Positions 1 through 64,000 of a stretch of DNA of 64,000 bases are shown piece by piece; the first letter of the stretch is position 1; each line of letters starts with the position of its first letter. The stretch spans positions 4,616,501-4,680,500 of the forward strand of contig CAKKNE010000002.1 in NCBI GenBank assembly GCA_918797485.1, given 5' to 3'. The notes under the pieces were generated by a model, which searched no databases, was not told the origin of the DNA, and was given only the letters and a program-made list of their open reading frames with translations. Origin of the DNA: Pelagomonas calceolata (lineage: Eukaryota; Sar; Pelagophyceae; Pelagomonadales; Pelagomonadaceae). Made by a program: the position numbers and the translations under genes.

Positions 1-393
1 GACGCCCTCCATGACGCGCGCCTCCTCCGCGTCCTCCGCGTCTTCGGACGCGCAGAAGCGCCTATCTTCTTCCGCTTGTAAATAAGGGACCATGTTCATG
101 CGGGCTTCGCGCTTCTCGCGCTTCGCCGCGTTCCTTTCTAAATTCGTCTGGCCGACGCGGTAGAAGCCGACGGCCACGACGGCCATGGCCGCGGCCCAGA
201 TCTTCCAGCCCTCGGGGCCCCGGTCCTTTTGCGCCTTCGCGAAGAGCACGGAAGGGTAGCCGCCGGGCGGCGGCATGTCCTGGTGGATTGGTCTCAATTC
301 TTGGGAGACACCATGCTTGGTGGGGGCGCCGCCCGACAAGCGGCGGCGCTGCGGCCGCGCTCTTGTAGCAACGACGCGGGCGCTGCGCAACAT
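1..393 (-). CDS. NDUFA13: Mitochondrial complex I subunit NDUFA13/GRIM-19 (5' part, runs off the left edge)
   Basis: Accessory subunit of NADH:ubiquinone oxidoreductase in the mitochondrial inner membrane. Reading the minus strand from an ATG at 393-391 gives one open frame of 131 codons to base 1 with no stop. The start is MLRSARVVATRARPQRRR, an Arg-rich, acid-poor stretch like a mitochondrial presequence. It is followed by the family hallmark QDMPPPGGYPSV near residues 38-49, a single membrane segment WAAAMAVVAVGFY near residue 65, and the PYLQAEEDRR motif that aligns with LLPLLQAETDR of animal GRIM-19. An inner ATG at 276 (MPPPGGY) is the alternative start. The last 40 or so residues lie outside the window. 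The match to the family's signature order is strong. Confidence 0.9.
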   Translation of the reverse strand, partial: MLRSARVVATRARPQRRRLSGGAPTKHGVSQELRPIHQDMPPPGGYPSVLFAKAQKDRGPEGWKIWAAAMAVVAVGFYRVGQTNLERNAAKREKREARMNMVPYLQAEEDRRFCASEDAEDAEEARVMEGV

Positions 394-961
394 GACCTGT
401 GTGAAATGCGCGCGCGTGAGGCGGGCCGCTCGAGGGTATAAAACTCTCGGGACCGGTGCGCTCCCGGCTGCGAACAGCCCGCGCCGGGCGTCGCGAGGCG
501 AAAACCGCCGGGGCCGCGCCGCCCGTCCTCTCGCAAGCCGTATGAAGGTCCCCACGCTACGTGAGAGCGCGGCGACTGATTAATTAGGTGCTTTTTTGGC
601 CTTGGTTCGGGACGCCGGTGGGCGCAAGTTGTTGGCGCTGCCCTCGAAGTGCTGTTTTGCGTGAGCACGCGTCGGCGGCGTCCACTCCCGCGCGTGATTA
701 GCAAATTGCTGGTGCAGCCCTCAAGTGCTGTGTTTTGCGTGAGCGGCCCGTCGGCGACCGCTTATTCCGCGGCAGGTCGATAGCGTGACTAGAAGCGATG
801 TACCGAGGGGCTGTGCCACCTCGTGACCTCTCTCGCGCCGCTGTTTATCCCGGCCTTAGCAAGACGGGCGCGCTAGTGTCTAACTACGCTAGCCGAACCG
901 AACGCTCGACCGCACGCCGCCGCCGCGACCCGCACAGAAGATTAATCCAATCAACCAATTC
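394..961. other. Spacer between NDUFA13 and an ankyrin gene, with an imperfect duplication
   Basis: No supported gene. On the minus strand, directly upstream of the NDUFA13 ATG, the sequence GCATTTCACACAG (about 408-396) resembles the 3' end of the introners found elsewhere in the window, so a 5'-leader intron is possible; no matching left end was found. Two similar blocks, around 637-665 and 715-742 (GCCCTC, then AAGTGCTG, then TTTTGCGTGAG), form an imperfect direct repeat about 78 bp apart. Confidence 0.4.
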
Positions 962-1792
962 TTAGGCCACGACGCAGCTCAGCTCCGAGCAGGGCGCGCT
1001 TTCTTCCCCGAACGTCGTCGCCAAACAAGACTCTCTACCTTGTCGAGCCTTCGCTAATTCTGGATCTTGACGTTCCAAAAAAGCCACGACGTCGTCCCTT
1101 TGCGCGCGTTTAGCCACCTCCAACGGCGTCCGACCGTGCCCGTCGATGGCCCTCGCGTCGAGACCCCGTTCCACCGCCAAGAAAGCCACGACATCGAGGT
1201 GGCCCCGATAGCAGGCCATGTGGAAGGGCGTGATGCCGTTCTTGCCCCGCTTGCAGTCCACTCCTCTTTTGGCCAAGAAATCGACCACCGCAAGGTTCCC
1301 CTCCTGGCACGCGAAAAAGAAGGGAGTGGAGCCGGCCTCGTTGACCGGCTCCAATGCAACACCTCTGTCTGCGAGTAACTCCGCAATATCCAACCGACAA
1401 TGCTGGCAACATATAAAGAAGGGCGTGTTGCCTTTGGAGTTCGGCCGCTCGAGGTCCGCGCCCTTCTCGATCAAGAACTTCACGATGTCGACGTAGCCCC
1501 TATAAGCTGCTATAAACACAGGAGTAGCTCCGTCGTGGATGGGCCTATCGACGTCCGCACCGATCGAACAGAGAAAGCGCACGATCTCCAGATGGCCGTT
1601 CTGGACGGCCGCGGCGAAGGCCGTGCCCCCGTGGATCTCGGCGTTGACGTCGAGCGGCGGCTGGTTCGGCTGGTTTACGACTCGTTTTACTTCGTCGAGC
1701 TTCCCATCATAGCAGGCCGTGTAGCACTTTAAGGCGCGGCTCGAGACGGCCGGTGCCGTGGCTTTGTAGGTGGTGTCGGCGTCTGAACTCAT
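962..1792 (-). CDS. Ankyrin-repeat protein
   Basis: About 276 residues if it starts at the ATG at 1792 (MSSDADTTYK). An in-frame ATG at 1939 adds 49 basic, low-complexity residues and is the alternative start. At least six consecutive ankyrin repeats are visible, each with the G-x-TP or G-x-TAF turn and an A-x-x-x-GH-x-x-I/VV-x-FL helix pair, for example GGTAFAAAVQNGHLEIVRFL, then GATPVFIAAYRGYVDIVKFL. The repeats fill most of the protein. The C-terminus is short and contains Cys residues. No catalytic domain is visible, so the role is probably protein binding with an unknown partner. It is divergent from the large gene starting at 2219. Ankyrin repeats are clear; function is not. Confidence 0.85.
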   Translation of the reverse strand: MSSDADTTYKATAPAVSSRALKCYTACYDGKLDEVKRVVNQPNQPPLDVNAEIHGGTAFAAAVQNGHLEIVRFLCSIGADVDRPIHDGATPVFIAAYRGYVDIVKFLIEKGADLERPNSKGNTPFFICCQHCRLDIAELLADRGVALEPVNEAGSTPFFFACQEGNLAVVDFLAKRGVDCKRGKNGITPFHMACYRGHLDVVAFLAVERGLDARAIDGHGRTPLEVAKRAQRDDVVAFLERQDPELAKARQGRESCLATTFGEESAPCSELSCVVA

Positions 1793-2218
1793 CGGGCTGC
1801 CTTTGATGGGTTTTGTGAGATGCGACGGGGCCAGTGCTCGCCGCCGTCGGGCTGCCCGCGGCGGTGTTAGATGCGAATTTGGGGTGCCAATTCGAAGCTG
1901 CGGCACCGGTGCCGGGTTTTGCGGCAGCGCCTCTGCCACGGAATCTATTGGGAGGTAGGGCTCCGTTGTGTCGCCGGAGGGTTCACACCTTCGACTCGCG
2001 CGCCGCGGGTACCGAGGCTAGTAGAGGCTAGTAGGGCCAAAAGCAATAGCGCCGCGCGAGCCCATTAGGCTGGGAGACGGCCGGGAGCAGGCGCCAGGCC
2101 TTGCACGGGCTCCCCCGCAGCCAAGGGCAGCAATAACGAGCGTCTGCGCCGCGCGCGTGCGCCCGCAGCGCCGCTAGCCAGCCCCCAAGGGCAGCCCAGA
2201 CAAGCAGCCCAGACACCA

Positions 2219-5200
2219 ATGGAGCAACCAACAATGAAGAGCGTCCAGTCCGCCGCGACGAAGGACGGCCTCGGTGGACTCGAAAGAGAACTGCATGCGA
2301 CCTTCCAGGCGTCGCGCCTGCCCGCGCGCCAGAAGCACGAGCATGCTCTAGTTGCCCAAATAACAAATGCCTGCGAGGACCACTCGCCGGAGGGCGTGGC
2401 CTTCGTCATGAACCCTTTGGTGGTGCTGGGGCCGCCTGGGAGCGGTAAGTCGACCATCGTCGCGGCTTGGTTGGCGAAGCGCCGAGCGGCCGAGAAAAGG
2501 TTAATAAGGCAGCACCCGTCACTCACGCCGGAGTTCCAGTTCGTCCACGTCGTCGGGTGTACCCGACAAAGTCTCTTGGTGAGAGAGTTGCTCAATCGAT
2601 TGGTGTCGGAGTTAGTGCAGCGATTTGATTTGCCAGAGCCCCGCGACTGGTCGCCAAAGACCCTAGCCTGGAAATTGCCCGGACTGCTCGAGAAGGCGGG
2701 CGCGAAGGGCGACGTGTTGATTGTTATTGATGGCTTGAATCGCTTGCGGAACGACGACGGCGAGGTGAATCTAGCCTGGCTGCCGCAGGTGTTTCCGCCC
2801 AACGTGCGGGTCGTAGTAGCTACTACTCTACCCACGGGCATGGAATTGCCCGATGCGGCCTCAATGTTGTTAGATGACGACGACGTCGTGCTGGAAGGCC
2901 ATGCCGCGGAATTACGGAGGAACCAACGGCGCGTCGTAGCCGAACTAAGGAGAAGAAGGTGGCACGTCGCGCGCGCGGACTGCAACGAGACCACCAAGAG
3001 TAGTATCATGCGTACGTATTTGGAGTGGCACGAGCCGGACCACGAGAGCGACGACGAGACGCACGTTTCCGACTCCGTCTTCCTCACGACGACGGGCCAG
3101 ACGCTGGGCAGCGGTTCCATTGAAAGCAGTACATTAACGAAGCCCTCGCAAGGACCGCGAAGAGGCGCTCTCAGAGAACGGTCCCAAGCTAAATTAGATT
3201 TATTTGACGCGCAGCACCGAGCGCTGGAAGACACGCCTACTTCTTCTCTGACGCTAGCGACGTTTCTACGAGCGTTGGTCTGGTCCGCGGCGCGCGGCTT
3301 CGACGTCTGGTCGCTCCAAGAGCACTGGCTGTCGACGGAGAAAGAAAGTACTCCCGAAGAACTTTTTGAACACATATTGGACACCTGGGAGGCGGGCCAC
3401 GACGATTCGGAGGAGAAGAGGGAACGGGCTCGACGCGCTTCCAACGAGGCCGGCGTCATGGTCGGCCGGGATTTGAAACGTAGATTGGCCAATGTCGTTT
3501 CTTCGTCCGAGTCGGAGGCCGAGTCGACGGATTCGGAGGGGCCCGCCGCCGCCGATCGGAACTCGTTGTCGGGACGCTTCGCGAGCGACCACCCCGCGAC
3601 GACCGGAAGTCGCCGGTCCCTCGACCACGTCCAGTCACCTACAACAGATAGAGTGCGTGTCAAAGGGGAGGCGACGCCGTGCGACGCCCACGCCATCGCG
3701 GACCAGAAGTGGCTCAAGGTGCAAGCAGGATGCGCTAGGAGGTTGGACCACGTGCTGGAGGTGGCGTCGCTGGTCACGGAACGACTACTCGCGACCGACG
3801 CTCAAGATCATTCGTTCCTAGATGCCTTCCTGCAAGGCGTCGACGACCTCGAAGACGACAAGGAGGAGTCGCTCGTATCCATGAGCATCCCGACGGGCGG
3901 CGCGTCGCTCGTAGAAGAGCCAACAGTGGTCGAGGAAGCTCCCGCCGAGCCGCCCGCACCTTCACCCGTGGAAGAGGCCGAAGAAGAGAGTGATGATGAC
4001 TACGGCGACGACTCCTACGAGGACGAGGAGTACGGCGATGATGATTTTGACGACTTCGAAGACGAGGGCGGAGACTTCTCGCAAGATATCAGTATAGAAG
4101 ACTATTTGCGGAAGGTCTTCGCGAGTGTGGACGTCAATGGGGACGGGGAGATCTCTACCCAAGAAGCGGTGAAGGCCGTCAGGTCAGATCCCGAGTTTGC
4201 TGCGATGCTTGGATTTGACTCCGCTATACAAGTGAAGCGCTCGGACTACACGAAGGACCAATTGGAAATGGCTCTTGAGCAGCTGGATACGGACGAGTCT
4301 GGTAGCGTGAGCTGGGAGGAGTTCCGGAACGCGTTTTTGCCGCCCTCCGTCGACGAAGATACGTATCAGGAGACCTTTGACGAAGCCGAGGACCCCTTCG
4401 CTTCGTATCTTAGAGATTATGAGACCTACCTCAAGGCGGTCTTTGACCAGTGTGACAGTAACAGCGATGGCCAATTATCCTATCAAGAAATCGTAAATGC
4501 TCTATCTTCAGATGAGTTCGTGGAAATCGCCGTCGACGCCATGGGCTTTGTGGAGTCCGGCGTGTCTCGGGAAGAGTTCGCCCGACAATTTCTCGCAGCG
4601 TGCGACTGGGACGGCGACCGAGCGATCGACTGGAGCGAGTTCCGCGAAGCGGCTCTGGCGTCGGCGCTGGACGCCATGCACGAGGCGCGCATGGAGCACG
4701 CCTTGCGGGAGGTGTTTGAGCGCATCGACACGGATGGTTCTGGATCCATAGACATCCGGGAAGCTGTGGAGGGTCTCCGGGACGACGCCGATTTCGCTGA
4801 TATACTAGGCTTCTGGAGCACGCACCAAGCTAATAGAGAAGATGGTAGTCTCGACTATTTGTTGGATCAGCTGCAAGCTCTAGATACGAACCAAGATGGT
4901 GTCATTTCGTGGGCTGAGTTCCGGGCCTCCGTGTTCGGTGGCGAAGAGGCTGAAGAACCAGTAGTCCAGGAAACGGAACCACTCCCGGACTACCTGTTGG
5001 GTGGGTCCAAGGTGCCTGGGTTGGGTACGTTGCTGGGGGACGCGCTGGCGCTGCTATGCGTCGCGCGCTACGGCCTGCTCGAGGACGAGCTCTGGGCGCT
5101 GCTCGGTGACTTGGATCGGGAACGCAAGGAGGATTTGGAAGCGTATGAAAAAAGACAAGCTGATCTGGAACGAGAACGCCTGGAACAGGAGAACGAGCTC

Positions 5201-8200
5201 ACGAGACATTCGGTCATCGAGACAGATCAAAAAGAGGAAAGCGACGAGGACCTGGACGACCTGGAGGCCTTCCTGTCCGATGACGGTGCGGTGCGCGCGT
5301 CGGAGCCTACCGTGTTTCCTCCAGAAGTTGTGGAAGAGCTTCCCAAAATGCTCGCGGCGCTCGGCGTGCTGTGGGACCCCGTGGAGCGGTGTTTGGTGCT
5401 GCCTCTTGAGAGTGAGGCTTTACGCACAGTAGTTCATCAAAGATATGTGGCACCCGGCGCGGAACGGGTGCGGATCTCGCTCCTGAGGGAACGCGAGGCG
5501 TTCGAGCGCGAGAGAAATTCATTGTGGGGCCAGGCCGACGCAAGTCATCAATCGACACTCACGACGGAGGAGGAGAGTAGAGGTGGGGACTGGTGGCACG
5601 CGCGCGTTGCCGCTTACTTTGCGGCAAGACCACCTTCGCGACGACGCGCGGAAGAATTACCGTGGCATCTGAAGGAGTGCCGCCAGTGGACGCCTCTCTG
5701 TGAGGCATTGTCGGACATTCATACGTTTGAGGTCATGTTCCTGGGGCCGCCCCAGATGAAGCTGGAGCTCGCGAGCTACTGGAAGCTTCTGGTAGATGGA
5801 CCCTTGTTTCTGTCCGAGGCCGCGGAGCACGCCCAGGCCGTGGCCCACCAGGGCATGACGCCCAATCAAATCATCCTGTCTGGTTTAGATACGGCCCACG
5901 CCCTGGGGTTGACCGAGTCTCGCGCGAAGCGAGACGGGCACGAGCACCAGGCCGCGCGTTTCGACGTGGTAGACTGCTACACGAAGTCCATTGATGTGTG
6001 GCACGCCGAGGAGAAACCGTCGTTGCATCGTCTCCAAGAATGTTTACATCGCATTGGCGACTTCCTGGTCGTTTTTTCCGAGACCGTAGACCCGGCCGCA
6101 CCGTTTCTCCGCGGAAATCTGAACTGGGAGCGGTTGGAGGGCATCGGCGTGCCGAAGCCGACGCCCTGCAAGACGCTGGAGAGTACACCATCAATCATTC
6201 CCGATGATAGTAGCTATAATTCCAATCAAGACGCGTCCGTGGGCCTCGGGGCCGCGGACGACGCCACTGTCAATAGTTTGGAGTTCCTGCTGCAGGGTGC
6301 CGGCGTGCCGAACGCTGGTTTAGTACAAAGAGATCGCCAGCAGAACTTCTACCATTTCTGGCGCTGGACCTGGATCCAATATGTATGGTCGGCTATGGCT
6401 AGTGGCGCCGCGGTCAGTTGGGCCGTGGGCAATATATATAGGGGCGTGCCCGAGGACGAAAGTATCGGGGAAGAAGGTGTCGAGGAGTCACAGCCTACGA
6501 ACGTACCTCTGGATACGATGGTCGGCCAATTGGCGGTGCGAGCCGCGAAAAGAGCAACAGCATCACTACATGGCTCGTCCTACAAACGGAGCTGGGAGAT
6601 CAAGCGCAAGGACCCCATCAACGGCGCGAATTTGGCGCACCTGACGGAGCACCAGTTCCGGTCGCGAGCAAGGCCCAATCCTCTGAAAGACGCTCCTTTA
6701 TCTTTGCGAGATGGCGGTTTTCGGTCCATGGCCCGACTAGCTGCGGGTGTGGACTTGGACGCGGCGTGCGGTCCCCTACGCCTAGGGCAAGAAGAATATG
6801 GTAGCGTGCAGGAGGAGGAGTCACTCTTCAGTGAAGACGCTCTTTCTCCGGATGATCGCACGATCAATACGATGGATAGGATAGATGCCCAAACATCGAA
6901 GGGCAACCCGTTGACGGCGGATCTGACCCTGGCCAAGCTCCACGCTACGAAATCACCGGAAGGGAGGAAGATGGTTAGGTTGCGACGTGTCGCGAATCGA
7001 CTACTACCTCGTAGAATGAGGATCGGCCCGACGTACGGCGACGGGAAGAACATCCATTTGGAGAATGGTGCCGGTCCGTATTCCGCGTCATCAATAAGAT
7101 ACCAGCGGCGCGGCACGCGCTTCCCGACCGCCGCGAAGCACATCGAGGAGACGCAACGGGCGAAGCTGAAAGCTTTGGATAAGCATACGGTCAAGTGCCT
7201 GAAGCGGTTCGGGGGCGTCACGGAGCCGCAGGACCTCATGGGGCAGATCAAGCTCAAGGAGATTGAAAGGATGACGGACTCTGTGGCGAGAAATTGCAAG
7301 GACATTGGAAGCTTAAATCACACGTCGATGATCTTCCCGGCCCAACCCTTCGACCTCGTGCTGGCGCAAGCGAACGCTCAGAACGGGATGCTCCGGACGG
7401 AGTGCGATAGATTAGTTGCGGCGCGGCGCGAGAAGCGGCGGCAGTTGGAGAAGGACGAGGTCGAGCTCGCGGACATGAACCGGGCGAACGACTTTTGTTT
7501 GACGCAGCTTACCAGGGGCGAGGAGACGCTGAAGATCCTCGATGATCGCTTGACGAATGTGCGGGTGGCTCTCGCCGAAGCTGCTGCGTTGGGTGCTTGT
7601 TACGGCGAGATCGTGCGAGCGGCGCAAGAGGATCGACCGACGGGCTGTGCGCAGCGCATGGAAGTTGTCGAGAGGCAACTCAAATTAGCCCAAGTGCAAG
7701 CTGAGGACTTGATCGAGCAGCGTCGAACCTTGCACGAGCGCGTGGAAGATGATGCTGCCAAGAGGACACCTCACTATCATAGAGAGCAGCAGAAGTGGCA
7801 GGCCATGAGAGCTGTTACCAGAGAACGAAATAGATTAGTGTTATTCTCGGTCAACGAGCTCAATGAGAAGATCGACGCTTGTATCGCACGCATGAACCCT
7901 CCCCCAGTGGAGGAAGTACCTGTTATCTATGAGGAGGAGGAGGACAAGCATGCTACTCTTAATAAGCTCGCTATTGCAAGGATGTTCAAAACTACCATGG
8001 CCCATGGCTCAGCTATGGATGTGTTGACCGCGTTGGAGGATCTGAATCAAAAACTGAAGATTGCCGCGGGTGCGACCGACCCGGAGGGCGTCGCTCACAA
8101 GTTACGAACAGCTAGGGAGTTGAGTGCTTCATTGGAGCACCAGCACCACCAGGCCGTGGCCAAGGCGTCGCACCTGAAGACGCAATTGGAGCGCCACCAG

Positions 8201-9232
8201 CAAATTCTATCAGATATGAAGATGACCGGCGAGTCGGCTGTGCCGGATCCGGTCGTTACGTTGGACGATGGGACAGTGGCCACTCTCTCCTCCACAAAGA
8301 CCCCAGACCTCTTCCAGGCCGACCTGGATCTGGAGCACGCTCGTCGCACGGCGAACGAAGCGCAGCGCGACATTGCAAGCGTCAGCACGGGTGTCATACA
8401 CTTGGCCAAGCTCCTGGAGGCCTACACGAAGAAGACGCCCAAGGACGACCCCGTCAAGAGGCTGTCACTCGATAGAAATACTATCAGAGACGTGGAGCGC
8501 GGCGATTTGCCGGACCTCGAGAAGGTCGACACCGAGAGGGCGGCCGTCGTCCGGTTACTGTCGAGGTGTGAGCTGACGATCGTGAGCGTGCGCGAAGCTT
8601 TAGCTATTGCCAAACAATTAGGGGACGATGATGATGATGATAATGGCATGATCGACGCGTGCCACCAAAGCCCGAAGAAAGGGCATAGCCTTGAAGGGCC
8701 AGTTAGGTTACATAAAACACAACCCCTGGACCACCACGACGGCCCGGACTTCATGCACCGACACTGCGACCCTAGTGTTCGTGCGCGCACGCGTCGGTCC
8801 GTCGAGAAGGAAGTGTCGAAGGCCGCGAAGCGCCGAGCGAAGGCCGACCGCGAGGCCGCGAAACTCGATGACATGCCCCGGCCGATCGTCGACGCGCCGG
8901 CGGCCTTAATTGTCAAGCGCGCCATGGGCCGGAAGGCCGTGCAAGACGCCCAGCGGCAAGCCAATATGCTCAGTCGCTTGAAGCAAGGCGCTCGGGCTCC
9001 GTTGGGCGTTGCCGTCGCCGAGGCGCTGCGGACGACGAAGGACGCGGCGGACGCGGAGTTTCGTCAATCGCGCGGCCGCAAGCCGCGCCAGCTCGGGCTG
9101 TCGACGCCCGGCCTGCCTCTGACGACGCGGGATCTGGTGAAATCCCAAGCGGCCGAAATTGCAGCGCAGAAGGAGCGGGAGCGGCTCGAGGCTGCTAAGC
9201 GGAAGCGCATGTTGGAGATGATGGAGGACTAA
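2219..9232 (+). CDS. Giant P-loop NTPase / six-EF-hand / coiled-coil protein
   Basis: A single 2337-residue open frame. Residues 71-79 are a Walker A motif (GPPGSGKST) after a hydrophobic strand, and residues 166-176 (VLIVIDGLNRL) look like a Walker B strand. This is the arrangement of NACHT/AAA-like NTPase modules, as in nephrocystin-3-type proteins. A very acidic linker (about 585-625) leads into six EF-hand loops, at about residues 637, 690, 745, 795, 837 and 889, mostly with D-x-D/N-x-D/S-G spacing, so Ca2+ binding is likely. The region around residues 930-1400 is mostly helical. The C-terminal 700 residues are rich in Glu/Lys/Arg/Leu heptads typical of coiled coils. I do not recognise a named orthologue. 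A Ca2+-regulated scaffold, possibly flagellar, is inference only. Some small introns may have gone unseen because the frame is open throughout. Confidence 0.8.
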   Translation: MEQPTMKSVQSAATKDGLGGLERELHATFQASRLPARQKHEHALVAQITNACEDHSPEGVAFVMNPLVVLGPPGSGKSTIVAAWLAKRRAAEKRLIRQHPSLTPEFQFVHVVGCTRQSLLVRELLNRLVSELVQRFDLPEPRDWSPKTLAWKLPGLLEKAGAKGDVLIVIDGLNRLRNDDGEVNLAWLPQVFPPNVRVVVATTLPTGMELPDAASMLLDDDDVVLEGHAAELRRNQRRVVAELRRRRWHVARADCNETTKSSIMRTYLEWHEPDHESDDETHVSDSVFLTTTGQTLGSGSIESSTLTKPSQGPRRGALRERSQAKLDLFDAQHRALEDTPTSSLTLATFLRALVWSAARGFDVWSLQEHWLSTEKESTPEELFEHILDTWEAGHDDSEEKRERARRASNEAGVMVGRDLKRRLANVVSSSESEAESTDSEGPAAADRNSLSGRFASDHPATTGSRRSLDHVQSPTTDRVRVKGEATPCDAHAIADQKWLKVQAGCARRLDHVLEVASLVTERLLATDAQDHSFLDAFLQGVDDLEDDKEESLVSMSIPTGGASLVEEPTVVEEAPAEPPAPSPVEEAEEESDDDYGDDSYEDEEYGDDDFDDFEDEGGDFSQDISIEDYLRKVFASVDVNGDGEISTQEAVKAVRSDPEFAAMLGFDSAIQVKRSDYTKDQLEMALEQLDTDESGSVSWEEFRNAFLPPSVDEDTYQETFDEAEDPFASYLRDYETYLKAVFDQCDSNSDGQLSYQEIVNALSSDEFVEIAVDAMGFVESGVSREEFARQFLAACDWDGDRAIDWSEFREAALASALDAMHEARMEHALREVFERIDTDGSGSIDIREAVEGLRDDADFADILGFWSTHQANREDGSLDYLLDQLQALDTNQDGVISWAEFRASVFGGEEAEEPVVQETEPLPDYLLGGSKVPGLGTLLGDALALLCVARYGLLEDELWALLGDLDRERKEDLEAYEKRQADLERERLEQENELTRHSVIETDQKEESDEDLDDLEAFLSDDGAVRASEPTVFPPEVVEELPKMLAALGVLWDPVERCLVLPLESEALRTVVHQRYVAPGAERVRISLLREREAFERERNSLWGQADASHQSTLTTEEESRGGDWWHARVAAYFAARPPSRRRAEELPWHLKECRQWTPLCEALSDIHTFEVMFLGPPQMKLELASYWKLLVDGPLFLSEAAEHAQAVAHQGMTPNQIILSGLDTAHALGLTESRAKRDGHEHQAARFDVVDCYTKSIDVWHAEEKPSLHRLQECLHRIGDFLVVFSETVDPAAPFLRGNLNWERLEGIGVPKPTPCKTLESTPSIIPDDSSYNSNQDASVGLGAADDATVNSLEFLLQGAGVPNAGLVQRDRQQNFYHFWRWTWIQYVWSAMASGAAVSWAVGNIYRGVPEDESIGEEGVEESQPTNVPLDTMVGQLAVRAAKRATASLHGSSYKRSWEIKRKDPINGANLAHLTEHQFRSRARPNPLKDAPLSLRDGGFRSMARLAAGVDLDAACGPLRLGQEEYGSVQEEESLFSEDALSPDDRTINTMDRIDAQTSKGNPLTADLTLAKLHATKSPEGRKMVRLRRVANRLLPRRMRIGPTYGDGKNIHLENGAGPYSASSIRYQRRGTRFPTAAKHIEETQRAKLKALDKHTVKCLKRFGGVTEPQDLMGQIKLKEIERMTDSVARNCKDIGSLNHTSMIFPAQPFDLVLAQANAQNGMLRTECDRLVAARREKRRQLEKDEVELADMNRANDFCLTQLTRGEETLKILDDRLTNVRVALAEAAALGACYGEIVRAAQEDRPTGCAQRMEVVERQLKLAQVQAEDLIEQRRTLHERVEDDAAKRTPHYHREQQKWQAMRAVTRERNRLVLFSVNELNEKIDACIARMNPPPVEEVPVIYEEEEDKHATLNKLAIARMFKTTMAHGSAMDVLTALEDLNQKLKIAAGATDPEGVAHKLRTARELSASLEHQHHQAVAKASHLKTQLERHQQILSDMKMTGESAVPDPVVTLDDGTVATLSSTKTPDLFQADLDLEHARRTANEAQRDIASVSTGVIHLAKLLEAYTKKTPKDDPVKRLSLDRNTIRDVERGDLPDLEKVDTERAAVVRLLSRCELTIVSVREALAIAKQLGDDDDDDNGMIDACHQSPKKGHSLEGPVRLHKTQPLDHHDGPDFMHRHCDPSVRARTRRSVEKEVSKAAKRRAKADREAAKLDDMPRPIVDAPAALIVKRAMGRKAVQDAQRQANMLSRLKQGARAPLGVAVAEALRTTKDAADAEFRQSRGRKPRQLGLSTPGLPLTTRDLVKSQAAEIAAQKERERLEAAKRKRMLEMMED

Positions 9233-9258
9233 GATACTAGTATTGTCACATTATACAG

Positions 9259-10032
9259 CTAGTGGCCGCCGCAATCCGCCCAGATCGATACGATGTGGTG
9301 TATCACTTCGACCGGGAGACCGGGGAATTTTGGGATGAAGATCGCTGCGAGTCGCGCGCGGTGGGCGCGCTCGTAAGCGCGGTAGCCGCCTGGGGTCGCG
9401 GCGATCTTTCTGAGGTACGCGTTGCGGCGACTTATGGGCGGCAGCGTGGCGCCGGCCCTGAGGAGGGGAGCGTAGGCCCGAACATTGCGCGTTAGTGTCG
9501 CACCCTCCATGGCCGTATACTTAGGGACACGGAGCCTCCGGTGGACATTGGCACCCGCAGCAATGAGCCGAGCGACAGTGTCGGCGCACGCGTTCCGGGC
9601 TGCCGTGTACAGCACAAAAAAACCATGATCGTCAGTTGCTTCGATTTCGGCGCCGGCTGCCATTAGTTGTGCGACTATGCTACTGGGCGGAAAGTCTCTG
9701 TCATAGACAGCGGCCATCAAGGGCGTCAAATCAACGGTAGGGTACATTCCACATCTCGCGTTCACGTTCGCGCCGGCACGCAGTAATGCAGCGACAATCG
9801 CCTCGCGCTCGCGAACCTTTTCCCTCCATATTGGCGGCGCCATCGTGACCACCGACGGGGGCGGCCTCGCTTTGCAAGCGACGTACAGAGGCGTCCTGCC
9901 CGATTCGTCGATAGCGTCGACGTTGGCGCCAGCCGCGAGCGCACGGCGCAGCGCCTCAACGTCTAAATTTCGTACTGCTGCATGGATCGCAGGCAGCGGC
10001 TGCGCATCTGAGTCCGATTCCGAGTCCGACAT
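9259..10032 (-). CDS. Ankyrin-repeat protein with F-box-like C-terminal tail
   Basis: 257 residues starting at an ATG followed by an acidic Ser/Asp stretch (SDSESDSDAQ). Ankyrin units are recognisable by A-L-x-A-GA-N-V-D-A, G-R-TPLYVAC and L-x-AAGAEIEATDDHGFFVLY-type segments, with two longer loops between them. The C-terminal 30 residues (PGLPVEVIHHIVSIW) resemble the first helix of an F-box or SOCS-box-type motif (LP-x-E-V/I-x-x-x-I), but it is too short to assign. It ends 26 bp from the stop of the giant NTPase gene, so the two are convergent. Its 5' side faces the channel gene at 10507. Confidence 0.75.
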   Translation of the reverse strand: MSDSESDSDAQPLPAIHAAVRNLDVEALRRALAAGANVDAIDESGRTPLYVACKARPPPSVVTMAPPIWREKVREREAIVAALLRAGANVNARCGMYPTVDLTPLMAAVYDRDFPPSSIVAQLMAAGAEIEATDDHGFFVLYTAARNACADTVARLIAAGANVHRRLRVPKYTAMEGATLTRNVRAYAPLLRAGATLPPISRRNAYLRKIAATPGGYRAYERAHRARLAAIFIPKFPGLPVEVIHHIVSIWADCGGH

Positions 10033-10506
10033 CCGCGCGGCTCACGCTCACACAAGTAGCTCTGTGCACAGTCGGGATGTGACTAGTGCCAGACAGCCGC
10101 ACGACTGCCGCCTTGGCAGAGAGCACGAGACAGCAAGTTTGAATCGTTTTGCTCGCCGCTGGAACAGCGCCGCGTACATACACACACGCGACCCGAGATT
10201 AGCTAGCGGCATATAAAGACACTAGCACGCAAGGATCCCCTCCCCGGCACGGCCACGCCCTCGCTCGCGACGCGTCACGAGACCTCTCGAATCCCTCTCC
10301 GCCTTCAAGAATTGATTCCAAGCCTCTGCGCTGCCCCTGCAGCAGAAGGCAGGAGGACGGCGGCCGCGCGCGCAGCAGGCCCCGCGGACGCACGCGAGGC
10401 ATCCGTACCGGGCTCACGACCGGGCTTGACGCCGCCCCCGCGCCGCCGCAGCGATCCCAGCTCCTTAACATCAGAGTGACAGCGGGGCAGCCCCGGACGC
10501 GCCACC
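10033..10506. promoter_or_regulatory. Divergent promoter region between ankyrin gene and channel gene
   Basis: About 470 bp between two divergently oriented start codons. No open frame in it has recognisable protein features. The sequence CATATAAAG at about 10210-10218 is a TATA-like element on the plus strand roughly 290 bp upstream of the channel ATG. It is the only promoter-like signal seen, and its use is inferred. Confidence 0.3.
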
Positions 10507-13435
10507 ATGCTCCAGGGCGGCAACATGGACCGCGTAGGTGCCTACAACCAGCGCTCGAGCGCCTACAACATGTGCGGCGCGAACGAGGACGACGTCGTCG
10601 AGCCCCAACGAACTAGACGAAGTAGACGCCCGAGGGAGTACGATGAAGTACAATATGAGGACGACGACTCCCAGTCGACGGCGCCCTCGCGCGGCGACCG
10701 TGGGAGCTTTGATGATGCGCCGCCGCGACGGCCGCGTCGGCGCCAGCGGGAGTGGCCCCAGGAGGACCCCGAGGACCAGCTTGCGCCGCCCCCGACCCAC
10801 GAGAGAAGGGCCGTGAAAGCAATAGCATACACGAGACAAGATGAAAAGAGCCCTGGTCCCGCCGCGACGCCGTCGTCCAAAGGCTCGGCGTTCGGCAAGC
10901 TGTTCACACCTAAAAAACCGAAGGAAAGCTTCAGAACGAAAACTCTGACCGAATTAACTGAGACGGGAACGTCGAGCGTAGCTAGGGTCAAGGAGGGCAA
11001 CGTCAAGTTCCCGAATTCGTGGTCAGGACATAAGGTCACGGTCTTCAATCCCTATCACCCGCGGCGGCTCATGTGGGACGCGACGATGCACCTTTCTGTG
11101 TGGAAATGCCCTTCAATCTGGGGTGCTGCTCTCTGGATACGGTCGAGTGTATCCCTTGGAGATCGTGTCCGAGTTTGGGCCGAAAACATGGCCGCGGTGC
11201 CGAGATAGCGAGACGCGATAAGCTGACTCACACACAGGCTCATACTCATTATCATTATTGCGGTGGTGACGCCCTTTGAGTTGACGTTCCTGGACGGGGT
11301 CCCCTTCGGCAAGGCCGACTGCCCGACGGACAAGCACGGCTGCCCGGCGCCGGGCGACTTGTTCTTGTTCTGGCTCAATCGTTTGAGCGACTGCTTCTTT
11401 TTGGTTGATATGGTCCTGACGTTCAACACGTCGTTCTTCGATAGTATACGAGGGCGGTGGGTGGAAGAGCGGTCGGTCATCGCGCGGGAGTACCTCCGTT
11501 GCTGGTTCTGGCTCGACGTCCTCTCGCTCCTCCCCTACTCCCTGATGTTCTCGGAGATCAAGGCTGCTGGATTAATCAGAGTCATCCGTTTAGTTCGACT
11601 ACTGAAGCTCCTCAAGCTCGCGAAGCAGCCGCGGATCATGGCCAAGCTCCGCCAGTTCGTGACCATGCCCATCAAGCAGCAGACGCTGATCAAGTACTTC
11701 TTCATCATCTTCTTCATCATCCATTGGACGGCCTGTACGCTACGATTACTTACGTCATTTGCGGTCGGCGACTGTCGGCCCAAAGGTAGCGATATGCACA
11801 GTGGCCTACCTTTTGATGATGAATGTGCGAGAACCTACTTGAACACGAACAGGAGGTGGGGCCAGGGCCCCTGGTCGCAATATGCCTCGGCCATCATCTG
11901 GAGCATCGGCGCGATGTCGGGCGAGGCTTATCTGCCCGCGAACATGGAGGAGACCGTATTAAACACTTTAGTGATGCTCATGGGCATCGTGGTCATGGCC
12001 TTCTTGGTGGGCGAGCTCTCAAATATTCTCGGGAATTTTGATCCGGTCGGGAACGAATTCGAGCAGACCGTACGGGCTCGGTGTCTCGTATCTCAACAGT
12101 TTTACGCCATCGACGCGCGTCGTCTCCAGGAGAGCTTGTGAAGGGTGGTCGCTTTTGCGATTCTGAGGCCGTTCGCACCGCGACGGTTCCGTCCGCACAC
12201 AGGTCGACAACCTCGACGCGTACTTTGAGAGCAACCAGTACCCGGAGATGCTGCGGTTGAAACTGAGGGAGTATGTACTACTTACTGAACCCATATATAG
12301 AGAAAAGTATTACATCGAGCTCATGAAGCAGTTCTCGCCGGCTCTGAGGACTACCGTGGCCAATTTCCAGTTGTCTCATTATGTGGCCAATATCCCCTTT
12401 TTTGCATTTGCTATTCAAAGAGGCTGCGGGTTTGAAGAGGGCGCCATCATGGACGTGCAGGAGCCCCCGCAACAGGTCGGTTCTGGTGACAGGGAGGAAG
12501 TGTGGAGACGAGCCACCATCGTGGCTGCGGATCCCATGACCGAAGGCTACGAGGTGGCCTACCATGACGGGCAAAGTACGAATGAAACGAAGGTTTCTGT
12601 GAATAGGCTGCGGGCGGTAGATCAAAGGTTACACTACCGGATGATCCACATTAACAGATTAAGGCGCAAGTTCGTGGGCGACTTCGCGTTACGGCTAGAA
12701 CCCATGTTATTTATGCCGGGCGACGCCATCATCGAGGCGAACTGGTCTCGATGCGATTCCCTCTACTTGGTGACGACGGGCACGTGTATCGTGGTCAAAG
12801 AAAGGTTAAACAGTATGTTCGATATTAGATTGAGACACTACGGTTCCACGATCGGTGGCGACATCTCGACGTTGCTGATAGCCGGCGAGAAACGGCGCTT
12901 ACGACACTACGACTGCAAGGCGCACAACGCCGTTCAAATTTACAAGATGGCCGACGGTGAATTTCTGAGCTTGATGGCCTTCGAGAACTACGCGGAGTTC
13001 GCGCGGACGATCAAATATTTCGGGTTCTGCATGCTCGTCAAGATGCTCACGTTCCGACAGATGGAGAAGGCGACGGCGGCCGGCCTGACGCTGCAGCAAC
13101 AATTCGCCAAGCTCGAGGCGGCGAATCCGTTCGTGCGCGAGAATGAAACTCCTAAAAGTAAGGAAAAGCCGGTCAAGGTTCGCTTGGCTTCCGATCTAAC
13201 TGGTTTGTTGGATCAGCTCGGTTTGTCGAAGTCTGTCAGGTCGAAAGTTGTAGCGGAGTTGAAGAAGCACGAGATCTACAACCTCGAGACTGCTCAAAGT
13301 CTGAGAGTGGAGGACTGGGACATGCTAGATTTGAAGATGGGGACGCGGCGCCTAATCCTGGCGAAGCTCGGCGCGCTCGGCGGAAGTTATTTGGGGTCGT
13401 TGACGGACCCGTCCCAGGGCTGCGCGCGGCCCTAG
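10507..13435 (+). CDS. CNG/HCN-type cation channel with cNMP-binding and SAM domains (3 exons)
   Basis: Exons 10507-11099, 11238-12069 and 12203-13435 join in frame to 885 residues. A disordered N-terminus (1-190) is followed by S1 (LILIIIIAVV, crossing the first splice), S2/S3, a charged S4 with regular Arg/Lys (RVIRLVRLLKLLKL, about 305-325), S5 and a pore region near 410-435. The pore lacks K+-selective GYG and reads GAMSGEAYLPAN, as expected for a non-selective, CNG-like cation channel. A C-linker helix block (IYREKYYIELMKQF) is interrupted at about 558-616 by a small beta-rich, Tudor/SH3-like segment. It then continues to a cyclic-nucleotide-binding fold (about 621-738) and ends in a SAM domain (about 796-870). 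Both introns are described separately. Ligand and ion preference are not tested. Confidence 0.85.
11096..11237 (+). mobile_element. Introner-like element forming channel intron 1
   Basis: The element begins CTGTGTGGAAATG and ends CTGACTCACACACAG; the right end reverse-complements to CTGTGTGTGAGTCAG, so the ends are imperfect inverted repeats of the same family as the clean introners at 35-63 kb. Splicing at 11100 (GTGG) and 11237 (AG) keeps frame and rebuilds the S1 membrane helix. The 8 bases on each side (GCACCTTT and GCTCATAC) agree at only four positions, so the target duplication is eroded or was never perfect. Here the donor GT lies inside the terminal repeat rather than in the duplication. 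Confidence 0.6.
12070..12202 (+). other. Channel intron 2 (133 bp, possible old introner)
   Basis: The GT donor at 12070 follows ...GAG CAG ACC, and the acceptor CGCACACAG ends at 12202; both sides are in phase 0. The 3' end is like the introner family, and the interior contains CGCCATCGACGCG, a motif shared with several other introners in the window. The left end does not resemble the family's inverted repeat and no target duplication is visible, so origin from an introner is only suggested. Confidence 0.6.
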
Positions 13436-13503
13436 TTCTTTGGCCCTCTTGTGGGCGACATATCCACTGCTTGCTTGCTTAGTATAAGTATATAGTTGCG
13501 GAC

Positions 13504-15198
13504 TTATATTACTGTAGTCGCCCGCGCCCCGGCCAGGGGGTCTGACCTCTCTGTTTGCGCCTCGGAGCGCGCGCGCCGCGCCGCGATCGCGGCCTCGAAG
13601 GGCGATTGCGTCTTCTGGTCGACGTCTGCCGCGGGCGCGGCCTCGAAGGCAGCGAAGTCGTCGCCGTCGTCCGCGGCCGGCGTGGCATCGAAGGAAATGA
13701 GGCCCTCGTCTGCGTCCGCGGGCGCCGCATCGAGGGTCGTCTCAAGGTTCAGAATATCGGCCTCGATGGCGTCGAGCATCGCGGTGCCGGTCGTTGTGGG
13801 CCTATAGGGCTCGACGGCCGGCGGCGGCGGCGCCGGTTCTGCGGGCGGCGGCGCCCTGGACACCGAGCCGGACGACATGGTCACGACGCGGTGGCCTTGC
13901 GGCGTCGCCGTCTTCGTCGAGGCCGCCCGGCTCACTGGCGGGGGCGCCGCGTCGACCGCGTCAGGAATCGGCCGAATTGCGTCGACCGCCGGGGGCGGCG
14001 CGTCGACAACCGCGGCAGGAGTCTGCGCTGGCGACATGATCGGCGACACGGGCCTCGCAGCTTCCAGAGTGGGCGACACGGCCCGGGGCGGCGCGTCGTC
14101 GTCGCTGGCCTCAACGACGTCTTCGGTACTGGAGGCCCGCCGCACGGCCTCGGCGCGCACGGCCGCCACGAGCTCGTCGCTGGAGAGCTCGGCGACGGTG
14201 TCAAGCACCTTCGCGGTTACCTCGGGCGACGGCAGCGGCGACGTCGACGCCTGGCGCTCAAATTCCGGGGTTGTGAGCGGCAAACGCGTGGCATTCAGGG
14301 CCTTCTGCGCGTCGCCCGGCGACGTCTGGAAGCGGTAGCGGAACCCATCCTGCGCCGGCGTCGACACGAGCGCCGCGGGGCTCGCCGCTCTGGGAGTTGC
14401 GGCGTCGAGCCAGTCGGCGTAGCTCCGCAGCTTCAGGGCCAGCGCTATTTTATCCGCCGCGCTCAAGTCGGCCTTCGCGAGGCGCCCGAGCGCGACGTCG
14501 AGGTCGTCGACCGGGTTCGTCTCTTTGCCGAGTAACTTGTTCACGCCGTCGAGGAGCGAGCCACGGCGCTTCCGCGCGGACGCCGCCCGGGGCGATTGCG
14601 CCGGCGTCGACGCCACCGACGACTTGGGCAGCGACGCCGGCGACGCGCTCGTGCTCGCCGGCGGCGGCGGCGGCGTGGGCGCGGCGACGCGCGCCGGCAG
14701 GGGCGGCGGCGTCGCGTCGGCCGGTGGCGCTGGCGGCGGCGCCGGCGGCGGCGCCGGCGGCGTCGCCGGCGGCGGCGCCGTGACGACGATCGGTGCGACC
14801 TCCTTGGGCCGGAGGTGCGCCGGTACCGGCTTCTTGTGCCGGAGGGCGGACGCCGCGAACTTCATATCCTCGGAGGGCGGGGTGCCGAGCTTGAGCAGGT
14901 GCCCCGTCTTCAGGCACATCTCCATCATCTCGCCCGTGTTCGCGTCGCGCACGAGCATGCGCTCGTTGTTCATCTTGACCGGCTCGTCTCTTGGCTCTTG
15001 CGTGTTATGTGGCTCCTCTGGCTTTTGCGTGTTGTGCGGGCCCAGGACCGGCTCTTGCTTGTTATGCGGTTTTAGCCCCCAGGCGAGGCGCGCGCGCCGC
15101 GCGCCGGGCCGCAGGCCGCGGCGGAGCGGGATCTTGACGTGTCTGCGCAGCGATGGGCTGCTTGTGCGCGCGTCGCGGAGCTCAAAACGTCGGCACAA
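13504..15198 (-). CDS. Proline/alanine-rich, largely disordered protein
   Basis: A 564-residue open frame; an inner ATG at 14973 (MNNERMLVRDANTGE) starts the better-ordered part and may be the real start. Before it lie three degenerate copies of a PHNTQEP-type heptapeptide. Residues just after the inner start (ANTGEMMEMCLKTGHLLKL) look folded. The rest is Pro/Ala/Thr-rich with runs of PP and Asp/Glu-rich ends, as in actin-regulatory or scaffold proteins, though no WH2 or SH3 domain was recognised. The gene is convergent with the channel gene, with 68 bp between stops. Strong GC bias keeps several antisense frames open, but this frame has the most natural composition. Confidence 0.55.
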   Translation of the reverse strand: MCRRFELRDARTSSPSLRRHVKIPLRRGLRPGARRARLAWGLKPHNKQEPVLGPHNTQKPEEPHNTQEPRDEPVKMNNERMLVRDANTGEMMEMCLKTGHLLKLGTPPSEDMKFAASALRHKKPVPAHLRPKEVAPIVVTAPPPATPPAPPPAPPPAPPADATPPPLPARVAAPTPPPPPASTSASPASLPKSSVASTPAQSPRAASARKRRGSLLDGVNKLLGKETNPVDDLDVALGRLAKADLSAADKIALALKLRSYADWLDAATPRAASPAALVSTPAQDGFRYRFQTSPGDAQKALNATRLPLTTPEFERQASTSPLPSPEVTAKVLDTVAELSSDELVAAVRAEAVRRASSTEDVVEASDDDAPPRAVSPTLEAARPVSPIMSPAQTPAAVVDAPPPAVDAIRPIPDAVDAAPPPVSRAASTKTATPQGHRVVTMSSGSVSRAPPPAEPAPPPPAVEPYRPTTTGTAMLDAIEADILNLETTLDAAPADADEGLISFDATPAADDGDDFAAFEAAPAADVDQKTQSPFEAAIAARRARSEAQTERSDPLAGARATTVI

Positions 15199-15375
15199 TC
15201 CGAAAATCGATGCGTGCCCCGCACGATATCAACCAGCACTAGTCCTAGCACCGTAACAGAAATCCCACGAGCATGAATCGTGCCAAGAATCAGCGCCGCA
15301 AGGAGACTAAAGTTAAGTTAAACACGGGCTGGGGCGCATGGAAGATACGCGGATGGGGGAAGAGCCAGAGAGGGC

Positions 15376-16020
15376 TCACACGAGGAAAGACCCCGCACAG
15401 ACCGACATGCTTTCGCGGGCCGCCGCCTCGAACTCCTCGCTGACGACGCGGCCGCCGAAGCGGTCCGCGTCCGCGAGGGCCCGCAGCAGGGGCGACGCGG
15501 CGAGGTCGAGGGGGCCGAGGGGCGGCGACTCGGGCCGCGCCGCGCGGTACTCCGCTGCGAGGCGTTCGACGTCCGACTCCGGACTGGCGTCGCGTGGTGA
15601 TACGGGCACCCACGTCGGCACGGCCTGTTTGGAGGGCGATGCGAGGTGCCAGCCGCGCCGCGCGGCGCCGTCTGTTGCGTAGAGCAGGGTGGGTACGAAA
15701 GGCGAACGGCAATTCGGGCAGGTCGGATTCGGAGCGCGCGTCACGACCTCCTTCAGACACTTCACATGGAACGCGTGCCGCGCGCTGCACGGCAGCGCGA
15801 CGGCCGGGGCCAGACTGAGGTCGTCGAGGCAGATCGGGCAGGGCTCGCGGCCCTGGAATGAAAAGAGAGGGTGGGGCTCGATGGTCGTGGGGCACTCGAC
15901 GCGGTAGGGCGCGATGCCGTATCCAGACCCAATGCTGCCCCGGCTGCCCCGTTGCTCCGCGCGCGCCGCGCGTGCGTCGAGGCGCGCCGTTCGGCGCTGG
16001 GCGCTCGACGCCGGCTCCAT
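15376..16020 (-). CDS. RING-H2 finger protein (putative E3 ubiquitin ligase)
   Basis: About 214 residues from the ATG at 16020 (MEPASSAQ). An upstream in-frame ATG at 16227 would add 69 residues. The centre holds a RING: CPICLDDL, then LPCSARHAFHVKCL, then PTCPNCRSPF, which supplies the C-x2-C, C-x3-H-x2-H-x2-C and C-x2-C ligands of a RING-H2 variant. The family normally recruits an E2 for ubiquitin transfer. Flanks are Ser/Ala/Pro-rich with no membrane helix. Substrate unknown. Confidence 0.8.
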   Translation of the reverse strand: MEPASSAQRRTARLDARAARAEQRGSRGSIGSGYGIAPYRVECPTTIEPHPLFSFQGREPCPICLDDLSLAPAVALPCSARHAFHVKCLKEVVTRAPNPTCPNCRSPFVPTLLYATDGAARRGWHLASPSKQAVPTWVPVSPRDASPESDVERLAAEYRAARPESPPLGPLDLAASPLLRALADADRFGGRVVSEEFEAAARESMSVCAGSFLV

Positions 16021-16275
16021 GCTGCCCCCGGCTGCCCTCGGCAATGCGGCAGCGAGGCCGGCAGCGAGGGTGCAACGCAAAAATGTCTTATAGGCGTCTT
16101 CTGATTCCTGACGTGTCCCGACCCGCAACGGGCGCAGCCGATCCAAGTCTGACCAGCGCCTTTCTGTGTCATCTACCCGTCGGCGACGCCTCGAGGGGCA
16201 GGCTGGCACCGCGGCCCGCGGCGCCACCCGACTCCCCAGACGCCGTCGACGAGGCGTCCCCTCAATTGCTACAAC

Positions 16276-17373
16276 TTACTCGATCCCACAAGTCTCCCGC
16301 CGCGGGAAGCGCCAGGGCGCCGCCCAGCCCGGCGGGTGCTTCCGCGTAACCTCGACCTCGTCCCACGGCTTCGCCCCGCCCGGGTAGTGGCGGATGAACG
16401 CGCCGCCCCAGCACCGCGTGTTGTGGGCGTGCTGCCGGTGGATGCCCCGCATGCAGTTCCACCTTGGATCCAATCTCACGAGGTCCGGGCCGACCGCCAG
16501 CACGAAGGGCGGATTCGAACCGAGCTTGTAGACCTTGCCCTGTGACACTTCATTCCTCGAGATCCAGCGCGCGACGCTATCCAAGCGCTTCGTCGACCGC
16601 CACCGATCTAGTTCGAAGACGACGACGCCCGCGTTAAAGCTGTGCATCTCGCCCCTACTTCTTACCATGGGCAATTTACAATTCACGACGCCGTCGCATG
16701 GTTTTTTAAAGTCCCGCGGCACGGCTGCTATGACACTATTTGGTTTCTCTTGAAATAACTGTCGCGCGGCGTCATCGAGGTCTGCCAGCGACCTCTCCAC
16801 AAAAACGTCCGTGTCGAGGTAGATGCATCTTTGTGAAGAAGGTAGGAGTTCGCCCACGAAAAAGCGCGCGTAATTCAACGGGTCGCGCAATCGAGGATCT
16901 CTGGCCCTCGGCGCCGGGAATCTAGAGATGTCGTGGAAGTGTTTCACAGCAATTTGAGCTTTGTTCTCAACAGCGCAGCGGGCCGCGCGTCCTATGCTCT
17001 CGACCTTGGCAGCGTCATCAACTAAAAGTAAAAAACGGAGCCGGTGTCGCTGTGAACGCGTGGCGTTCGTCGCCGACGCGACGACCGCCAAAGCTCCCGT
17101 GTAGTGCGCCTTGGAACAGGCAACCACCACATTGATATCATGTTGCATGGGCGCCGCGGCCGGCGCAAGCGTCGTCGGCGGCGGCGTCGGGCCCTCGTCG
17201 GTGGGCATGCGCGTCGTCGGTACTTGGGTGGGCCCCACGGGCGTCGGCGCCCGCGTCGGCGCCGGCGTGTGCTTGCGGAGGTGCTGCTGCTGGCGGCGCT
17301 CGAATTTGTGGAGGCCGCCCTCCTTGGCCGCAGCAGTGCAGAGGCAGAGGGCTGCCCACCACCTCCTTCTCAT
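16276..17373 (-). CDS. Secreted/Golgi glycosyltransferase family 8 protein
   Basis: 365 residues. The N-terminal MRRRWWAALCLCTAAA is a signal sequence or signal anchor, followed by a basic stretch and a PTPxPT linker of about 50 residues. The GT8 fold then starts with INVVVACSKAHYTGALAVVAS. The nucleotide-sugar/metal site is the DxD motif in CIYLDTDVFVE. Family-typical segments FNAGVVVFELDRWR and the later HYPGGAKPW (the conserved H-x-x-G-x-x-KPW of the second metal ligand) are present. Family 8 enzymes transfer sugars with retention of configuration, such as glycogenin- and galacturonosyltransferase-like enzymes. Donor and acceptor cannot be read from sequence. Confidence 0.88.
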   Translation of the reverse strand: MRRRWWAALCLCTAAAKEGGLHKFERRQQQHLRKHTPAPTRAPTPVGPTQVPTTRMPTDEGPTPPPTTLAPAAAPMQHDINVVVACSKAHYTGALAVVASATNATRSQRHRLRFLLLVDDAAKVESIGRAARCAVENKAQIAVKHFHDISRFPAPRARDPRLRDPLNYARFFVGELLPSSQRCIYLDTDVFVERSLADLDDAARQLFQEKPNSVIAAVPRDFKKPCDGVVNCKLPMVRSRGEMHSFNAGVVVFELDRWRSTKRLDSVARWISRNEVSQGKVYKLGSNPPFVLAVGPDLVRLDPRWNCMRGIHRQHAHNTRCWGGAFIRHYPGGAKPWDEVEVTRKHPPGWAAPWRFPRRETCGIE

Positions 17374-17607
17374 GGTGGCAGCGTCACGCGAGACGTCTCA
17401 TTTTGCATGTATGCGGCAGCCCGGCTGCGCTTTCGTGCCTGCAATATTTTTTGCATGCTTGCTAGCACGTCTAACCTAGCAAGCACTTCTGGGGCGCCAG
17501 CCTGGTGCTGATTCCGCTGGCCAAATTGGCCCGTTTTATCGTTGATTGGACACATTAGACTGCTGAACGCGCCGACAAGCGGCGAGAGAATCGATACGAC
17601 ACATACC

Positions 17608-18702
17608 ATGCATCGACTCATTCTCACCCTGCTGCTGACCAGCGCCGCAGCGATGCGGTTCGAGGACTATGAGGTCGCATTCAACAAGAAGTATTCCTTC
17701 GGAGAGCGCATGATTCGCCGCGCGCATTTCGAGCAGTCGCTCCAACGCGTCGCGGCCCACAACGCGGGCGGCCACTCGTGGAGAGCTGGCATCAACCAAT
17801 TCTCTGACCTCTCCGACGAAGAATTTAAGAACAGCTACCTGATGAGACCGCAAAAGTGCAGCGCCACGAACACCGTCGGCGTTCCGGGGGAAACTGCGCA
17901 TCTCCGCGGCGCCGAGAACAAGAAGAAAACGGCCGATCTGCCCCCGAGCATCGACTGGCGCTCGCGCGGCATCGTCTCCGAGGTGAAGAACCAGGGCGGC
18001 TGCGGAAGCTGCTGGACCTTCTCGACGACTGGAGCACTCGAGGCTCACCTCGCGCTCAAGGCGGGCGCGTGGCGAGCGCCGCGATTGTCCGAGCAGCAGC
18101 TGGTGGACTGCGCGGGCGCCTTCGACACGAAGGGCTGCGACGGCGGGCTACCATCGCACGCTTTTGAATACATAAAACATGCCGGGGGCCTCTCGACCGA
18201 GTTCGCCTATCCGTACCACGCGAAGGACCAGAAGTGCTCGTTCAACGCCTCGGCGTCGGTCACGGCCCCGCAGTCCAACGGCATCGGCATCCGAGTGCCC
18301 GGTGGGAGCGTGAATCTCACCAAGGGCGACGAGGTGGCTCTCAAGTACTACCTGGCCACCAAAGGGCCGGTGTCGGTGGCGTTCGATGTGGCGTCCGATT
18401 TCAGAGATTACAAGAGCGGCGTCTACTCGTCGACGATCTGCAGCCACGACGCGGAGCACGCGAGTCACCGTGCGAAAAAAAATGTTGCGACGCGAGCTCA
18501 CCGGTCGATGTCCACGCAGGTCAACCACGCGGTGCTGGCCGTCGGCTACGGCGTCGATCCGGTCTCGGCCAAGCCCTACTGGCTCATCAAGAACTCGTGG
18601 GACTACACCTGGGGCGATTCGGGATACTTCCGCATGGAGGCGTTCAAGAATATGTGTGGTGTTGCCGACTGCAACTCGTTCCCTGATCTATACGGCGCCT
18701 GA
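17608..18702 (+). CDS. Papain-like cysteine protease (C1A) with I29 propeptide
   Basis: The ATG at 17608 gives a signal peptide (MHRLILTLLLTSAAA). An I29 inhibitor prodomain follows (FEDYEVAFNKKYSF, then INQFSDLSDEEF). The mature enzyme starts near LPPSIDWRSRG. The catalytic Cys lies in GGCGSCWTFS (Cys at about residue 135), the His in VNHAVLAVGYG and the Asn in IKNSWDYTWGDSGYF. Between VYSSTICSHDAEH and VNHAV lie 20 in-frame residues with no counterpart in the family. Their DNA ends like an introner (see 18460-18519), so they are probably an intron that happens to be open. The enzyme is likely lysosomal/vacuolar or secreted. About 365 codons unspliced. Confidence 0.9.
   Translation: MHRLILTLLLTSAAAMRFEDYEVAFNKKYSFGERMIRRAHFEQSLQRVAAHNAGGHSWRAGINQFSDLSDEEFKNSYLMRPQKCSATNTVGVPGETAHLRGAENKKKTADLPPSIDWRSRGIVSEVKNQGGCGSCWTFSTTGALEAHLALKAGAWRAPRLSEQQLVDCAGAFDTKGCDGGLPSHAFEYIKHAGGLSTEFAYPYHAKDQKCSFNASASVTAPQSNGIGIRVPGGSVNLTKGDEVALKYYLATKGPVSVAFDVASDFRDYKSGVYSSTICSHDAEHASHRAKKNVATRAHRSMSTQVNHAVLAVGYGVDPVSAKPYWLIKNSWDYTWGDSGYFRMEAFKNMCGVADCNSFPDLYGA
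18460..18519 (+). mobile_element. Possible introner inside the cysteine protease gene
   Basis: The right end ACCGGTCGATGTCCACGCAG is nearly the same as the right end of the clean introner at 35350-35428 (CACTGGTTGATGTCCACGCAG). The left side contains CCGTGCGAAAAAAAATG, a plausible decayed partner repeat. The only donor that keeps frame is a GC at 18460 (GCGAGT), giving a 60-bp GC-AG intron; the GT at 18464 would shift the frame. It may instead be translated as 20 extra residues. Confidence 0.45.
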
Positions 18703-18705
18703 CTC

Positions 18706-18770
18706 TGAGCCGACGTCAACGCTGTCGACGCGACTACTCGATGGCTAGACTCGATGGCGTACGTCGCGAC
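18706..18770. repeat. Introner-core-like sequence in 3' flank of the protease gene
   Basis: Just past the stop codon, GTCAACGCTGTCGACGCGAC and ACTCGATGGCGTACG match the internal core of the introner at 44893-45000 (GTCAACGCCATCGACGCGAC, reading its plus strand). No terminal repeats or target duplication are visible. It may be a decayed copy in a 3' untranslated region. Confidence 0.35.
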
Positions 18771-18842
18771 AACGACAATTGCGCGAAGACATGTGTTCCC
18801 CCTTCCTGTGTAATATACGATAACATCTTACAAAGATAGTGG

Positions 18843-19901
18843 TCACGCGAGTGAAATCGCAATGAGCTCGGCCTTGACCTGGTCCCCGGCCAGCGTCGGG
18901 GGGAAGTCCGCCGCCGCGTCAGAAGTCGCAAACCGCCCGAGCGGCTCGAGCACCTCGTCCGACGCGATGTGGGCGAAGCACGTCGACGACACGCGCCACA
19001 GCGATCTACCAGAAGCCTTCGCTTTCCGGGCGGCAACGGCCGTTTTTTCCGAGGCCACAACTTCATGAAAACCGGCCAAAACGTGTCCAGCGGTCAGGTG
19101 GTGGAACTGCTGGCCCGCCTGGAGCAGCAAGCACCCCTCCGGTATCACCGGAGCCACGGCTCTACCAGAACGCGTCCAGACGGTCAGCCCCGGGAAGCGC
19201 GACTTGCCATGTACACTTAAAAAGTTCAGGTCCGTGTGGAAACCAGCCAACACGGTCCCAAGTCTCACCTCATGGGCCTTCCTTTTCAGGGGCGGCTCGT
19301 CCTCCGCTAGTAATCTCAGATCCGAACCAGTGGGCGCTAACAAGTGCGGCGCTTTATTCATTTTCGAAGAGAACGCGCCTCGCTCCAGCCCAAACCCAAG
19401 AGCGGCCATCTCCGCCACGGTGGTCGCCGTTTCTACGAGGGACGAGCCCCAAGCATTCATGGTCGTTTCCCACTCATCAAACCCTTCGGGAATGACAGCG
19501 GGCGCGTTGAGCTCCTCGAATTTTGATTGAGAAGGTCGCTCCCCGATGCGCCAGAAGAAGCGCCACTTCGCGTCCGGCTGCGGGGGGCACTCGGAGCGCG
19601 GCTTGTCGGTTAATTGGGAAGCTTCGTCACAGCGCGGTCGAGCTTTCTCGACGCCCGACGGCGTCACGCCGACCTGGTAATGTAAGTCCGGTCGCGCGTC
19701 TTCCACGCCGTCGGACTGCTCGAAGTAGGCCTCCATGAGGTCGAGGAATTCTTCATTTTTTGAAGCGTCGACGCGCGGATCCTTGACGACCAAACAGCCG
19801 CAGTCGTGCAGCGCCCTTGCCACCGCTTCGCAGGCTTCGGCGTCGTCGCCGCTCTTGACAAAAGTACCGACGTCTATCACTGGAATGAGGGCTTCCGCCA
19901 T
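18843..19901 (-). CDS. 2-oxoglutarate/Fe(II) oxygenase, isopenicillin-N-synthase-like
   Basis: 352 residues beginning IPVIDVGTF, the usual N-terminal motif of the IPNS/plant 2-ODD family, followed by a helical region. The Fe(II) ligands are readable as H222-x-D224 in GFHTDLNFLSVHG and probably H279 in GFHEVV, with SGRAVAPVIPEGCLLLQAGQQ as the connecting beta-strand segment. The usual R-x-S pair for 2-oxoglutarate after the distal His is not obvious; a candidate Arg lies in SLWRVSST. Length is normal for the family. The substrate is unknown. It is convergent with the protease and divergent from Timeless. Confidence 0.8.
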   Translation of the reverse strand: MAEALIPVIDVGTFVKSGDDAEACEAVARALHDCGCLVVKDPRVDASKNEEFLDLMEAYFEQSDGVEDARPDLHYQVGVTPSGVEKARPRCDEASQLTDKPRSECPPQPDAKWRFFWRIGERPSQSKFEELNAPAVIPEGFDEWETTMNAWGSSLVETATTVAEMAALGFGLERGAFSSKMNKAPHLLAPTGSDLRLLAEDEPPLKRKAHEVRLGTVLAGFHTDLNFLSVHGKSRFPGLTVWTRSGRAVAPVIPEGCLLLQAGQQFHHLTAGHVLAGFHEVVASEKTAVAARKAKASGRSLWRVSSTCFAHIASDEVLEPLGRFATSDAAADFPPTLAGDQVKAELIAISLA

Positions 19902-20446
19902 CGGTCCGAGTCGTGTTCTTTTTGGGGGCGCCTTTCGTCGCGCGGTTTTGAGGCTGGTTCGCTGGACGGTGTCCGCGGTGCGTTCCGTGCGTGGCGTCTG
20001 CGTCTACGGGCGCTCCTCGTCTGGGCAGCGCCGATGCGGTGCCCTCGGTTGCGAGAGCAATGCGGCGAATACAGGCCCGTTTTGAGCGCAGTCTTCGACG
20101 GCAAGCCTTCGTGAAGGTCTATGAGGTGCCGCACACGCAGCGGGTAGTACCCTAGCCAGATATTTGGGCTAAAATTGTTGATTGGCTTTGACTGAAAAAC
20201 CCGTGATTCTCAAATTATTCAAACACGCACTCAAATTAAAGCGCAAAAGGGCCTAGCTCAGCTGCAAGGCCTTTTTGCATTGTGCCGCAGCTCATATAAA
20301 TCACATATAACTTGGAGCTGCGCTGCGCGCCGAAACCGCGCGTTGAGGCCATCGCTGCGCGCCAAAAAGCGACCAGCCGCCAGCCGCCGCTCTGCGCTGC
20401 AGAAGCACCCTAGCGCGCCACCGGCACGCCTCCACAGGAAGACAGC
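19902..20446. promoter_or_regulatory. Divergent spacer between oxygenase and Timeless genes
   Basis: 545 bp between two opposite start codons, with an AT-rich stretch at about 20150-20310 in otherwise GC-rich DNA. It contains two TATAA-like sites (CATATAAATC at 20293 and ACATATAACT at 20304) about 140 bp upstream of the Timeless ATG. No coding frame has protein-like features. Confidence 0.35.
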
Positions 20447-23400
20447 ATGGCCGCCGTCCTAGCCAGGGCGCCGCCGCGGCCGGCCCGCGGCGCGGCCAAG
20501 GGCACGTCCGTCGAGCTCGAGCAGGGCATGCTCGACGAATTGTTACTGGTGTGCACTTTCGTAGGGACGAGGAAAGTCAATGATGATGAGTCCGACGTCG
20601 AGTCCTTCGTGCGGGGCGAGGACTGCGTCGCGTGGCTCCAGGACTTGCAACGGGCTCTCAGAAGAGACGACGGCGACGCGCGGGCCGTAAGGACCACTGT
20701 AGGCGCCTGGGACGTTTTGCGGTCCAAACTCTTACCTCTCGCCGAGCAGTCCGGTAACGATCTGGTCGCCACGCGCACCCTGTGCAAAATTTTTGTGCTG
20801 CTCACGATGCCTCTGTCCGAGAAGTGCCATCAAGCATTGGCCGCGCGGCCGGACCCCGTCAAGGACAAGATGAGGAATGGTGAGGCGTTGAAGAAGCGAC
20901 AGTTGTTGCGGGAGGCCGCGGAACGGCAGGCGCGCCAGCTGATCGAGGCTCGCATGGCCTTTGCCGAAAGACCGAAAGTATTGAGAGGGTTGTTGCGCAT
21001 GTTCGAAGGGGCGCGCAAGCCGAGAGAACGTAGATCGTCGAACGATGATGCCGATGTGGAGCTAGCTCTCACACTCCTGCGAAATCTCGTCGCACCGCTA
21101 CCCCATACGTCGGACCGGAACGAGCGCGACGCGGGTTCGTCATTGGACGCGCTCGTCAAGGCTTTGTCTGATGAGTTGGTGCTCGACACCGTCGCTGATC
21201 TTTGTAGTGCCTCATCGAAGCGAGAAAACCGGCACTGGGGCCTCGTACTTGTGGAGGTGTTAGCTCCTTTGTTAGCGCAGCACAAGCCGGCGGACATCGC
21301 CCAAACCGAAGTCCTCAGTCAGAAGAAGTCGGAACGCGCTTCTACTAGAAAAGATGTGGATGACAGATTAGAACGAGCCCTGCTGTCGAGGGACGAAGCT
21401 GCGGTAGAAAAGGACCTCCAGAAGCGGAAGGCCCTGGACGACGCGTCGAAGCGGCCGGTCGGCGGCGGGGCCCTGTCGCGGGCGCGGGACCGGGAGAAGG
21501 CGGCTCGCACATTAGCTTTTGCTTCGAGGCACCATAGGTTCGGGACGTGTCTTCGCGTGACGCCGGCCGGTTCGGAAGATTCGAAGCTAGTGGCCGGTAC
21601 TAGAGCATTATTGTCCAGAGAAACGGTGAAAGGTGACGGCGATCTGACGTTACACTCCAAAACAGCGGCACAGCGACGGAGGCCGGTGTTCGTCGCGCCG
21701 CACAAGGTCGGGGCCGTGCGGAAGGCCGGCCGGCGGAAGAAGCGAGATGAGGAGGAAGATGATGAACCTCATAGGGATGAGCTGTCCGATGACGACCATG
21801 ATGAGGACTGGGGCCAGGGCCGCCAGCAGGACGAGGTGCTGCGGGTCACGACGGTGACTCGAAGGGGTGTTGCTGCCGATGATGCGCGTGAGGCCGTATC
21901 TACTCTAGTATTGCGGCTGGCGAGACATGGCGCTGGAAGGCTACTAGATAGAGTGAAGCACGAACTCCGAACGGACTCGGCAGCGGTCCAGAAACGCGAC
22001 GCGCATTATTTTTTCTGTTTGGCCGAGTGGTTATTAGCTTGGAGGAGGGAAAGGGCCGCCGTACTTAGTCGTAGGTTGAGCCGTGCTGCGAGAGAAGGGT
22101 CGTCGAGCGAGGACTTCAGTGAAAGCGTCTTCTTCCCGCGATCGCTACTCAAACTCGTAGATGTCTTCACGGTGAAGTCTTGTCTGGACGATTTGTCCAG
22201 AGCCAAAGACCGGAAGCAACGACTGGAGGTCGAGCGGTCCGCATCGCTCTACCGAGAGATTTTGAGGGCGCTAGAGGCTTTACAACACGGCGACCGCGAC
22301 TCGAGGAAGGACCGTTCTAGATTAGCAAAGAAAGAAGTGCCTCCCGACGAGACATGTTCGGCAGTCGCCTCGGGCATGCTCGACAAAGTATTTTTCGCCC
22401 CAGAAGCGGCGGACCCCCTGCCTACGCTATTGCGCGATTGGAAAGGCGGACAGCACACGAAGCGCTACGCTTGTGACCTCGTGGAGATCCTGCACGCTAC
22501 GACGAAGATCATGGATTCACACAAGCATGGCAACTCCCAGGAGTATTTGAGAAAGATCCTCAAGCCCGTCCAAACGCTAGATATATATGGCGCTTTACTG
22601 GAGGCTTTTAGTTCGAACGCGCCGGCGATCAACCACTTCGTCTACGCGTTTCTGCGGCGGGTCGCGCAGTGTCCTTTGGAGGGCATGACCGACAAACCTT
22701 CGTCAGAAAAGATTACTACATTAGAACCGCTGCTGTACCGAGCCACGTTTTTCGTGGCCTTCGCGTCGCTTCTCGAGGACAAGACGCCGGACGCGACTAT
22801 TGACCGATTAAGGGATCTGGCTTCGTCAGTACTAAGGCACTTCGACGCCCACGCGCAGCGGACGCCTCTACTGTATGTCGAGGCGCTGTTTGGACACGCG
22901 GGAGCGCCCGTCGACCAGTACTGCCGGTCTCTCTCGTATGACGACGGGGTGGAGGCCTTCGGTGGTGTTGCTTCATCCAGAATCGACAGTGGACCGGTCT
23001 GGCAGGGGTCCGACGAGGAGGAAGCGGTCGACGACGACGTCTTCGCGCGCCTCGCGGAAGAAGATGCCAGAGCCGCGGAGCGGTTGAAACAAGCTAAACT
23101 GAATAAGCCGCCCGTTGACAGAAGAAGGTGGCAGCCCGCGGAAGACGCGGCGTTGTGCTTGGTCTATGCGAAAGTGACGGAAAACGACGGCGACTTCGAC
23201 CCCGTTCAGGCTTCCAAGCTGAGTGTTCTATTGCCCCACCATAGAGATGCGAAGAAGCTGCGGGCGCGCGTCAATAAATTAGTAGATGATGCCGTCAAGG
23301 CGTTTCCTGTACCTAGCGAGATGGACGAAGCCTCCGGATGGGTCCGCGCGTTGCGCTTGTACGCGGAGCAGCTAGGGACCAAGAAAGTGTCAAAGAAGAA

Positions 23401-23791
23401 GAGGGCTGATAGTGATGATGAGGACTCTGTTGATGATGAGCCCATTGTGTATGATGATAGGGAGATGGAAGTTGATACTTCACTCGGACGGACGCGCCTC
23501 GAGACGCAGACTGAGAGAAGGGCGTCCGAGCCCGCGGCTGCTCCTTGGGACGACGACGAGGAGGTCGACGACCGCTGGTCTGATAGGAGAACGTTCAAGG
23601 GGCGCGCGGAGGCGCCTGCTCCGGAGCCGGCCCCGGGCCGGCTCAAGCGTATGTCTGAGGCCGCTCAAGAGTCGGAGGAGGAGTTCGACTTCGAGGCGCC
23701 GGCGTCGCCGGCCGCCGTGGCGGCGCCCACCCCAAAAACGGCGCCGAAGCGGCGCCGCGTCGTTGTCGAGGACGAGGACGAGGAGGACTAG
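20447..23791 (+). CDS. TIMELESS: Timeless/Tof1/Swi1 replication-fork protection protein
   Basis: 1114 residues in one exon. The N-terminal 300 residues carry the Timeless domain: LLLVCTFVGTRKVN, CVAWLQDLQRALRRDD, then TVGAWDVLRSKLLPLAEQ and the helical pair that follows (TLCKIFVLLTMPL). A second conserved piece has ASRHHRFGTCLRV. Long acidic and basic linkers (about 430-480 and 970 to the end) and the segment RRRWQPAEDAALCLVYAK, resembling a Myb/SANT-like helix, complete it. With its partner Tipin/Csm3 the family travels with the replisome and stabilises stalled forks in the nucleus. The C-terminus has acidic tracts usual for nuclear proteins. Confidence 0.85.
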   Translation: MAAVLARAPPRPARGAAKGTSVELEQGMLDELLLVCTFVGTRKVNDDESDVESFVRGEDCVAWLQDLQRALRRDDGDARAVRTTVGAWDVLRSKLLPLAEQSGNDLVATRTLCKIFVLLTMPLSEKCHQALAARPDPVKDKMRNGEALKKRQLLREAAERQARQLIEARMAFAERPKVLRGLLRMFEGARKPRERRSSNDDADVELALTLLRNLVAPLPHTSDRNERDAGSSLDALVKALSDELVLDTVADLCSASSKRENRHWGLVLVEVLAPLLAQHKPADIAQTEVLSQKKSERASTRKDVDDRLERALLSRDEAAVEKDLQKRKALDDASKRPVGGGALSRARDREKAARTLAFASRHHRFGTCLRVTPAGSEDSKLVAGTRALLSRETVKGDGDLTLHSKTAAQRRRPVFVAPHKVGAVRKAGRRKKRDEEEDDEPHRDELSDDDHDEDWGQGRQQDEVLRVTTVTRRGVAADDAREAVSTLVLRLARHGAGRLLDRVKHELRTDSAAVQKRDAHYFFCLAEWLLAWRRERAAVLSRRLSRAAREGSSSEDFSESVFFPRSLLKLVDVFTVKSCLDDLSRAKDRKQRLEVERSASLYREILRALEALQHGDRDSRKDRSRLAKKEVPPDETCSAVASGMLDKVFFAPEAADPLPTLLRDWKGGQHTKRYACDLVEILHATTKIMDSHKHGNSQEYLRKILKPVQTLDIYGALLEAFSSNAPAINHFVYAFLRRVAQCPLEGMTDKPSSEKITTLEPLLYRATFFVAFASLLEDKTPDATIDRLRDLASSVLRHFDAHAQRTPLLYVEALFGHAGAPVDQYCRSLSYDDGVEAFGGVASSRIDSGPVWQGSDEEEAVDDDVFARLAEEDARAAERLKQAKLNKPPVDRRRWQPAEDAALCLVYAKVTENDGDFDPVQASKLSVLLPHHRDAKKLRARVNKLVDDAVKAFPVPSEMDEASGWVRALRLYAEQLGTKKVSKKKRADSDDEDSVDDEPIVYDDREMEVDTSLGRTRLETQTERRASEPAAAPWDDDEEVDDRWSDRRTFKGRAEAPAPEPAPGRLKRMSEAAQESEEEFDFEAPASPAAVAAPTPKTAPKRRRVVVEDEDEED

Positions 23792-23815
23792 GCCCCTTCC
23801 CCACCTAAAGCTATA

Positions 23816-24896
23816 TTATTCACATGCCGTGCGCGCGACCACGAACACGACGGGCTGCGCCCGCGGACGCCCTCCCCGGACCGGGTCGAGAACGAGCCCG
23901 ATGCACGGGTGCCGCCGCAGGAAGCGATACAACGCGCGCATCTCCTGGTCCGGGCGCACGCACTTCATGTCGTCTCCGCACCTGCCCCGCTGGAACTCGA
24001 CGAGCTCGTGGCTGTGCGGAAATCCAATGTCACGCGACGCCTGCTCGATGGCGAATATTCCACACAGCTGCATACAAGTGGAGGCGCGTGCCGACGACGA
24101 AGCGCTCGTGGAGCCGTTCGAGCACGTCGAGGGCGCCCTCGTAGAGGTCGTTGTCGATGTTCAGGAACGTGACGTCTCCAGCGTTCGCCTCCAGAAATGG
24201 CCCGAGCGTCTCGTTGAACAAGCCAGTGACGAGCTCGACGCCCGCGCGTACCGGCGGCGTCGGCGTGCCGTGGTCCTCGCGCCAGCTGAACGCGCCCTGC
24301 TTCCACTTGGGGCGGGCCTGGCGCTTCGACGTCTTCCATTCGGTAGGAATGCCCTCGAACGTGTCAAAACCAACGACGCGCGGCAGCGCCCCGGGGAAGC
24401 CGCGGGCCTCGAACGTGTCCCGGAGTGCGGCGGTCGCATTTATAGATGTGCCCCGATACACGCCGAACTCGAGCCACAGCGCCGGCCGCGCGTGCGCCCT
24501 CGCAAATGTAGGATCCTGCGTCGCGCGCCACAGCGCCACCGTCAGCGTCTCGTACGCCTGGAGCGCGCTGCGGTATTGTCGAGCGTCGCGGTCGGGCCAG
24601 CCCACGCGTTTCAGAGCAGCGCGCGCGGCCTCAGCGTCCGCGACGGCGGGCCGCCGCGCGACGACGTAGCGCGCGAGGGCCGCGGTCAGTGGGCCGACGC
24701 CGCCGCCTGACACCGGTATGGCGCGCGCGCCGTGGCCCGGGCAGTGACCGATGCATGGCCAGCTCGCGTAGTTATACTTGTTGTTGTGCGCCGCGAGCCG
24801 CTCGGCCGCGTTGCGCCGCGCGCGCGCCAGGGCGGTCTCGCCGGTCTCGTCCGCGACCGCGGCCGCGCAAGCGGCGAGCAAAAGAGTCGCGCGCAT
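23816..24896 (-). CDS. TylF/MycF-like O-methyltransferase with signal peptide (2 exons)
   Basis: Exon 1 runs 24896-24076 and exon 2 runs 24011-23816; joining them gives 338 residues. The start MRATLLLAACAAAVA is a signal peptide; an ATG at 24929 is an alternative. The SAM-binding core WLEFGVYRGTSIN, the VGFDTFEGIPTEW segment, ELVTGLFNETLGPFL and the metal-binding-type FLNIDNDLYEGALDVL follow the macrocin-O-methyltransferase family closely. The splice rebuilds GTRLHFHELVEF, which is the family sequence at that place and supports the intron. Secretory targeting is unusual for the bacterial relatives but occurs in algal homologues. Substrate unknown, perhaps a glycan. It lies 2 bp downstream of a small ORF on the same strand. 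Confidence 0.8.
24012..24075 (-). mobile_element. Introner of 64 bp in the TylF-like gene
   Basis: Minus-strand reading: GTATGCAG, then CTGTGTGGAATATTC at the left end and TTGGATTTCCGCACAG at the right end (reverse complement CTGTGCGGAAATCCAA). These are clear inverted repeats of the same family. The donor GT sits in the 8 bases just before the left repeat and the acceptor AG ends the right repeat, as in the clean copies. Bases after the element (CCACGAGC) do not match GTATGCAG, so no intact target duplication remains. Confidence 0.75.
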
Positions 24897-24898
24897 AT

Positions 24899-25081
24899 TT
24901 ACGGATCCGGCAGGAGCCCCGCGAGCCACGCAGCTGCGAATATTAATGCCACGAATAGGAGTACGTGTTGCCCGGTGACCTCAAATTGCGGTCCATCGCC
25001 AGAGTGGCCTCTGTGGTGTCGCTTGCGGAGAGGCTTTTTGTATTTTGGCTCTGCACTTTTATTCCCTCTTATTAATGCCAT
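24899..25081 (-). CDS. Small tail-anchored protein, Sec61-beta-like
   Basis: A 60-residue ORF with a basic N-terminus (KKPLRKRHHRGHS) and one C-terminal membrane helix (VLLFVALIFAAAWLAGLL). The stretch GDGPQFEVTGQHVLLF lines up with the Sec61-beta signature D-x-PG-x-K-V-x-P-x-x-VL immediately before the tail anchor. This would make it the small subunit of the ER translocon. It is shorter than usual at the N-terminus, and an upstream exon cannot be excluded. It lies only 2 bp before the methyltransferase ATG on the same strand, which is odd for separate nuclear genes. Confidence 0.5.
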   Translation of the reverse strand: MALIRGNKSAEPKYKKPLRKRHHRGHSGDGPQFEVTGQHVLLFVALIFAAAWLAGLLPDP

Positions 25082-26067
25082 CGTTAATCTATACCGGAAC
25101 TATGGCAGCAAAAAACAGATACAAATGCGGGAATACGCTAGCTCGACATCGTCGATACGGCGCAAATTGCCTGGAAAACCCGTTTTTATGGAATTGATAT
25201 AGGTATCTCTGGCTTTTTTTTCGCGGTTTTGAGCCAACGCGGGAGGCGTTCGGGCCCCGTGGGTGCGCACACACGCGTCGGCGTACTGCGCAGAAACGTG
25301 CCACACGGGGCACCGCCACGACACAAGCGCGAGACTACAAACAAACAAAACCCACGCCCCACAAGCGTCGAGCAGCAGCCCAGGGGCGCGCGCACAGCCT
25401 ACGGTGAGGGGCGCGGCCTCTGGAGGACACTAGTGCCGCGCGCGTGGGGCACATGTACGGAAAGGTCTCGCACTCGCCGTCACTTTTCCGGGGACGGCTG
25501 TGTGCAACGCGAGGCGCGCGGGGACAGCTTTGCACGGTTTTTTTGTCGCGGCACCCAAGCTGGCTTTGTAATTGGCAACACCCCAGGTATAAGGCGAAAA
25601 CCACCTTAAGGAGTCCAAACAGACGCTTGACAGGCGCTCGAGCAGCGTCTGTAACACGGTGGAGCCGTCCCCGTAGCTTTCTAGGAGCGTCTGAGACGCC
25701 TACAAGCCAGGAGCGGCCTGAAACAGGCGGACACAGCTGTGCTCGGGTTGTGCTGCCAAAGGGCGCCGCATTTGGCCGCCGCGCGCCCAAGATACGCACT
25801 CGGGACCGGTTCCAGTGCCAAGGGCTTTCAAGAACACATACTTTGCTAAGGTTCGGAGCAGCGCTGCGATCGCTGCGGCAGTATATTCACCGCCTGAGCG
25901 ATTTGACAGGAAAGACACCCAAGCGCGGGATATACCAAAAAACGATAGCGCAGACCCGCAGATCCGCCGCAAAAGTCGCACGGCTCACCGAACAAGCTGC
26001 TGCGCGAATCTCCCGCGCATTTGAGCCCAGCGCGGCCGCGTCGGAAATCCGCGCCGTTCGAACGATT
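25082..26067. other. About 1-kb spacer upstream of the SAP/Tudor gene
   Basis: The frame of the SAP/Tudor gene is open upstream to 25444, but its Arg/Ser-rich translation has no recognisable feature, and the first well-placed ATG is at 26068. The stretch probably holds two divergent promoters. No RNA gene or repeat was recognised. Confidence 0.4.
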
Positions 26068-29000
26068 ATGGCGTCCGACGACGAGGCCGCGCCGGCCGCC
26101 TTCGACGACGAGGACGCCACACGGCTGGCCAAGAAAATGAAGGTCGATGAACTCCGCGCCGCCCTCGAGGCGGCGGGCGCGGACACCGAGGGTACGAAGC
26201 CGGCGCTCGTCGAGCGATTGGTCGCCGCGCAGCGCGCCGCGGCCTCGCCACAACCGATGGAGGAGGACAGCGACGCTGACGCGCCGATGGAGGCCCGCAA
26301 CGGCCACGACAGCGGCGACGAGGCCGAGGAGGACGAGGCCGAGCCGGCGGCGTTCGACGAGGAGGAAGCCACGCGGCGGGCCAAGAAAATGAAGGTCGAG
26401 GAGCTCCGCGCGGCGCTCGAGGCCGCGGGCGAGGACACGGAGGGTACGAAGCCCGTGCTCGTCGAGCGCGCGGTCGCCGCGGCGCGCGCCGCGGCCGAGG
26501 AGGAGAACTCCGGCGAGTACGGCGAAGAAGGCTACGACAGCGACGAGGGCTACCCCGTCGAGGAGGGCGACGATATCGACGTCGGCGCCAGGCTGCTCGG
26601 CAAATTCAGTGGAGACGGCCGGTACTACGATTGTGTGGTAGAAGAGGTGACGGAGACGGGCTACCAGGTCTTGTTCACGGAGTACGGCGACAGCGAAGAA
26701 TTATCAAGGGAGCGCCTGCGCTACTACGCCGCCGAGGACGACTCTTGCGCCGGCGACGAGGAGGGCTACTTCGTCGAGGAAGTTGTTGAAGGCGCCGAGC
26801 TGCTCGGCCGGAAGTCTGATGATGGCCAGTACCACAACGTTATGGTCGAAGAGGTGACGGAGGCGGGCTGCAAGGTTTTATTCACAGAATTCGGCGACGA
26901 CGAGGAGAACCGCGCGGAACTCCCTCTGGAAAATCTGCGCTACCCTTACGCCGCCGAGGAGGAGGAAGAGGAGGGCTACGACGCGGAGGACGGCTACTAC
27001 GACGATAGTAACGACGAGGCCATCGCCGTGGGCGCGGAGCTGAGCGGCAAGTTCAGCGGAGACGGCCTCTACTACGACGTGGTCGTCGAGGAGGTTACTG
27101 AGAATGGCTACCAGGTCCTGTTCCCGGGGGGCCCGATCCGCGAGGTTGTTCCAAGGGAGCAACTGCGGCCGCGTCCTACTGAAAACGACGAGTTCCGCTA
27201 TTATGACGAGGAGGGGGGTTATTATGATGAACAAGGTCATTACTACGACGCCGAGGGGAACCAGTACGTCGTAACCGAGGAGGACGGAGCCGAGGAGGAC
27301 GACGGCGACGAGGTGGGCTATTTTATCCAGGAGGGTCAAGAGATCGCGGTCGGCAATGTGCTGCTCGGCAAGAAGTCTGATGATGGCCAATACCACAATG
27401 TTATTGTAGAAGAGGTGACGGAGTCGGGCTACAAGGTCCTGTTTACGGAGCACGAGGGCGAAGACGGCGACCGCGAGGAACTGCCGCGCGAGCACCTGCG
27501 CTACTACTACGAGGAGGACTACGCCGACGACGAGCCGGGCTACCCCGTTGAGGAGGGCCACGACATCGCGGTCGGAAATAACCTGCTCGGCAGAAGTGAC
27601 GGCCGGTACTACGACGTTATTGTCGAAGAGGTGACCGAGACGGGCTACAAGGTTTTATTCACGGCAACCGGCGACCGAGAGGAACTCCCACGGGAGCGCC
27701 TGCGCTTCTACGACGGCGACGAGGAGGGCTACTTCGTCGAGGAGGGTGCGGCCATCGCGGTCGGCGCCGAGCTGCTCGGCCGGAAGTCTGATGATGGCCA
27801 GTACTGCAATTGTGTGGTAGAAGAGGTGACGGAGACGGGCTGCAAGGTCTTGTTCACGGCGTACGACGATGGCGAGGGGAACCGCGCGGAACTCCCGCGG
27901 GAGCACCTGCGCATAGCTTACCCCTACGAGGAGGGCGACGACGACGACGACGAGGAGGAGGAGGGCGACGAGGAGGGTTACTTCGTCGCGGAGGAGGGCA
28001 TACCGGTCGGAGCCGAGCTGCTCGGCAGAAAAAGTGACGACGGCCAGTACTACGACGTCGTCATCGAAGAGGTGACGGAGACCGGCTACAGGGTGCTCTT
28101 TACGGCGTACGAGGGTGAAGACGGCGACCGCGAGGAACTCCCGATCGAGCACCTGCGCTACTATTATCCTGATGAGGAGGGCGACGGCGACGACGACGAC
28201 GAGGAGGGCGACGGCGACGAGGAGGGCTTGTTCGTCGAGGAGGACTGCGACGACATCGCGGTCGGCGCCGAGCTGCTCGGCAGATGGAGTGAGGACGGCG
28301 AGTACTACGACGTCGTCGTCGAAGAGGTGACGGAGACCGGCTACAGGGTACTCTTCACCGCGTACGAGGGTGAAGACGGCGACCGCGAGGAACTCCCGAT
28401 CGAGCACTTGCGCTATTATTACCCCGACGAGGAGGGCGACGACGACGAGGGCGAGGAGGAGGGCGCCGACGAGGACGCGGCGCCGAGCGAGGACGGCCTG
28501 GCCGTCGGCGACGACGAGGGGCCCACGTTCCGCGTCGGCGACGCCGTCGTCGACGGCAAGACGGGCGAGGTCGGCGAGGTCGTCGGCAAGGTGCCGGGCT
28601 GGTGGAAGATCCGGATCCCGAGCTCCGCCCAGGTCCAGTCGCGGCGGGAGAAGGACCTCACGGCCGCGGGCGAGGGCGACGAGGGCTCTGACGATATCAA
28701 CGTCGGCGCCGAGTTGTTGGGGAGATGGAGCGAAGACGGCGAGTACTACGACTGCGTCGTCGAAGAGGTGACGGAGACTGGATATCTAGTTTTGTTCACG
28801 GAGTACGGCGACCGCGAGGAACTCCAGATTGATGATTTGCGGTGGTATGACGACGAGGACGAGGAGGAGGATGGCTACGGTACTGATGATTGCTACTCCA
28901 TCGAGTCGAGTGACGACATAGACGTAGGCGCCGAGCTGCTCGGTAAGTACAGTGACGGCCTCTACTACGATTGTGTGGTCGAAGAGGTGACGGAGAATGG

Positions 29001-30474
29001 ATACATTGTGCTCTTTACCGAGTATGATGAAAGAGAAGAATTAGCAAGGGAGGACCTGCGCTGGTATGAAGACGAAGACGAGGAGGAGTATGAGGACGAG
29101 GTAGCATCGTACGAGGAAGAAAAGCCCCCCGAGCGCGGCTCGCGGCCCGGCGAGGTCGTCCAGGAAGCTCCAGAGCCGAAGGAGGCGGGCGACGGCGACG
29201 GGGAAGAGCCAGAACATAAAGAGGCGAAGTGGGGGGGACCCTTGACCGAGGGCGGCCACGACGATCCTCGCGCCGATACCACACCTAGAGATGATTATGG
29301 GCGACGGCTGAAAGGTTCGAGGCTGCTGGAGTACATGGACCAGGGGCCGCTTGGGGCCGATGCGGTCTACTATAGGTATAGGCGGGGTCCTCCTGACGAG
29401 GACGTCGAGGAACTGGAAGGTGATGCGGTGAATGAGGCTCTACGAATACCGGCCTGGCCGCCGGCTCCACTACTACCACTGTCAAATGAGGAGTATAACC
29501 AGCGGCCCGAACAACCGTCATCAGAATACGAGAATTGTGCTGGCGACTTTGCGGAGGGTGATGAGGATAGGACCGTGGAGTTGTGGGACCCTTCTGATGA
29601 TAAGAAGCGCAAGAGTCGTGTGGAGAGGGAATTACCCAGTATTATGCCAAATGAGGAGGGTCCTCGGGGCTCGAGGAAAGACGACGACGCCGTCTATGCA
29701 GCCGACCGGGTAGAAAAGGAAGCGACTCAGGATCCGAAGGTGCTTGCGTTGAGACGGTTGCGGGTCGGCCAACGCGTCGATTACCGGGACCCCGTCGGCG
29801 GGTGGGGCCATTCTGGAGGCGTCATCGTTGGGGAAGTCGGTCGTACTACGTGGGACGTGGAACTCGATCGCGGCGGCATCCTGCGAGATGTCGATGAGCG
29901 AGACCTCAAGAAACTCAACAAGAAGCAACAGGGTATCTTGGAGAACGCGTGGGATCGGGGACCGACGGATATGTGCGCATCGACGGCGTTTTTGCTGGGG
30001 CAGCACGATCATAATAGAGCATCAGTACCAGTACCTGAGCGGTTGCGGTGCTTTGCGTGCGAGGGGTGTCTGGCGACGCCGTGCGGGGAATGCGCGCCTT
30101 GTAAAGACGATCGCGCGAACGGCGGTCCGGGAAAACTTCGACGAGTGTGTGTCCGGTGTCGGTGCAAGGAAGCCAGCGAGGTCGCGGCGTCGGCGCTGGC
30201 GCGTGCCGGGAGGTATCGGCAGGCGCCGCAAGCCCCGCAGATCCTCGAGCAGCTCGAGGACTACCTGCAAAACTGCGGCGGTGCCGCGGGTAGTGCCGAT
30301 GGGTGGACCATTGATGTGGTCGAACGCAAGGGCGGCGAGACGGCAGGCGGCCACGACGTCTACTACTTCCCGCCCGACGGCGGCAAGCGGTGCCGGAGTC
30401 GCGCTGAAGTGGCTCGTGCCTTGGGGCTGCAGCCGGCGAAAGGGAAAAAATATTCTAGCAAATCTAAGAAATAG
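26068..30474 (+). CDS. SAP2 - Tudor-like x10 - CXXC - MBD chromatin protein
   Basis: 1468 residues from the ATG at 26068. Two SAP motifs come first (KKMKVDELRAALEAAGADT near 28-46 and KKMKVEELRAALEAAGEDT near 110-128), typical DNA/scaffold-binding helices. Residues about 165-1000 hold ten Tudor-like repeats of the type GAELLGRKSDDGQYYDVVVE with EVTETGYKVLFTEYGDREEL, separated by acidic linkers; these could bind methylated Lys/Arg. An SH3-like unit follows at 1230-1281 (RVGQRVDYRDPVGGWGHSG). A CXXC zinc finger spans about 1328-1367 (CFACEGCLATPCGECAPCKD, then NGGPG and C-x2-C-x-C), which in animals binds unmethylated CpG. The C-terminus is an MBD-like segment (GWTIDVVERKGGETAGGHDV, then CRSRAEVARALGL) at about 1412-1452. 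It is presumably nuclear and reads CpG and histone or arginine marks. Confidence 0.82.
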   Translation: MASDDEAAPAAFDDEDATRLAKKMKVDELRAALEAAGADTEGTKPALVERLVAAQRAAASPQPMEEDSDADAPMEARNGHDSGDEAEEDEAEPAAFDEEEATRRAKKMKVEELRAALEAAGEDTEGTKPVLVERAVAAARAAAEEENSGEYGEEGYDSDEGYPVEEGDDIDVGARLLGKFSGDGRYYDCVVEEVTETGYQVLFTEYGDSEELSRERLRYYAAEDDSCAGDEEGYFVEEVVEGAELLGRKSDDGQYHNVMVEEVTEAGCKVLFTEFGDDEENRAELPLENLRYPYAAEEEEEEGYDAEDGYYDDSNDEAIAVGAELSGKFSGDGLYYDVVVEEVTENGYQVLFPGGPIREVVPREQLRPRPTENDEFRYYDEEGGYYDEQGHYYDAEGNQYVVTEEDGAEEDDGDEVGYFIQEGQEIAVGNVLLGKKSDDGQYHNVIVEEVTESGYKVLFTEHEGEDGDREELPREHLRYYYEEDYADDEPGYPVEEGHDIAVGNNLLGRSDGRYYDVIVEEVTETGYKVLFTATGDREELPRERLRFYDGDEEGYFVEEGAAIAVGAELLGRKSDDGQYCNCVVEEVTETGCKVLFTAYDDGEGNRAELPREHLRIAYPYEEGDDDDDEEEEGDEEGYFVAEEGIPVGAELLGRKSDDGQYYDVVIEEVTETGYRVLFTAYEGEDGDREELPIEHLRYYYPDEEGDGDDDDEEGDGDEEGLFVEEDCDDIAVGAELLGRWSEDGEYYDVVVEEVTETGYRVLFTAYEGEDGDREELPIEHLRYYYPDEEGDDDEGEEEGADEDAAPSEDGLAVGDDEGPTFRVGDAVVDGKTGEVGEVVGKVPGWWKIRIPSSAQVQSRREKDLTAAGEGDEGSDDINVGAELLGRWSEDGEYYDCVVEEVTETGYLVLFTEYGDREELQIDDLRWYDDEDEEEDGYGTDDCYSIESSDDIDVGAELLGKYSDGLYYDCVVEEVTENGYIVLFTEYDEREELAREDLRWYEDEDEEEYEDEVASYEEEKPPERGSRPGEVVQEAPEPKEAGDGDGEEPEHKEAKWGGPLTEGGHDDPRADTTPRDDYGRRLKGSRLLEYMDQGPLGADAVYYRYRRGPPDEDVEELEGDAVNEALRIPAWPPAPLLPLSNEEYNQRPEQPSSEYENCAGDFAEGDEDRTVELWDPSDDKKRKSRVERELPSIMPNEEGPRGSRKDDDAVYAADRVEKEATQDPKVLALRRLRVGQRVDYRDPVGGWGHSGGVIVGEVGRTTWDVELDRGGILRDVDERDLKKLNKKQQGILENAWDRGPTDMCASTAFLLGQHDHNRASVPVPERLRCFACEGCLATPCGECAPCKDDRANGGPGKLRRVCVRCRCKEASEVAASALARAGRYRQAPQAPQILEQLEDYLQNCGGAAGSADGWTIDVVERKGGETAGGHDVYYFPPDGGKRCRSRAEVARALGLQPAKGKKYSSKSKK

Positions 30475-30481
30475 CACATTA

Positions 30482-31567
30482 TCAGACTTTTCCCATTTCC
30501 ACCGCGTCCCCGATCTGGTCGTAGCCGCCCTTCGACCCCCTCAATGGATTCGGGATGGACGGCATCGACGTGCGCATCGCTGGAGGGCGAGAAGGCACGT
30601 CGACGAACTGCGCGCCGCCCAGCGCCTCGCGCTTCCGCCGCTTCACAATGGCCTGGCGGATGGCGCAGGCCGTGATCGCCGCGGCGACGAGCGCGATCAG
30701 GATCGCGGCCGTCGACGACGCGTCGGCCGACGCGGCGCCGAACGGCGTCGGCGCCAGCGTGCCGTCGTCGTCGTCATCATCGCTGCGCAGCGGCCGCGTG
30801 CTGATCACATCACCGCCGTGGCTGGCCATATGTGGCGGCGCCGTCGGTCGATTCCCCGAGGAGTAGGCCGCCGCCCAGCTGGACGGCACGCAGGCGGCGT
30901 CCGCGCTCCGCGAGACGACGCCGCCGCAGGCGTCGCAGTCGTTGCCGATACATTTAGTATCGTGCGCGCACTGACAGAGGGGGCATAGAGTGGTGGCGTC
31001 GAGGGGGCCCGCCCGGTCCGACAGGTAGGAGCCGCCGCCACATTGGTAGGTACCGTGAAAGGGGCCTGCGATGGCCGCCGAGCGCGCGGGGCAGAAGCCG
31101 GCCATGCTGCCCCAACCCACACACTGCGCGTGCACCTCGCGAGCCGCACATTTGATGGCTGTGGCCGAATCGCACTCGATGACGACCGTGGCGCCGCCAC
31201 TTTCGCTGTGACAATCGAACGAGTCCGCCCAGGCCTCGCAGGCCGGCAGGTCGGACGTGGCTTCGAGCTGCACCTTCAGAGGCCTTCCGTCGAGGCATGG
31301 AATAGACACATCACCTAAGGCGTCGACCTCGCCGCGCCACGTCGGCACATCGACCACAGCTCTCACCTTAGGATAGGTCAGCGTCGCCTTCTGGGCGCAG
31401 CGGTTGGCCACGCGGAACTCGGCGCCGCTCGGCGGCGACTCGTGCGGCAGCTGCGACGGCGCCTTGCCCTCGAGTTCCTTGCCTTTTTTTTCTACAGAAC
31501 CTTCGCTTGGCAGCGAGGGCGACGCGGCTGCGAGCGCGATAATGACTGCTAGTGTGTGGGCGCGCAT
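30482..31567 (-). CDS. Secreted/type I membrane protein, Cys-rich, unknown family
   Basis: 361 residues with a signal peptide (MRAHTLAVIIALAAASPSLP), an ectodomain of about 230 residues with some 20 cysteines (for example CPLCQCAHDTKCIGNDCDAC), and one transmembrane helix near residue 290 (ILIALVAAAITACAI) followed by a basic stop-transfer (KRRKR) and a cytoplasmic tail. The N-terminal part of the ectodomain (FRVANRCAQKATLTYPKVRA) looks like a small beta domain. No family was recognised. The topology suggests a surface or endomembrane receptor-like protein. It ends 6 bp from the stop of the SAP/Tudor gene. Confidence 0.7.
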   Translation of the reverse strand: MRAHTLAVIIALAAASPSLPSEGSVEKKGKELEGKAPSQLPHESPPSGAEFRVANRCAQKATLTYPKVRAVVDVPTWRGEVDALGDVSIPCLDGRPLKVQLEATSDLPACEAWADSFDCHSESGGATVVIECDSATAIKCAAREVHAQCVGWGSMAGFCPARSAAIAGPFHGTYQCGGGSYLSDRAGPLDATTLCPLCQCAHDTKCIGNDCDACGGVVSRSADAACVPSSWAAAYSSGNRPTAPPHMASHGGDVISTRPLRSDDDDDDGTLAPTPFGAASADASSTAAILIALVAAAITACAIRQAIVKRRKREALGGAQFVDVPSRPPAMRTSMPSIPNPLRGSKGGYDQIGDAVEMGKV

Positions 31568-32061
31568 CGCTGCCGTGTCGCGCGCGCGGCGTTTCTGCGA
31601 CTGGCGCTAAGTGGTGCTCTCTTGCGCGGCGAATTTCCGCCTCGCTTCGTGCGGTGCGTCAACGCCGTATGTAAGACGTGTGCACGGTGAACTCTGCGTG
31701 ACCAGTAAGCCGGTTTTGAGGCGGTGCGCAGCGATTTCTCTCCTTTGCGAGCAGCGCGATTATCTAGCGTACCGTGAGATACTAGCAATGTATACCTATC
31801 TGATACTTCATCTATCATACTTATAATAAGAAATAAAATTAAGGAATACCAAGAAGAGACTTCTGACCTGCTTGGCTTACCCAACGTGGTAAGGTAAAGT
31901 ACTTACTACCTAGGACCCCTATACATCTATACATATGTAGGGGCAAAATTTTTCTTGGATGAGAAAACCGGCCGGTCCTGTCTGTTCTGTTCGTTCTGTT
32001 TGTTGGGTTGCTATGGAAAACGAGATATTAGCCGGCGGTACGCCGTCGCCGCGACCGCTCG
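31568..32061. other. Spacer with an AT-rich block and inverted repeat
   Basis: About 490 bp without a supported gene. Bases about 31775-31955 are markedly AT-rich against the GC-rich surroundings. CCCCTATACATCTATACATA at about 31917 runs into TGTAGGGG, making an imperfect palindrome of about 28 bp. It could be a terminator hairpin, a small decayed element or promoter DNA; nothing decides among these. Confidence 0.35.
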
Positions 32062-32833
32062 CTACACGGCGAGCTCCGCCGGCAGGAAGTACCGGAACGC
32101 GTCGCGCAAATCGTCGTCCCGGCCGCGCGCGAAGAGGCGGTCCATGGACCGCGCGACCTGCTTCTCCGACAGGAGCCCCTGGTCGTAGCGGCGGAGCGTG
32201 GCCAGGGCCTCGGCGTGGGCCGTAGGACCCAAACCGCGGCGGAGCTCCTCCAAAAACTCGGCGACGAGCCGCGACTCGTCTTCATCAACAGCGATGATGC
32301 CGGCGTCGTCCTCGTCGTCGGTGTTGGGATCGGGATCGCCGACGACGAGGAAGTAGCGCGCGACCTGTGCGGTACGTCGCGTCGATGGCGTGGCGCCACG
32401 AAGAGTTGATTTCCGCGATTTCCGCACGGCGCGATACGACGCGCCGCAACCGCGTGCCGACGGATTTTCGGATCTTATCTAAATCGTCGCCGTACTTGCG
32501 CACGGCGCGCTCGAATTTTTGAGAAGTCTCCGGCGACCAGTCCTTGCCCCGTATCGCCATCTCGCGCTCGAGCGCCGCGGGGTCCTCCACAAACGACCCG
32601 CCCCGCCCCTCGGCGGGCGGCGGGCGGCGCCGGTCGAGCCGCGGCAGCGACGCCTGGTGCCGCGGCCCAATTTTTATTTTGGCGTGGCTCCAGTCCGTCT
32701 TGTTCGAGAGCGGCCGCGGCCGCGGGCGGCTCTCCTTGCGGACCGCGGTGTGCATCGCGCGGTCGGCCTCTTTTTCCGCGGCCGCATAGAAACCCTCGGG
32801 CAGTTTGCCGGGGCGGCGGCGGGCGGCGAGCAT
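32062..32833 (-). CDS. SANT-domain nuclear protein (2 exons)
   Basis: Exon 1 32833-32438 and exon 2 32364-32062 encode 232 residues. The SANT/Myb-like helix set is KDWSPETSQKFERAVRKYG, then DLDKIRKSVGTRLRRV, with ARYFLVVGD supplied from exon 2 across the splice. This resembles SANT domains of MIER/CoREST-type co-repressors (W-S-x-E-E-x-x-x-FE-x-A-L-x-x-YGKDF). The N-terminal part is basic. The C-terminal part is acidic and then helical (ESRLVAEFLEELRRGLG), possibly a dimerising region. No ELM2 domain was seen. It probably acts in chromatin regulation. Confidence 0.75.
32365..32437 (-). mobile_element. Introner of 73 bp in the SANT gene
   Basis: Minus-strand reading: GTATCGCG, then CCGTGCGGAAATC at the left and GACGTACCGCACAG at the right (reverse complement CTGTGCGGTACGTC). 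Bases after the element are GTCGCGCG, matching the left GTATCGCG at six of eight positions, so a slightly decayed target duplication is likely. The donor GT is the start of the left duplicate and the acceptor AG ends the right repeat. The splice is in phase 0 and joins RRV to VARYF, completing the SANT domain. Confidence 0.78.
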
Positions 32834-33500
32834 CGTGGTTCGGCGGCGCGCTCGCGGCGTGTTTTGAGGGTTCGCCCTCGCGTTGCGGCGGTGTCGCGCG
32901 CGCAGCGAATCGACCTGTTTTACTCGGGTCACTCTGAGAGAGCAGGTTGCAACTTGCAACTTGCAAGCTCTCCTGAGCCCGGCGATTATCAATGCGGCGT
33001 TGCGTCGCGCGTACTTGGCGATCTGCGTTATTTACGCAACACACTGATCGATGCCTAAGAAAAAAGTTGCGCTGGGCTCGTAAAACCCGTTTTGTTTTTC
33101 GGAGTTCTCTTCCGGTGAAGCATGCATGCTTCTCCACAGGGATGGCTCCCCGGGCTACAGCTTGCCTTCCATTTATGATTTCTCCTCTCCGCAGGCATCT
33201 GGAGGGGGGGAGCAAAAAGCTGCAAAAACGAAGCCATTCCTGGGTTCGCCTTGGCAGCAAGTGCCACAAAAGAAGCCAATCAATTGCCCATCAATACCGA
33301 TCGAGCGCGGAGCTGTCTATCGTGCATTCGGCAGCTCCAGGCAGAGATCTCTGCTGTGCGCTCGGGAACAGGGAGAGTTTCGGCAACCGCGCGAGACAGC
33401 CGAAAGGCTGCGCGGCTGACACCGCGGCCGGCCCTGCATAGCTAGCACCGCAAAACACGCGGCCGGCCCTGCAGCTAGCACCGCAAAACCGCGCGTCAAA
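32834..33500. promoter_or_regulatory. Divergent spacer between SANT gene and PH/PDZ gene
   Basis: About 670 bp between two opposite starts, with no protein-like frame. Immediately before the plus-strand ATG, an imperfect 35-bp tandem duplication (33423-33489; unit contains GCGGCCGGCCCTGCA, then GCTAGCACCGCAAAAC) occupies the position of the leader or core promoter. Confidence 0.4.
33423..33489. repeat. Two-copy 35-bp tandem repeat just upstream of a start codon
   Basis: Copies begin at about 33423 and 33458 and differ by a short indel (TA) and a few bases. Both contain the palindrome GGCCGGCC and end with AGCACCGCAAAAC. Confidence 0.7.
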
Positions 33501-36500
33501 ATGAGCGGCATCCCGCGCAGTAGGGAAGGCGAGCTCCTCAAAAAAGAAAAGGGCCCCTTGGGAGCGAAGTGGACGCGGAAACTCGTCGTTGTTGATGGAA
33601 GAAAAGGCACGGTAAGGTATCATCGGCCGACGGACGACAAGAGCGATGTTCCCAGAAAAATCTTCCATTTGAAGTCCATGACGCTCATTGAAGATTGCAT
33701 GGGCCCGAAGAAAGCCCCCCACGCTCTAGAATTGAGGGATCTCAAGGGCTATTCTCTTATTTTAGCTTGCGAGAGAGGTGCAGGAGAAAAAGAGGCCTGG
33801 CGGAGCCTGTTAGCACCCTTATGTGCGGGCGGCACGCCTGTTGCTGCAGCTCGCACGGCATCGACGGACTGGGTCGATCCACAATCAAAACCACCGGAGG
33901 AGGACGAGCCGTGGCCCGTGCCGCAAACTTTTGACAGTGCTCTGGCCAAGCCGTTCGAGACCTACGAGGCGACCTTCCTGCCGGACCAACCGCTGGGTAT
34001 CCAACTACGACTCGAACCGGAGGTGGATGGGAAGCGCGCCATCCTCGTGCTCGAGGTCAAGGACACGTGTCCGCAGAAAGGTACTATACAATCGGGCGAC
34101 GAGTTGGTAGGGGTACAAAATGAACCGCCCTTGACACCACGAACGACCGATGAATTCAAGAAGTGCACGACCGAACTGGCGCGAAAACCGAGACCATTGG
34201 TACTAGTTTTCCGGCGGGAGGTCAGTGAGACGCCGTTCGACGAGCCCGACGACTCGCCCAAGGTCCGCGACGCAGCGTCCTTACGCCATCGACGCGACTC
34301 GGCTCCATCTTCTGAGCCAATTCATTCGCGTCGGGGCCTCGCGTCAATGGCGTCTTCACGAGACCGCGCCGCCGCGACGCCGTCATAATGATCACAACGC
34401 AGGCGCCCTCCTTCGACGAGGCCCCTCCTTCACATGTCGTGGACGAGCCCGTGCGGCTGAACGCGACGTGCGAGCAGCCGCCTACGTCGTTAACTCTCTG
34501 TTTGGCTCGTAGTGATGAATTTTCGCGCGCGTGTGTCCGAGTCGAGAAAGGATCATGTGCTGGGTTACAGGTATTAGATGACCTCGTGGCCCTGGACGCG
34601 GAGGACCTGACGCTCGTCGACGCGGAGACAGCTCTAGAACGCCTGACGCAGCGATTGATGCGGGGACCCTTTCCTTGCAGGGTCGGCGTGCTGAGGAGGC
34701 CGAGCGTCTTCAGCCTCGAGTTCCCCGACGACGGGAGGCCTCTTGGTGTCGTATTACGACTGATAACACCTCCCACGGGCGGCGCGTCGCGCGTTCTAGT
34801 GGAGAGTATACATAGAGACGACGGGCCGGCGGGGGAATTAGAACCGAGGAATGATGAATTGGTGGCGATCGAGGGCGAGCCCATTGGCCGGGACTGCGGG
34901 CCGGCCGACTTTGATGCTTTATTACTCAAATTGAAGGGTGCTGCAAGACCGCTCAAACTCACATTCGTGCGCGCGGGGAGCATGTCCCAGGACCCGCGCG
35001 ACGCCACGATTTATGGAAGAGCCGTCATCGAGGAGCCGCCTGTATCCTTCGAGGAAACCAGAGCGGCGGCGATGTCGCCGTCAGCGGCCTTCGGGGCTCC
35101 GGTCGATCCCGTGGCAGCAGATGATGGAAGTGACTGGGGCGACCCTCCTCCTTCAACGGACGATTCTTCATCCGACGAGGGCGCCGCAATTGGTGTGGAT
35201 GCGAACATCGTGGAAGTCTCCGACGACGCGGCGGCCGTCTCTGATGAAGAGCCGCCGCCTCCACCCATCGTCGTGCCGCCGGTCGCCGACGTCCCGGCGC
35301 CGACGCCGTCGAAGCTCGCGGCATTTATGGCCAGCACGCCGAACCCCACGTCGCCGACCGCGTGAAAATCAAATTTCAGGCGTCTCACGCGACATGAGGA
35401 CCTCAATCACTGGTTGATGTCCACGCAGGTCGCCGAAGCCCACAAGTCAACAGACGCCGTCGCCGCCGCCGCCTCCCCAGGACGAGTCCCCGGGCGAACT
35501 TGGAAGGAGCGTCATCGAGCAGGTCGCGTCCTTCGGCGACGCGCCGTCGGCCGCGCTTGAGTTGGAGGCGGTACGGGCCGAGCTCGAGAGCAGCGCGCGA
35601 GCGTTGGCGCGGGCTCGAGAAGAGCGGTCCGCGGCGGTTCGGGAGCTGGAAGAGGTGGCCGAGGACGCGAAGGTGCAGCGGGAAAGAGTCGGGAAACTGG
35701 AGCAAGAAAGGAGAGCGTCGCTCGAGCTGCAGAGCGCGTCTGAACAGTTAAGTAAGCAGCGCGACTCTTTACAGTCTGAAGTGGAAGCGTTGCGCAATGA
35801 ACTCAAAGCGCGGGAAGAGAAGAACCGGGAGCTCGAGGCGTCGACGCGGGCGAGGGACGCGTCCCTAGAATCTCTACGCAAGAAGCTGTCCGAGGCCGAG
35901 AGCCGCACGACGAAGGCTGAACAGGCCGTCTTAGACAGACGGGCCTCGCTCGAGGTCGCGGAAGATCATGTGAGGGCGGTCTCGGCGGCGGCGCCGATGG
36001 CGGTTGCGGCGGCGGCGCCGAGGGCGGACGCCGCTGCGGCGCCGAGGACGGATGCCGCGGCGGCGCCACCGGAGAACGTCCGAGCTTCCGGAATCGAGGC
36101 CGTAATAGCCGACGACTACGTGAACGGGGACTGCTCTGGAGAAGACTTAGCTCAATTGTTACAAAACTGCGTCTCACCCCCTCCCTCCAAGGTAGAGTTG
36201 GTCACAGCATTGATCAGGGTCGTGCCCGATTCATTGACCCAACCCTTCTGGTGCGATGCGGACGAGGCCGGACATGCTCTCGCACAAGCGGAAGGGGACT
36301 GGGTCGCCGTGCTCGATACGGTTGTAGAAGCCGTAGCACCAAGTTTTGAAGCATCACTACCCTTACTTTTCGGCGAAATAATGAAATTAGCTGATGAGCC
36401 TCGCAAGAAATTAAGTGAGTGGCGCCGGAAGGCCGCCGACATCTCGACGCAAATCAAGCACGACAAGCGTACCGTAAATGCCGAAGCGCTGCGGAGGACG

Positions 36501-38858
36501 GACGCGTGGTTTGATGGGGACTCGGAACCGTCCCAGGAGCTCGAGCCGGTGCTGGAGGCGGACCACGAGACCGTCGAGAGCGTCGATGATGATGATGATG
36601 AGGTTAATGAGACGGAGCTATCTGTCGCGAGTGAGTTAAGGAAGGCGCTGGAGGTAAACGCGTCCCTCGATGACCGCGGCGCGTCGCTCGCGAAGAAGGT
36701 CGCGTTGATCAAGCCGCGGCCGCGCGGCGCGAAAGTGCTAGAAGCTTTGTTAGAGCAGTGCGAACCGTCCCTGATCTTCGGCGACGCCAACGCGACCTGG
36801 GGGCAGCCGGCGCGGTGTGGGGCTGCGTTGGAGGCTTTGTCGGAGTTCGACCCGTCCGAGCAGGCGCGCATGTGTCGCTGTCTAGAAAGGTACTGCGCGC
36901 GCCATGCACGGTCGGACGCTTTGTCATCGACACTGAGGAAGTTGGTCGATTACGACGTGCTCGAGGACCAGGGCGTGGACCTGTGGCGCGACCGCTGGGG
37001 CGACGACGCTCTCGTCGATGAGCCTACTACCTTCTTACCTTCGCCGCGAGCTGTTCTCCTGGAGCAGTCTGATGAGGAACCGGAGTCGCCGGTGGACCGG
37101 GCGATTCATGATGCTCGTCAGGACATCGAGGAGCGGGTCGAGGCGCGGCTCAACTCGCCGAAGCAGTCTCCCTCATCGGTGGCGTCGCCGCCGTCGCCGC
37201 AGCGGTCGCCGGCGTCGGCGTCGTCGCCGCAGCTGGAAGAAGCCTTAGAATCGGCGCGGAAGGCGTCGCAGGCCGCCGCCGAGGCCTTGGATGCGGCCAA
37301 TTCTTCCAGAGCCGAATCTAGAACTCTGAAAGCGAAGCTCGAGCGCGCCGCGTCGTCGGACCAGTTATCAGATTTGCAGAAGGAGACGTCCGCGTCTACC
37401 AGCAAAGCGTCCACCGAAGCCCAGAAAGCGAAGCTCCAGGCCGACGAGGCGTCGCAACGAGCTCAGCGCGCGGAAGAAGCCGCTCAAAGAGCTAGGGATG
37501 AAGCGCGGGAAGCGAGACAAGCGTTAGCTGTTGCGGTGGCGGAAGCCGACGAGCGCCAACGGGCCATGGAGGCGTCCGTCGAAGCTAGATCAGCGTTGGC
37601 CGCCAAGCGCGACGCCGAGGTCGAGGCGAAATTCGAGCGGAAGCTGGCCGCCTTGCAAGCGTTGGAGGAGCGGTTGTTAACTGCTGCGCGAGACGAGGCT
37701 TCTCGAGTCGCCGAGGAGAAGGCGTCGATTGTCGCCGACGAACGAGCTGCCAGAGTAGCGAGGGACGCTGCCGCGGAAGTCGGGGAACGGACGGCCTCCA
37801 TCGTCGAAGACCAGCAAAAGAAGCTCCAGGAGGAGGTCACGGACGCCAGTCGTAGGGTCGACGCAAAGTTCGCGGAACTCGACGAAAAAATAGTGGAGGC
37901 GACGACGCCGAGGCCCTTCCCGCCGCGGACGCCCGTCGCGCGGCCGCCGTCGTCGTCCTCCTCATCATCAGATGACGCCTGCGTCAATCTGGGAGAGTCG
38001 CTGGAATTACAGGCGCCCACCCAAACCGAGACGCCCGCGAAGTTGTCCGAAGTCGTCGGCTTGCCGTCTCGGGCGCAGTCGAAGCTCCGCGAACGGTTCT
38101 TGCGGTTACTGAGGCAGCCGTCGGGGCCTCTGCTAGATGATGAAGGTTGTCTCGTGCGCGTTCGGGTCGAGCACGGCTACGAAGGTAGTAAAGGAAGGTG
38201 CCGCGTGGAGGTGACGAATGTGTCTGATTCAGTCTTAGAGGACCTGAAGATCGACGCGTTCGCCGATGATGAGGAACCCACACTCATCGTGTCGACGCGG
38301 CTGGAGGAAGAGGCTTCGGATCTACAACCCGGCCAATCATTAACTTGCAGGGTCTCGTGCGCCTGCCGGGCGCCGTTTGTGGTCCCTCCGGAGCTCGCCG
38401 TGCGCTTCGAGAGTGAAGGAAAGAGGTACGCCTACGCTCTAAGGCTGCCGGTGGCCGTCACGTGCTTCGCGCAGCCGGATGGCTACAACGCGAGAGATGT
38501 GGGCGCGTTCCGGCGACGGTGGGACGAGTGCGGCGGGTTTGACGGTTCGGAGAAGCAGGTCGTCGTCGCGGCGCGCGGGGCCGTCGACGTCGACGCGCTG
38601 GACGACGTGCGCCAGCGCATTGTGGGAGGGGCGCTGCGCGGCGCGTTAGTCAGGGGCGCGGATCCGACGCCCGCGACGGCGACCGCCGCGTCGCTGATCA
38701 ACACGACGGACGACGGCGCGGTGGACGTGCTAGTGCGGTTGGAGGCGAACGCGGCGGCGCGGGCGTTCCGAGTGACAGTCCGGTCGCCGTCGCCCGCCGC
38801 CGCCGCGGCGTTCAAGAACGTGCTCCAGGCGCTGCTGACGTCGTACTTCGCCGTCTAG
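33501..38858 (+). CDS. PH - PDZ-like - coiled-coil - alpha-adaptin-appendage protein (3 exons)
   Basis: Exons 33501-34262, 34403-35349 and 35429-38858 join in frame to 1712 residues. An N-terminal PH domain (GELLKKEKGPLGAKWTRKLV, then EKEAWRSLLAPLC; about 8-112) would bind phosphoinositides. PDZ-like units follow: LGIQLRLEPEVDGKRAILVL near 150-235 and LGVVLRLITPPTGG near 420, with a weaker one between. Coiled coils lie at about 614-740 and 1170-1395 with a helical unknown block between. The C-terminal 240 residues match the AP-2 alpha-adaptin ear: a beta-sandwich (GRCRVEVTNVSDSVLEDLKI, then LQPGQSLTCRVSC) followed by LPVAVTCFAQPDGYNARDVG, FRRRWDECGG and the platform ending FKNVLQALLTSYF. It probably works in endocytosis or vesicle traffic at membranes. 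Confidence 0.82.
34263..34402 (+). other. Intron 1 of the PH/PDZ gene (140 bp, possible old introner)
   Basis: AAG followed by GTCCGCGACG at 34263, and acceptor ATCACAACGCAG ending at 34402; both sides are in phase 0. The interior CGCCATCGACGCGACTCGGC (about 34286-34305) and the CCAATTCATTCG after it match the core of other introners, for example at 44893-45000. The ends no longer form clear inverted repeats and no target duplication is visible. Confidence 0.6.
35350..35428 (+). mobile_element. Introner of 71 bp with perfect 8-bp target duplication
   Basis: GTCGCCGA at 35350-35357 is repeated exactly at 35429-35436. Between them the element starts CCGCGTGAAAATCAA and ends TTGATGTCCACGCAG, whose reverse complement CTGCGTGGACATCAA matches the start at 12 of 15 positions. 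The donor GT is the first two bases of the left duplicate and the acceptor AG ends the right repeat. Splicing restores ...N P T S P K P T..., exactly the pre-insertion frame; unspliced, a stop (TGA) follows at once. Confidence 0.92.
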
Positions 38859-39235
38859 GAGTGCTCTCTCCCGCCTCTTTAAGCGATTTTGATACATCTG
38901 GATACAAGTCTAGCGACTACAAGCACGGGTTTTTCACGCTAAAATAATAGCTTATTAGCTTGACGCACGCATATCGATACAACACTGCCGAGTCAGCGTT
39001 CGAGAGGCCACAACGCGATATATAGGACTCGCAACCGCAACAAAGCTCGTTGAACCAGCTCTCTCAAAAAAGTGCACTTTTGCCTGTTTGCAGCTAGCCA
39101 ATTATCCGTGGTCTAGTCCAGCGTTCGTTCGCGTGCGCGCTCAACGACTCCTATTTTTGCCAAGCGATCCGTATTCTGAACAGTAATGGCGGACGTAGAA
39201 GCCGCCGCGACGGCGAGCGACGACGGCGGCGAACG
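38859..39235. other. Spacer before the RND fragment
   Basis: About 375 bp. A 17-codon frame at 39186 (MADVEAAATASDDGGER) ends at TGA, overlapping the first codon of the RND exon. It could be a decoy or a remnant first exon. No other coding signal was found, and no part of the missing RND transporter is present here. Confidence 0.35.
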
Positions 39236-39973
39236 GTGAGCGGCTGGGGGCTCGGTGTCCTGGAGTCGATTCTTATTGTCATAGTGATTGGCTTTTCGGT
39301 AGACTACACCGTCCATCTGGCCGATAGCTACATGCAGTCGCGCGCTATCGACCGCGAGGGCAAAGTTACGGACGCTCTGACGCACACCGGCATGAGTGTG
39401 CTGAGCTGTGTGGAAATCAACCAGTGTGTCGGGTGCACCCGACATTTTTCACTAAGTCATTTCTCGGTGATGACGTGACCGTGCTGGCTCCGTCGAGCGG
39501 TGACGAACCGGCATCGCCACGCCATCGAGCAGCCATCGCGTCGATGGCGTGGAGGACGACGCGACGATTCAGCACGAATACGCCGTAAAATTTTGATTTC
39601 GACACAGGTGCTGAGTGGGGCCATCTCGACCATCCTCGCGTCGATCCCGATGCTGTTCACGCAGATTATATTTTTCTACAAATTTGGCGTCTTCATCCTC
39701 CTGACGATCGTGTTGTCACTGATCTTCAGTCTGTTCTTCTTCGCCAGCGTTCTGGCGGAGATCGGCCCCGTCGGCAAGCGCGGCCAGGTGAGCCTGCTCT
39801 ACCGGGATTGTGTCAACCGTGCGAAGGCTGAGCTCGACGAGATGGACGAGGCGCAACGGCTCGTGGACGAACAGTCGGTGCGCAAGGAGGGCTCGGTCAA
39901 GCGGTCCTGGTCGCGGGCATCCGTCGACGACGCCCCGGCCGAGGAGTCCTCGCCCGCGCCCGTAGACCTCTAA
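39236..39973 (+). pseudogene. C-terminal fragment of an RND sterol-sensing-domain (Patched/Dispatched-like) gene
   Basis: Exon 39236-39397 and exon 39608-39973 join in phase 0 to about 176 residues: ESILIVIVIGFSVDYTVHLAD, then ALTHTGMS joined to VLSGAISTILASIPMLF, then two more hydrophobic helices and a charged tail. This is the last half of the second transmembrane bundle of Dispatched/Patched/NPC1-type transporters (the GxSVDYxVHxAxxY and GxSVxxGAxSTxxA blocks). Family members are over 800 residues, so at least 80 percent is missing upstream, where only 377 bp separate it from the previous stop. It has no good ATG (the open frame starts at GTG). It is either a 5'-truncated copy or a gene whose earlier exons I could not see. 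Confidence 0.6.
39398..39607 (+). mobile_element. Introner of 202 bp with perfect 8-bp target duplication
   Basis: GTGCTGAG at 39398-39405 is repeated exactly at 39608-39615. The element starts CTGTGTGGAAATCAACC and ends TTGATTTCGACACAG; the ends match at 14 of 15 positions as inverted repeats. The core contains GCCATCGAGCAGCCATCGCG followed by TCGATGGCGTGG, a nested inverted repeat shared with other copies. The donor GT opens the left duplicate and the acceptor AG closes the right repeat, so splicing yields GMS-VLSGAIS, the family sequence. It is the longest and cleanest copy in the window. Confidence 0.95.
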
Positions 39974-40002
39974 ACAAGATTCACATTACACCACATCCTA
40001 TA

Positions 40003-41448
40003 TCAACGCCGCCGCCGCGCCCGCGCCACCTCGCGCCTCCATAAATACGCCATCGACAGCCCCGGCACGCCGACGCGCGCGCCCAAGCCCCTTAACAACA
40101 GCGACACACGACACGTGAGCATGTACTTGCGCGGGATCTTCCGGACCTTCTCGCCGCGCTGCCGCTCGAAGTCGTTCAAGGAAAGGAGACCGCCATCGAC
40201 AATGTTACGGTCAAACAGTTGCGTCGCGAAGGTACACATATAATCCTCGTCCATCCTTTTCGAGGAGAAGCCCATGGCTTTGACCGCGTCGACAACACCT
40301 CCTCGATTGTTGTGATGGAGGTGATGATACAGGTCAGCCAACACCGCGACTTCTTGATCGTTATAGGAACAAGAGCACCCGTAGTCGATGAGGCCCAGGC
40401 GGCCGTCCTCGAGCACCATGACGTTGCCAGGATGCGGGTCGGCCGAGAAGCCCGGGGAATCCTCGCCGAAGATGAGGGCGCCCTGGGCCGCCGCGACCCT
40501 CTTGAGGGACACCACGGCCCGTCGTTGCAGCCGCCAGAGCCGCCAGCCCTTTACGAGGGCGTTGCTGCGTTGCGCTGCGTGAGCTTGCTCCTCGAGGTCG
40601 CTCCGCAGGCTTCGTCCGTTCAACCAGGCCATCGTGAGCACTTTTTGCGAGGAGAGCTCCGGGAGGGACGCGGGGACGGCGATTCTACGCGCGAGCCGGG
40701 GCCGCTTCGACCGCAAGTAACGTCCACACGCGTCCATCTGGGCCGCCTCTTTACGGTAGTCGAACTCGCCCTTTACTCTCATCCGAAATTCGTCGACCGC
40801 CGGTAACAGAGCCGGCTTCACTATGCGAAGAACGCGCCGCACGTTGCTCAGATCGGATAATACCAATTGGCGGCCGCCCGGATACATGACCTTCACGGCA
40901 ACCGTACGATTGTCGAGAGTTGTCGCTCGGTGGACCTGGCCGATCGATGCGGCACCGACAGGCTCAAGCTCAAAATGCCGGAAGCTCTCCTCGACGGGCC
41001 GCCCGAGCTCCCGCTCAAGGACGCGCTTCGTCACGCGCCAGGGCCGCGCCGGCGCGTCGTCCACCAAAACCTCCAACCTCGACACCCAGGGCGCCGGCAA
41101 GAGCTCCGGGAAGGCCGTCGATATCAATTGGGCCGATTTCACATAGGCGCCGCGCAGGTCCCGCACCAGACGCTCCATGCGCACCGCCGTGGCCTCGTGC
41201 ACGTCTTCCATCGGCGCGCGCGTGACGTAACGTACTGCGTACGCGCCACCGATGCGCAGCATTCCCGCTTGGAACCGCGCGCCCCGTCGCACGGGTCGTA
41301 CGCTTGTCGCGGCGGCGGCGGCGCCGAGCACTGCATAGCGCTTTCGGAAGCGCCAGTCGTCGTCGCCGTAGTTGGCACTACCGAAGCGCGTCTGGGGACG
41401 CAGGCCGATGCAGCGCGCTAGAACGAGGGCCGCGAGCCATGGCCTCAT
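40003..41448 (-). CDS. ABC1/COQ8-like atypical protein kinase (UbiB family)
   Basis: 481 residues from the ATG at 41448 (MRPWLAALVLARCIGLRP, a possible organelle transit or signal sequence); an ATG at 41535 adds 29 residues. UbiB hallmarks: KSAQLISTAFPELL (the KxGQ motif with Gly replaced by Ala), ELEPVGAASIGQVHRAT (the Ala-rich loop), VAVKVMYPG with the beta-3 Lys, EFDYRKEAAQMD (ExD motif), SADPHPGNVMV (catalytic loop) and GLIDYGCS (DFG variant). The family supports ubiquinone or plastoquinone metabolism in mitochondria or plastids through ATPase activity. The KSAQ change in the family's defining motif is noteworthy. It is convergent with the RND fragment, with 29 bp between stops. Confidence 0.87.
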   Translation of the reverse strand: MRPWLAALVLARCIGLRPQTRFGSANYGDDDWRFRKRYAVLGAAAAATSVRPVRRGARFQAGMLRIGGAYAVRYVTRAPMEDVHEATAVRMERLVRDLRGAYVKSAQLISTAFPELLPAPWVSRLEVLVDDAPARPWRVTKRVLERELGRPVEESFRHFELEPVGAASIGQVHRATTLDNRTVAVKVMYPGGRQLVLSDLSNVRRVLRIVKPALLPAVDEFRMRVKGEFDYRKEAAQMDACGRYLRSKRPRLARRIAVPASLPELSSQKVLTMAWLNGRSLRSDLEEQAHAAQRSNALVKGWRLWRLQRRAVVSLKRVAAAQGALIFGEDSPGFSADPHPGNVMVLEDGRLGLIDYGCSCSYNDQEVAVLADLYHHLHHNNRGGVVDAVKAMGFSSKRMDEDYMCTFATQLFDRNIVDGGLLSLNDFERQRGEKVRKIPRKYMLTCRVSLLLRGLGARVGVPGLSMAYLWRREVARARRRR

Positions 41449-41801
41449 CCTGGCCCCAGGAATGCTGCACGACTGCTCTGCTGCGCCGCGCTGTCCACAG
41501 CTGCAGCGCAGCGATGCGTTACGCTGCTGCTGCACAGCTGGTGCCCGTCGTGCAGCCCAGATGGCTACACAATGCCAAAGCCAGCAGCAGCTAGCGGCTG
41601 TAAGACACTAGCCAAAAAGCAAGCCAGTGCCGCGCCGCGCGCACAGCTGCAGCCACGCAGCGCTAACATTTGCCAGCGCGTATTCTTTGGCTCACTTGTA
41701 CACCGGACCGGTACGGACCGGTAGCACAAGCTTAGCGGCACGGAGAGGGCAGCGCATCACTTTGGTGCCAACCGCAGCCGCGCGTAGCACAGCAGTCAAA
41801 A
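41449..41801. promoter_or_regulatory. Divergent spacer between COQ8-like and GYF genes
   Basis: About 350 bp with repeated CAGCTG/GCTGC words and two copies of CACAGCTG at about 41497 and 41535; some of it may be coding if the upstream ATG at 41535 is used. No separate gene. Confidence 0.3.
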
Positions 41802-42830
41802 ATGAAGAAGAACACCTTCATCCCCGAGGCCATGCGCGGCGTCTGCTTCGAGTGCGGCGCGCGCGGCCACTTCGGGCGGGACTGCCCCGTCCGTAAAGCA
41901 AATGACGGGCGGCGAGGCAAAAAACGCGTGCGCTTCAACCCCGAGGAGGACGTAGCAGAGGCGGCCGAGGTTGATGAGGGCCTCGAGCCCCGGACGGCCA
42001 TGGACGGAGATGTGGATGATGATGATGAGGACGACGACGTCCCGGTGCGCGCGATGAAAGATGAAATAGAAGGCGAGGAGAACGACACGGGCGAGCGCTA
42101 CAATGAGGTGGGCGAGCGCATCGAGCCCTTCAATCTGCGCGCGGAGCGGGCGAACGACGGGTTCTTCGACGCGAACGGCAATTTTGTGTGGAAGCGCGGC
42201 GACGCGGAGCCGGACGCGTGGCTCGCGTCCATGGACGAGGCCGCCGAGGAGGCGGCGGTGGGCGAGGCGTTGGCGCGTTCTACGAAGATGGAGGAGAGCG
42301 ACGGCGACGAGGAGCCCTCGCGAGAGCCTTCTGAGTTGATTGTGGAGCTTATACAACTACTGGAGCCGGGCGAGACCGTGGCGGCGGCGGTGCGGCGCGT
42401 CGGTCGATTGCTCAAGGGCGATAAATCAGTGCGGCCCACTTTTGAGCGGCTGACGGCCGCCGCGGACGCATTGGTGCGGAGCGGCCGCGGCGGCGTCTAC
42501 GAGGAGACGCGCGAGGAACTTGAAAAGACGGGCAAGCCGCCTCGTCTGATAGCGAAGCCCGACGATAGGAGACGATGGGAGTACTGGGCCAAGGACGGGA
42601 AGACCTACGGGCCGTATACCACCCAACAAATTTTAGATTGGCGCGCCGAGGGCTACTTCGCGGGCGACGGCGGTGTGCCGATGCGTCTCTACTCAGAACC
42701 GAAGGCCGCCGACGACCTCGCGGGCGACCTCGAGGACTCGGACGACGACGCGCCGGCGCCGGAAACGAAGTGGCTCCACTCCGACGACATCGACTTTCTG
42801 GGCGACGGGCAGGAGTCGCCGCTCCCCTAG
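41802..42830 (+). CDS. CD2BP2: CD2BP2/LIN1-like U5 snRNP protein with CCHC knuckle and GYF domain
   Basis: 342 residues. A CCHC zinc knuckle (CFECGARGHFGRDC) lies near residue 15. The middle has the LIN1/CD2BP2 family block IEPFNLRAERANDGFFDANG, then VWKRGDAEPDAWLAS. The C-terminus has a GYF domain (WEYWAKDGKTYGPYTTQQIL, then WRAEGYFAGDGGVPMRLY), which binds proline-rich ligands. In yeast and animals this protein is part of the U5/tri-snRNP and interacts with Prp6/Dib1. The N-terminal zinc knuckle is an addition not usual in the animal protein. Acidic tracts fit a nuclear location. Confidence 0.85.
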   Translation: MKKNTFIPEAMRGVCFECGARGHFGRDCPVRKANDGRRGKKRVRFNPEEDVAEAAEVDEGLEPRTAMDGDVDDDDEDDDVPVRAMKDEIEGEENDTGERYNEVGERIEPFNLRAERANDGFFDANGNFVWKRGDAEPDAWLASMDEAAEEAAVGEALARSTKMEESDGDEEPSREPSELIVELIQLLEPGETVAAAVRRVGRLLKGDKSVRPTFERLTAAADALVRSGRGGVYEETREELEKTGKPPRLIAKPDDRRRWEYWAKDGKTYGPYTTQQILDWRAEGYFAGDGGVPMRLYSEPKAADDLAGDLEDSDDDAPAPETKWLHSDDIDFLGDGQESPLP

Positions 42831-42895
42831 CCGGTCGCGCCGCGTAAAAACTAATGTGGTCTCTACTGCCCGCCCGGATTTGAGAAACAGTGTAC

Positions 42896-43022
42896 TTAGT
42901 AGTCGTCGCCGCCGCCGCCGTCGCCGAACATGTCCATGCCGCCGCCCATGTCGATCTCCTCCTCCTCTTCCTCCTCCTTCTTCTCCTCCTCGGCCGCGGC
43001 CCCGCCGCCGCCGCCGCCGCCC

Positions 43023-43054
<32 letters not shown>

Positions 43055-43258
43055 CATGGGCACGTCCTTGATCTTCTCCATACCCGCGTCGATGACCGCT
43101 GCGAGCTCCTTGCCCTCCATGTCCTTGATGAGTGCCGCGATGCTCTCCTCGTCGGGCTCGGCCTTGCCGCCCGCGACGACGACGGCCTTGACCTGGTCCG
43201 CCGTCGGCTTGGCGTTGCCGCCTAATACAAGCATCGTGTACGCCGCGGCGTTCTCCAT
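42896..43258 (-). CDS. RPLP2: 60S acidic ribosomal protein P2
   Basis: 120 residues from the ATG at 43258 (MENAAAYTMLVLGGNAKPTA). The helical N-domain contains QVKAVVVAGG, ESIAALIKDMEGKELAAVID and the following AGMEKI, diagnostic of P2. It is followed by a Gly hinge of 14 residues (an ordinary P2 has an Ala/Gly hinge), an acidic Glu/Lys run and a tail MGGGMDMFGDGGGGDDY. It pairs with P1 on P0 in the ribosomal stalk and recruits translational GTPases. The tail lacks the GFGLFD end of animals, plants and yeast. An ATG at 43414 would add unlikely basic residues. Confidence 0.93.
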
Positions 43259-44066
43259 GGTGCGCGTCCGAACGGTACAGCGGTCCGCAGCGTCGGGCGC
43301 AGCGAACGAATTAAGCCGTACCTGCGGGGGCGGGCGGTGAGCGGGCTTGCTGCCTCTCGTTTCTCTCGTCTGCGCCGCTGCGCCGCGCTCCTGCGCCGTT
43401 CGCTCTCGCTGCACCGCGGCGGCGGCGTCGCGCAGCGTTCCCGCGCCGCTCGCTCTCGCTGCACCGCGGCGGCGGCGTCGCGCAGCGTTCCCGCGCTTCT
43501 CGCTGCCGCTGGTAGCGCTGCGACGGCGTCTAGCGGCGTTCCAGCGGCCCCAGGCTGGGTGTGCTGATTACGCCGCGAGATGAAGCGCTGGCGGCGAGAT
43601 TTTTGCACGATGGCTGGCGACGAGAGATTTTTGGACCAGTGGCGACCTTCTTTTTTGCTTGCGGGTCGATATAGGGACGCAGCGGCGTACAGTTTGATGC
43701 TATCGCGGCGCAAGGGCGAGCGTCGCGGGTTTTCTTGCCGAGAGAAATCGCACACATTTGGACGATTGCTCCATCGAGCCATGCGAAAGATCCCTCAATA
43801 GACAATAAAATTTTAAAGGCTAGAGCACAGGTTTGCAAGGCATATTTGCGCTCGGCTAAGCCGCGCCCGAGGTAAAATCAGAAGCTGGCACGCGAGATTT
43901 GCATATATTATAGCTGCGACATGCAGCTTGCAAAAAAGGCCGACGCCCATCGGCCAGCGGCCTTTAAAAAGGCTCTCAGGCTATATGGGGCCCGTGAGGA
44001 GCAGCAGCGCGCCCTCCACGGTCCACAGCGATAAGATGAGATCGACGTCTAGACCGACGACGACTT
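43259..44066. other. Spacer of about 800 bp with a tandem repeat
   Basis: Contains the 2 x 50 bp repeat at 43401-43500. A 73-codon frame at 43580 (MKRWRRDFCTMAGDERFLDQ) has no supporting feature. From 43800 to 43980 the DNA is more AT-rich. No RNA gene recognised. Confidence 0.4.
43401..43500. repeat. Two-copy 50-bp tandem repeat
   Basis: Units 43401-43450 and 43451-43500, both CGCTCTCGCTGCACCGCGGC followed by GGCGGCGTCGCGCAGCGTTC; they differ at two of the last ten bases. It lies upstream of the ribosomal P2 gene and may be part of its promoter or leader. Confidence 0.85.
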
Positions 44067-45150
44067 CTACCAGTTGCCCATGCCGGGGTACTTCACGGGC
44101 GCCCGCGGCGCCGCCTTGTCGCCGCGCGCCCACTCCAAGCTGGGCGCCACGTAGATGTCGAGCATCTCCTTGTTCTTGCCGTCGCGGCGGCGCACCAGGC
44201 CGGCGACCATCTCGTGGACGAGCTTGATCGTGAACTCGGAGTCGTCGAGGCCGGTGTGCGTCTGGATGCAATCGTAGAAGGTGTAGATGAAGAATGCTAG
44301 GCCCTGCGAACGGAACGCCACACGTGACCGACGTTCGAAGATGGCGTTTCGCGCGGGCTCGTGCGGTGCTCATTTGGTCGCCGTAGGGGGAGTCGACGGG
44401 AAATTGGCCGTTGCCTTTGGCACCAAGGATGTAGCGGATGAACTGGAGCGCGTCGGCGAAGTGCTCAGTAGGGATGCCCAGCTCGCGCAACCACTTCTTC
44501 TCGGCACCGCCAAAGTGAAACGCGAGCACGTCGTCGCTGCTGCTTCTCTCGATTAATTTGGCCGCGTATGCCTCGAGGGCGGCGCGCTGGGTTGCGGTGA
44601 GCGGCGGCGGCTGGAAACGGAAGCGATTTTGTCTTCCAGTATCAAAGGTGTTGCCCTGGCCGCGGTTCGACAGGTTCATGATCTCCGTCATGGGGCCCTG
44701 GGCCGTTTTTTCAGCGGCACCGACCTCGTAGTACAATCCATCAGTCCCCTCGCCGTCGAGAACGAGGACGGAAGCGTCGTTCTCGATCTTCTCGATCCAA
44801 ATGAGGGTGTTTTGGGCCCAAACTTTCTCACCACTCAGTAATTTATCAACGTCGACTTTTAAGGCATGGAGCAAGTAATCAATGGCCATTGCCTGCGCGG
44901 AAAGAACCTCTCGCGGAGCGTTCATGTCGACCTCAACGCCATCGACGCGACGGCTGCTCGACGGCTCGACTCATTGGTTGATTGCTACACCGACCATGAC
45001 AATTCCACGCGTGGCGACGATTTCTCTGAGTTTGATCACCAGTGGCGCGTCCTTGATCTTGGCTAATTTGCTACCGCCCCGAGTTAAAGCATCGTTGCGA
45101 TTTTTAAATCTATCCCTGTGGAAAGAAAGGTCTCCGGCGTTACTCGTCAT
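44067..45150 (-). CDS. DEDDh-type 3'-5' exonuclease candidate (3 exons)
   Basis: Proposed exons: 45150-45001 (MTSNAGDLSFHRDRF...), 44892 to about 44376, and 44303-44067. The first splice removes the introner at 44893-45000 in phase 0. The second intron has no clear GT donor and its left edge is unresolved (a GC donor near 44376 is possible). VLVLDGEGTDGLYYEVGA resembles the Exo I strand with a D-x-E pair. HTGLDDSEFTIKLVHEMV resembles the Exo III H-x-x-x-x-D motif of DnaQ/ERI1 nucleases (HxGLDDS). Exo II would be near LAFHFGGAEKKWL but is not clear. RNA or DNA trimming is therefore plausible, not established. Confidence 0.5.
44893..45000 (-). mobile_element. Introner of 100 bp with decayed target duplication
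   Basis: Minus-strand reading: GTCATGGT, then CGGTGTAGCAATCAACC (14 of 17 as in the 39-kb copy's left end) and, at the right, GAGGTTCTTTCCGCGCAG followed by GCAATGGC. Left and right flanks agree at five of eight positions. The core GCGTCGATGGCGTTGAG is shared with other copies. The donor GT opens the left flank and the AG closes the right end, and both exons stay in frame. Confidence 0.7.
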
Positions 45151-45542
45151 ATAAAGCGACGTACCGATCCAATCGTTCAGGAAGCATGTCCTTCCTCAAT
45201 GGTTTCTGCTCTCGGTACCTGCGGGCGGCGGGAGTGGACGCGAGCGTTGTGTGTGCGCGATCGGAAGGCTTCTGGACGACGCCGCGACGTGCTTTGCTAA
45301 TTGGGCCTCATCCATGTCCGCTACTCGTGGCTTCTTGTCCTTGTACTTCCGGTCGCTCTCCCTAATCCGCATGTACCTGCGACCGCGCCGGCGTCGCGCG
45401 CGCTCCCCCTCTAGAGTGTAAGTTGATTTTGTGGTTTCGAACGGAGTATTAATTCCGCGCGCCGCGGGGCGTCTCGCTCTCGCGGCGTGCCGTCTCTCGG
45501 CCGTTGCCGCGGCCGCATCGTAGACCGCCGTGCCGGCGGGCG
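45151..45542. other. Spacer upstream of the exonuclease candidate
   Basis: About 390 bp lying 5' of the exonuclease candidate's ATG and 3' of the unknown minus-strand gene. TTATATGACG overlaps the proposed ATG. No other coding signal was recognised. Confidence 0.3.
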
Positions 45543-46320
45543 TCAGAAGGAGCGTCGGTCGATAGATTCGAAGGACGTGGACGCCGGGTCGCGCTTCTGG
45601 AACTCCTCGGGCGATTCGGCGGCTTTCTTGCCGGCGTCCGACGTGGGGTTGCTAAGTTTGTGCCTGCGGTCGTGGTGTGTCAAAGGGCGAGAAGGCAGCG
45701 CGACGCGGGCGCCGCACGCCTTCCACCGCTCTATCGTCGCGGCATCCGGTGGAGGGAGTCTACTTGCGGGCCTTGCGCAACTCTCTATCTGCTTTGCCTT
45801 CATAAACGGAGTATCATCGCTAAGCCCGAGCGATTCGAGAGGTACCCAGCCGTCGACGGGTTCGCAGATTTTGCACTCGCCCTCGCGAAGCTTCGCTTTT
45901 GGCACGAAGCACTCCGTGACCTTCGTTCCCACTTCGAGGTATTTCCTAGGACCAGATGTCGTGTTAGGGCTTCTGGAGTCCCCGCGCGTCCGGTTTTTCG
46001 GCGGCGTCGAGGAACAGCGGTTCTCGTCGCACTGTCAATCGTCTGTTTCGCGCCGTTCTCGCGGTACTACCACGCTCTGTCGATAGAGCGGACCGCTCGG
46101 CTACGCCGCGCCGGGTTTACCCGCCAGTCTACGCGTAGCTACGGTCGTTTCTCTCTCCTAGCTATGAGCGTGATCGATCAGGAAACTCACATTAAGACAA
46201 GCTCAGCAGCCGCCGCATCGCCGCGACGCAGACCGGCGTCTTTCCGCGTCAGCAGGTACGTCGTCTCGAAGAAGGAGTAGTCGCAGCCACGTTCGCGCCA
46301 GGACGCCGGCCCTCGAGCTT
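45543..46320 (-). CDS. Unknown protein, spliced, exact model unresolved
   Basis: The open frame 46031-45543 reads like a real protein (KYLEVGTKVTECFVPKAKL, then REGECKICEPVDGWVPLESL and GLSDDTPFMKAKQIESC), but it has no ATG and is blocked upstream by a stop at 46037, so a 5' exon is needed. A candidate lies at about 46320-46191 (WRERGCDYSFFETTYLLTRK, then DAGLRRGDAAAAELVL), ending at a perfect GTGAGT donor at 46190. The simplest acceptor (46032) does not match in phase; an acceptor near the sequence GACTCCAG (about 45985) would. No family recognised. The gene lies directly behind the LOG-like gene on the same strand. Confidence 0.4.
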
Positions 46321-46347
46321 GAGCACTGCGACGTCAAACACGACCGC

Positions 46348-47019
46348 CTACTTCCCCCGAGTCCGCGCCCAGCCCAGAAACAAACCCGCGCCGACGCCCG
46401 CCCCAAAGACCCACGCGTCGCGCGCCGGCCCCTTTACTGACCGCGCGACGGCCCGCGCGCCGCTTACAGAACCGGCGTGCTCCTCGCACCAGGCCAGCGC
46501 CGCGTCGACGTCCGGCACGCTCGCCAAGATGTCCGCCGGATTCTTGGAAAGCAGCCCCTCCTGTCTAGCTCGCTCGAGCTGTTTTAAGGTAGAATCGTAG
46601 TATCCATCAATATTCACGGCGACGACCGGTCGTGCATTTGGCATCCCGAGCTGAGATAAGGCCGCGGCATCCAACATCTCGTCCAAGGTGCCCAGGCCGC
46701 CGGGCAGCACTATGATGACGTCGCAGCGTTCGACGAGAGCCCTTTTCCGCTCGCCGAGGTCGTCGCCTTGGCAGACGATGAGGTGATCGCTGCCTTCAAA
46801 TTCTCCTTCGTCAACCACGAACATCTCGTGGATGACGCACTCGATGACGCCGCCCGCCGCCCGGCAGCCCTCGTTCAGCGCGCCCATGCCTCCAAATTTG
46901 CCGCCGCCATTTATGAGGACGTGGCCGCGCTCCGCGAGGAGCCGGCCGAGGCGCCGGCCCTGGGCCACGAAGGCGCTTGACGTCTTCGGCGAGGACGAGG
47001 CGTAGACGCAGACGCGCAT
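46348..47019 (-). CDS. LOG-family (cytokinin riboside 5'-monophosphate phosphoribohydrolase-like) protein
   Basis: 223 residues. The Rossmann-type start MRVCVYASSSPKTSSAF, GHVLINGGGKFGGMGALNEG and the active-site motif VLPGGLGTLDEMLD (PGGxGTxxE) define the LOG/TIGR00730 family. These enzymes hydrolyse nucleoside 5'-monophosphates, releasing free cytokinin bases in plants. The family's usual GGGxxGLMG appears here as GGGKFGGMG. The last 35 residues form an added hydrophobic helix (VFGAGVGAGLFLGW) that could anchor the protein in a membrane. Length otherwise normal. Substrate in algae uncertain. Confidence 0.88.
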   Translation of the reverse strand: MRVCVYASSSPKTSSAFVAQGRRLGRLLAERGHVLINGGGKFGGMGALNEGCRAAGGVIECVIHEMFVVDEGEFEGSDHLIVCQGDDLGERKRALVERCDVIIVLPGGLGTLDEMLDAAALSQLGMPNARPVVAVNIDGYYDSTLKQLERARQEGLLSKNPADILASVPDVDAALAWCEEHAGSVSGARAVARSVKGPARDAWVFGAGVGAGLFLGWARTRGK

Positions 47020-47719
47020 CGTTTGCTTCGACGACGTGCTGCGCAGCTCCTACTTTTGTCTCCGGAGAGCGTTCTGCTCTGCCTGGCTGTGCGCGGCGAA
47101 TTATGGCAAAAGCTCTCCGCTGTGCGCGGCGAATTATGGCAAAAGCTCTCCTCGTTTGCGAAGAGCGATAGTGGTGACGGCAGTCTCTGTTTCTGTTTGC
47201 AGTACTAACACCAATTACGGTCGTCGCGCGCGCACAGGCTGGAGGGGCTAGCGGAAAGACTCTAGAAGAAAGCGCGGGTTCGCCAGAAATCCTCCAGAAA
47301 TACCGGTGGCGAAGCGTTCGAGGTCCGTACTAGTGGGGCTAGGCAAATGGCGTCTCTGTCAACCGCGTCGGTAGAGTCGCGCGGGGCGAAGGCGCATGAG
47401 GCTTATTTTTCTCCAAAATACCCATACTCCCGTACGAGGCAGCGGCGTATATCTCCGAGCCGTACTTGCCACGGGCATGTGCCGTTCGTAAAGAGTAGGG
47501 CTGCTGCGCGTACCGTCTACGCGCGGGGTATCGCGAGCGGCATTCATTCAATCGCTCGGCACACGTCCCGGTAGCTCTAGGGCGGATGGCCCAGGGTTTC
47601 GGTGCGTCAACGCTGAAGTCAACGCTAGTAGAAGTCAACGCTGGGCACCCCAGAACTGGACAGCAGCCAAATTCGAGAGCTAGGAGCAGGGACTTACGGG
47701 GAACGAGAGCTACTTGAAA
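47020..47719. other. Spacer of 700 bp with short repeats
   Basis: Holds the 33-bp tandem duplication at 47087-47152 and, at 47597-47645, three copies of GTCAACGCT, the first word of the introner core; no inverted repeats were seen. Frames here look random. Confidence 0.4.
47087..47152. repeat. Two-copy 33-bp tandem repeat
   Basis: Unit CTGTGCGCGGCGAATTATGG followed by CAAAAGCTCTCCG, at 47087-47119 and 47120-47152, nearly identical. Confidence 0.85.
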
Positions 47720-50700
47720 ATGCTACGCGGCCTTGTAAGCGCTGCCCTTGTGCTGTTCGTGACCAGCGCGCTGCCGCTACGGCCCCCCGCGCGCATGAGC
47801 AGCTGCCAAAAGCCCTGGAAGGGCTGCCCCGAGGAGGATGAGGGCGGCTCCCAGCTCGGAGAGAAATTAACTGGCTTCTCCGAGGCCATGGCCATGTACG
47901 AAGACAAAAGCGGCAGCACGTCCGCGCGGGCCGGCGAGAACGGCCTCGACCGCGCTGCCTCCAAGGGCTTGGCGACGAGCGCCGCCGCGACGATGGCGCG
48001 GCTCCAGCTCTACAAGAACCACGGGGCGGACGGCAGCAAGTCCGACGAAAGCGGCAGCACGCGTTCGCGGGCCGGCGAGAAAGGCCTCGACAGCGCTGCC
48101 TCCAAGGGCGTGGCGACGAGCGTCGCCGCGACGATGGCGCGGCTCCGGCTCTACAAGAACTACGGCGCGGACGGCAGCAAGTCCGACGAAAGCGCCAGCA
48201 CGCGTGCGCGGGCCGGCGAGAACGGCCTCGACCGCGCTGCCTCCAAGGGCTTGGCGACGAGCGCCGCCGCGACGACGGCGCGGCTCCAGCTCTACAAAAA
48301 CTACGGGGCGGACGGCAGCAAGTCCGACGAAAGCGCCAGCACGCGTGCGCGGGCCGGCGAGAACAGCCTCGACCGCGCTGCCTCCAAGGTATTCGCGACG
48401 AGCGTCGCCGCGACGATGGCGCGGCTCCAGCTCTACAAAAACTACGGGGCGGACGGCAGCAAGTCCGACGAAAGCGCCAGCACGCGTGCGCGGGCCGGCG
48501 AGAACGGCCTCGACCGCGCTGCCTCCAAGGGCTTGGCGACGAGCGCCGCCGCCGCGATGGCGCGGCTCCAGCTCTACAAAAACTACGGCGCGGACGGCCT
48601 CTACGCCGACGCGTTCGACTCCGAGACTACAAAAGGCGCGGCGAAGGCCGAGCTCGACCCGAACAAGTACCAGGCGGGCGGGGTGCACGCGCTCCACGCC
48701 ATCGAGCAGGTCAGCTACGTGCGGTACGAGAACTACCGGCTGAACGGCAGCGATGCCGGCGCAAACTCGGAGACGGTGACGGCCTCGGCTGCGGGCCGAG
48801 CCTCTGTCCTCCCTCAGGTTGACCAGCTCAGCACGTCAGCGGCGCGGCTCCGCGTGAAAGAAGCATCAGCGACCCCTGTGCGCCTACCTCGTTCCGCACA
48901 GGCGCTCGGCGCGGTCAAGACGATGCTCGAGTCCAACCTGATCAAGTGCGAGCAAGCAGCGGAGGGCTGCTCTGGCGAGACTATAGGAGGCTGCCCGCTC
49001 GCCGGCAGCGCGAACAAGCCGGCCGGCGTCGACGTCTTGGACGTCGCGTCCGCCGAGCCGCCGCTTGTGCCCGGCACCACATTGATGTTGGCGGCCTGGA
49101 ACGCGACCAAGTGGGACTTCGGCGAAGAAGAGTGGGCCCAGAGCAACCTCGTTTGGGGCCTCGTCAAGTTTCTTGCGATGTTGGTCAAAGTTGTCTTTAT
49201 GTGCGGTTGCATTTCGGTCTACGTAGTCTTTATGTTCGGTTGGGTCGTTCCGCGGCTCAGTAGCTTGGCAAAGGGCGCTGCCTGGAGCTCGTCCGTCGTC
49301 GGCTACCTGCTCTTTTGGCCAGAGATCGCCCTCGTGGCGGCGGCGACGACTTCGGTCCGCGGCAGCGACTACACCATTACAAAGAGTTCCAAGATCAAGA
49401 CCAATGAGTCTCCGAGCTCGTCAGTCCAAAGCCTTGAGCAGCGGCGCGTGCTCTCGGGCGGCCGCAGCGACTACGCCATTACGAAGAGTTCGAAGATCAA
49501 GACCAATGAGTCTCCGAGCTCGTCAGTCCAAAGCCGTGAGCAGCGGCGCGTGCTGTCGGGTTACGTGATGACCGACAGCAACATTAGAACGGCCGTCGCG
49601 GCGTGGCTCTCGGACGCGAGTGCTGCCGAGACGACGTACGGCCACATTTCGACTTGGGACACATCGGGGGTGACGGACATGTCGGAGTTGTTTAAAGATG
49701 CATCGTCCTTCAACGAGGACATTGGTGCGTGGGACACCTCGGGCGTCACGACGATGGAGTACATGTTCAGCAGCGCCTCGGCCTTCAACCAGGACATCGG
49801 CGCGTGGGACACCTCGGGCGTCACGGAGATGGGAAGGATGTTCACCGCTGCCTCGGCCTTTGACCAGGACATCGGTGGTTGGGACACCTCCGGCGTCAAG
49901 GGCATGCAATATTTGTTCAGCGGCGCCTCGGCCTTTAACCAGGACATCGGCGCGTGGGACACCTCCGGCGTCACTGACATGACCCGGATGTTCGAATACG
50001 CCTACGCCTTCAACCAGGACCTCGGCTGGTGCGTGGACGACGACGTGGACCTGGACATGGCGTTCGACTTCACGCCGTGCCAGTCGACGTCGTGCGGCGT
50101 CGAGCGGGGCCAATTTGTAACTGCGAGCGGCAGCTGCGAGTCTACTCCTGCGCCGACTGCGTACTACGACGGCGTGCATCACACAGACGTAAGCATCCGC
50201 ACGGCCGTGACGGCTTGGTTGAGCGACGCGACGGCCGCCGAGACGACGTACGGTCACATTTCGACTTGGGACACATCGCGGGTGATGGACATGTCGGAGT
50301 TGTTTAAAGATGCATCGTCCTTCAACGAGGACATCGGCGCGTGGGACACCTCCGGCGTCACAACGATGCGGTACATGTTCAACTCCGCCTATGCCTTTAA
50401 CCAGGACATCAGTGGTTGGGCAGTCGACAGTGTCAAGGACATGTACGCAATGTTCGAATACGCCTCGGCCTTCAACCAGGACCTCGGCTGGTGCGTGGAC
50501 GTCGGCGTGGACCTGACAAACGCGTTCATCACTGCTGGTATGTCGGCTGGTGGTACCCCGTGCGCGTCGACATCGTGCGGTGTCACGCATGTGGCAGGCG
50601 GCTGCGCGCCGACGCCGGCACCGACGCCGAGGCCGACATTTACGCCAGCGCCGACAGCCTCCCCCCTGGTCGCGGACGACAGCACGATTAGAACGGCAGT

Positions 50701-51478
50701 GGCCCTCTGGTTCTCGGACAACGCCGCCGCCATGAGCACGTACGGCCACATTTCGACGTGGGGCACATCGGGGGTGACGGACATGTCGTGGTTGTTTTGC
50801 GTGCGGCAGACTTCCGAGAACAGTCCCCATTTTTCGATGGACGATCCGATGGACGAGCCGGCGTCTTATTATGATTCCTGTGTGCTTCCGGCATCTGCGT
50901 CGTCCTTTAACGAGGACATCGGCGCGTGGGACACCTCTGGTGTCACGACCATGTACTGGATGTTTGGCTACGCCTCGGCCTTTAACCAAGACATCGGTTC
51001 GTGGGACACATCGCGGGTGACGGACATGTCGCATTTGTTCCGACACGCCGAGGCCTTCAACGCGGACATCGGCGCGTGGGACACCTCCAGCGCCAAGAAC
51101 ATGAACTCGATGTTCCTCTCCAGCGCCTTTAACAGATACATCGGTGGTTGGGCGGTCGAGAGCGTCACGGACATGGGCTCGATGTTCCTCAGCGCCTCGG
51201 CCTTCAACCAGGACATCGGGGATTGGGCGGTCCACAGCCTCACGGCGGGGGCTATGCAAGACATGTTCGCCGAGGCCACGTCCTTTAACCAGGACCTCAG
51301 TTGGTGCTTAGACGACAGCATGACCTTTGATGCCTGGTTCAGAACTACCCCGTGCGAGTCGACGTTATGTGGCGTCTTTTGGGGCGGCTGTGACATCCCG
51401 AGCAATGGTAATGTCATGGCCAACGGGAAGCTCAGAATTGCAGTTGCAGCGTGGCTCTCGGACGCGACGGCCGCCGAC
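47720..51478 (+). CDS. Large surface protein, part 1: 47-residue repeats, membrane segments, DUF285 repeats
   Basis: The ATG at 47720 starts a signal peptide ([19 protein letters not shown]). Residues about 62-296 are five tandem 47-residue units ([20 protein letters not shown], then [17 protein letters not shown]). A hydrophobic region near 484-537 ([20 protein letters not shown]) looks like one or two membrane helices. A duplicated 34-residue block ([20 protein letters not shown]) follows. Then come about fifteen DUF285/BspA-like leucine-rich units ([41 protein letters not shown]), in three groups separated by Cys-containing and PTP linkers. These repeats form right-handed solenoids in surface and adhesion proteins. 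The reading frame leaves the DUF285 pattern abruptly at about 51475 ([11 protein letters not shown]) and becomes an artefactual Arg/Pro frame. Confidence 0.75.
47903..48607 (+). repeat. Five-copy 141-bp coding tandem repeat
   Basis: Units of 141 bp (47 codons) with very high identity between the third, fourth and fifth copies; the first two are more diverged. Repetition is in frame and lies within the surface protein. Confidence 0.85.
49362..49565 (+). repeat. Two-copy 102-bp coding repeat
   Basis: Two nearly identical blocks beginning about 49364 and 49466, each encoding SDY[16 protein letters not shown] and an EQRRVLSG end. It lies just before the DUF285 region. Confidence 0.8.
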
Positions 51479-54400
51479 CCACATCCATACCGACCACTCT
51501 GCCTACTTCGGAGCCGACGCCCACGTTCTCGCCGACGGGCACCCCGACGACCGTGCCGACGCCGGTCCCAATCTCCAAACCGACGCCGGGACCGTCAGCC
51601 GTGCCGACTCTCGTCCCGACCTCGTCGCCGTCGGCAAAGCCGACGTCCGAGCCGACGAAGTCGCCGACGAAGGTCCCGACCTCGGTGCCGACGGCGAGCC
51701 CGACGCCTTCGCCGTCGGCACCGCCGACCTCGGTGCCGACGTCGCCGACGTTTTTGCCAACTCCCCTCCCGAGCTCGGTGCCGACGTCGCGGCCGTCCGC
51801 CTTGCCGACGGCGTCCTGGTCGCCGTCGTTATTGCCGACGTCCACGCCGACTGACATGCCCCAGCGCTCGCCCGAACCTAGTGCTTTGCCGACCTCGATC
51901 CCGACGAGCGCGCCGTCGTCGGCGTCGCCGACGTCCGTGCCGACGGGCATCCCGACGCCGGGCCCGACCGTGTCGCCGACGCCCGCGCCTACCGTGCAGC
52001 CGACGAACGGCGACTGCCTCGAGAAGATCACGGACTTCTGCCAGTGCACGTACGTGCTCTTCGAGGTCTCGCACACGCTCGCGCCGACGCCGGCGCCCAC
52101 GACGGCGGTGCCCTCGCCGGGCCCGACGCCAAAGCCCACGCGGGTGCCGACGTCGGCGCCCACGAAGCGGCCCACGTACAAAGCGCCCGACGACCCCCTC
52201 CTGGCGCCGACGCCGAAGCCGACGCGCGTGCCGCGGCCCAGTCCGACCCCGGCCCCGACGAACGTGCCGACCTCGGTCCCGACAACGCCGCCGTCCCCCG
52301 AGCCGTCCGGCGTCCCGACGACGATGCCGACGCCCCAACCGTCGGGCACGCCGACGGCAGCGCCGACGCTGCTGCCGACGCTCGTCCCGTCGTCCGTGCC
52401 GACGTCCCCGCCGACGTCCCAACCGTCGCCGGCGCCGTCAAAAACCCCGACGACCGTCCCGACGTCGGTCCCGACGACCGAACCTACTGCATACCCGACC
52501 AGGACCCCGACGGCCAAGCCGACGTTTCCTCCGACGAGCGCTCCTTCGGCAAGCCCGACCTTCGACAGCCACGCCCCGACGCCCATGCCGACGACGGCAG
52601 CGCCGACGGTGAATCCGACGCTCGTCCCGACGTCCGTGCCGACGACCGAGCCGACGTCCGTGCCGACGACCGTGCCCACCGCGCAGCCGTCGCTCGAGCC
52701 CACGTGGCAATCCCAACTTCCAACCAAAACCCCGACGTCCGTGCCGACGACCGAGCCGACGTCCCAGCCGACAGTCGCGCCGTCCGGCGTGCCGACGAGC
52801 GCGCCGACGTCCCGGCCGTCGCCTTCGCCGACGCTCGTCCCGACGCCGTCGCCCACCGCCAAGTGCCCGGCCATGGCGTGGCTCGAGGGCGACATGAGCG
52901 GCACCGGCGGGAACGGCGCGCGCACCGGCGGCGCCCTCGGCGACAACCTGGGGGGCCGAACCGAGGGCGATGGGGCGCTCCTCAACGCGGAGGACATCCG
53001 CGCCCAGGGCGGGCTCCTGGTCCTCGACCACAACAGGAATTGGGGCATCAAGGCCACGTGCTCGAACAACGCGGCCAAAAGTTGCGAGAGAGATGAGGAT
53101 TGCGGTACCGGCAACACATGCGAGGCCAACGGCTACGAGGGCGGCGCGGCGGCGTCGAGCGGCATCGACGCCTGCTGCCGCTTCGTGCAGACGACGTGCC
53201 CGACGCCGCTGCCGTCGTCCGCGCCGACATCGCCGCCGTCGCCGAGCCCGACGCTGCTGCCGTCGACGACCCCGACCAGCGTGCCGTCGAGCGTGCCCAC
53301 GGTGCCGCCGTCGGAGACGCCGACGTCCGTCCCGACGGCCGAGCCCTCGGGAACCCCGACGAGGATGCCGACGCCGCGACCGACGTTATCGCGCTACCCC
53401 TCGCCCGTGCCGACGATTCCCGCGCCCTCGCCCATCCCGACGAGCGTGCCCACGCCCTGGCCGACGACGGCGAGCCCCTCCAAGATCCCGACGCCCGCGC
53501 CCACGCCGGCGCCCACGCCGGCGCCGACGAGCTGCCGCTGCGTCGCGTACTACGGCGTCAACCGCGGCGTCGGCAACTTTGCGTTCCGCGACGACGGCCT
53601 CGTCTACGGCAGCCTGCCCGCGGTCAACCCGGCGTCGGAGCACTACGACCTCGCCTGGGCCGCCGGCGCCATGTGCACCGGCACGCCGACAGCGGGCGGC
53701 ACGTGTCCGGACTTTTCTACCTATGCCGACTCGGAGAAGTCGGCCGCGAACTGCCCCGCCGGCTGCAACTACTACGCGCCGCTCACGGACGGCTTCAACT
53801 GGGACGACTACCTGGCGGCGCGGGAGCACTTCTCCACGATAGCCACGAAGCAACAGGGCGCGGCCTCCTTCGCCGCGAAGAACGACTACGCGCCGCTGGG
53901 ACCGGGCGCCGCTGGGAAGAACGGCGTGACTGCGAACACTGGGAACATCACCGCGGCAGAGAGCGCGCTGCTGGACGGGGGATCGACCCCCCCCAACAAG
54001 TACAACTACAACATCACGGACATGGACAAGCGGTGCATCTACCGCATGGAACCGGAGCCGTCGGCCGCGCCGACGCCCAAGCCGTCCATCCCGCCGGGCG
54101 CGCCGGCGCCGACGCCCGCGCCGACGGTCACGCAGGCCGTCGTCGAGGTCTCGGCCGCGGTCGTGCTCACGGGCATCGACCCCACCGACTTCAACTCCGA
54201 CCCGCAGCAGGTCGAGGCCTTCGCGCAAACGATCCTCGCGACCCTGCCCGCGGCGCTCGCGGGCGCCGAGGTCACGGACATCCGAGCCAAGTCCGCGCGT
54301 CGGCGGCGACTCCAAGCGGGCAGCGTCGAAGTCGAGTACACGATCGTCGTCCGACAGGACGCGGCTACCGTGTCAGACGGCGGCCAGAGCATCTTCAGCG

Positions 54401-54629
54401 ACATTACGACGTCGCTTTCCGCGGCCGTGTCGAGCGGCGAGTTCCTCCAGACGCTCATCGAAGAGGCGGCCGCGGCGGGCGGGTCCGCCGCGATGGCGTT
54501 CATGACGATCGACGTCGACGTGACGGCGTCGACCGCGGCGATCAGTTCGGCGACCCTGACGCTCGTCATCACGACGCCGGCCCCCGTGGTGGCGACGCCG
54601 GCCCCCGTGGTGGCCCCGGCCGCCGCCGC

Positions 54630-54669
<40 letters not shown>

Positions 54670-54804
54670 AGCGACGGCGGCCTGCTGATCATCATCATCG
54701 TGGTCGTCGTCGTCGTCGTCATCGGCGGCGGCGCGGCGGCTTTCTTGGTGATGAAGAAGGGAGGCCGAGGCGCCGCCAAGATCGAGGCGTCCCCGCACAA
54801 CTAG
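51476..54804 (+). CDS. Large surface protein, part 2: Pro-Thr stalk and C-terminal membrane anchor (other frame)
   Basis: Continues from the DUF285 part but in the +1-shifted frame. It begins [20 protein letters not shown] and runs about 700 residues of P-T-x-x-P-T repeats (a likely O-glycosylated stalk), interrupted by two Cys-containing globular pieces ([20 protein letters not shown] near 52866 and [20 protein letters not shown] near 53532) and a C-terminal domain of about 150 residues ([20 protein letters not shown], then [12 protein letters not shown]) that recalls SEA-like juxtamembrane modules. It ends with poly-Gly, one membrane helix ([17 protein letters not shown]) and a short basic tail. 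No splice that joins the two frames was found. Confidence 0.7.
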
Positions 54805-54899
54805 CCCCTGAACATATCCCCCCCCCGTCGTAAACAATCGATTCACTATCGCGTCGACGTCGACAAACAATCGAGTCCTAGCACCCGGGCCGAATAGTT

Positions 54900-57257
54900 T
54901 TAGTCCATACGAGGCGCCGCGAGTCCCGTCTCCCACCGCACGTCCCGCAGCCCCACGTTCGACACCTCCGCGCCCGCGCCGCCGCCCGCCCGGAGACATT
55001 CGACGGCGACGGCCTTCAGCTTGCCCATCAGCCGCCGCGCGTCCTCGACGGACAAGGCCCCCGCGAACGCGGCGTCGGGCGCCGCGACGTAGTCCGCCAC
55101 GCGCAGCCCGCGCGCGTACCAACCGAAGTCGCCGGACGCGTCGCCGGCCCGCCGCGCGTGATCTAAAGCCACCTCGGCGAGGTACGCGGCGGCGGCGCCC
55201 GCGAGCGGCGCGTCCGCGCCCCGCAGCCAGCCCTCGTCGACGGCCGCGCCCTTCTCCGCCAGCGCCCGGCGCGTCTCGAGCACCGCCTCGCTCCGCCACC
55301 GGATCTCTACGTCGCCGCCGGCCACGCGCGGAAACTGCAGCGCGGCAACGACGCGAGCGTGGGCGTCCTCCGTCAGTTCCTCGGCCGCGGCGACGGCCGT
55401 CCGCGCGCAGCGCCAGCCGAGGTGGGCCTCGACGGCCGCCGCGGCGCCGTCGTCGCCGTGCCTTGCTAGTGAATGCGCGTCGTCCAGCGCTTGATCGCTC
55501 ACCGCTTCCAGGATCGCGTCCGCGCAGGCCCACGCGCCCCCGTCGAAGGCCTGGCCGCCGTGGCCCGCCAACAAGGCGTTCGCGGCCCGGACGAGCTCCA
55601 GGGGCTTCGGCTTCAACAAGCGCAGCGCGGCCACGCGCAGCGCGTCGCCATCACTGACGCCGCGCACCGCGTCCGCCGCCGGGAGCGGCCGCTTCTCGAG
55701 AAATGAATCGGCGTCGTCGAAGACACGCGCGACGGCTAACCTACAAGCCTTGGCAGCGTCGCGCGGCCCCAGGCTCGCGTCCAGCGCGGCGCGCGTCGCC
55801 GTGACCTCGTCCTCGCCCCGCGCGAGCGCCGCGACCGCCGCCCCGGCGTCGACGCGCAGCGAGTCCTCGTGGATGAGTCCCGCGTACGTCGGCGCGAGCC
55901 CACAGTGGCCCGCGTCGCAGAGGCGCTGCGCTTCGCCCCTCAACACGGCGTCGCACGCCCGGTCCGCGTTTGGGTCGTCTCCATAAATCCGGCGCCACAC
56001 GAGGGCCAGGGGCGCGGCAACCGCCCCGTCGAGCGACTCAAGCGCCTCAGGGATGGCCCGCGCGCCGGCCGCAGCCAGCGCCGCCGCCGCCGCCTGCGTC
56101 GCGGAGCCGGCCAGGCGCAGGACGGCGGGCAGGCCGCCCGCGGGCTTCAGGTCCCGCGATGGATCCGTCGGCGCGTCGTCGAGGGCCGCGGGCGCCGTCG
56201 CGTCGGCGGCGTCGGCGTCGCGCGCCGCGCTGCACGCCAGCGCGGCCCAGGCCCGGTCCTCCCAGGCGGCGCCGTCGCCGAGGGCCCGCTCGACGATGGA
56301 CGCGTCGCCGGCCAAGGCCCCGAACACGGCCGCCTCGTGCGCCGCGGCGTCGCCCAGCTCGCGCGCGGCCCTGCGCGCGTCCGCCGCGCGGTCGTCCGTG
56401 GCCACGCGGCGCACGCCGTCGGCGACGGCCTCCCCATGGAGCCGCAGCGCCTCGCAGCTCTCGAGCGCGGCGGCCGCGCGCTCCCGACAAATATCCCGCC
56501 AGAGCCGCAGCCGCCGGTTGCCGCCCCGCACGAAGCCCGCGCAGCCCCAGGGCGCGCCGCCCCGCAGCGCGACCGCGCGCCAGGCCCCCGTCGCGCAGGC
56601 CTCGTTCAGGTCCGCGGCGGCCTCGAGCCGCCCCGCCCGGACGAGGCGCCACGTCGCGACGCAGCGGCCCCGCTCCGCGGCCGCCGCGCGGCAGGCCTCG
56701 GCCGTCGCCGCGCGCGCGGCGGCGGCGGCGTCGCCGCGCGCCAGCCGCGCGATGCAGCCCTCGACGCAGTCCGCGTCCTCCAGCGCCTGGCGCGACGCGC
56801 CGCCCTCGGCGAAGTAGCGCACCTGGTCCTTGGCGCCGTCCTCGAGCCACGCCCGCGCGGCGGCCTCGCGCCGCGCGCGCGCCGTCCGCTGCGTGGCCTC
56901 GTAGGCGCTCCAGGCCGTGGACCTCGGGCCGTCGTCGTCCATCTCCGGGCGGTCGTGCTCCAGCAGCCCGGCGGCGGCCAGCTTCGCCGCGGCCGCGTAC
57001 AAATCTCGAGCTTGCCGGTCGCGGTCGTCGCCCGTCTCGAGGCGCCGCGCCTCGGCGCGCTGGGCCGCCGCCGCGAGCCAGGCGTCCAAGGGCCGCGCCG
57101 CGTCGAGGAGGTCCGGCAGGGCCCTCGCCTCGGCCGCGGGCCCGCCGTCGATCGCCTGCGGCGGCGCCGCCGGCAGCGCGAGGGGTTCCGGTGGGTCCGT
57201 GTCCATGGCCTGAGCCAGGCGGTCGCAGGCCTTCGCGAGGGCGTCGCGGGCGGCCAT
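54900..57257 (-). CDS. NUP107: Nup107/Nup84-like nuclear pore scaffold protein
   Basis: 785 residues, nearly all alpha-helical and Ala-rich. Family-typical pieces in order: ATWRLVRAGRLEAAADLNEA then GAWRAVALRGG (Nup107 has LWxLIRAGxLxEAxxLCxxxGQPWRAA), then AAHEAAVFGALAGDASIVER and AWEDRAWAALAC (the YGALxGxxxxVL..WED-x-x-WA block). Length lies between yeast Nup84 (about 726) and human Nup107 (about 925). It belongs to the Y-complex that coats the nuclear pore. The GC-rich composition keeps several antisense frames open; those are not genes. Confidence 0.8.
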   Translation of the reverse strand: MAARDALAKACDRLAQAMDTDPPEPLALPAAPPQAIDGGPAAEARALPDLLDAARPLDAWLAAAAQRAEARRLETGDDRDRQARDLYAAAAKLAAAGLLEHDRPEMDDDGPRSTAWSAYEATQRTARARREAAARAWLEDGAKDQVRYFAEGGASRQALEDADCVEGCIARLARGDAAAAARAATAEACRAAAAERGRCVATWRLVRAGRLEAAADLNEACATGAWRAVALRGGAPWGCAGFVRGGNRRLRLWRDICRERAAAALESCEALRLHGEAVADGVRRVATDDRAADARRAARELGDAAAHEAAVFGALAGDASIVERALGDGAAWEDRAWAALACSAARDADAADATAPAALDDAPTDPSRDLKPAGGLPAVLRLAGSATQAAAAALAAAGARAIPEALESLDGAVAAPLALVWRRIYGDDPNADRACDAVLRGEAQRLCDAGHCGLAPTYAGLIHEDSLRVDAGAAVAALARGEDEVTATRAALDASLGPRDAAKACRLAVARVFDDADSFLEKRPLPAADAVRGVSDGDALRVAALRLLKPKPLELVRAANALLAGHGGQAFDGGAWACADAILEAVSDQALDDAHSLARHGDDGAAAAVEAHLGWRCARTAVAAAEELTEDAHARVVAALQFPRVAGGDVEIRWRSEAVLETRRALAEKGAAVDEGWLRGADAPLAGAAAAYLAEVALDHARRAGDASGDFGWYARGLRVADYVAAPDAAFAGALSVEDARRLMGKLKAVAVECLRAGGGAGAEVSNVGLRDVRWETGLAAPRMD

Positions 57258-57500
57258 TTTCGTTGTGAGTTCCTGTTGTGTGAGCGCGGCGAGCCCACAA
57301 AGTGCGCCAACTAGCTCGCTCTGCGCTCGCTCTGCGCGGGACAGCTGCGGAGCTGTTTCTTTGGACCAAAAAGCGGTCTACCCGTGTCTCCCGCAATTTC
57401 TAATGCGAACAGCAGCGTGTTTTTGCCGTCCCGCCGCGATTTGCTAGTGTACACACGCTAGCGAACGGGTTTTCAGGTTTTCGACTACTACAGATACTAA
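57258..57500. other. Spacer between NUP107 and the hydratase-like gene
   Basis: About 240 bp with no recognised feature; upstream region of NUP107 and downstream region of the hydratase-like gene. Confidence 0.4.
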
Positions 57501-58475
57501 TTAACCATCTCCCGCAAGAAGCGCCTCGGCCTCCAGCGCCAGCGCCCCCTCGAAGCCCAGGCCCACGGACTTCTCGGCCAAAGCAAGCAGCGCCGCGGCC
57601 CGGTCGCGGTGCGTCGAGAGCTGCGCCGCCGCCTCGGCGGCGTCGTCGCCGTCCAATTTGGCCAGGCGCCCGAGAATCGCGTCGACGTCGCCGTCGACAA
57701 AAGCGGCGTCGCCCAGTTCAAGAAACGCCGCCGCCGCTACTTCGCCCTCTTCATTCAACAGCGCGCGGCTCGCCTGCTCGCGATCATCCAGATGCGCCTG
57801 GATCGCGACGCGCGCCGCCGCCGCGTCGGAGGCCTGGTCGGCGACGTCCGCGAGCTCCTCGGCGAGGTTTTGTAAAGCGTGGTCCGTCACGACGTGCGTC
57901 GCCAGGCCGCAGGCCTTGAGGGCCGTCCCGCGCACGGGCAGGCCCGACACTAGAGCTGCCCGCCCGTAGTTGCCTGTTCTTGAACAGGCGAACGCCGCGC
58001 CGCCGTCGAGCGTCACGCCGGCTTCGACGGCCGCCGCACCCAACGGCGGCACGAAGACGGCGCCGTCGCCGCAGACGCGGAAGCCCCTCCCCCCAAGCCC
58101 GACGCCGCCCGGCAATAACAGGCCGTCGACGAGCTGCGTTATTGGGGCGTCGCAAGCCGCCGCCGCTCTGTATAGTGACGCGCGGTCGCCGGTGCGGAAC
58201 GCGCCCTGCACGCCCTCTATGACCACAGCCTTGACGAGGCTGTGCGCGGACCACCTCCGCAGCAATTTCGTGAGCTCTTCGCACGCGCCGTCGGCCTCGA
58301 AGGTGCTATGCCTCAAATAGACGCCGCGGCTGCCGACGCGCTCGCGCGCGTCGACGCTCGGTGCGACGTAGGGCGTGTTTATTGTTTTGAGCCGCGCGTC
58401 GCGCCGTTTCTGGATGGCCGCATTGCGCTGGGCCTTGACGCTGCTGCTGAGGCGGCGCGCGGCGCGGCGCAGCAT
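57501..58475 (-). CDS. Enoyl-CoA hydratase/HIBCH-like protein (crotonase fold), mitochondrial
   Basis: 324 residues with a basic amphipathic start MLRRAARRLSSSVKAQRNA, a likely mitochondrial presequence. Crotonase-fold marks: KAVVIEGVQGAFRTGDRASL (oxyanion-hole segment, where HIBCH has AFCAGGD), AACDAPITQLVDGLLLPGGV then GLGGRGFRVCG (second oxyanion strand), and ACGLATHVVTDHALQNL typical of 3-hydroxyisobutyryl-CoA hydrolases. The usual catalytic Glu/Asp positions are not obvious (GAAAVEAGVTLDGG contains a candidate). HIBCH acts in valine degradation. It could be a catalytically altered member. Confidence 0.72.
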   Translation of the reverse strand: MLRRAARRLSSSVKAQRNAAIQKRRDARLKTINTPYVAPSVDARERVGSRGVYLRHSTFEADGACEELTKLLRRWSAHSLVKAVVIEGVQGAFRTGDRASLYRAAAACDAPITQLVDGLLLPGGVGLGGRGFRVCGDGAVFVPPLGAAAVEAGVTLDGGAAFACSRTGNYGRAALVSGLPVRGTALKACGLATHVVTDHALQNLAEELADVADQASDAAAARVAIQAHLDDREQASRALLNEEGEVAAAAFLELGDAAFVDGDVDAILGRLAKLDGDDAAEAAAQLSTHRDRAAALLALAEKSVGLGFEGALALEAEALLAGDG

Positions 58476-58838
58476 GGCTTATCGCTCTGGTCCGAATCGA
58501 TGCGTGCGCGCTTAGTCGGAGACGTGCTGAATGTGTCGCGTCGCTGTGCCTTTTGCAGCCACCCTGGCGAGGCGCAGGAGCTTGCAAAGAGCAGTTTTGT
58601 GAGGCAGGCTCACGCGACACCGACGAGATTACACAGCATTGGCGTAGCTCATCGGCTGCTTGAGACCATCAGCTGATAGCACACAAAAGCTCAGGCGTCA
58701 CCCGCGTCGTCAACACCAGCAGCACCAGCCAGTCTCACTTGCAGCGCTCTTGGGTGACGCGACGCCGACGAACAGAGACACCCGTCGCTCTACTGCAGCA
58801 GCGTACAGGCGTCGACGCGCCGCCGCGACGACGCACAA
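58476..58838. promoter_or_regulatory. Divergent spacer between hydratase-like and WKF genes
   Basis: About 360 bp between opposite starts. No TATA box or other motif is convincing and frames look random. Confidence 0.3.
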
Positions 58839-59366
58839 ATGGCCGACGCCACCAGCACGCGCAAGGACCGCCGCCGCGACTTCAAGAAGCGCGTCCTGCG
58901 GAGCGGCGACCAATTGGAACCGAAGCGCAAGAAGCGCGACCAGCCGCTCGTGCAAAACGAGGAGGAGGCCGCGGCGGCGAACGCCGCCAAGAAGAAAGCC
59001 GCGGCCGAAGCGAAACGACAAAAGGAAGAGCAGCAGCGCGCCCAGAAGGCGAGCGACGCCGTGGCCTACGTCCACGCCTGGAGGCTCCGGGAGACGACGC
59101 CCTGGCGCTTCCAGAAGGGCCTGCAGGAGTGGTGGTTGAAGAATTGGGGCTCGACGGCCGCCGTGGCCAAGGCCGACTTCGCGATATTTCTCTCGTACGC
59201 GCCCACGATCCAGGGCGGCGCGAAGGAGCGCCTGCGCGACGACGCGAAGAAGGCCGCCGCCGCCGACGTGCCGGAGACGGAGGGCGACGACGAGGACGCG
59301 GCGACGAAGGCAAAGCGGAAAAAAAGGATCCGCGCCCGGAAACTGGTCAAGGCGCTCGAACGATAG
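58839..59366 (+). CDS. WKF-domain protein (C7orf50-like)
   Basis: 175 residues. A Lys/Arg/Glu-rich helical N-terminus (about 1-75) precedes RETTPWRFQKGLQEWWLKNW, the WKF signature (W-[KR]-F-x-K-x-x-Q-x-W-L), then a short conserved tail, and finally a basic KAKRKKRIRARKLVKALER end. Animal C7orf50 is nucleolar; a role in ribosome biogenesis is suggested for the family. The basic ends are consistent with nucleolar targeting. It is divergent from the hydratase-like gene and convergent with the DnaJ gene. Confidence 0.75.
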   Translation: MADATSTRKDRRRDFKKRVLRSGDQLEPKRKKRDQPLVQNEEEAAAANAAKKKAAAEAKRQKEEQQRAQKASDAVAYVHAWRLRETTPWRFQKGLQEWWLKNWGSTAAVAKADFAIFLSYAPTIQGGAKERLRDDAKKAAAADVPETEGDDEDAATKAKRKKRIRARKLVKALER

Positions 59367-59605
59367 CGTCCGCGGCGGCGTCTGCCCTTTGGTGTGCCTT
59401 CGCTCGAGTGATGCCGGATCATAATCCAGAATCCTAGCGGCGGACCGTGGTAACAGCGGCCCGCCGCCGTGCGACGACCAGACCCGTGACGAGCTACGAA
59501 TCAAATGAGAGGCTCGGATCCCCCACGCGCGACGCGGCTCATCGGTCCGGCGCACAGGTCCTGTTGCGTTTGAGTCGAGTAATCATCAAAATTCACAGTT
59601 ACATC

Positions 59606-60934
59606 CTACCACCGTCTCACCTCTTTTTCGGGGTAGCCCGCGTCGCAGCGAAGGGCGTTGACCGAAGCCGCCTCGGCTTGAATCTCCAGGGAGATCGCTT
59701 CGTCCTGGAGCCGCTTGGCCGCGGCGGCGGCCGCCTCGTAAGCTTCCCTGAGCCGCGCGGCCTCGGCCTGCGCGTCGGCTGCGCGCTGCGCCGCCTCGTC
59801 CGCGACGAGCGCCGCGCGGGTCGCGTCCCTCCCGCGGCACGTCCGGTGGCAGAACTTGCGCATGAAGCCGTCGTTCCGCTCGCATTCGCCCGCGTCGCCC
59901 CAGGCGCCGCAGTCGCCGTGCCAGTCCTGGCACTTGGGCGCCGCGCGGATCACGAACGGGTTCGCGTCCGAGTCGACGTGCTGCCAATTCAGACACGACT
60001 CTTTGGTGAGCGGCCCGCCCGCGCGGACGTCGCGCACCGCGAACAAATGGGACACGTAGGCGTTCCGTTCTAGTGAAGCGCCCGGCGCCACGTCCATGGG
60101 ATCCTTCGCGTGGCCGCCGTGGACCCACCACGTCCGGATCGTGTGGGGCGAGTCGTTCTCGAAGCGCACGCGCGTCTGCAGCTTCGGCCAGAGCCATTCC
60201 TCCAAAGATTGCCGCGTCGGCCGGCGGAGCACGTCCATCTCGCCAAACAGGTCCGTGCCGTTGCCCGCAAAGACGACCTGGGGGCAGCCCCGCCGCACGT
60301 CGAGATTTAACTTCTTCGCGATTCTTGATAATTGGCCGTCCGCGTCCGTTAACCGGGTCTTGGCTGTTTGCAAAACGTCCTCCCACCAGATGCCGTGGGG
60401 GTCCAGCTTGTCCGCGAAGGGGTAGGGGAACCGCGTTATGTATGTTAGATAGTCCTCGCACTCGCCCTCGTCGTAGAGCGCCAAAACAAAATGCCGGTCC
60501 ACCTTCCCATCGACACCCAACGCGGCGTCCTCCAGATGTTTCCTTGAGCGCACGTTGAGCACTCTTGCTGCTGCTCTTTCTTCTTCTTCTGTCAGTGGAG
60601 CGTGCTTCTTCTGCGTTCGTCTCTTGTACGTTTTTGTGGTCGGTCGCTGGTACGTCCCGCGACTATCAAAATCTCGCCGCGCGTTCTCGTCCGTCAGCAA
60701 CTCAAAGGCCGCCGCCACCTCCAGGAACCGGTCGCGCATCTCGGCCTCGCGGCCGGGCCTGGCCTTGTCGGGATGCGTTTCTCTGGCTTTCGCGCGATAC
60801 GCGTTCCTAATTTCCTGGACCGTGGCGCGGCGGTGGACGCCGAGGATGTCGTAGGGGCTGGAGGAGAGCTGCACGCCCTGGGGCTTGTTGCGCTGGGCGA
60901 CCGCCATCGTGAGGAGCCATAGGGCTGCCCGCAT
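59606..60934 (-). CDS. Secretory DnaJ-domain protein with ShKT domain
   Basis: 442 residues. MRAALWLLTMAVAQRNKPQ is a probable signal sequence. The J domain follows (YDILGVHRRATVQEIRNAYR, HPD in ETHPDKARPG, then AAAFELLTDENARRDFDSRG). The middle part contains a thioredoxin-like segment (QVVFAGNGTD) and a beta-rich segment around PHTIRTWWVHGGHAKDPMDV. An ShKT-like Cys motif lies near residues 350-385 (CQDWHGDCGAWGDAGECERN, then FMRKFCHRTC). A coiled helix (AAQRAADAQAEAARLREAYE) precedes the end. An ER-lumen J protein that recruits BiP is likely; pairing with ShKT is unusual outside algae and oomycetes. Confidence 0.8.
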   Translation of the reverse strand: MRAALWLLTMAVAQRNKPQGVQLSSSPYDILGVHRRATVQEIRNAYRAKARETHPDKARPGREAEMRDRFLEVAAAFELLTDENARRDFDSRGTYQRPTTKTYKRRTQKKHAPLTEEEERAAARVLNVRSRKHLEDAALGVDGKVDRHFVLALYDEGECEDYLTYITRFPYPFADKLDPHGIWWEDVLQTAKTRLTDADGQLSRIAKKLNLDVRRGCPQVVFAGNGTDLFGEMDVLRRPTRQSLEEWLWPKLQTRVRFENDSPHTIRTWWVHGGHAKDPMDVAPGASLERNAYVSHLFAVRDVRAGGPLTKESCLNWQHVDSDANPFVIRAAPKCQDWHGDCGAWGDAGECERNDGFMRKFCHRTCRGRDATRAALVADEAAQRAADAQAEAARLREAYEAAAAAAKRLQDEAISLEIQAEAASVNALRCDAGYPEKEVRRW

Positions 60935-61364
60935 GGTTTTTTGGTGGGCAGCCCCGGGACCAGTTATCGCTGCGATGGCGTGCGGCCCGGGCTGTACTGT
61001 TGCCGGTAGACCTCCGAATCACTCTCGGTGGCCGGCAGGCTGCCCCGGCGCCCGCAGCCACAGCGCTTCGATTATTATCTTGGTTTGCTAGTGGGCTTAC
61101 CGGACGCTAGCTTTATTTTTACCTCTGACAACACCCTCGAAACTCCTCGAGTACTCGACGTAGACGGCGCTTGCACACCTAACGCCAATAGTCGTTGGTG
61201 GCAGTACATCCGCGTACGCCGTCGTGCCAAGCCTTTTGCAAAGAACAGCTTTGCGCCAGCGACAGCTGCAAGAGCAGTGGCGTGACGCAGGCTGCCAGCA
61301 GTCCGGTAGAATTCAGACTTCGCTCACTAACGAACAAACGACAACACGCAAAGGTCTAATAGGC
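60935..61364. promoter_or_regulatory. Divergent spacer between DnaJ and permease genes
   Basis: About 430 bp. The permease frame is open back to 61224, but the extra residues lack features and a good targeting sequence begins at the ATG at 61365. No other signal recognised. Confidence 0.3.
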
Positions 61365-62693
61365 ATGAATCGGCAACGGATACTACTCCTCGCAGCCGCC
61401 TATGCATCACACGCATTGCAATCACCGTCATCACGCATTGTGCACCACCGCGGCGCCGTCCGGCAGCTAGCAACGCCAGTCGTCGACGCGGCCGAGGCGC
61501 CAGCGGCCGACATGTCCGACGCCTCTGCCGCAGCGCTCATCGCGGGCACGACCGTAGGCGCCGGCGTGCTCGCGTTGCCCGCGGCCACGGCCGGTGCTGG
61601 ATTCGCGGCGTCGACGGGAGTTTTATGCTGCTCGTGGGTTTTCATGGCGGCGGCCGGTCTGCTCGTCGCAGAGGCTGCCGCGGCGGCCTCACGACGCACG
61701 GGTGAGGCCGACGTCGGCTTCCTGGCCACCGTCCGCGAACTGTTGGGCGACGATGTGTCACGCGTGACCGGAGCGACCTACGCGTTCCTGCACTACGCGC
61801 TGCTCGTGGCCTACGCTGCCCAAGGTGGTGGCTTACTTGCGGGCGCCGTCGGCGCGCCCGCGGCCGCCGGTGCCCTGGTCTTCGGCGCTGGCGTGGGTGG
61901 AGGCGTGGCCTTCGGTCCTCCCAAACTCGTCGACAAGGCCAACGACGCCTTCTGCGCGGTGGTGGCGGCGTCGTTCGTCACGCTACTCGTCGTGGGAGCT
62001 GGTGCGTTCGACGCGGGCCGGCTCATGTCGACGGCGCCCGACGCCAAGGCCGCTTTCGAGGCCGTTCCTATTTCTATCCTGTCGTTGGTCTATCACAACG
62101 TGATCCCCACGGTGAGTCGGCGACTGGGCTTTGATCGTGCTCGCATCGCGCGGGCGGTGCTACTGGGCTCGGCGTTCCCGCTAGTGATGTTTATCGCGTG
62201 GAACGCACTTGTACAAGGCGTCGTCGACGCCGGCAGCAGCGCGGATCCGGTCGCGGCGCTTATTGCTGCGGAGTCGGGGGAGGCTGGTGCCGAGCTCTCG
62301 GTCGCGGTGCAGATTTTTTCGTTCTCGGCCGTGGTCACCAGCTTCGTGGGATTTTACTACGGCATGCGGGGCTACGTGAAAGACGTCCTGGTCGAGAGTT
62401 CAGCGAGTGGCCTGGCCGACGACGAGCGCGTCCTCGCCGCGGCGGTCCTTGTGCCGCCGTCTATTCTTGCAGCGACGGACCCGGGACTGTTTTTACCCGC
62501 CCTTGACGCCGCCGGAACGTTCGGTATCACTTTACTTTTTGGTATCATACCGGCGGCGTGCGCCTGGCGGCTGAGAAAAGACGAAAACTCCGAGATTTTC
62601 GTCCCCGGTGGGGCCGCCGTCCTCGCGGCGATGGTCGCGCTCTCGGCGTTTGTTATTGGCGAGGGTGCGCTGGACGCATTGGGGCTCATCTGA
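61365..62693 (+). CDS. Aromatic-amino-acid permease-like transporter (HAAAP/Trp-Tyr type)
   Basis: 442 residues. The N-terminal MNRQRILLLAAAYASHALQS looks like a signal or plastid-targeting sequence. The first transporter helix has the family motif IAGTTVGAGVLALPAATAGA (GTxVGAGxLALP), followed by about ten more hydrophobic helices, including HYALLVAYAAQGGGLLAGAV and FEAVPISILSLVYHNVIPTV. In bacteria these (TyrP/Mtr) are proton symporters for Tyr/Trp. Plant and algal homologues are often plastid-envelope proteins. The substrate is inferred from the family only. Confidence 0.82.
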   Translation: MNRQRILLLAAAYASHALQSPSSRIVHHRGAVRQLATPVVDAAEAPAADMSDASAAALIAGTTVGAGVLALPAATAGAGFAASTGVLCCSWVFMAAAGLLVAEAAAAASRRTGEADVGFLATVRELLGDDVSRVTGATYAFLHYALLVAYAAQGGGLLAGAVGAPAAAGALVFGAGVGGGVAFGPPKLVDKANDAFCAVVAASFVTLLVVGAGAFDAGRLMSTAPDAKAAFEAVPISILSLVYHNVIPTVSRRLGFDRARIARAVLLGSAFPLVMFIAWNALVQGVVDAGSSADPVAALIAAESGEAGAELSVAVQIFSFSAVVTSFVGFYYGMRGYVKDVLVESSASGLADDERVLAAAVLVPPSILAATDPGLFLPALDAAGTFGITLLFGIIPAACAWRLRKDENSEIFVPGGAAVLAAMVALSAFVIGEGALDALGLI

Positions 62694-62933
62694 TGATCGG
62701 CATGTGTTCTTCGCTCGTGTAATCTTGTAGTCTAGTCGTTTTTCCTTCGATTCCGCGCTTTCTCGCGGGTTTTGCTGACTTTGCCGCAGCGGTTTTGGAG
62801 CCATAGCCGCTCACCACTCATTAATTCTCAGAGCGAGATAAGAATATCTCGCGAACTGTCACGCGCGGCAGCACTCCGCGGTCGTAAGGCCCCCCCCTGT
62901 ATTGCTCATAACCAATAAGTGGGCCCTCACCAC
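62694..62933. other. Spacer before the AAAP exon
   Basis: No coding frame fits the AAAP transporter. The frame joining the exon after 63033 meets a TAA just upstream (62917-62919), so any earlier exon would need another intron with an acceptor close to 62920. Confidence 0.35.
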
Positions 62934-63032
62934 GTATTTACCAGTGCATAAATCAACTTGTGGCCGAGCGTGCTAAATCATGGCCTCCACGCCATCATCG
63001 CGCACCCGACTCACTGGTTGATTTGCGCACAG
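62934..63032 (+). mobile_element. Introner of 91 bp with perfect 8-bp target duplication
   Basis: GTATTTAC at 62934-62941 is repeated exactly at 63033-63040. The element begins CAGTGCATAAATCAACT and ends GGTTGATTTGCGCACAG; the ends match at about 13 of 17 positions as inverted repeats. The core has CACGCCATCATCGCGC. The donor GT is the start of the left duplicate and the acceptor AG the end of the right repeat, as in the other clean copies. Confidence 0.9.
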
Positions 63033-63314
63033 GTATTTACTGGCCTCATCCCCTTCTTCGGCCAGATGAACAGTCTCATCGGCGCGGTCTTCGATCCTCT
63101 GCTATGTTTTGTCTTACCGTCGATCATGCTCTATAAGAGCGGGCTGCCGATGACGCCTATCGACAAGGCCGGCGCGCTCTTCTACGTCTTCGTCGTCGGT
63201 GTGTTCGCGTGGGGTCCCGGTACGGGCGTCGCGATTTACTCGATCGCGGAGTCGAGCGACGACGTCGGCGGGCCGTTCTCGTGCCAGTGCATCGCGAAGC
63301 AGTGTTCTACTTGA
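63033..63314 (+). CDS. C-terminal exon of an AAAP-family amino-acid transporter
   Basis: About 93 codons: VFTGLIPFFGQMNSLIGAVF, then DPLLCFVLPSIMLYKSG, a following hydrophobic helix (LFYVFVVGVFAWGPGTGVAI) and a short tail ending CQCIAKQCST. This is the end of the amino acid/auxin permease fold (the IPxFxxxxSLIGA block). Eight or more preceding helices are missing. The exon is preceded by the introner at 62934-63032, but no clear earlier exon was found, so it may be a 5'-truncated copy. It lies 340 bp after another amino-acid transporter gene. Confidence 0.55.
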   Translation, partial: VFTGLIPFFGQMNSLIGAVFDPLLCFVLPSIMLYKSGLPMTPIDKAGALFYVFVVGVFAWGPGTGVAIYSIAESSDDVGGPFSCQCIAKQCST

Positions 63315-63503
63315 GCATGCAGATATCTCCAAGTTCTTGTACATAGATCGAGTAATCAGTGCATCCTAGTGTCTTATAGGCCGCTAGCCCTCGTAATTAT
63401 TCTCGACAAAAAACGCAAAGCGCAGTAAAACCGCAGCGCAGGCGTTGCCGAGGCAAAAACGTCTGATAACCGCTGCGCAGGTGCTCTCTGCTGCATCGCA
63501 ACC

Positions 63504-63713
63504 ATGGAGCAAACCGACCTCATGGCAGAGCTCTCGAAGGCCTGGCAGTCGGTACCTTATTTGAGCCTGGCTTTGATCGTCAGCGCCTGGACCATAGGAG
63601 TGTTTGGGCTGTCAATTTTATTGGACGATTGCGGCGCGGAGGGCGAAAGCGCGGCGGACGCCATCACGAAGCTTGCGCGACGCCGCGAGTTCATGAAGAG
63701 CCACGTCGTCTGA
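63504..63713 (+). CDS. Small ORF with one membrane helix, unknown
   Basis: 69 codons (MEQTDLMAELSKAWQSVPYL, then LALIVSAWTIGVFGLSILLD and a basic end). One hydrophobic helix is visible. The stop TGA overlaps by one base the ATG of the next frame. It could be the first exon of that gene, an upstream ORF, or a separate small protein. No family recognised. Confidence 0.4.
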   Translation: MEQTDLMAELSKAWQSVPYLSLALIVSAWTIGVFGLSILLDDCGAEGESAADAITKLARRREFMKSHVV

Positions 63714-64000
63714 TGCGCCTCGAGCTCGTCGAGACGCAGCGCTACGCGGTCCTCTCTCAGCGCGCGACGCGGCAGCGCTGGTTCGGGAGGTCCGTGGCCG
63801 CTTTCACGGTAAACTCACCCCGAGTAGATTATGGCGACGCCGCGCTGCGAGCGCTCATGGAGCCGCACCTCCGGAAAATGCGCGCCGCCCGGCCGACCAC
63901 TGACAGCAGCATGACGGCGCGTATCCTGCGATACGACGCCGACCGCTACAAGCTCGCCGAGTCGCTCCGTGACACGCTCGGCGTAGGAAGCCTCGAGGCC
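63713..64000 (+). CDS. Start of an unknown gene running off the right edge
   Basis: The ATG at 63713 opens 96 codons without a stop to the end of the window (MRLELVETQRYAVLSQRATR, then WFGRSVAAFTVNSPRV and RILRYDADRYKLAESLRDT). It is Arg/Leu-rich and probably helical. Not recognised. Spacer 63315-63503 before the small ORF has no visible feature. Confidence 0.4.
   Translation, partial: MRLELVETQRYAVLSQRATRQRWFGRSVAAFTVNSPRVDYGDAALRALMEPHLRKMRAARPTTDSSMTARILRYDADRYKLAESLRDTLGVGSLEA

Follow-up and report, generated by a model that had tools for sequence, protein, structure and literature searches.

Predicted introns of Pelagomonas calceolata as probable copies of a short, hAT-like DNA transposon

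The window, i.e. the whole 64-kb stretch of Pelagomonas calceolata DNA that was analysed, covers positions 4616501-4680500 of C2, one of the six large contigs (C1 to C6) in a searched genome of 32,445,274 bases and 8 contigs. The GC content of the window was 63% by base counts; the published assembly of P. calceolata RCC100 comprises 32.4 Mb with six nuclear contigs plus a plastid and a mitochondrial one and has a GC content of 63.6% (Guerin et al. 2022, PMC9481584). Seven introns had been predicted in the window from their similar inverted ends and interpreted as introners. All seven could be placed (Table 1), with graded support: those at 24012 and 32365 are near the control level of our profile, which was built from 36 intact copies and had a best match of E 0.069 in 11 control sequences. 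The three perfect 8-bp duplications beginning with GT are real. End-like matches at 18503, 19232 and 34284 were left out because the profile cannot separate them from chance. Rfam returned 0 matches within the 64-kb window.

Table 1. Predicted introns of the window, members of two subfamilies and genomic hAT genes. Positions are those of the window unless another locus or contig is given.
Feature	Position	Strand	Duplication or donor	Element	Second duplication copy	Remarks
Intron	39398-39607	+	GTGCTGAG, 39398-39405	39406-39607, 202 bp	39608-39615	forward
Intron	35350-35428	+	GTCGCCGA	35358-35428, 71 bp	35429-35436	
Intron	62934-63032	+	GTATTTAC	62942-63032, 91 bp	63033-63040	CAGTG/CTGTG subfamily
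Intron, older	44893-45000	-	donor GTCATGGT	44893-44992		duplication decayed to 5/8
Intron, older	11088-11237	+	GC donor GCACCTTT			other-core subfamily; duplication decayed
Intron, probable old introner	24012-24075	-	donor GTATGCAG			ends in CCGCACAG; core present; excision keeps frame
Intron, probable old introner	32365-32440	-	donor GTCGTATC, one of several frame-keeping choices			ends in CCGCACAG; core present
Examples of the CWGTGCRYAAATCAA subfamily	window 62942; L039:323; L028:8800					
Other-core subfamily	L053:1378; window 11096; an intron in L055					
hAT gene	C5		ACACTCGG	ends CTAGGTTGCCA		832-aa frame
hAT gene	C4		TTGCTCGC	ends CAGGGCAGCAG		721-aa frame

Excision of the intron at 39398 kept the reading frame, and a match to the MMPL/sterol-sensing domain crosses the junction; the profile E value of 1.5e-65 for 39406-39607 is not independent because this copy is part of the profile. 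The profile match ending at 35428 had an E of 1.1e-4, and that of 62997-63032 an E of 1.9e-5. Past the latter junction the translated frame resembles an amino-acid transporter C-terminus (PF01490, 23.3 bits vs a cut-off of 25.6), where the match begins after the junction. The older intron at 44893 matched the profile over 44893-44968 with E 3.4e-6 and its frame was kept, while a Pfam search of the joined peptide gave no match. The element at 11096 reached only E 0.22 in the main profile, yet shares 90.5% identity over 95 bp with the intact element L053:1378-1571. Its excision kept the frame; a weak ion-channel match (PF00520) below the cut-off lies over the junction, and a PDB search with the peptide found no match. 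The profile values of 24012-24088 (E 0.04) and 32270-32431 (E 0.013) were slightly better than the best control. A weak PF13578 match crosses the junction in the 24012 peptide. At 32365-32440 the codon-usage frame is unlike on the two sides, and excision keeps the frame. Among the five window peptides tested, the TylF and Myb matches stop just before the junction.

The original prediction had called for a genome-wide search with the consensus ends. The 17-base element end with at most 2 mismatches was found 1162 + 1168 = 2330 times, compared with 2 + 1 = 3 matches of the reversed control. A search with one copy yielded 888 candidates, and the 40 of them that were scored, located on C1 to C6, had identities of 93-100% over 201-203 bp, 100% being the query copy. 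Near-identical copies thus occupy many unrelated positions. The median pairwise identity of 36 copies of at least 150 bp was 0.94; the 5th percentile of 0.56 is taken as a result of misalignment or wrong turning of some copies. A search of viral contigs did not find the 21-base element end. One copy folded better than shuffled sequences in both orientations (z -3.8 and -6.3), at least partly because of the inverted ends and the inner inverted repeat.

The intact element is 203 bp long, has 15-bp inverted ends and is flanked by an 8-bp target duplication. The inverted end common to both termini is CTGYGYGGAAATCAA. Inward of it the ends diverge, with CCAGTG on one and AATTTTA on the other, so every copy has a direction. 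Inverted ends as such had been described correctly; the 17-bp form, on the other hand, is true of one end only. The shared inner core noted earlier proved to be a 12-bp inverted repeat inside the element, CCACGCCATCGA...TCGATGGCGTGG, in the consensus of the profile copies. The main subfamily starts with CTGTG and carries AG at both element ends, so the element fits into a gene in either orientation. A further subfamily with the ends CWGTGCRYAAATCAA was matched 157 + 165 times genome-wide, with a control of 0. For this CAGTG-ended (CWGTGCRY) subfamily, 19 close pairs among the matches listed were counted by hand as 14 CAG/CTG, 5 CTG/CTG and 0 CAG/CAG. The absence of CAG/CAG pairs from these 19, where 2.5 were expected (P 0.02), is what a requirement for one AG-giving end would predict.

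The target duplication was assessed in end pairs 30-400 bp apart, irrespective of their flanking sequences. In the 264 kb made up of the window and twenty 10-kb stretches there were 25 such pairs, including one false pairing across two neighbouring copies. A perfect 8-bp duplication flanked 17 of the 25, and at least 7 of 8 positions agreed in 19. Ten of the twenty stretches (L009-L015, L017, L023, L025) had been picked since an end was listed there; ten evenly placed ones provided 3 of the 48 copies treated below in 100 kb. In this 48-copy set, itself filtered at 6/8, the duplication was perfect in 36 copies, 7/8 in 9 and 6/8 in 3. The marks of a DNA transposon, inverted ends plus target duplication, are therefore present, as the prediction of a dispersed element had it. 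Such marks occur in only part of the known introner families. An RNA route, in which introns reverse-splice and are then copied, would account for copies that are alike end to end and located in genes, as in fungal introners (PMC9860276). Yet reverse splicing would not be expected to produce 8-bp duplications, inverted ends or insertions in either direction relative to the gene, and we regard this route as extremely unlikely.

The relation of the element to its host genes was analysed with copies having a duplication of at least 7/8, or of at least 6/8 with both ends at no more than 2 mismatches. This filter kept 48 copies; the central copies of L007, L008 and L034 and the pairs at window 44893, L021:161, L022:3264 and L028:8130 failed it. 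L002 and L004-L006 were omitted because they overlap L009-L011, and L034-L053 had been picked because they matched one copy best. Codon usage in the flanks, with 47 long frames as the training set, served to call the gene strand independently of the duplication. Window 62942 was excluded from the strand counts as codon usage gave no strand, which left 47 copies. When the first duplication copy plus the element was cut out, the best frame was the same on both sides in 44 of 48 copies, the exceptions being L009:3788, L012:6162, L001:1501 and L035:700. Of the 47 copies, 43 kept the frame, and in 39 of these an element left in place would cause a frameshift or introduce a stop codon. Relative to the gene, 25 of the 48 copies were forward, 20 reverse and 3 unassigned.

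On the gene strand the duplication started with G in 47/47 copies and with GY in 46/47 (33 GT, 13 GC, 1 GA), whereas the flanking exons gave a GY background of 0.173 (P 3e-34). At the opposite end of the duplication the mirror motif RC was found in 15/47 (background 0.18; P 0.02). L053:700-902 reads GAAACGAC on the gene strand and lacks a GY donor there; its GY is on the other strand, so that at least one strand carries GY in each of the 48 copies. A donor from the duplication and an acceptor from the element end, as originally predicted, thus agree with the GY donor of the 46 copies and the AG at the element ends. The claim needed widening in two respects: GC serves as a predicted donor as well as GT, and both element orientations are usable. 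The same introner mechanism might be driven by a transposase other than hAT (Mutator, P, Merlin or an undescribed one), with GY coming mainly from target choice and not from selection. The presence of GY on one strand or the other in every copy would fit this alternative. Target choice alone, however, does not give a strand-specific rule such as the one seen at the two ends of the duplication, and we consider the alternative unlikely.

The identity of the transposase bears on the same question. The ends of hAT elements start like CAGNG. In the subfamily mentioned above CAGTG was present on one end in 14/19 close pairs among the matches listed; the main subfamily has CTGTG, which is a point in favour of a non-hAT enzyme. 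Within the duplication (n=47), T occupied position 2 in 33 copies and A position 7 in 19 (P 3e-4), position 2 being confounded by donor selection. Hermes, a hAT element, prefers the target nTnnnnAn, and GTnnnnAC sites are among its published targets; listed insertions include GTGTGAAC, GTGTACAC and GTGTCAAC (PMC10368747, PMC2803484). Taken together, the 8-bp duplication, the target motif and the CAGTG-ended subfamily suggest a hAT-type transposon. With such a target bias duplications would often start with GT, which would predispose the element to become an introner.

A hAT search of the genome (PF05699) found two single-copy genes, both inside elements with other ends (Table 1). They were rejected as autonomous partners since their ends are not introner ends. 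The original prediction had also proposed a search for an autonomous transposase with the same ends; none was found among the end matches listed, where a carrier may have been missed, and this too would suit a non-hAT enzyme. Ends followed by G or T numbered 48 + 47 with a control of 0, and no obvious long element was among the matches listed. The one kb-range CWGTGCRY pair among 100 listed ends, C1:2814120-2816177, turned out to be two separate short elements. Against Mutator, a MULE search gave 0 matches with a working control; KDZ and P-element searches also gave 0, but their controls were silent, so they carry no information. Because no carrier with introner ends was found, we call the family hAT-like and not hAT.

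Comparison of loci between lineages, likewise suggested at the outset, revealed presence/absence differences at a kinase-like gene and at window site 39398. L054, a contig assigned to a Spirochaeta genome bin (isolate MED672), is syntenic with C6:2669048-2678806 and 82% identical to it over 7760 aligned positions; on these grounds it is taken for DNA of a relative in the wrong bin. In the kinase-like gene (PF02958) L054 has an element with the duplication GTCGGCCG at a site that is empty in the P. calceolata genome, whereas P. calceolata has an older element 13 bp further on which L054 is without. The adjoining gene, presumably a biotin-dependent carboxylase, has four one-sided intron-like insertions between L054 and the genome, most of them without intact ends.

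At site 39398 the peptide is uninterrupted in the wild proteins P0123 (99% identity over 83% of the query), P0125 (100% over 68%, 84 members) and P0127. P0128 and P0129 (16 and 4 members) read ...NYRVHPTHWLTSTQ up to the junction, followed by VLSGAIST. Comparison of their pre-junction part with translated L010:3320 gave 75 and 182 in reverse vs 17 and 31 forward, and with the translated window copy 65 and 66 in reverse vs 17 and 34 forward. The window copy itself reads forward. So the site is empty, forward-filled or reverse-filled in different lineages. P0123 and P0142 have other breaks (...STQ preceding AT.xLGF), which point to additional insertions within the same 130 codons. P0127 contains an upstream part of the host gene of the 39406 element that was not found next to the window copy; because of this missing 5' part the gene may be truncated and possibly does not work in this strain.

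Protein matches at the junctions were studied with ten of 44 joined peptides, selected because the family was recognised in most. A Pfam domain runs over the junction in 9/10, although in two of these (L041 and L011:6890) it passes the junction by only about 5 residues on one side; in the L050 peptide the Pfam matches stop before it. The peptides of a cysteinyl-tRNA synthetase (L015) and a class II aldolase (L049, GC donor) were gapless at the junction compared with solved relatives. Database proteins at 97-99% identity read straight through the aldolase junction, among them P0006 at 97% from the source 'merc', which we take to be an RNA-derived metatranscriptome catalogue. P0145 (86%) does so at the synthetase junction. 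Such read-through proteins are not proof of splicing because they may come from strains without the element.

Ordinary unspliced MITEs, in frames that are broken or genes that are not expressed, would agree with the apparently truncated gene around the 39406 element and with the donorless L053:700. They would not explain the gene-strand GY rule, the restoration of frames and the domains that continue across junctions, e.g. in the synthetase and the aldolase. Moreover, intron lengths of P. calceolata peak near 210 bp, which was called characteristic of Aureococcus Introner Elements (PMC9481584), and duplication plus element amount to 203 + 8 = 211 bp. Thus the introns of the published peak are very probably the same elements as those described here, and we judge unspliced MITEs to be very unlikely.

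The introner interpretation of the window was largely right in view of the GY rule, frame restoration, junction-spanning domains and empty sites, and splicing stays a prediction. We consider it about 90% probable that the window introns are copies of a MITE, a short and non-autonomous DNA transposon of the cut-and-paste type, which makes introns on insertion and is probably moved by a hAT transposase. The enzyme, probably of the hAT superfamily, would insert the element with an 8-bp stagger, by which 8 bp of the gene are copied. Provided that the gene strand of these 8 bp starts with GT or GC, their upstream copy would become the 5' splice site. The element end TTGATTTCCACACAG would act as the 3' splice site, with a branch-point-like TTGAT, pyrimidines and CAG, and its presence on both ends of the main subfamily would permit splicing in either orientation. 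Excision would give back the old coding sequence exactly, while insertions without a GY donor would break the gene and be removed by selection.

A more tentative proposal, to which we give slightly less than an even chance, is that a single genome displays how a hAT MITE turned into an introner. Targets such as GTnnnnAC, favoured by hAT transposases, would yield duplications that can serve directly as 5' splice sites. A single change of the ancestral end, from CAGTG to CTGTG (...CACTG to ...CACAG), would create a 3' splice site: on one end it would give one usable orientation, on both ends, as in the expanded subfamily, both orientations. Selection for splicability of a target-biased transposon might then result in mass intron gain. 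The gain would still be going on, as the same 8-bp site of the window is filled in one direction here and empty or filled in the other in wild relatives.

Burst-like intron gain in genomes is an old question. The Pelagomonas copies are numerous and young, vary between wild relatives and obey a rule that can be tested, namely GY on the gene strand and AG at both ends. As an open-ocean alga for which a finished genome and transcriptomes exist, Pelagomonas would allow separate measurements of target choice, of splicing and of selection. Huff, Zilberman and Roy are said to have recognised in 2016 that the introner elements of Aureococcus anophagefferens and Micromonas pusilla are short non-autonomous DNA transposons; reportedly, the element carries one splice site, the other is recruited from duplicated gene sequence, and splicing restores the transcript. 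Going by this description, the Pelagomonas family resembles them in being short and non-autonomous and in apparently taking one splice site from the duplication. The introner is an already known kind of element, and PMC9481584, the only report on introners and Pelagomonas in the literature searched, mentions it for this species in one sentence. The text of PMC9481584 available to us gives no ends, duplication, donors, superfamily or presence/absence. New with respect to it are the anatomy, the share of GC donors, the use in both directions, the likely superfamily and the three states of one site.

The 8-bp duplication and the short inverted ends, and perhaps also the nTnnnnAn target and the CAGTG of one subfamily, liken the family to Hermes and other hAT elements (PMC10368747, PMC2803484), from which the CTGTG of the main subfamily and the lack of a transposase found with these ends set it apart. 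Introners such as those of Symbiodinium carry the 3' splice site and obtain the 5' site from the duplication (PMC9860276). Those of Pelagomonas share with them the inverted ends, a donor from the duplication and an acceptor from the element, and differ in the length of the duplication, which is 4 bp in Symbiodinium (PMC9860276) and 8 bp in Pelagomonas.

The transporter-like gene that carries the intact introner copy at 39406 appears truncated or rearranged in this strain, because the upstream sequence of P0127, a protein from a wild relative, is missing from it, and its start, ATGGCGGACGTAGAAGCC, agrees with that of another protein, P0136. Residues 154-201 of P0127 form a diverged C-terminal tail, which matches about eight other places in the P. 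calceolata genome with 50-80% identity. It may be a further repeat by which the gene is interrupted in wild populations.

The related wild contig L054 and the large contig C6 of P. calceolata are syntenic with 82% identity, which suggests that L054 is probably eukaryotic DNA placed in the wrong bin. It contains an intron that is absent from the orthologous place in P. calceolata and does not have CTGTG ends; several other places in the algal genome are similar to it (80-87%). The intron perhaps belongs to a second introner family.

In the introner copy at L053:700-902, a GT or GC donor was absent at the usual place on the called gene strand.

Features located in the P. calceolata assembly and in the wild contig
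Feature	Location	Details
Transporter-like gene carrying the 39406 element	window 39187-40000	
Full-length introner copy inside a gene	L053:700-902	GAAACGAC on called strand
hAT transposon	L031:1521-4389 = C5:1220521-1223389	open 832-aa transposase frame
Another hAT element	L032+L033 joined, 3049-6699 = C4:4499549-4503199	721-aa frame
L054	NZGT01000054.1	assigned to bin Spirochaeta sp. MED672
Intron	L054:5889-5998	~107 bp

The hAT element on C5 was found in one copy only, with the inverted ends CTAGGTTGCCA and the target duplication ACACTCGG. That on C4 has inverted ends identical over 20 bp (CAGGGCAGCAGAAGGGCAAG) and a duplication of TTGCTCGC.

Elsewhere in the window, 75-bp tandem repeats at 49571-51322 code for repeated peptide units and are followed by a long low-complexity frame rich in proline and threonine (51412-54800). 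The repeats look like those of surface proteins of the DUF285/BspA type.
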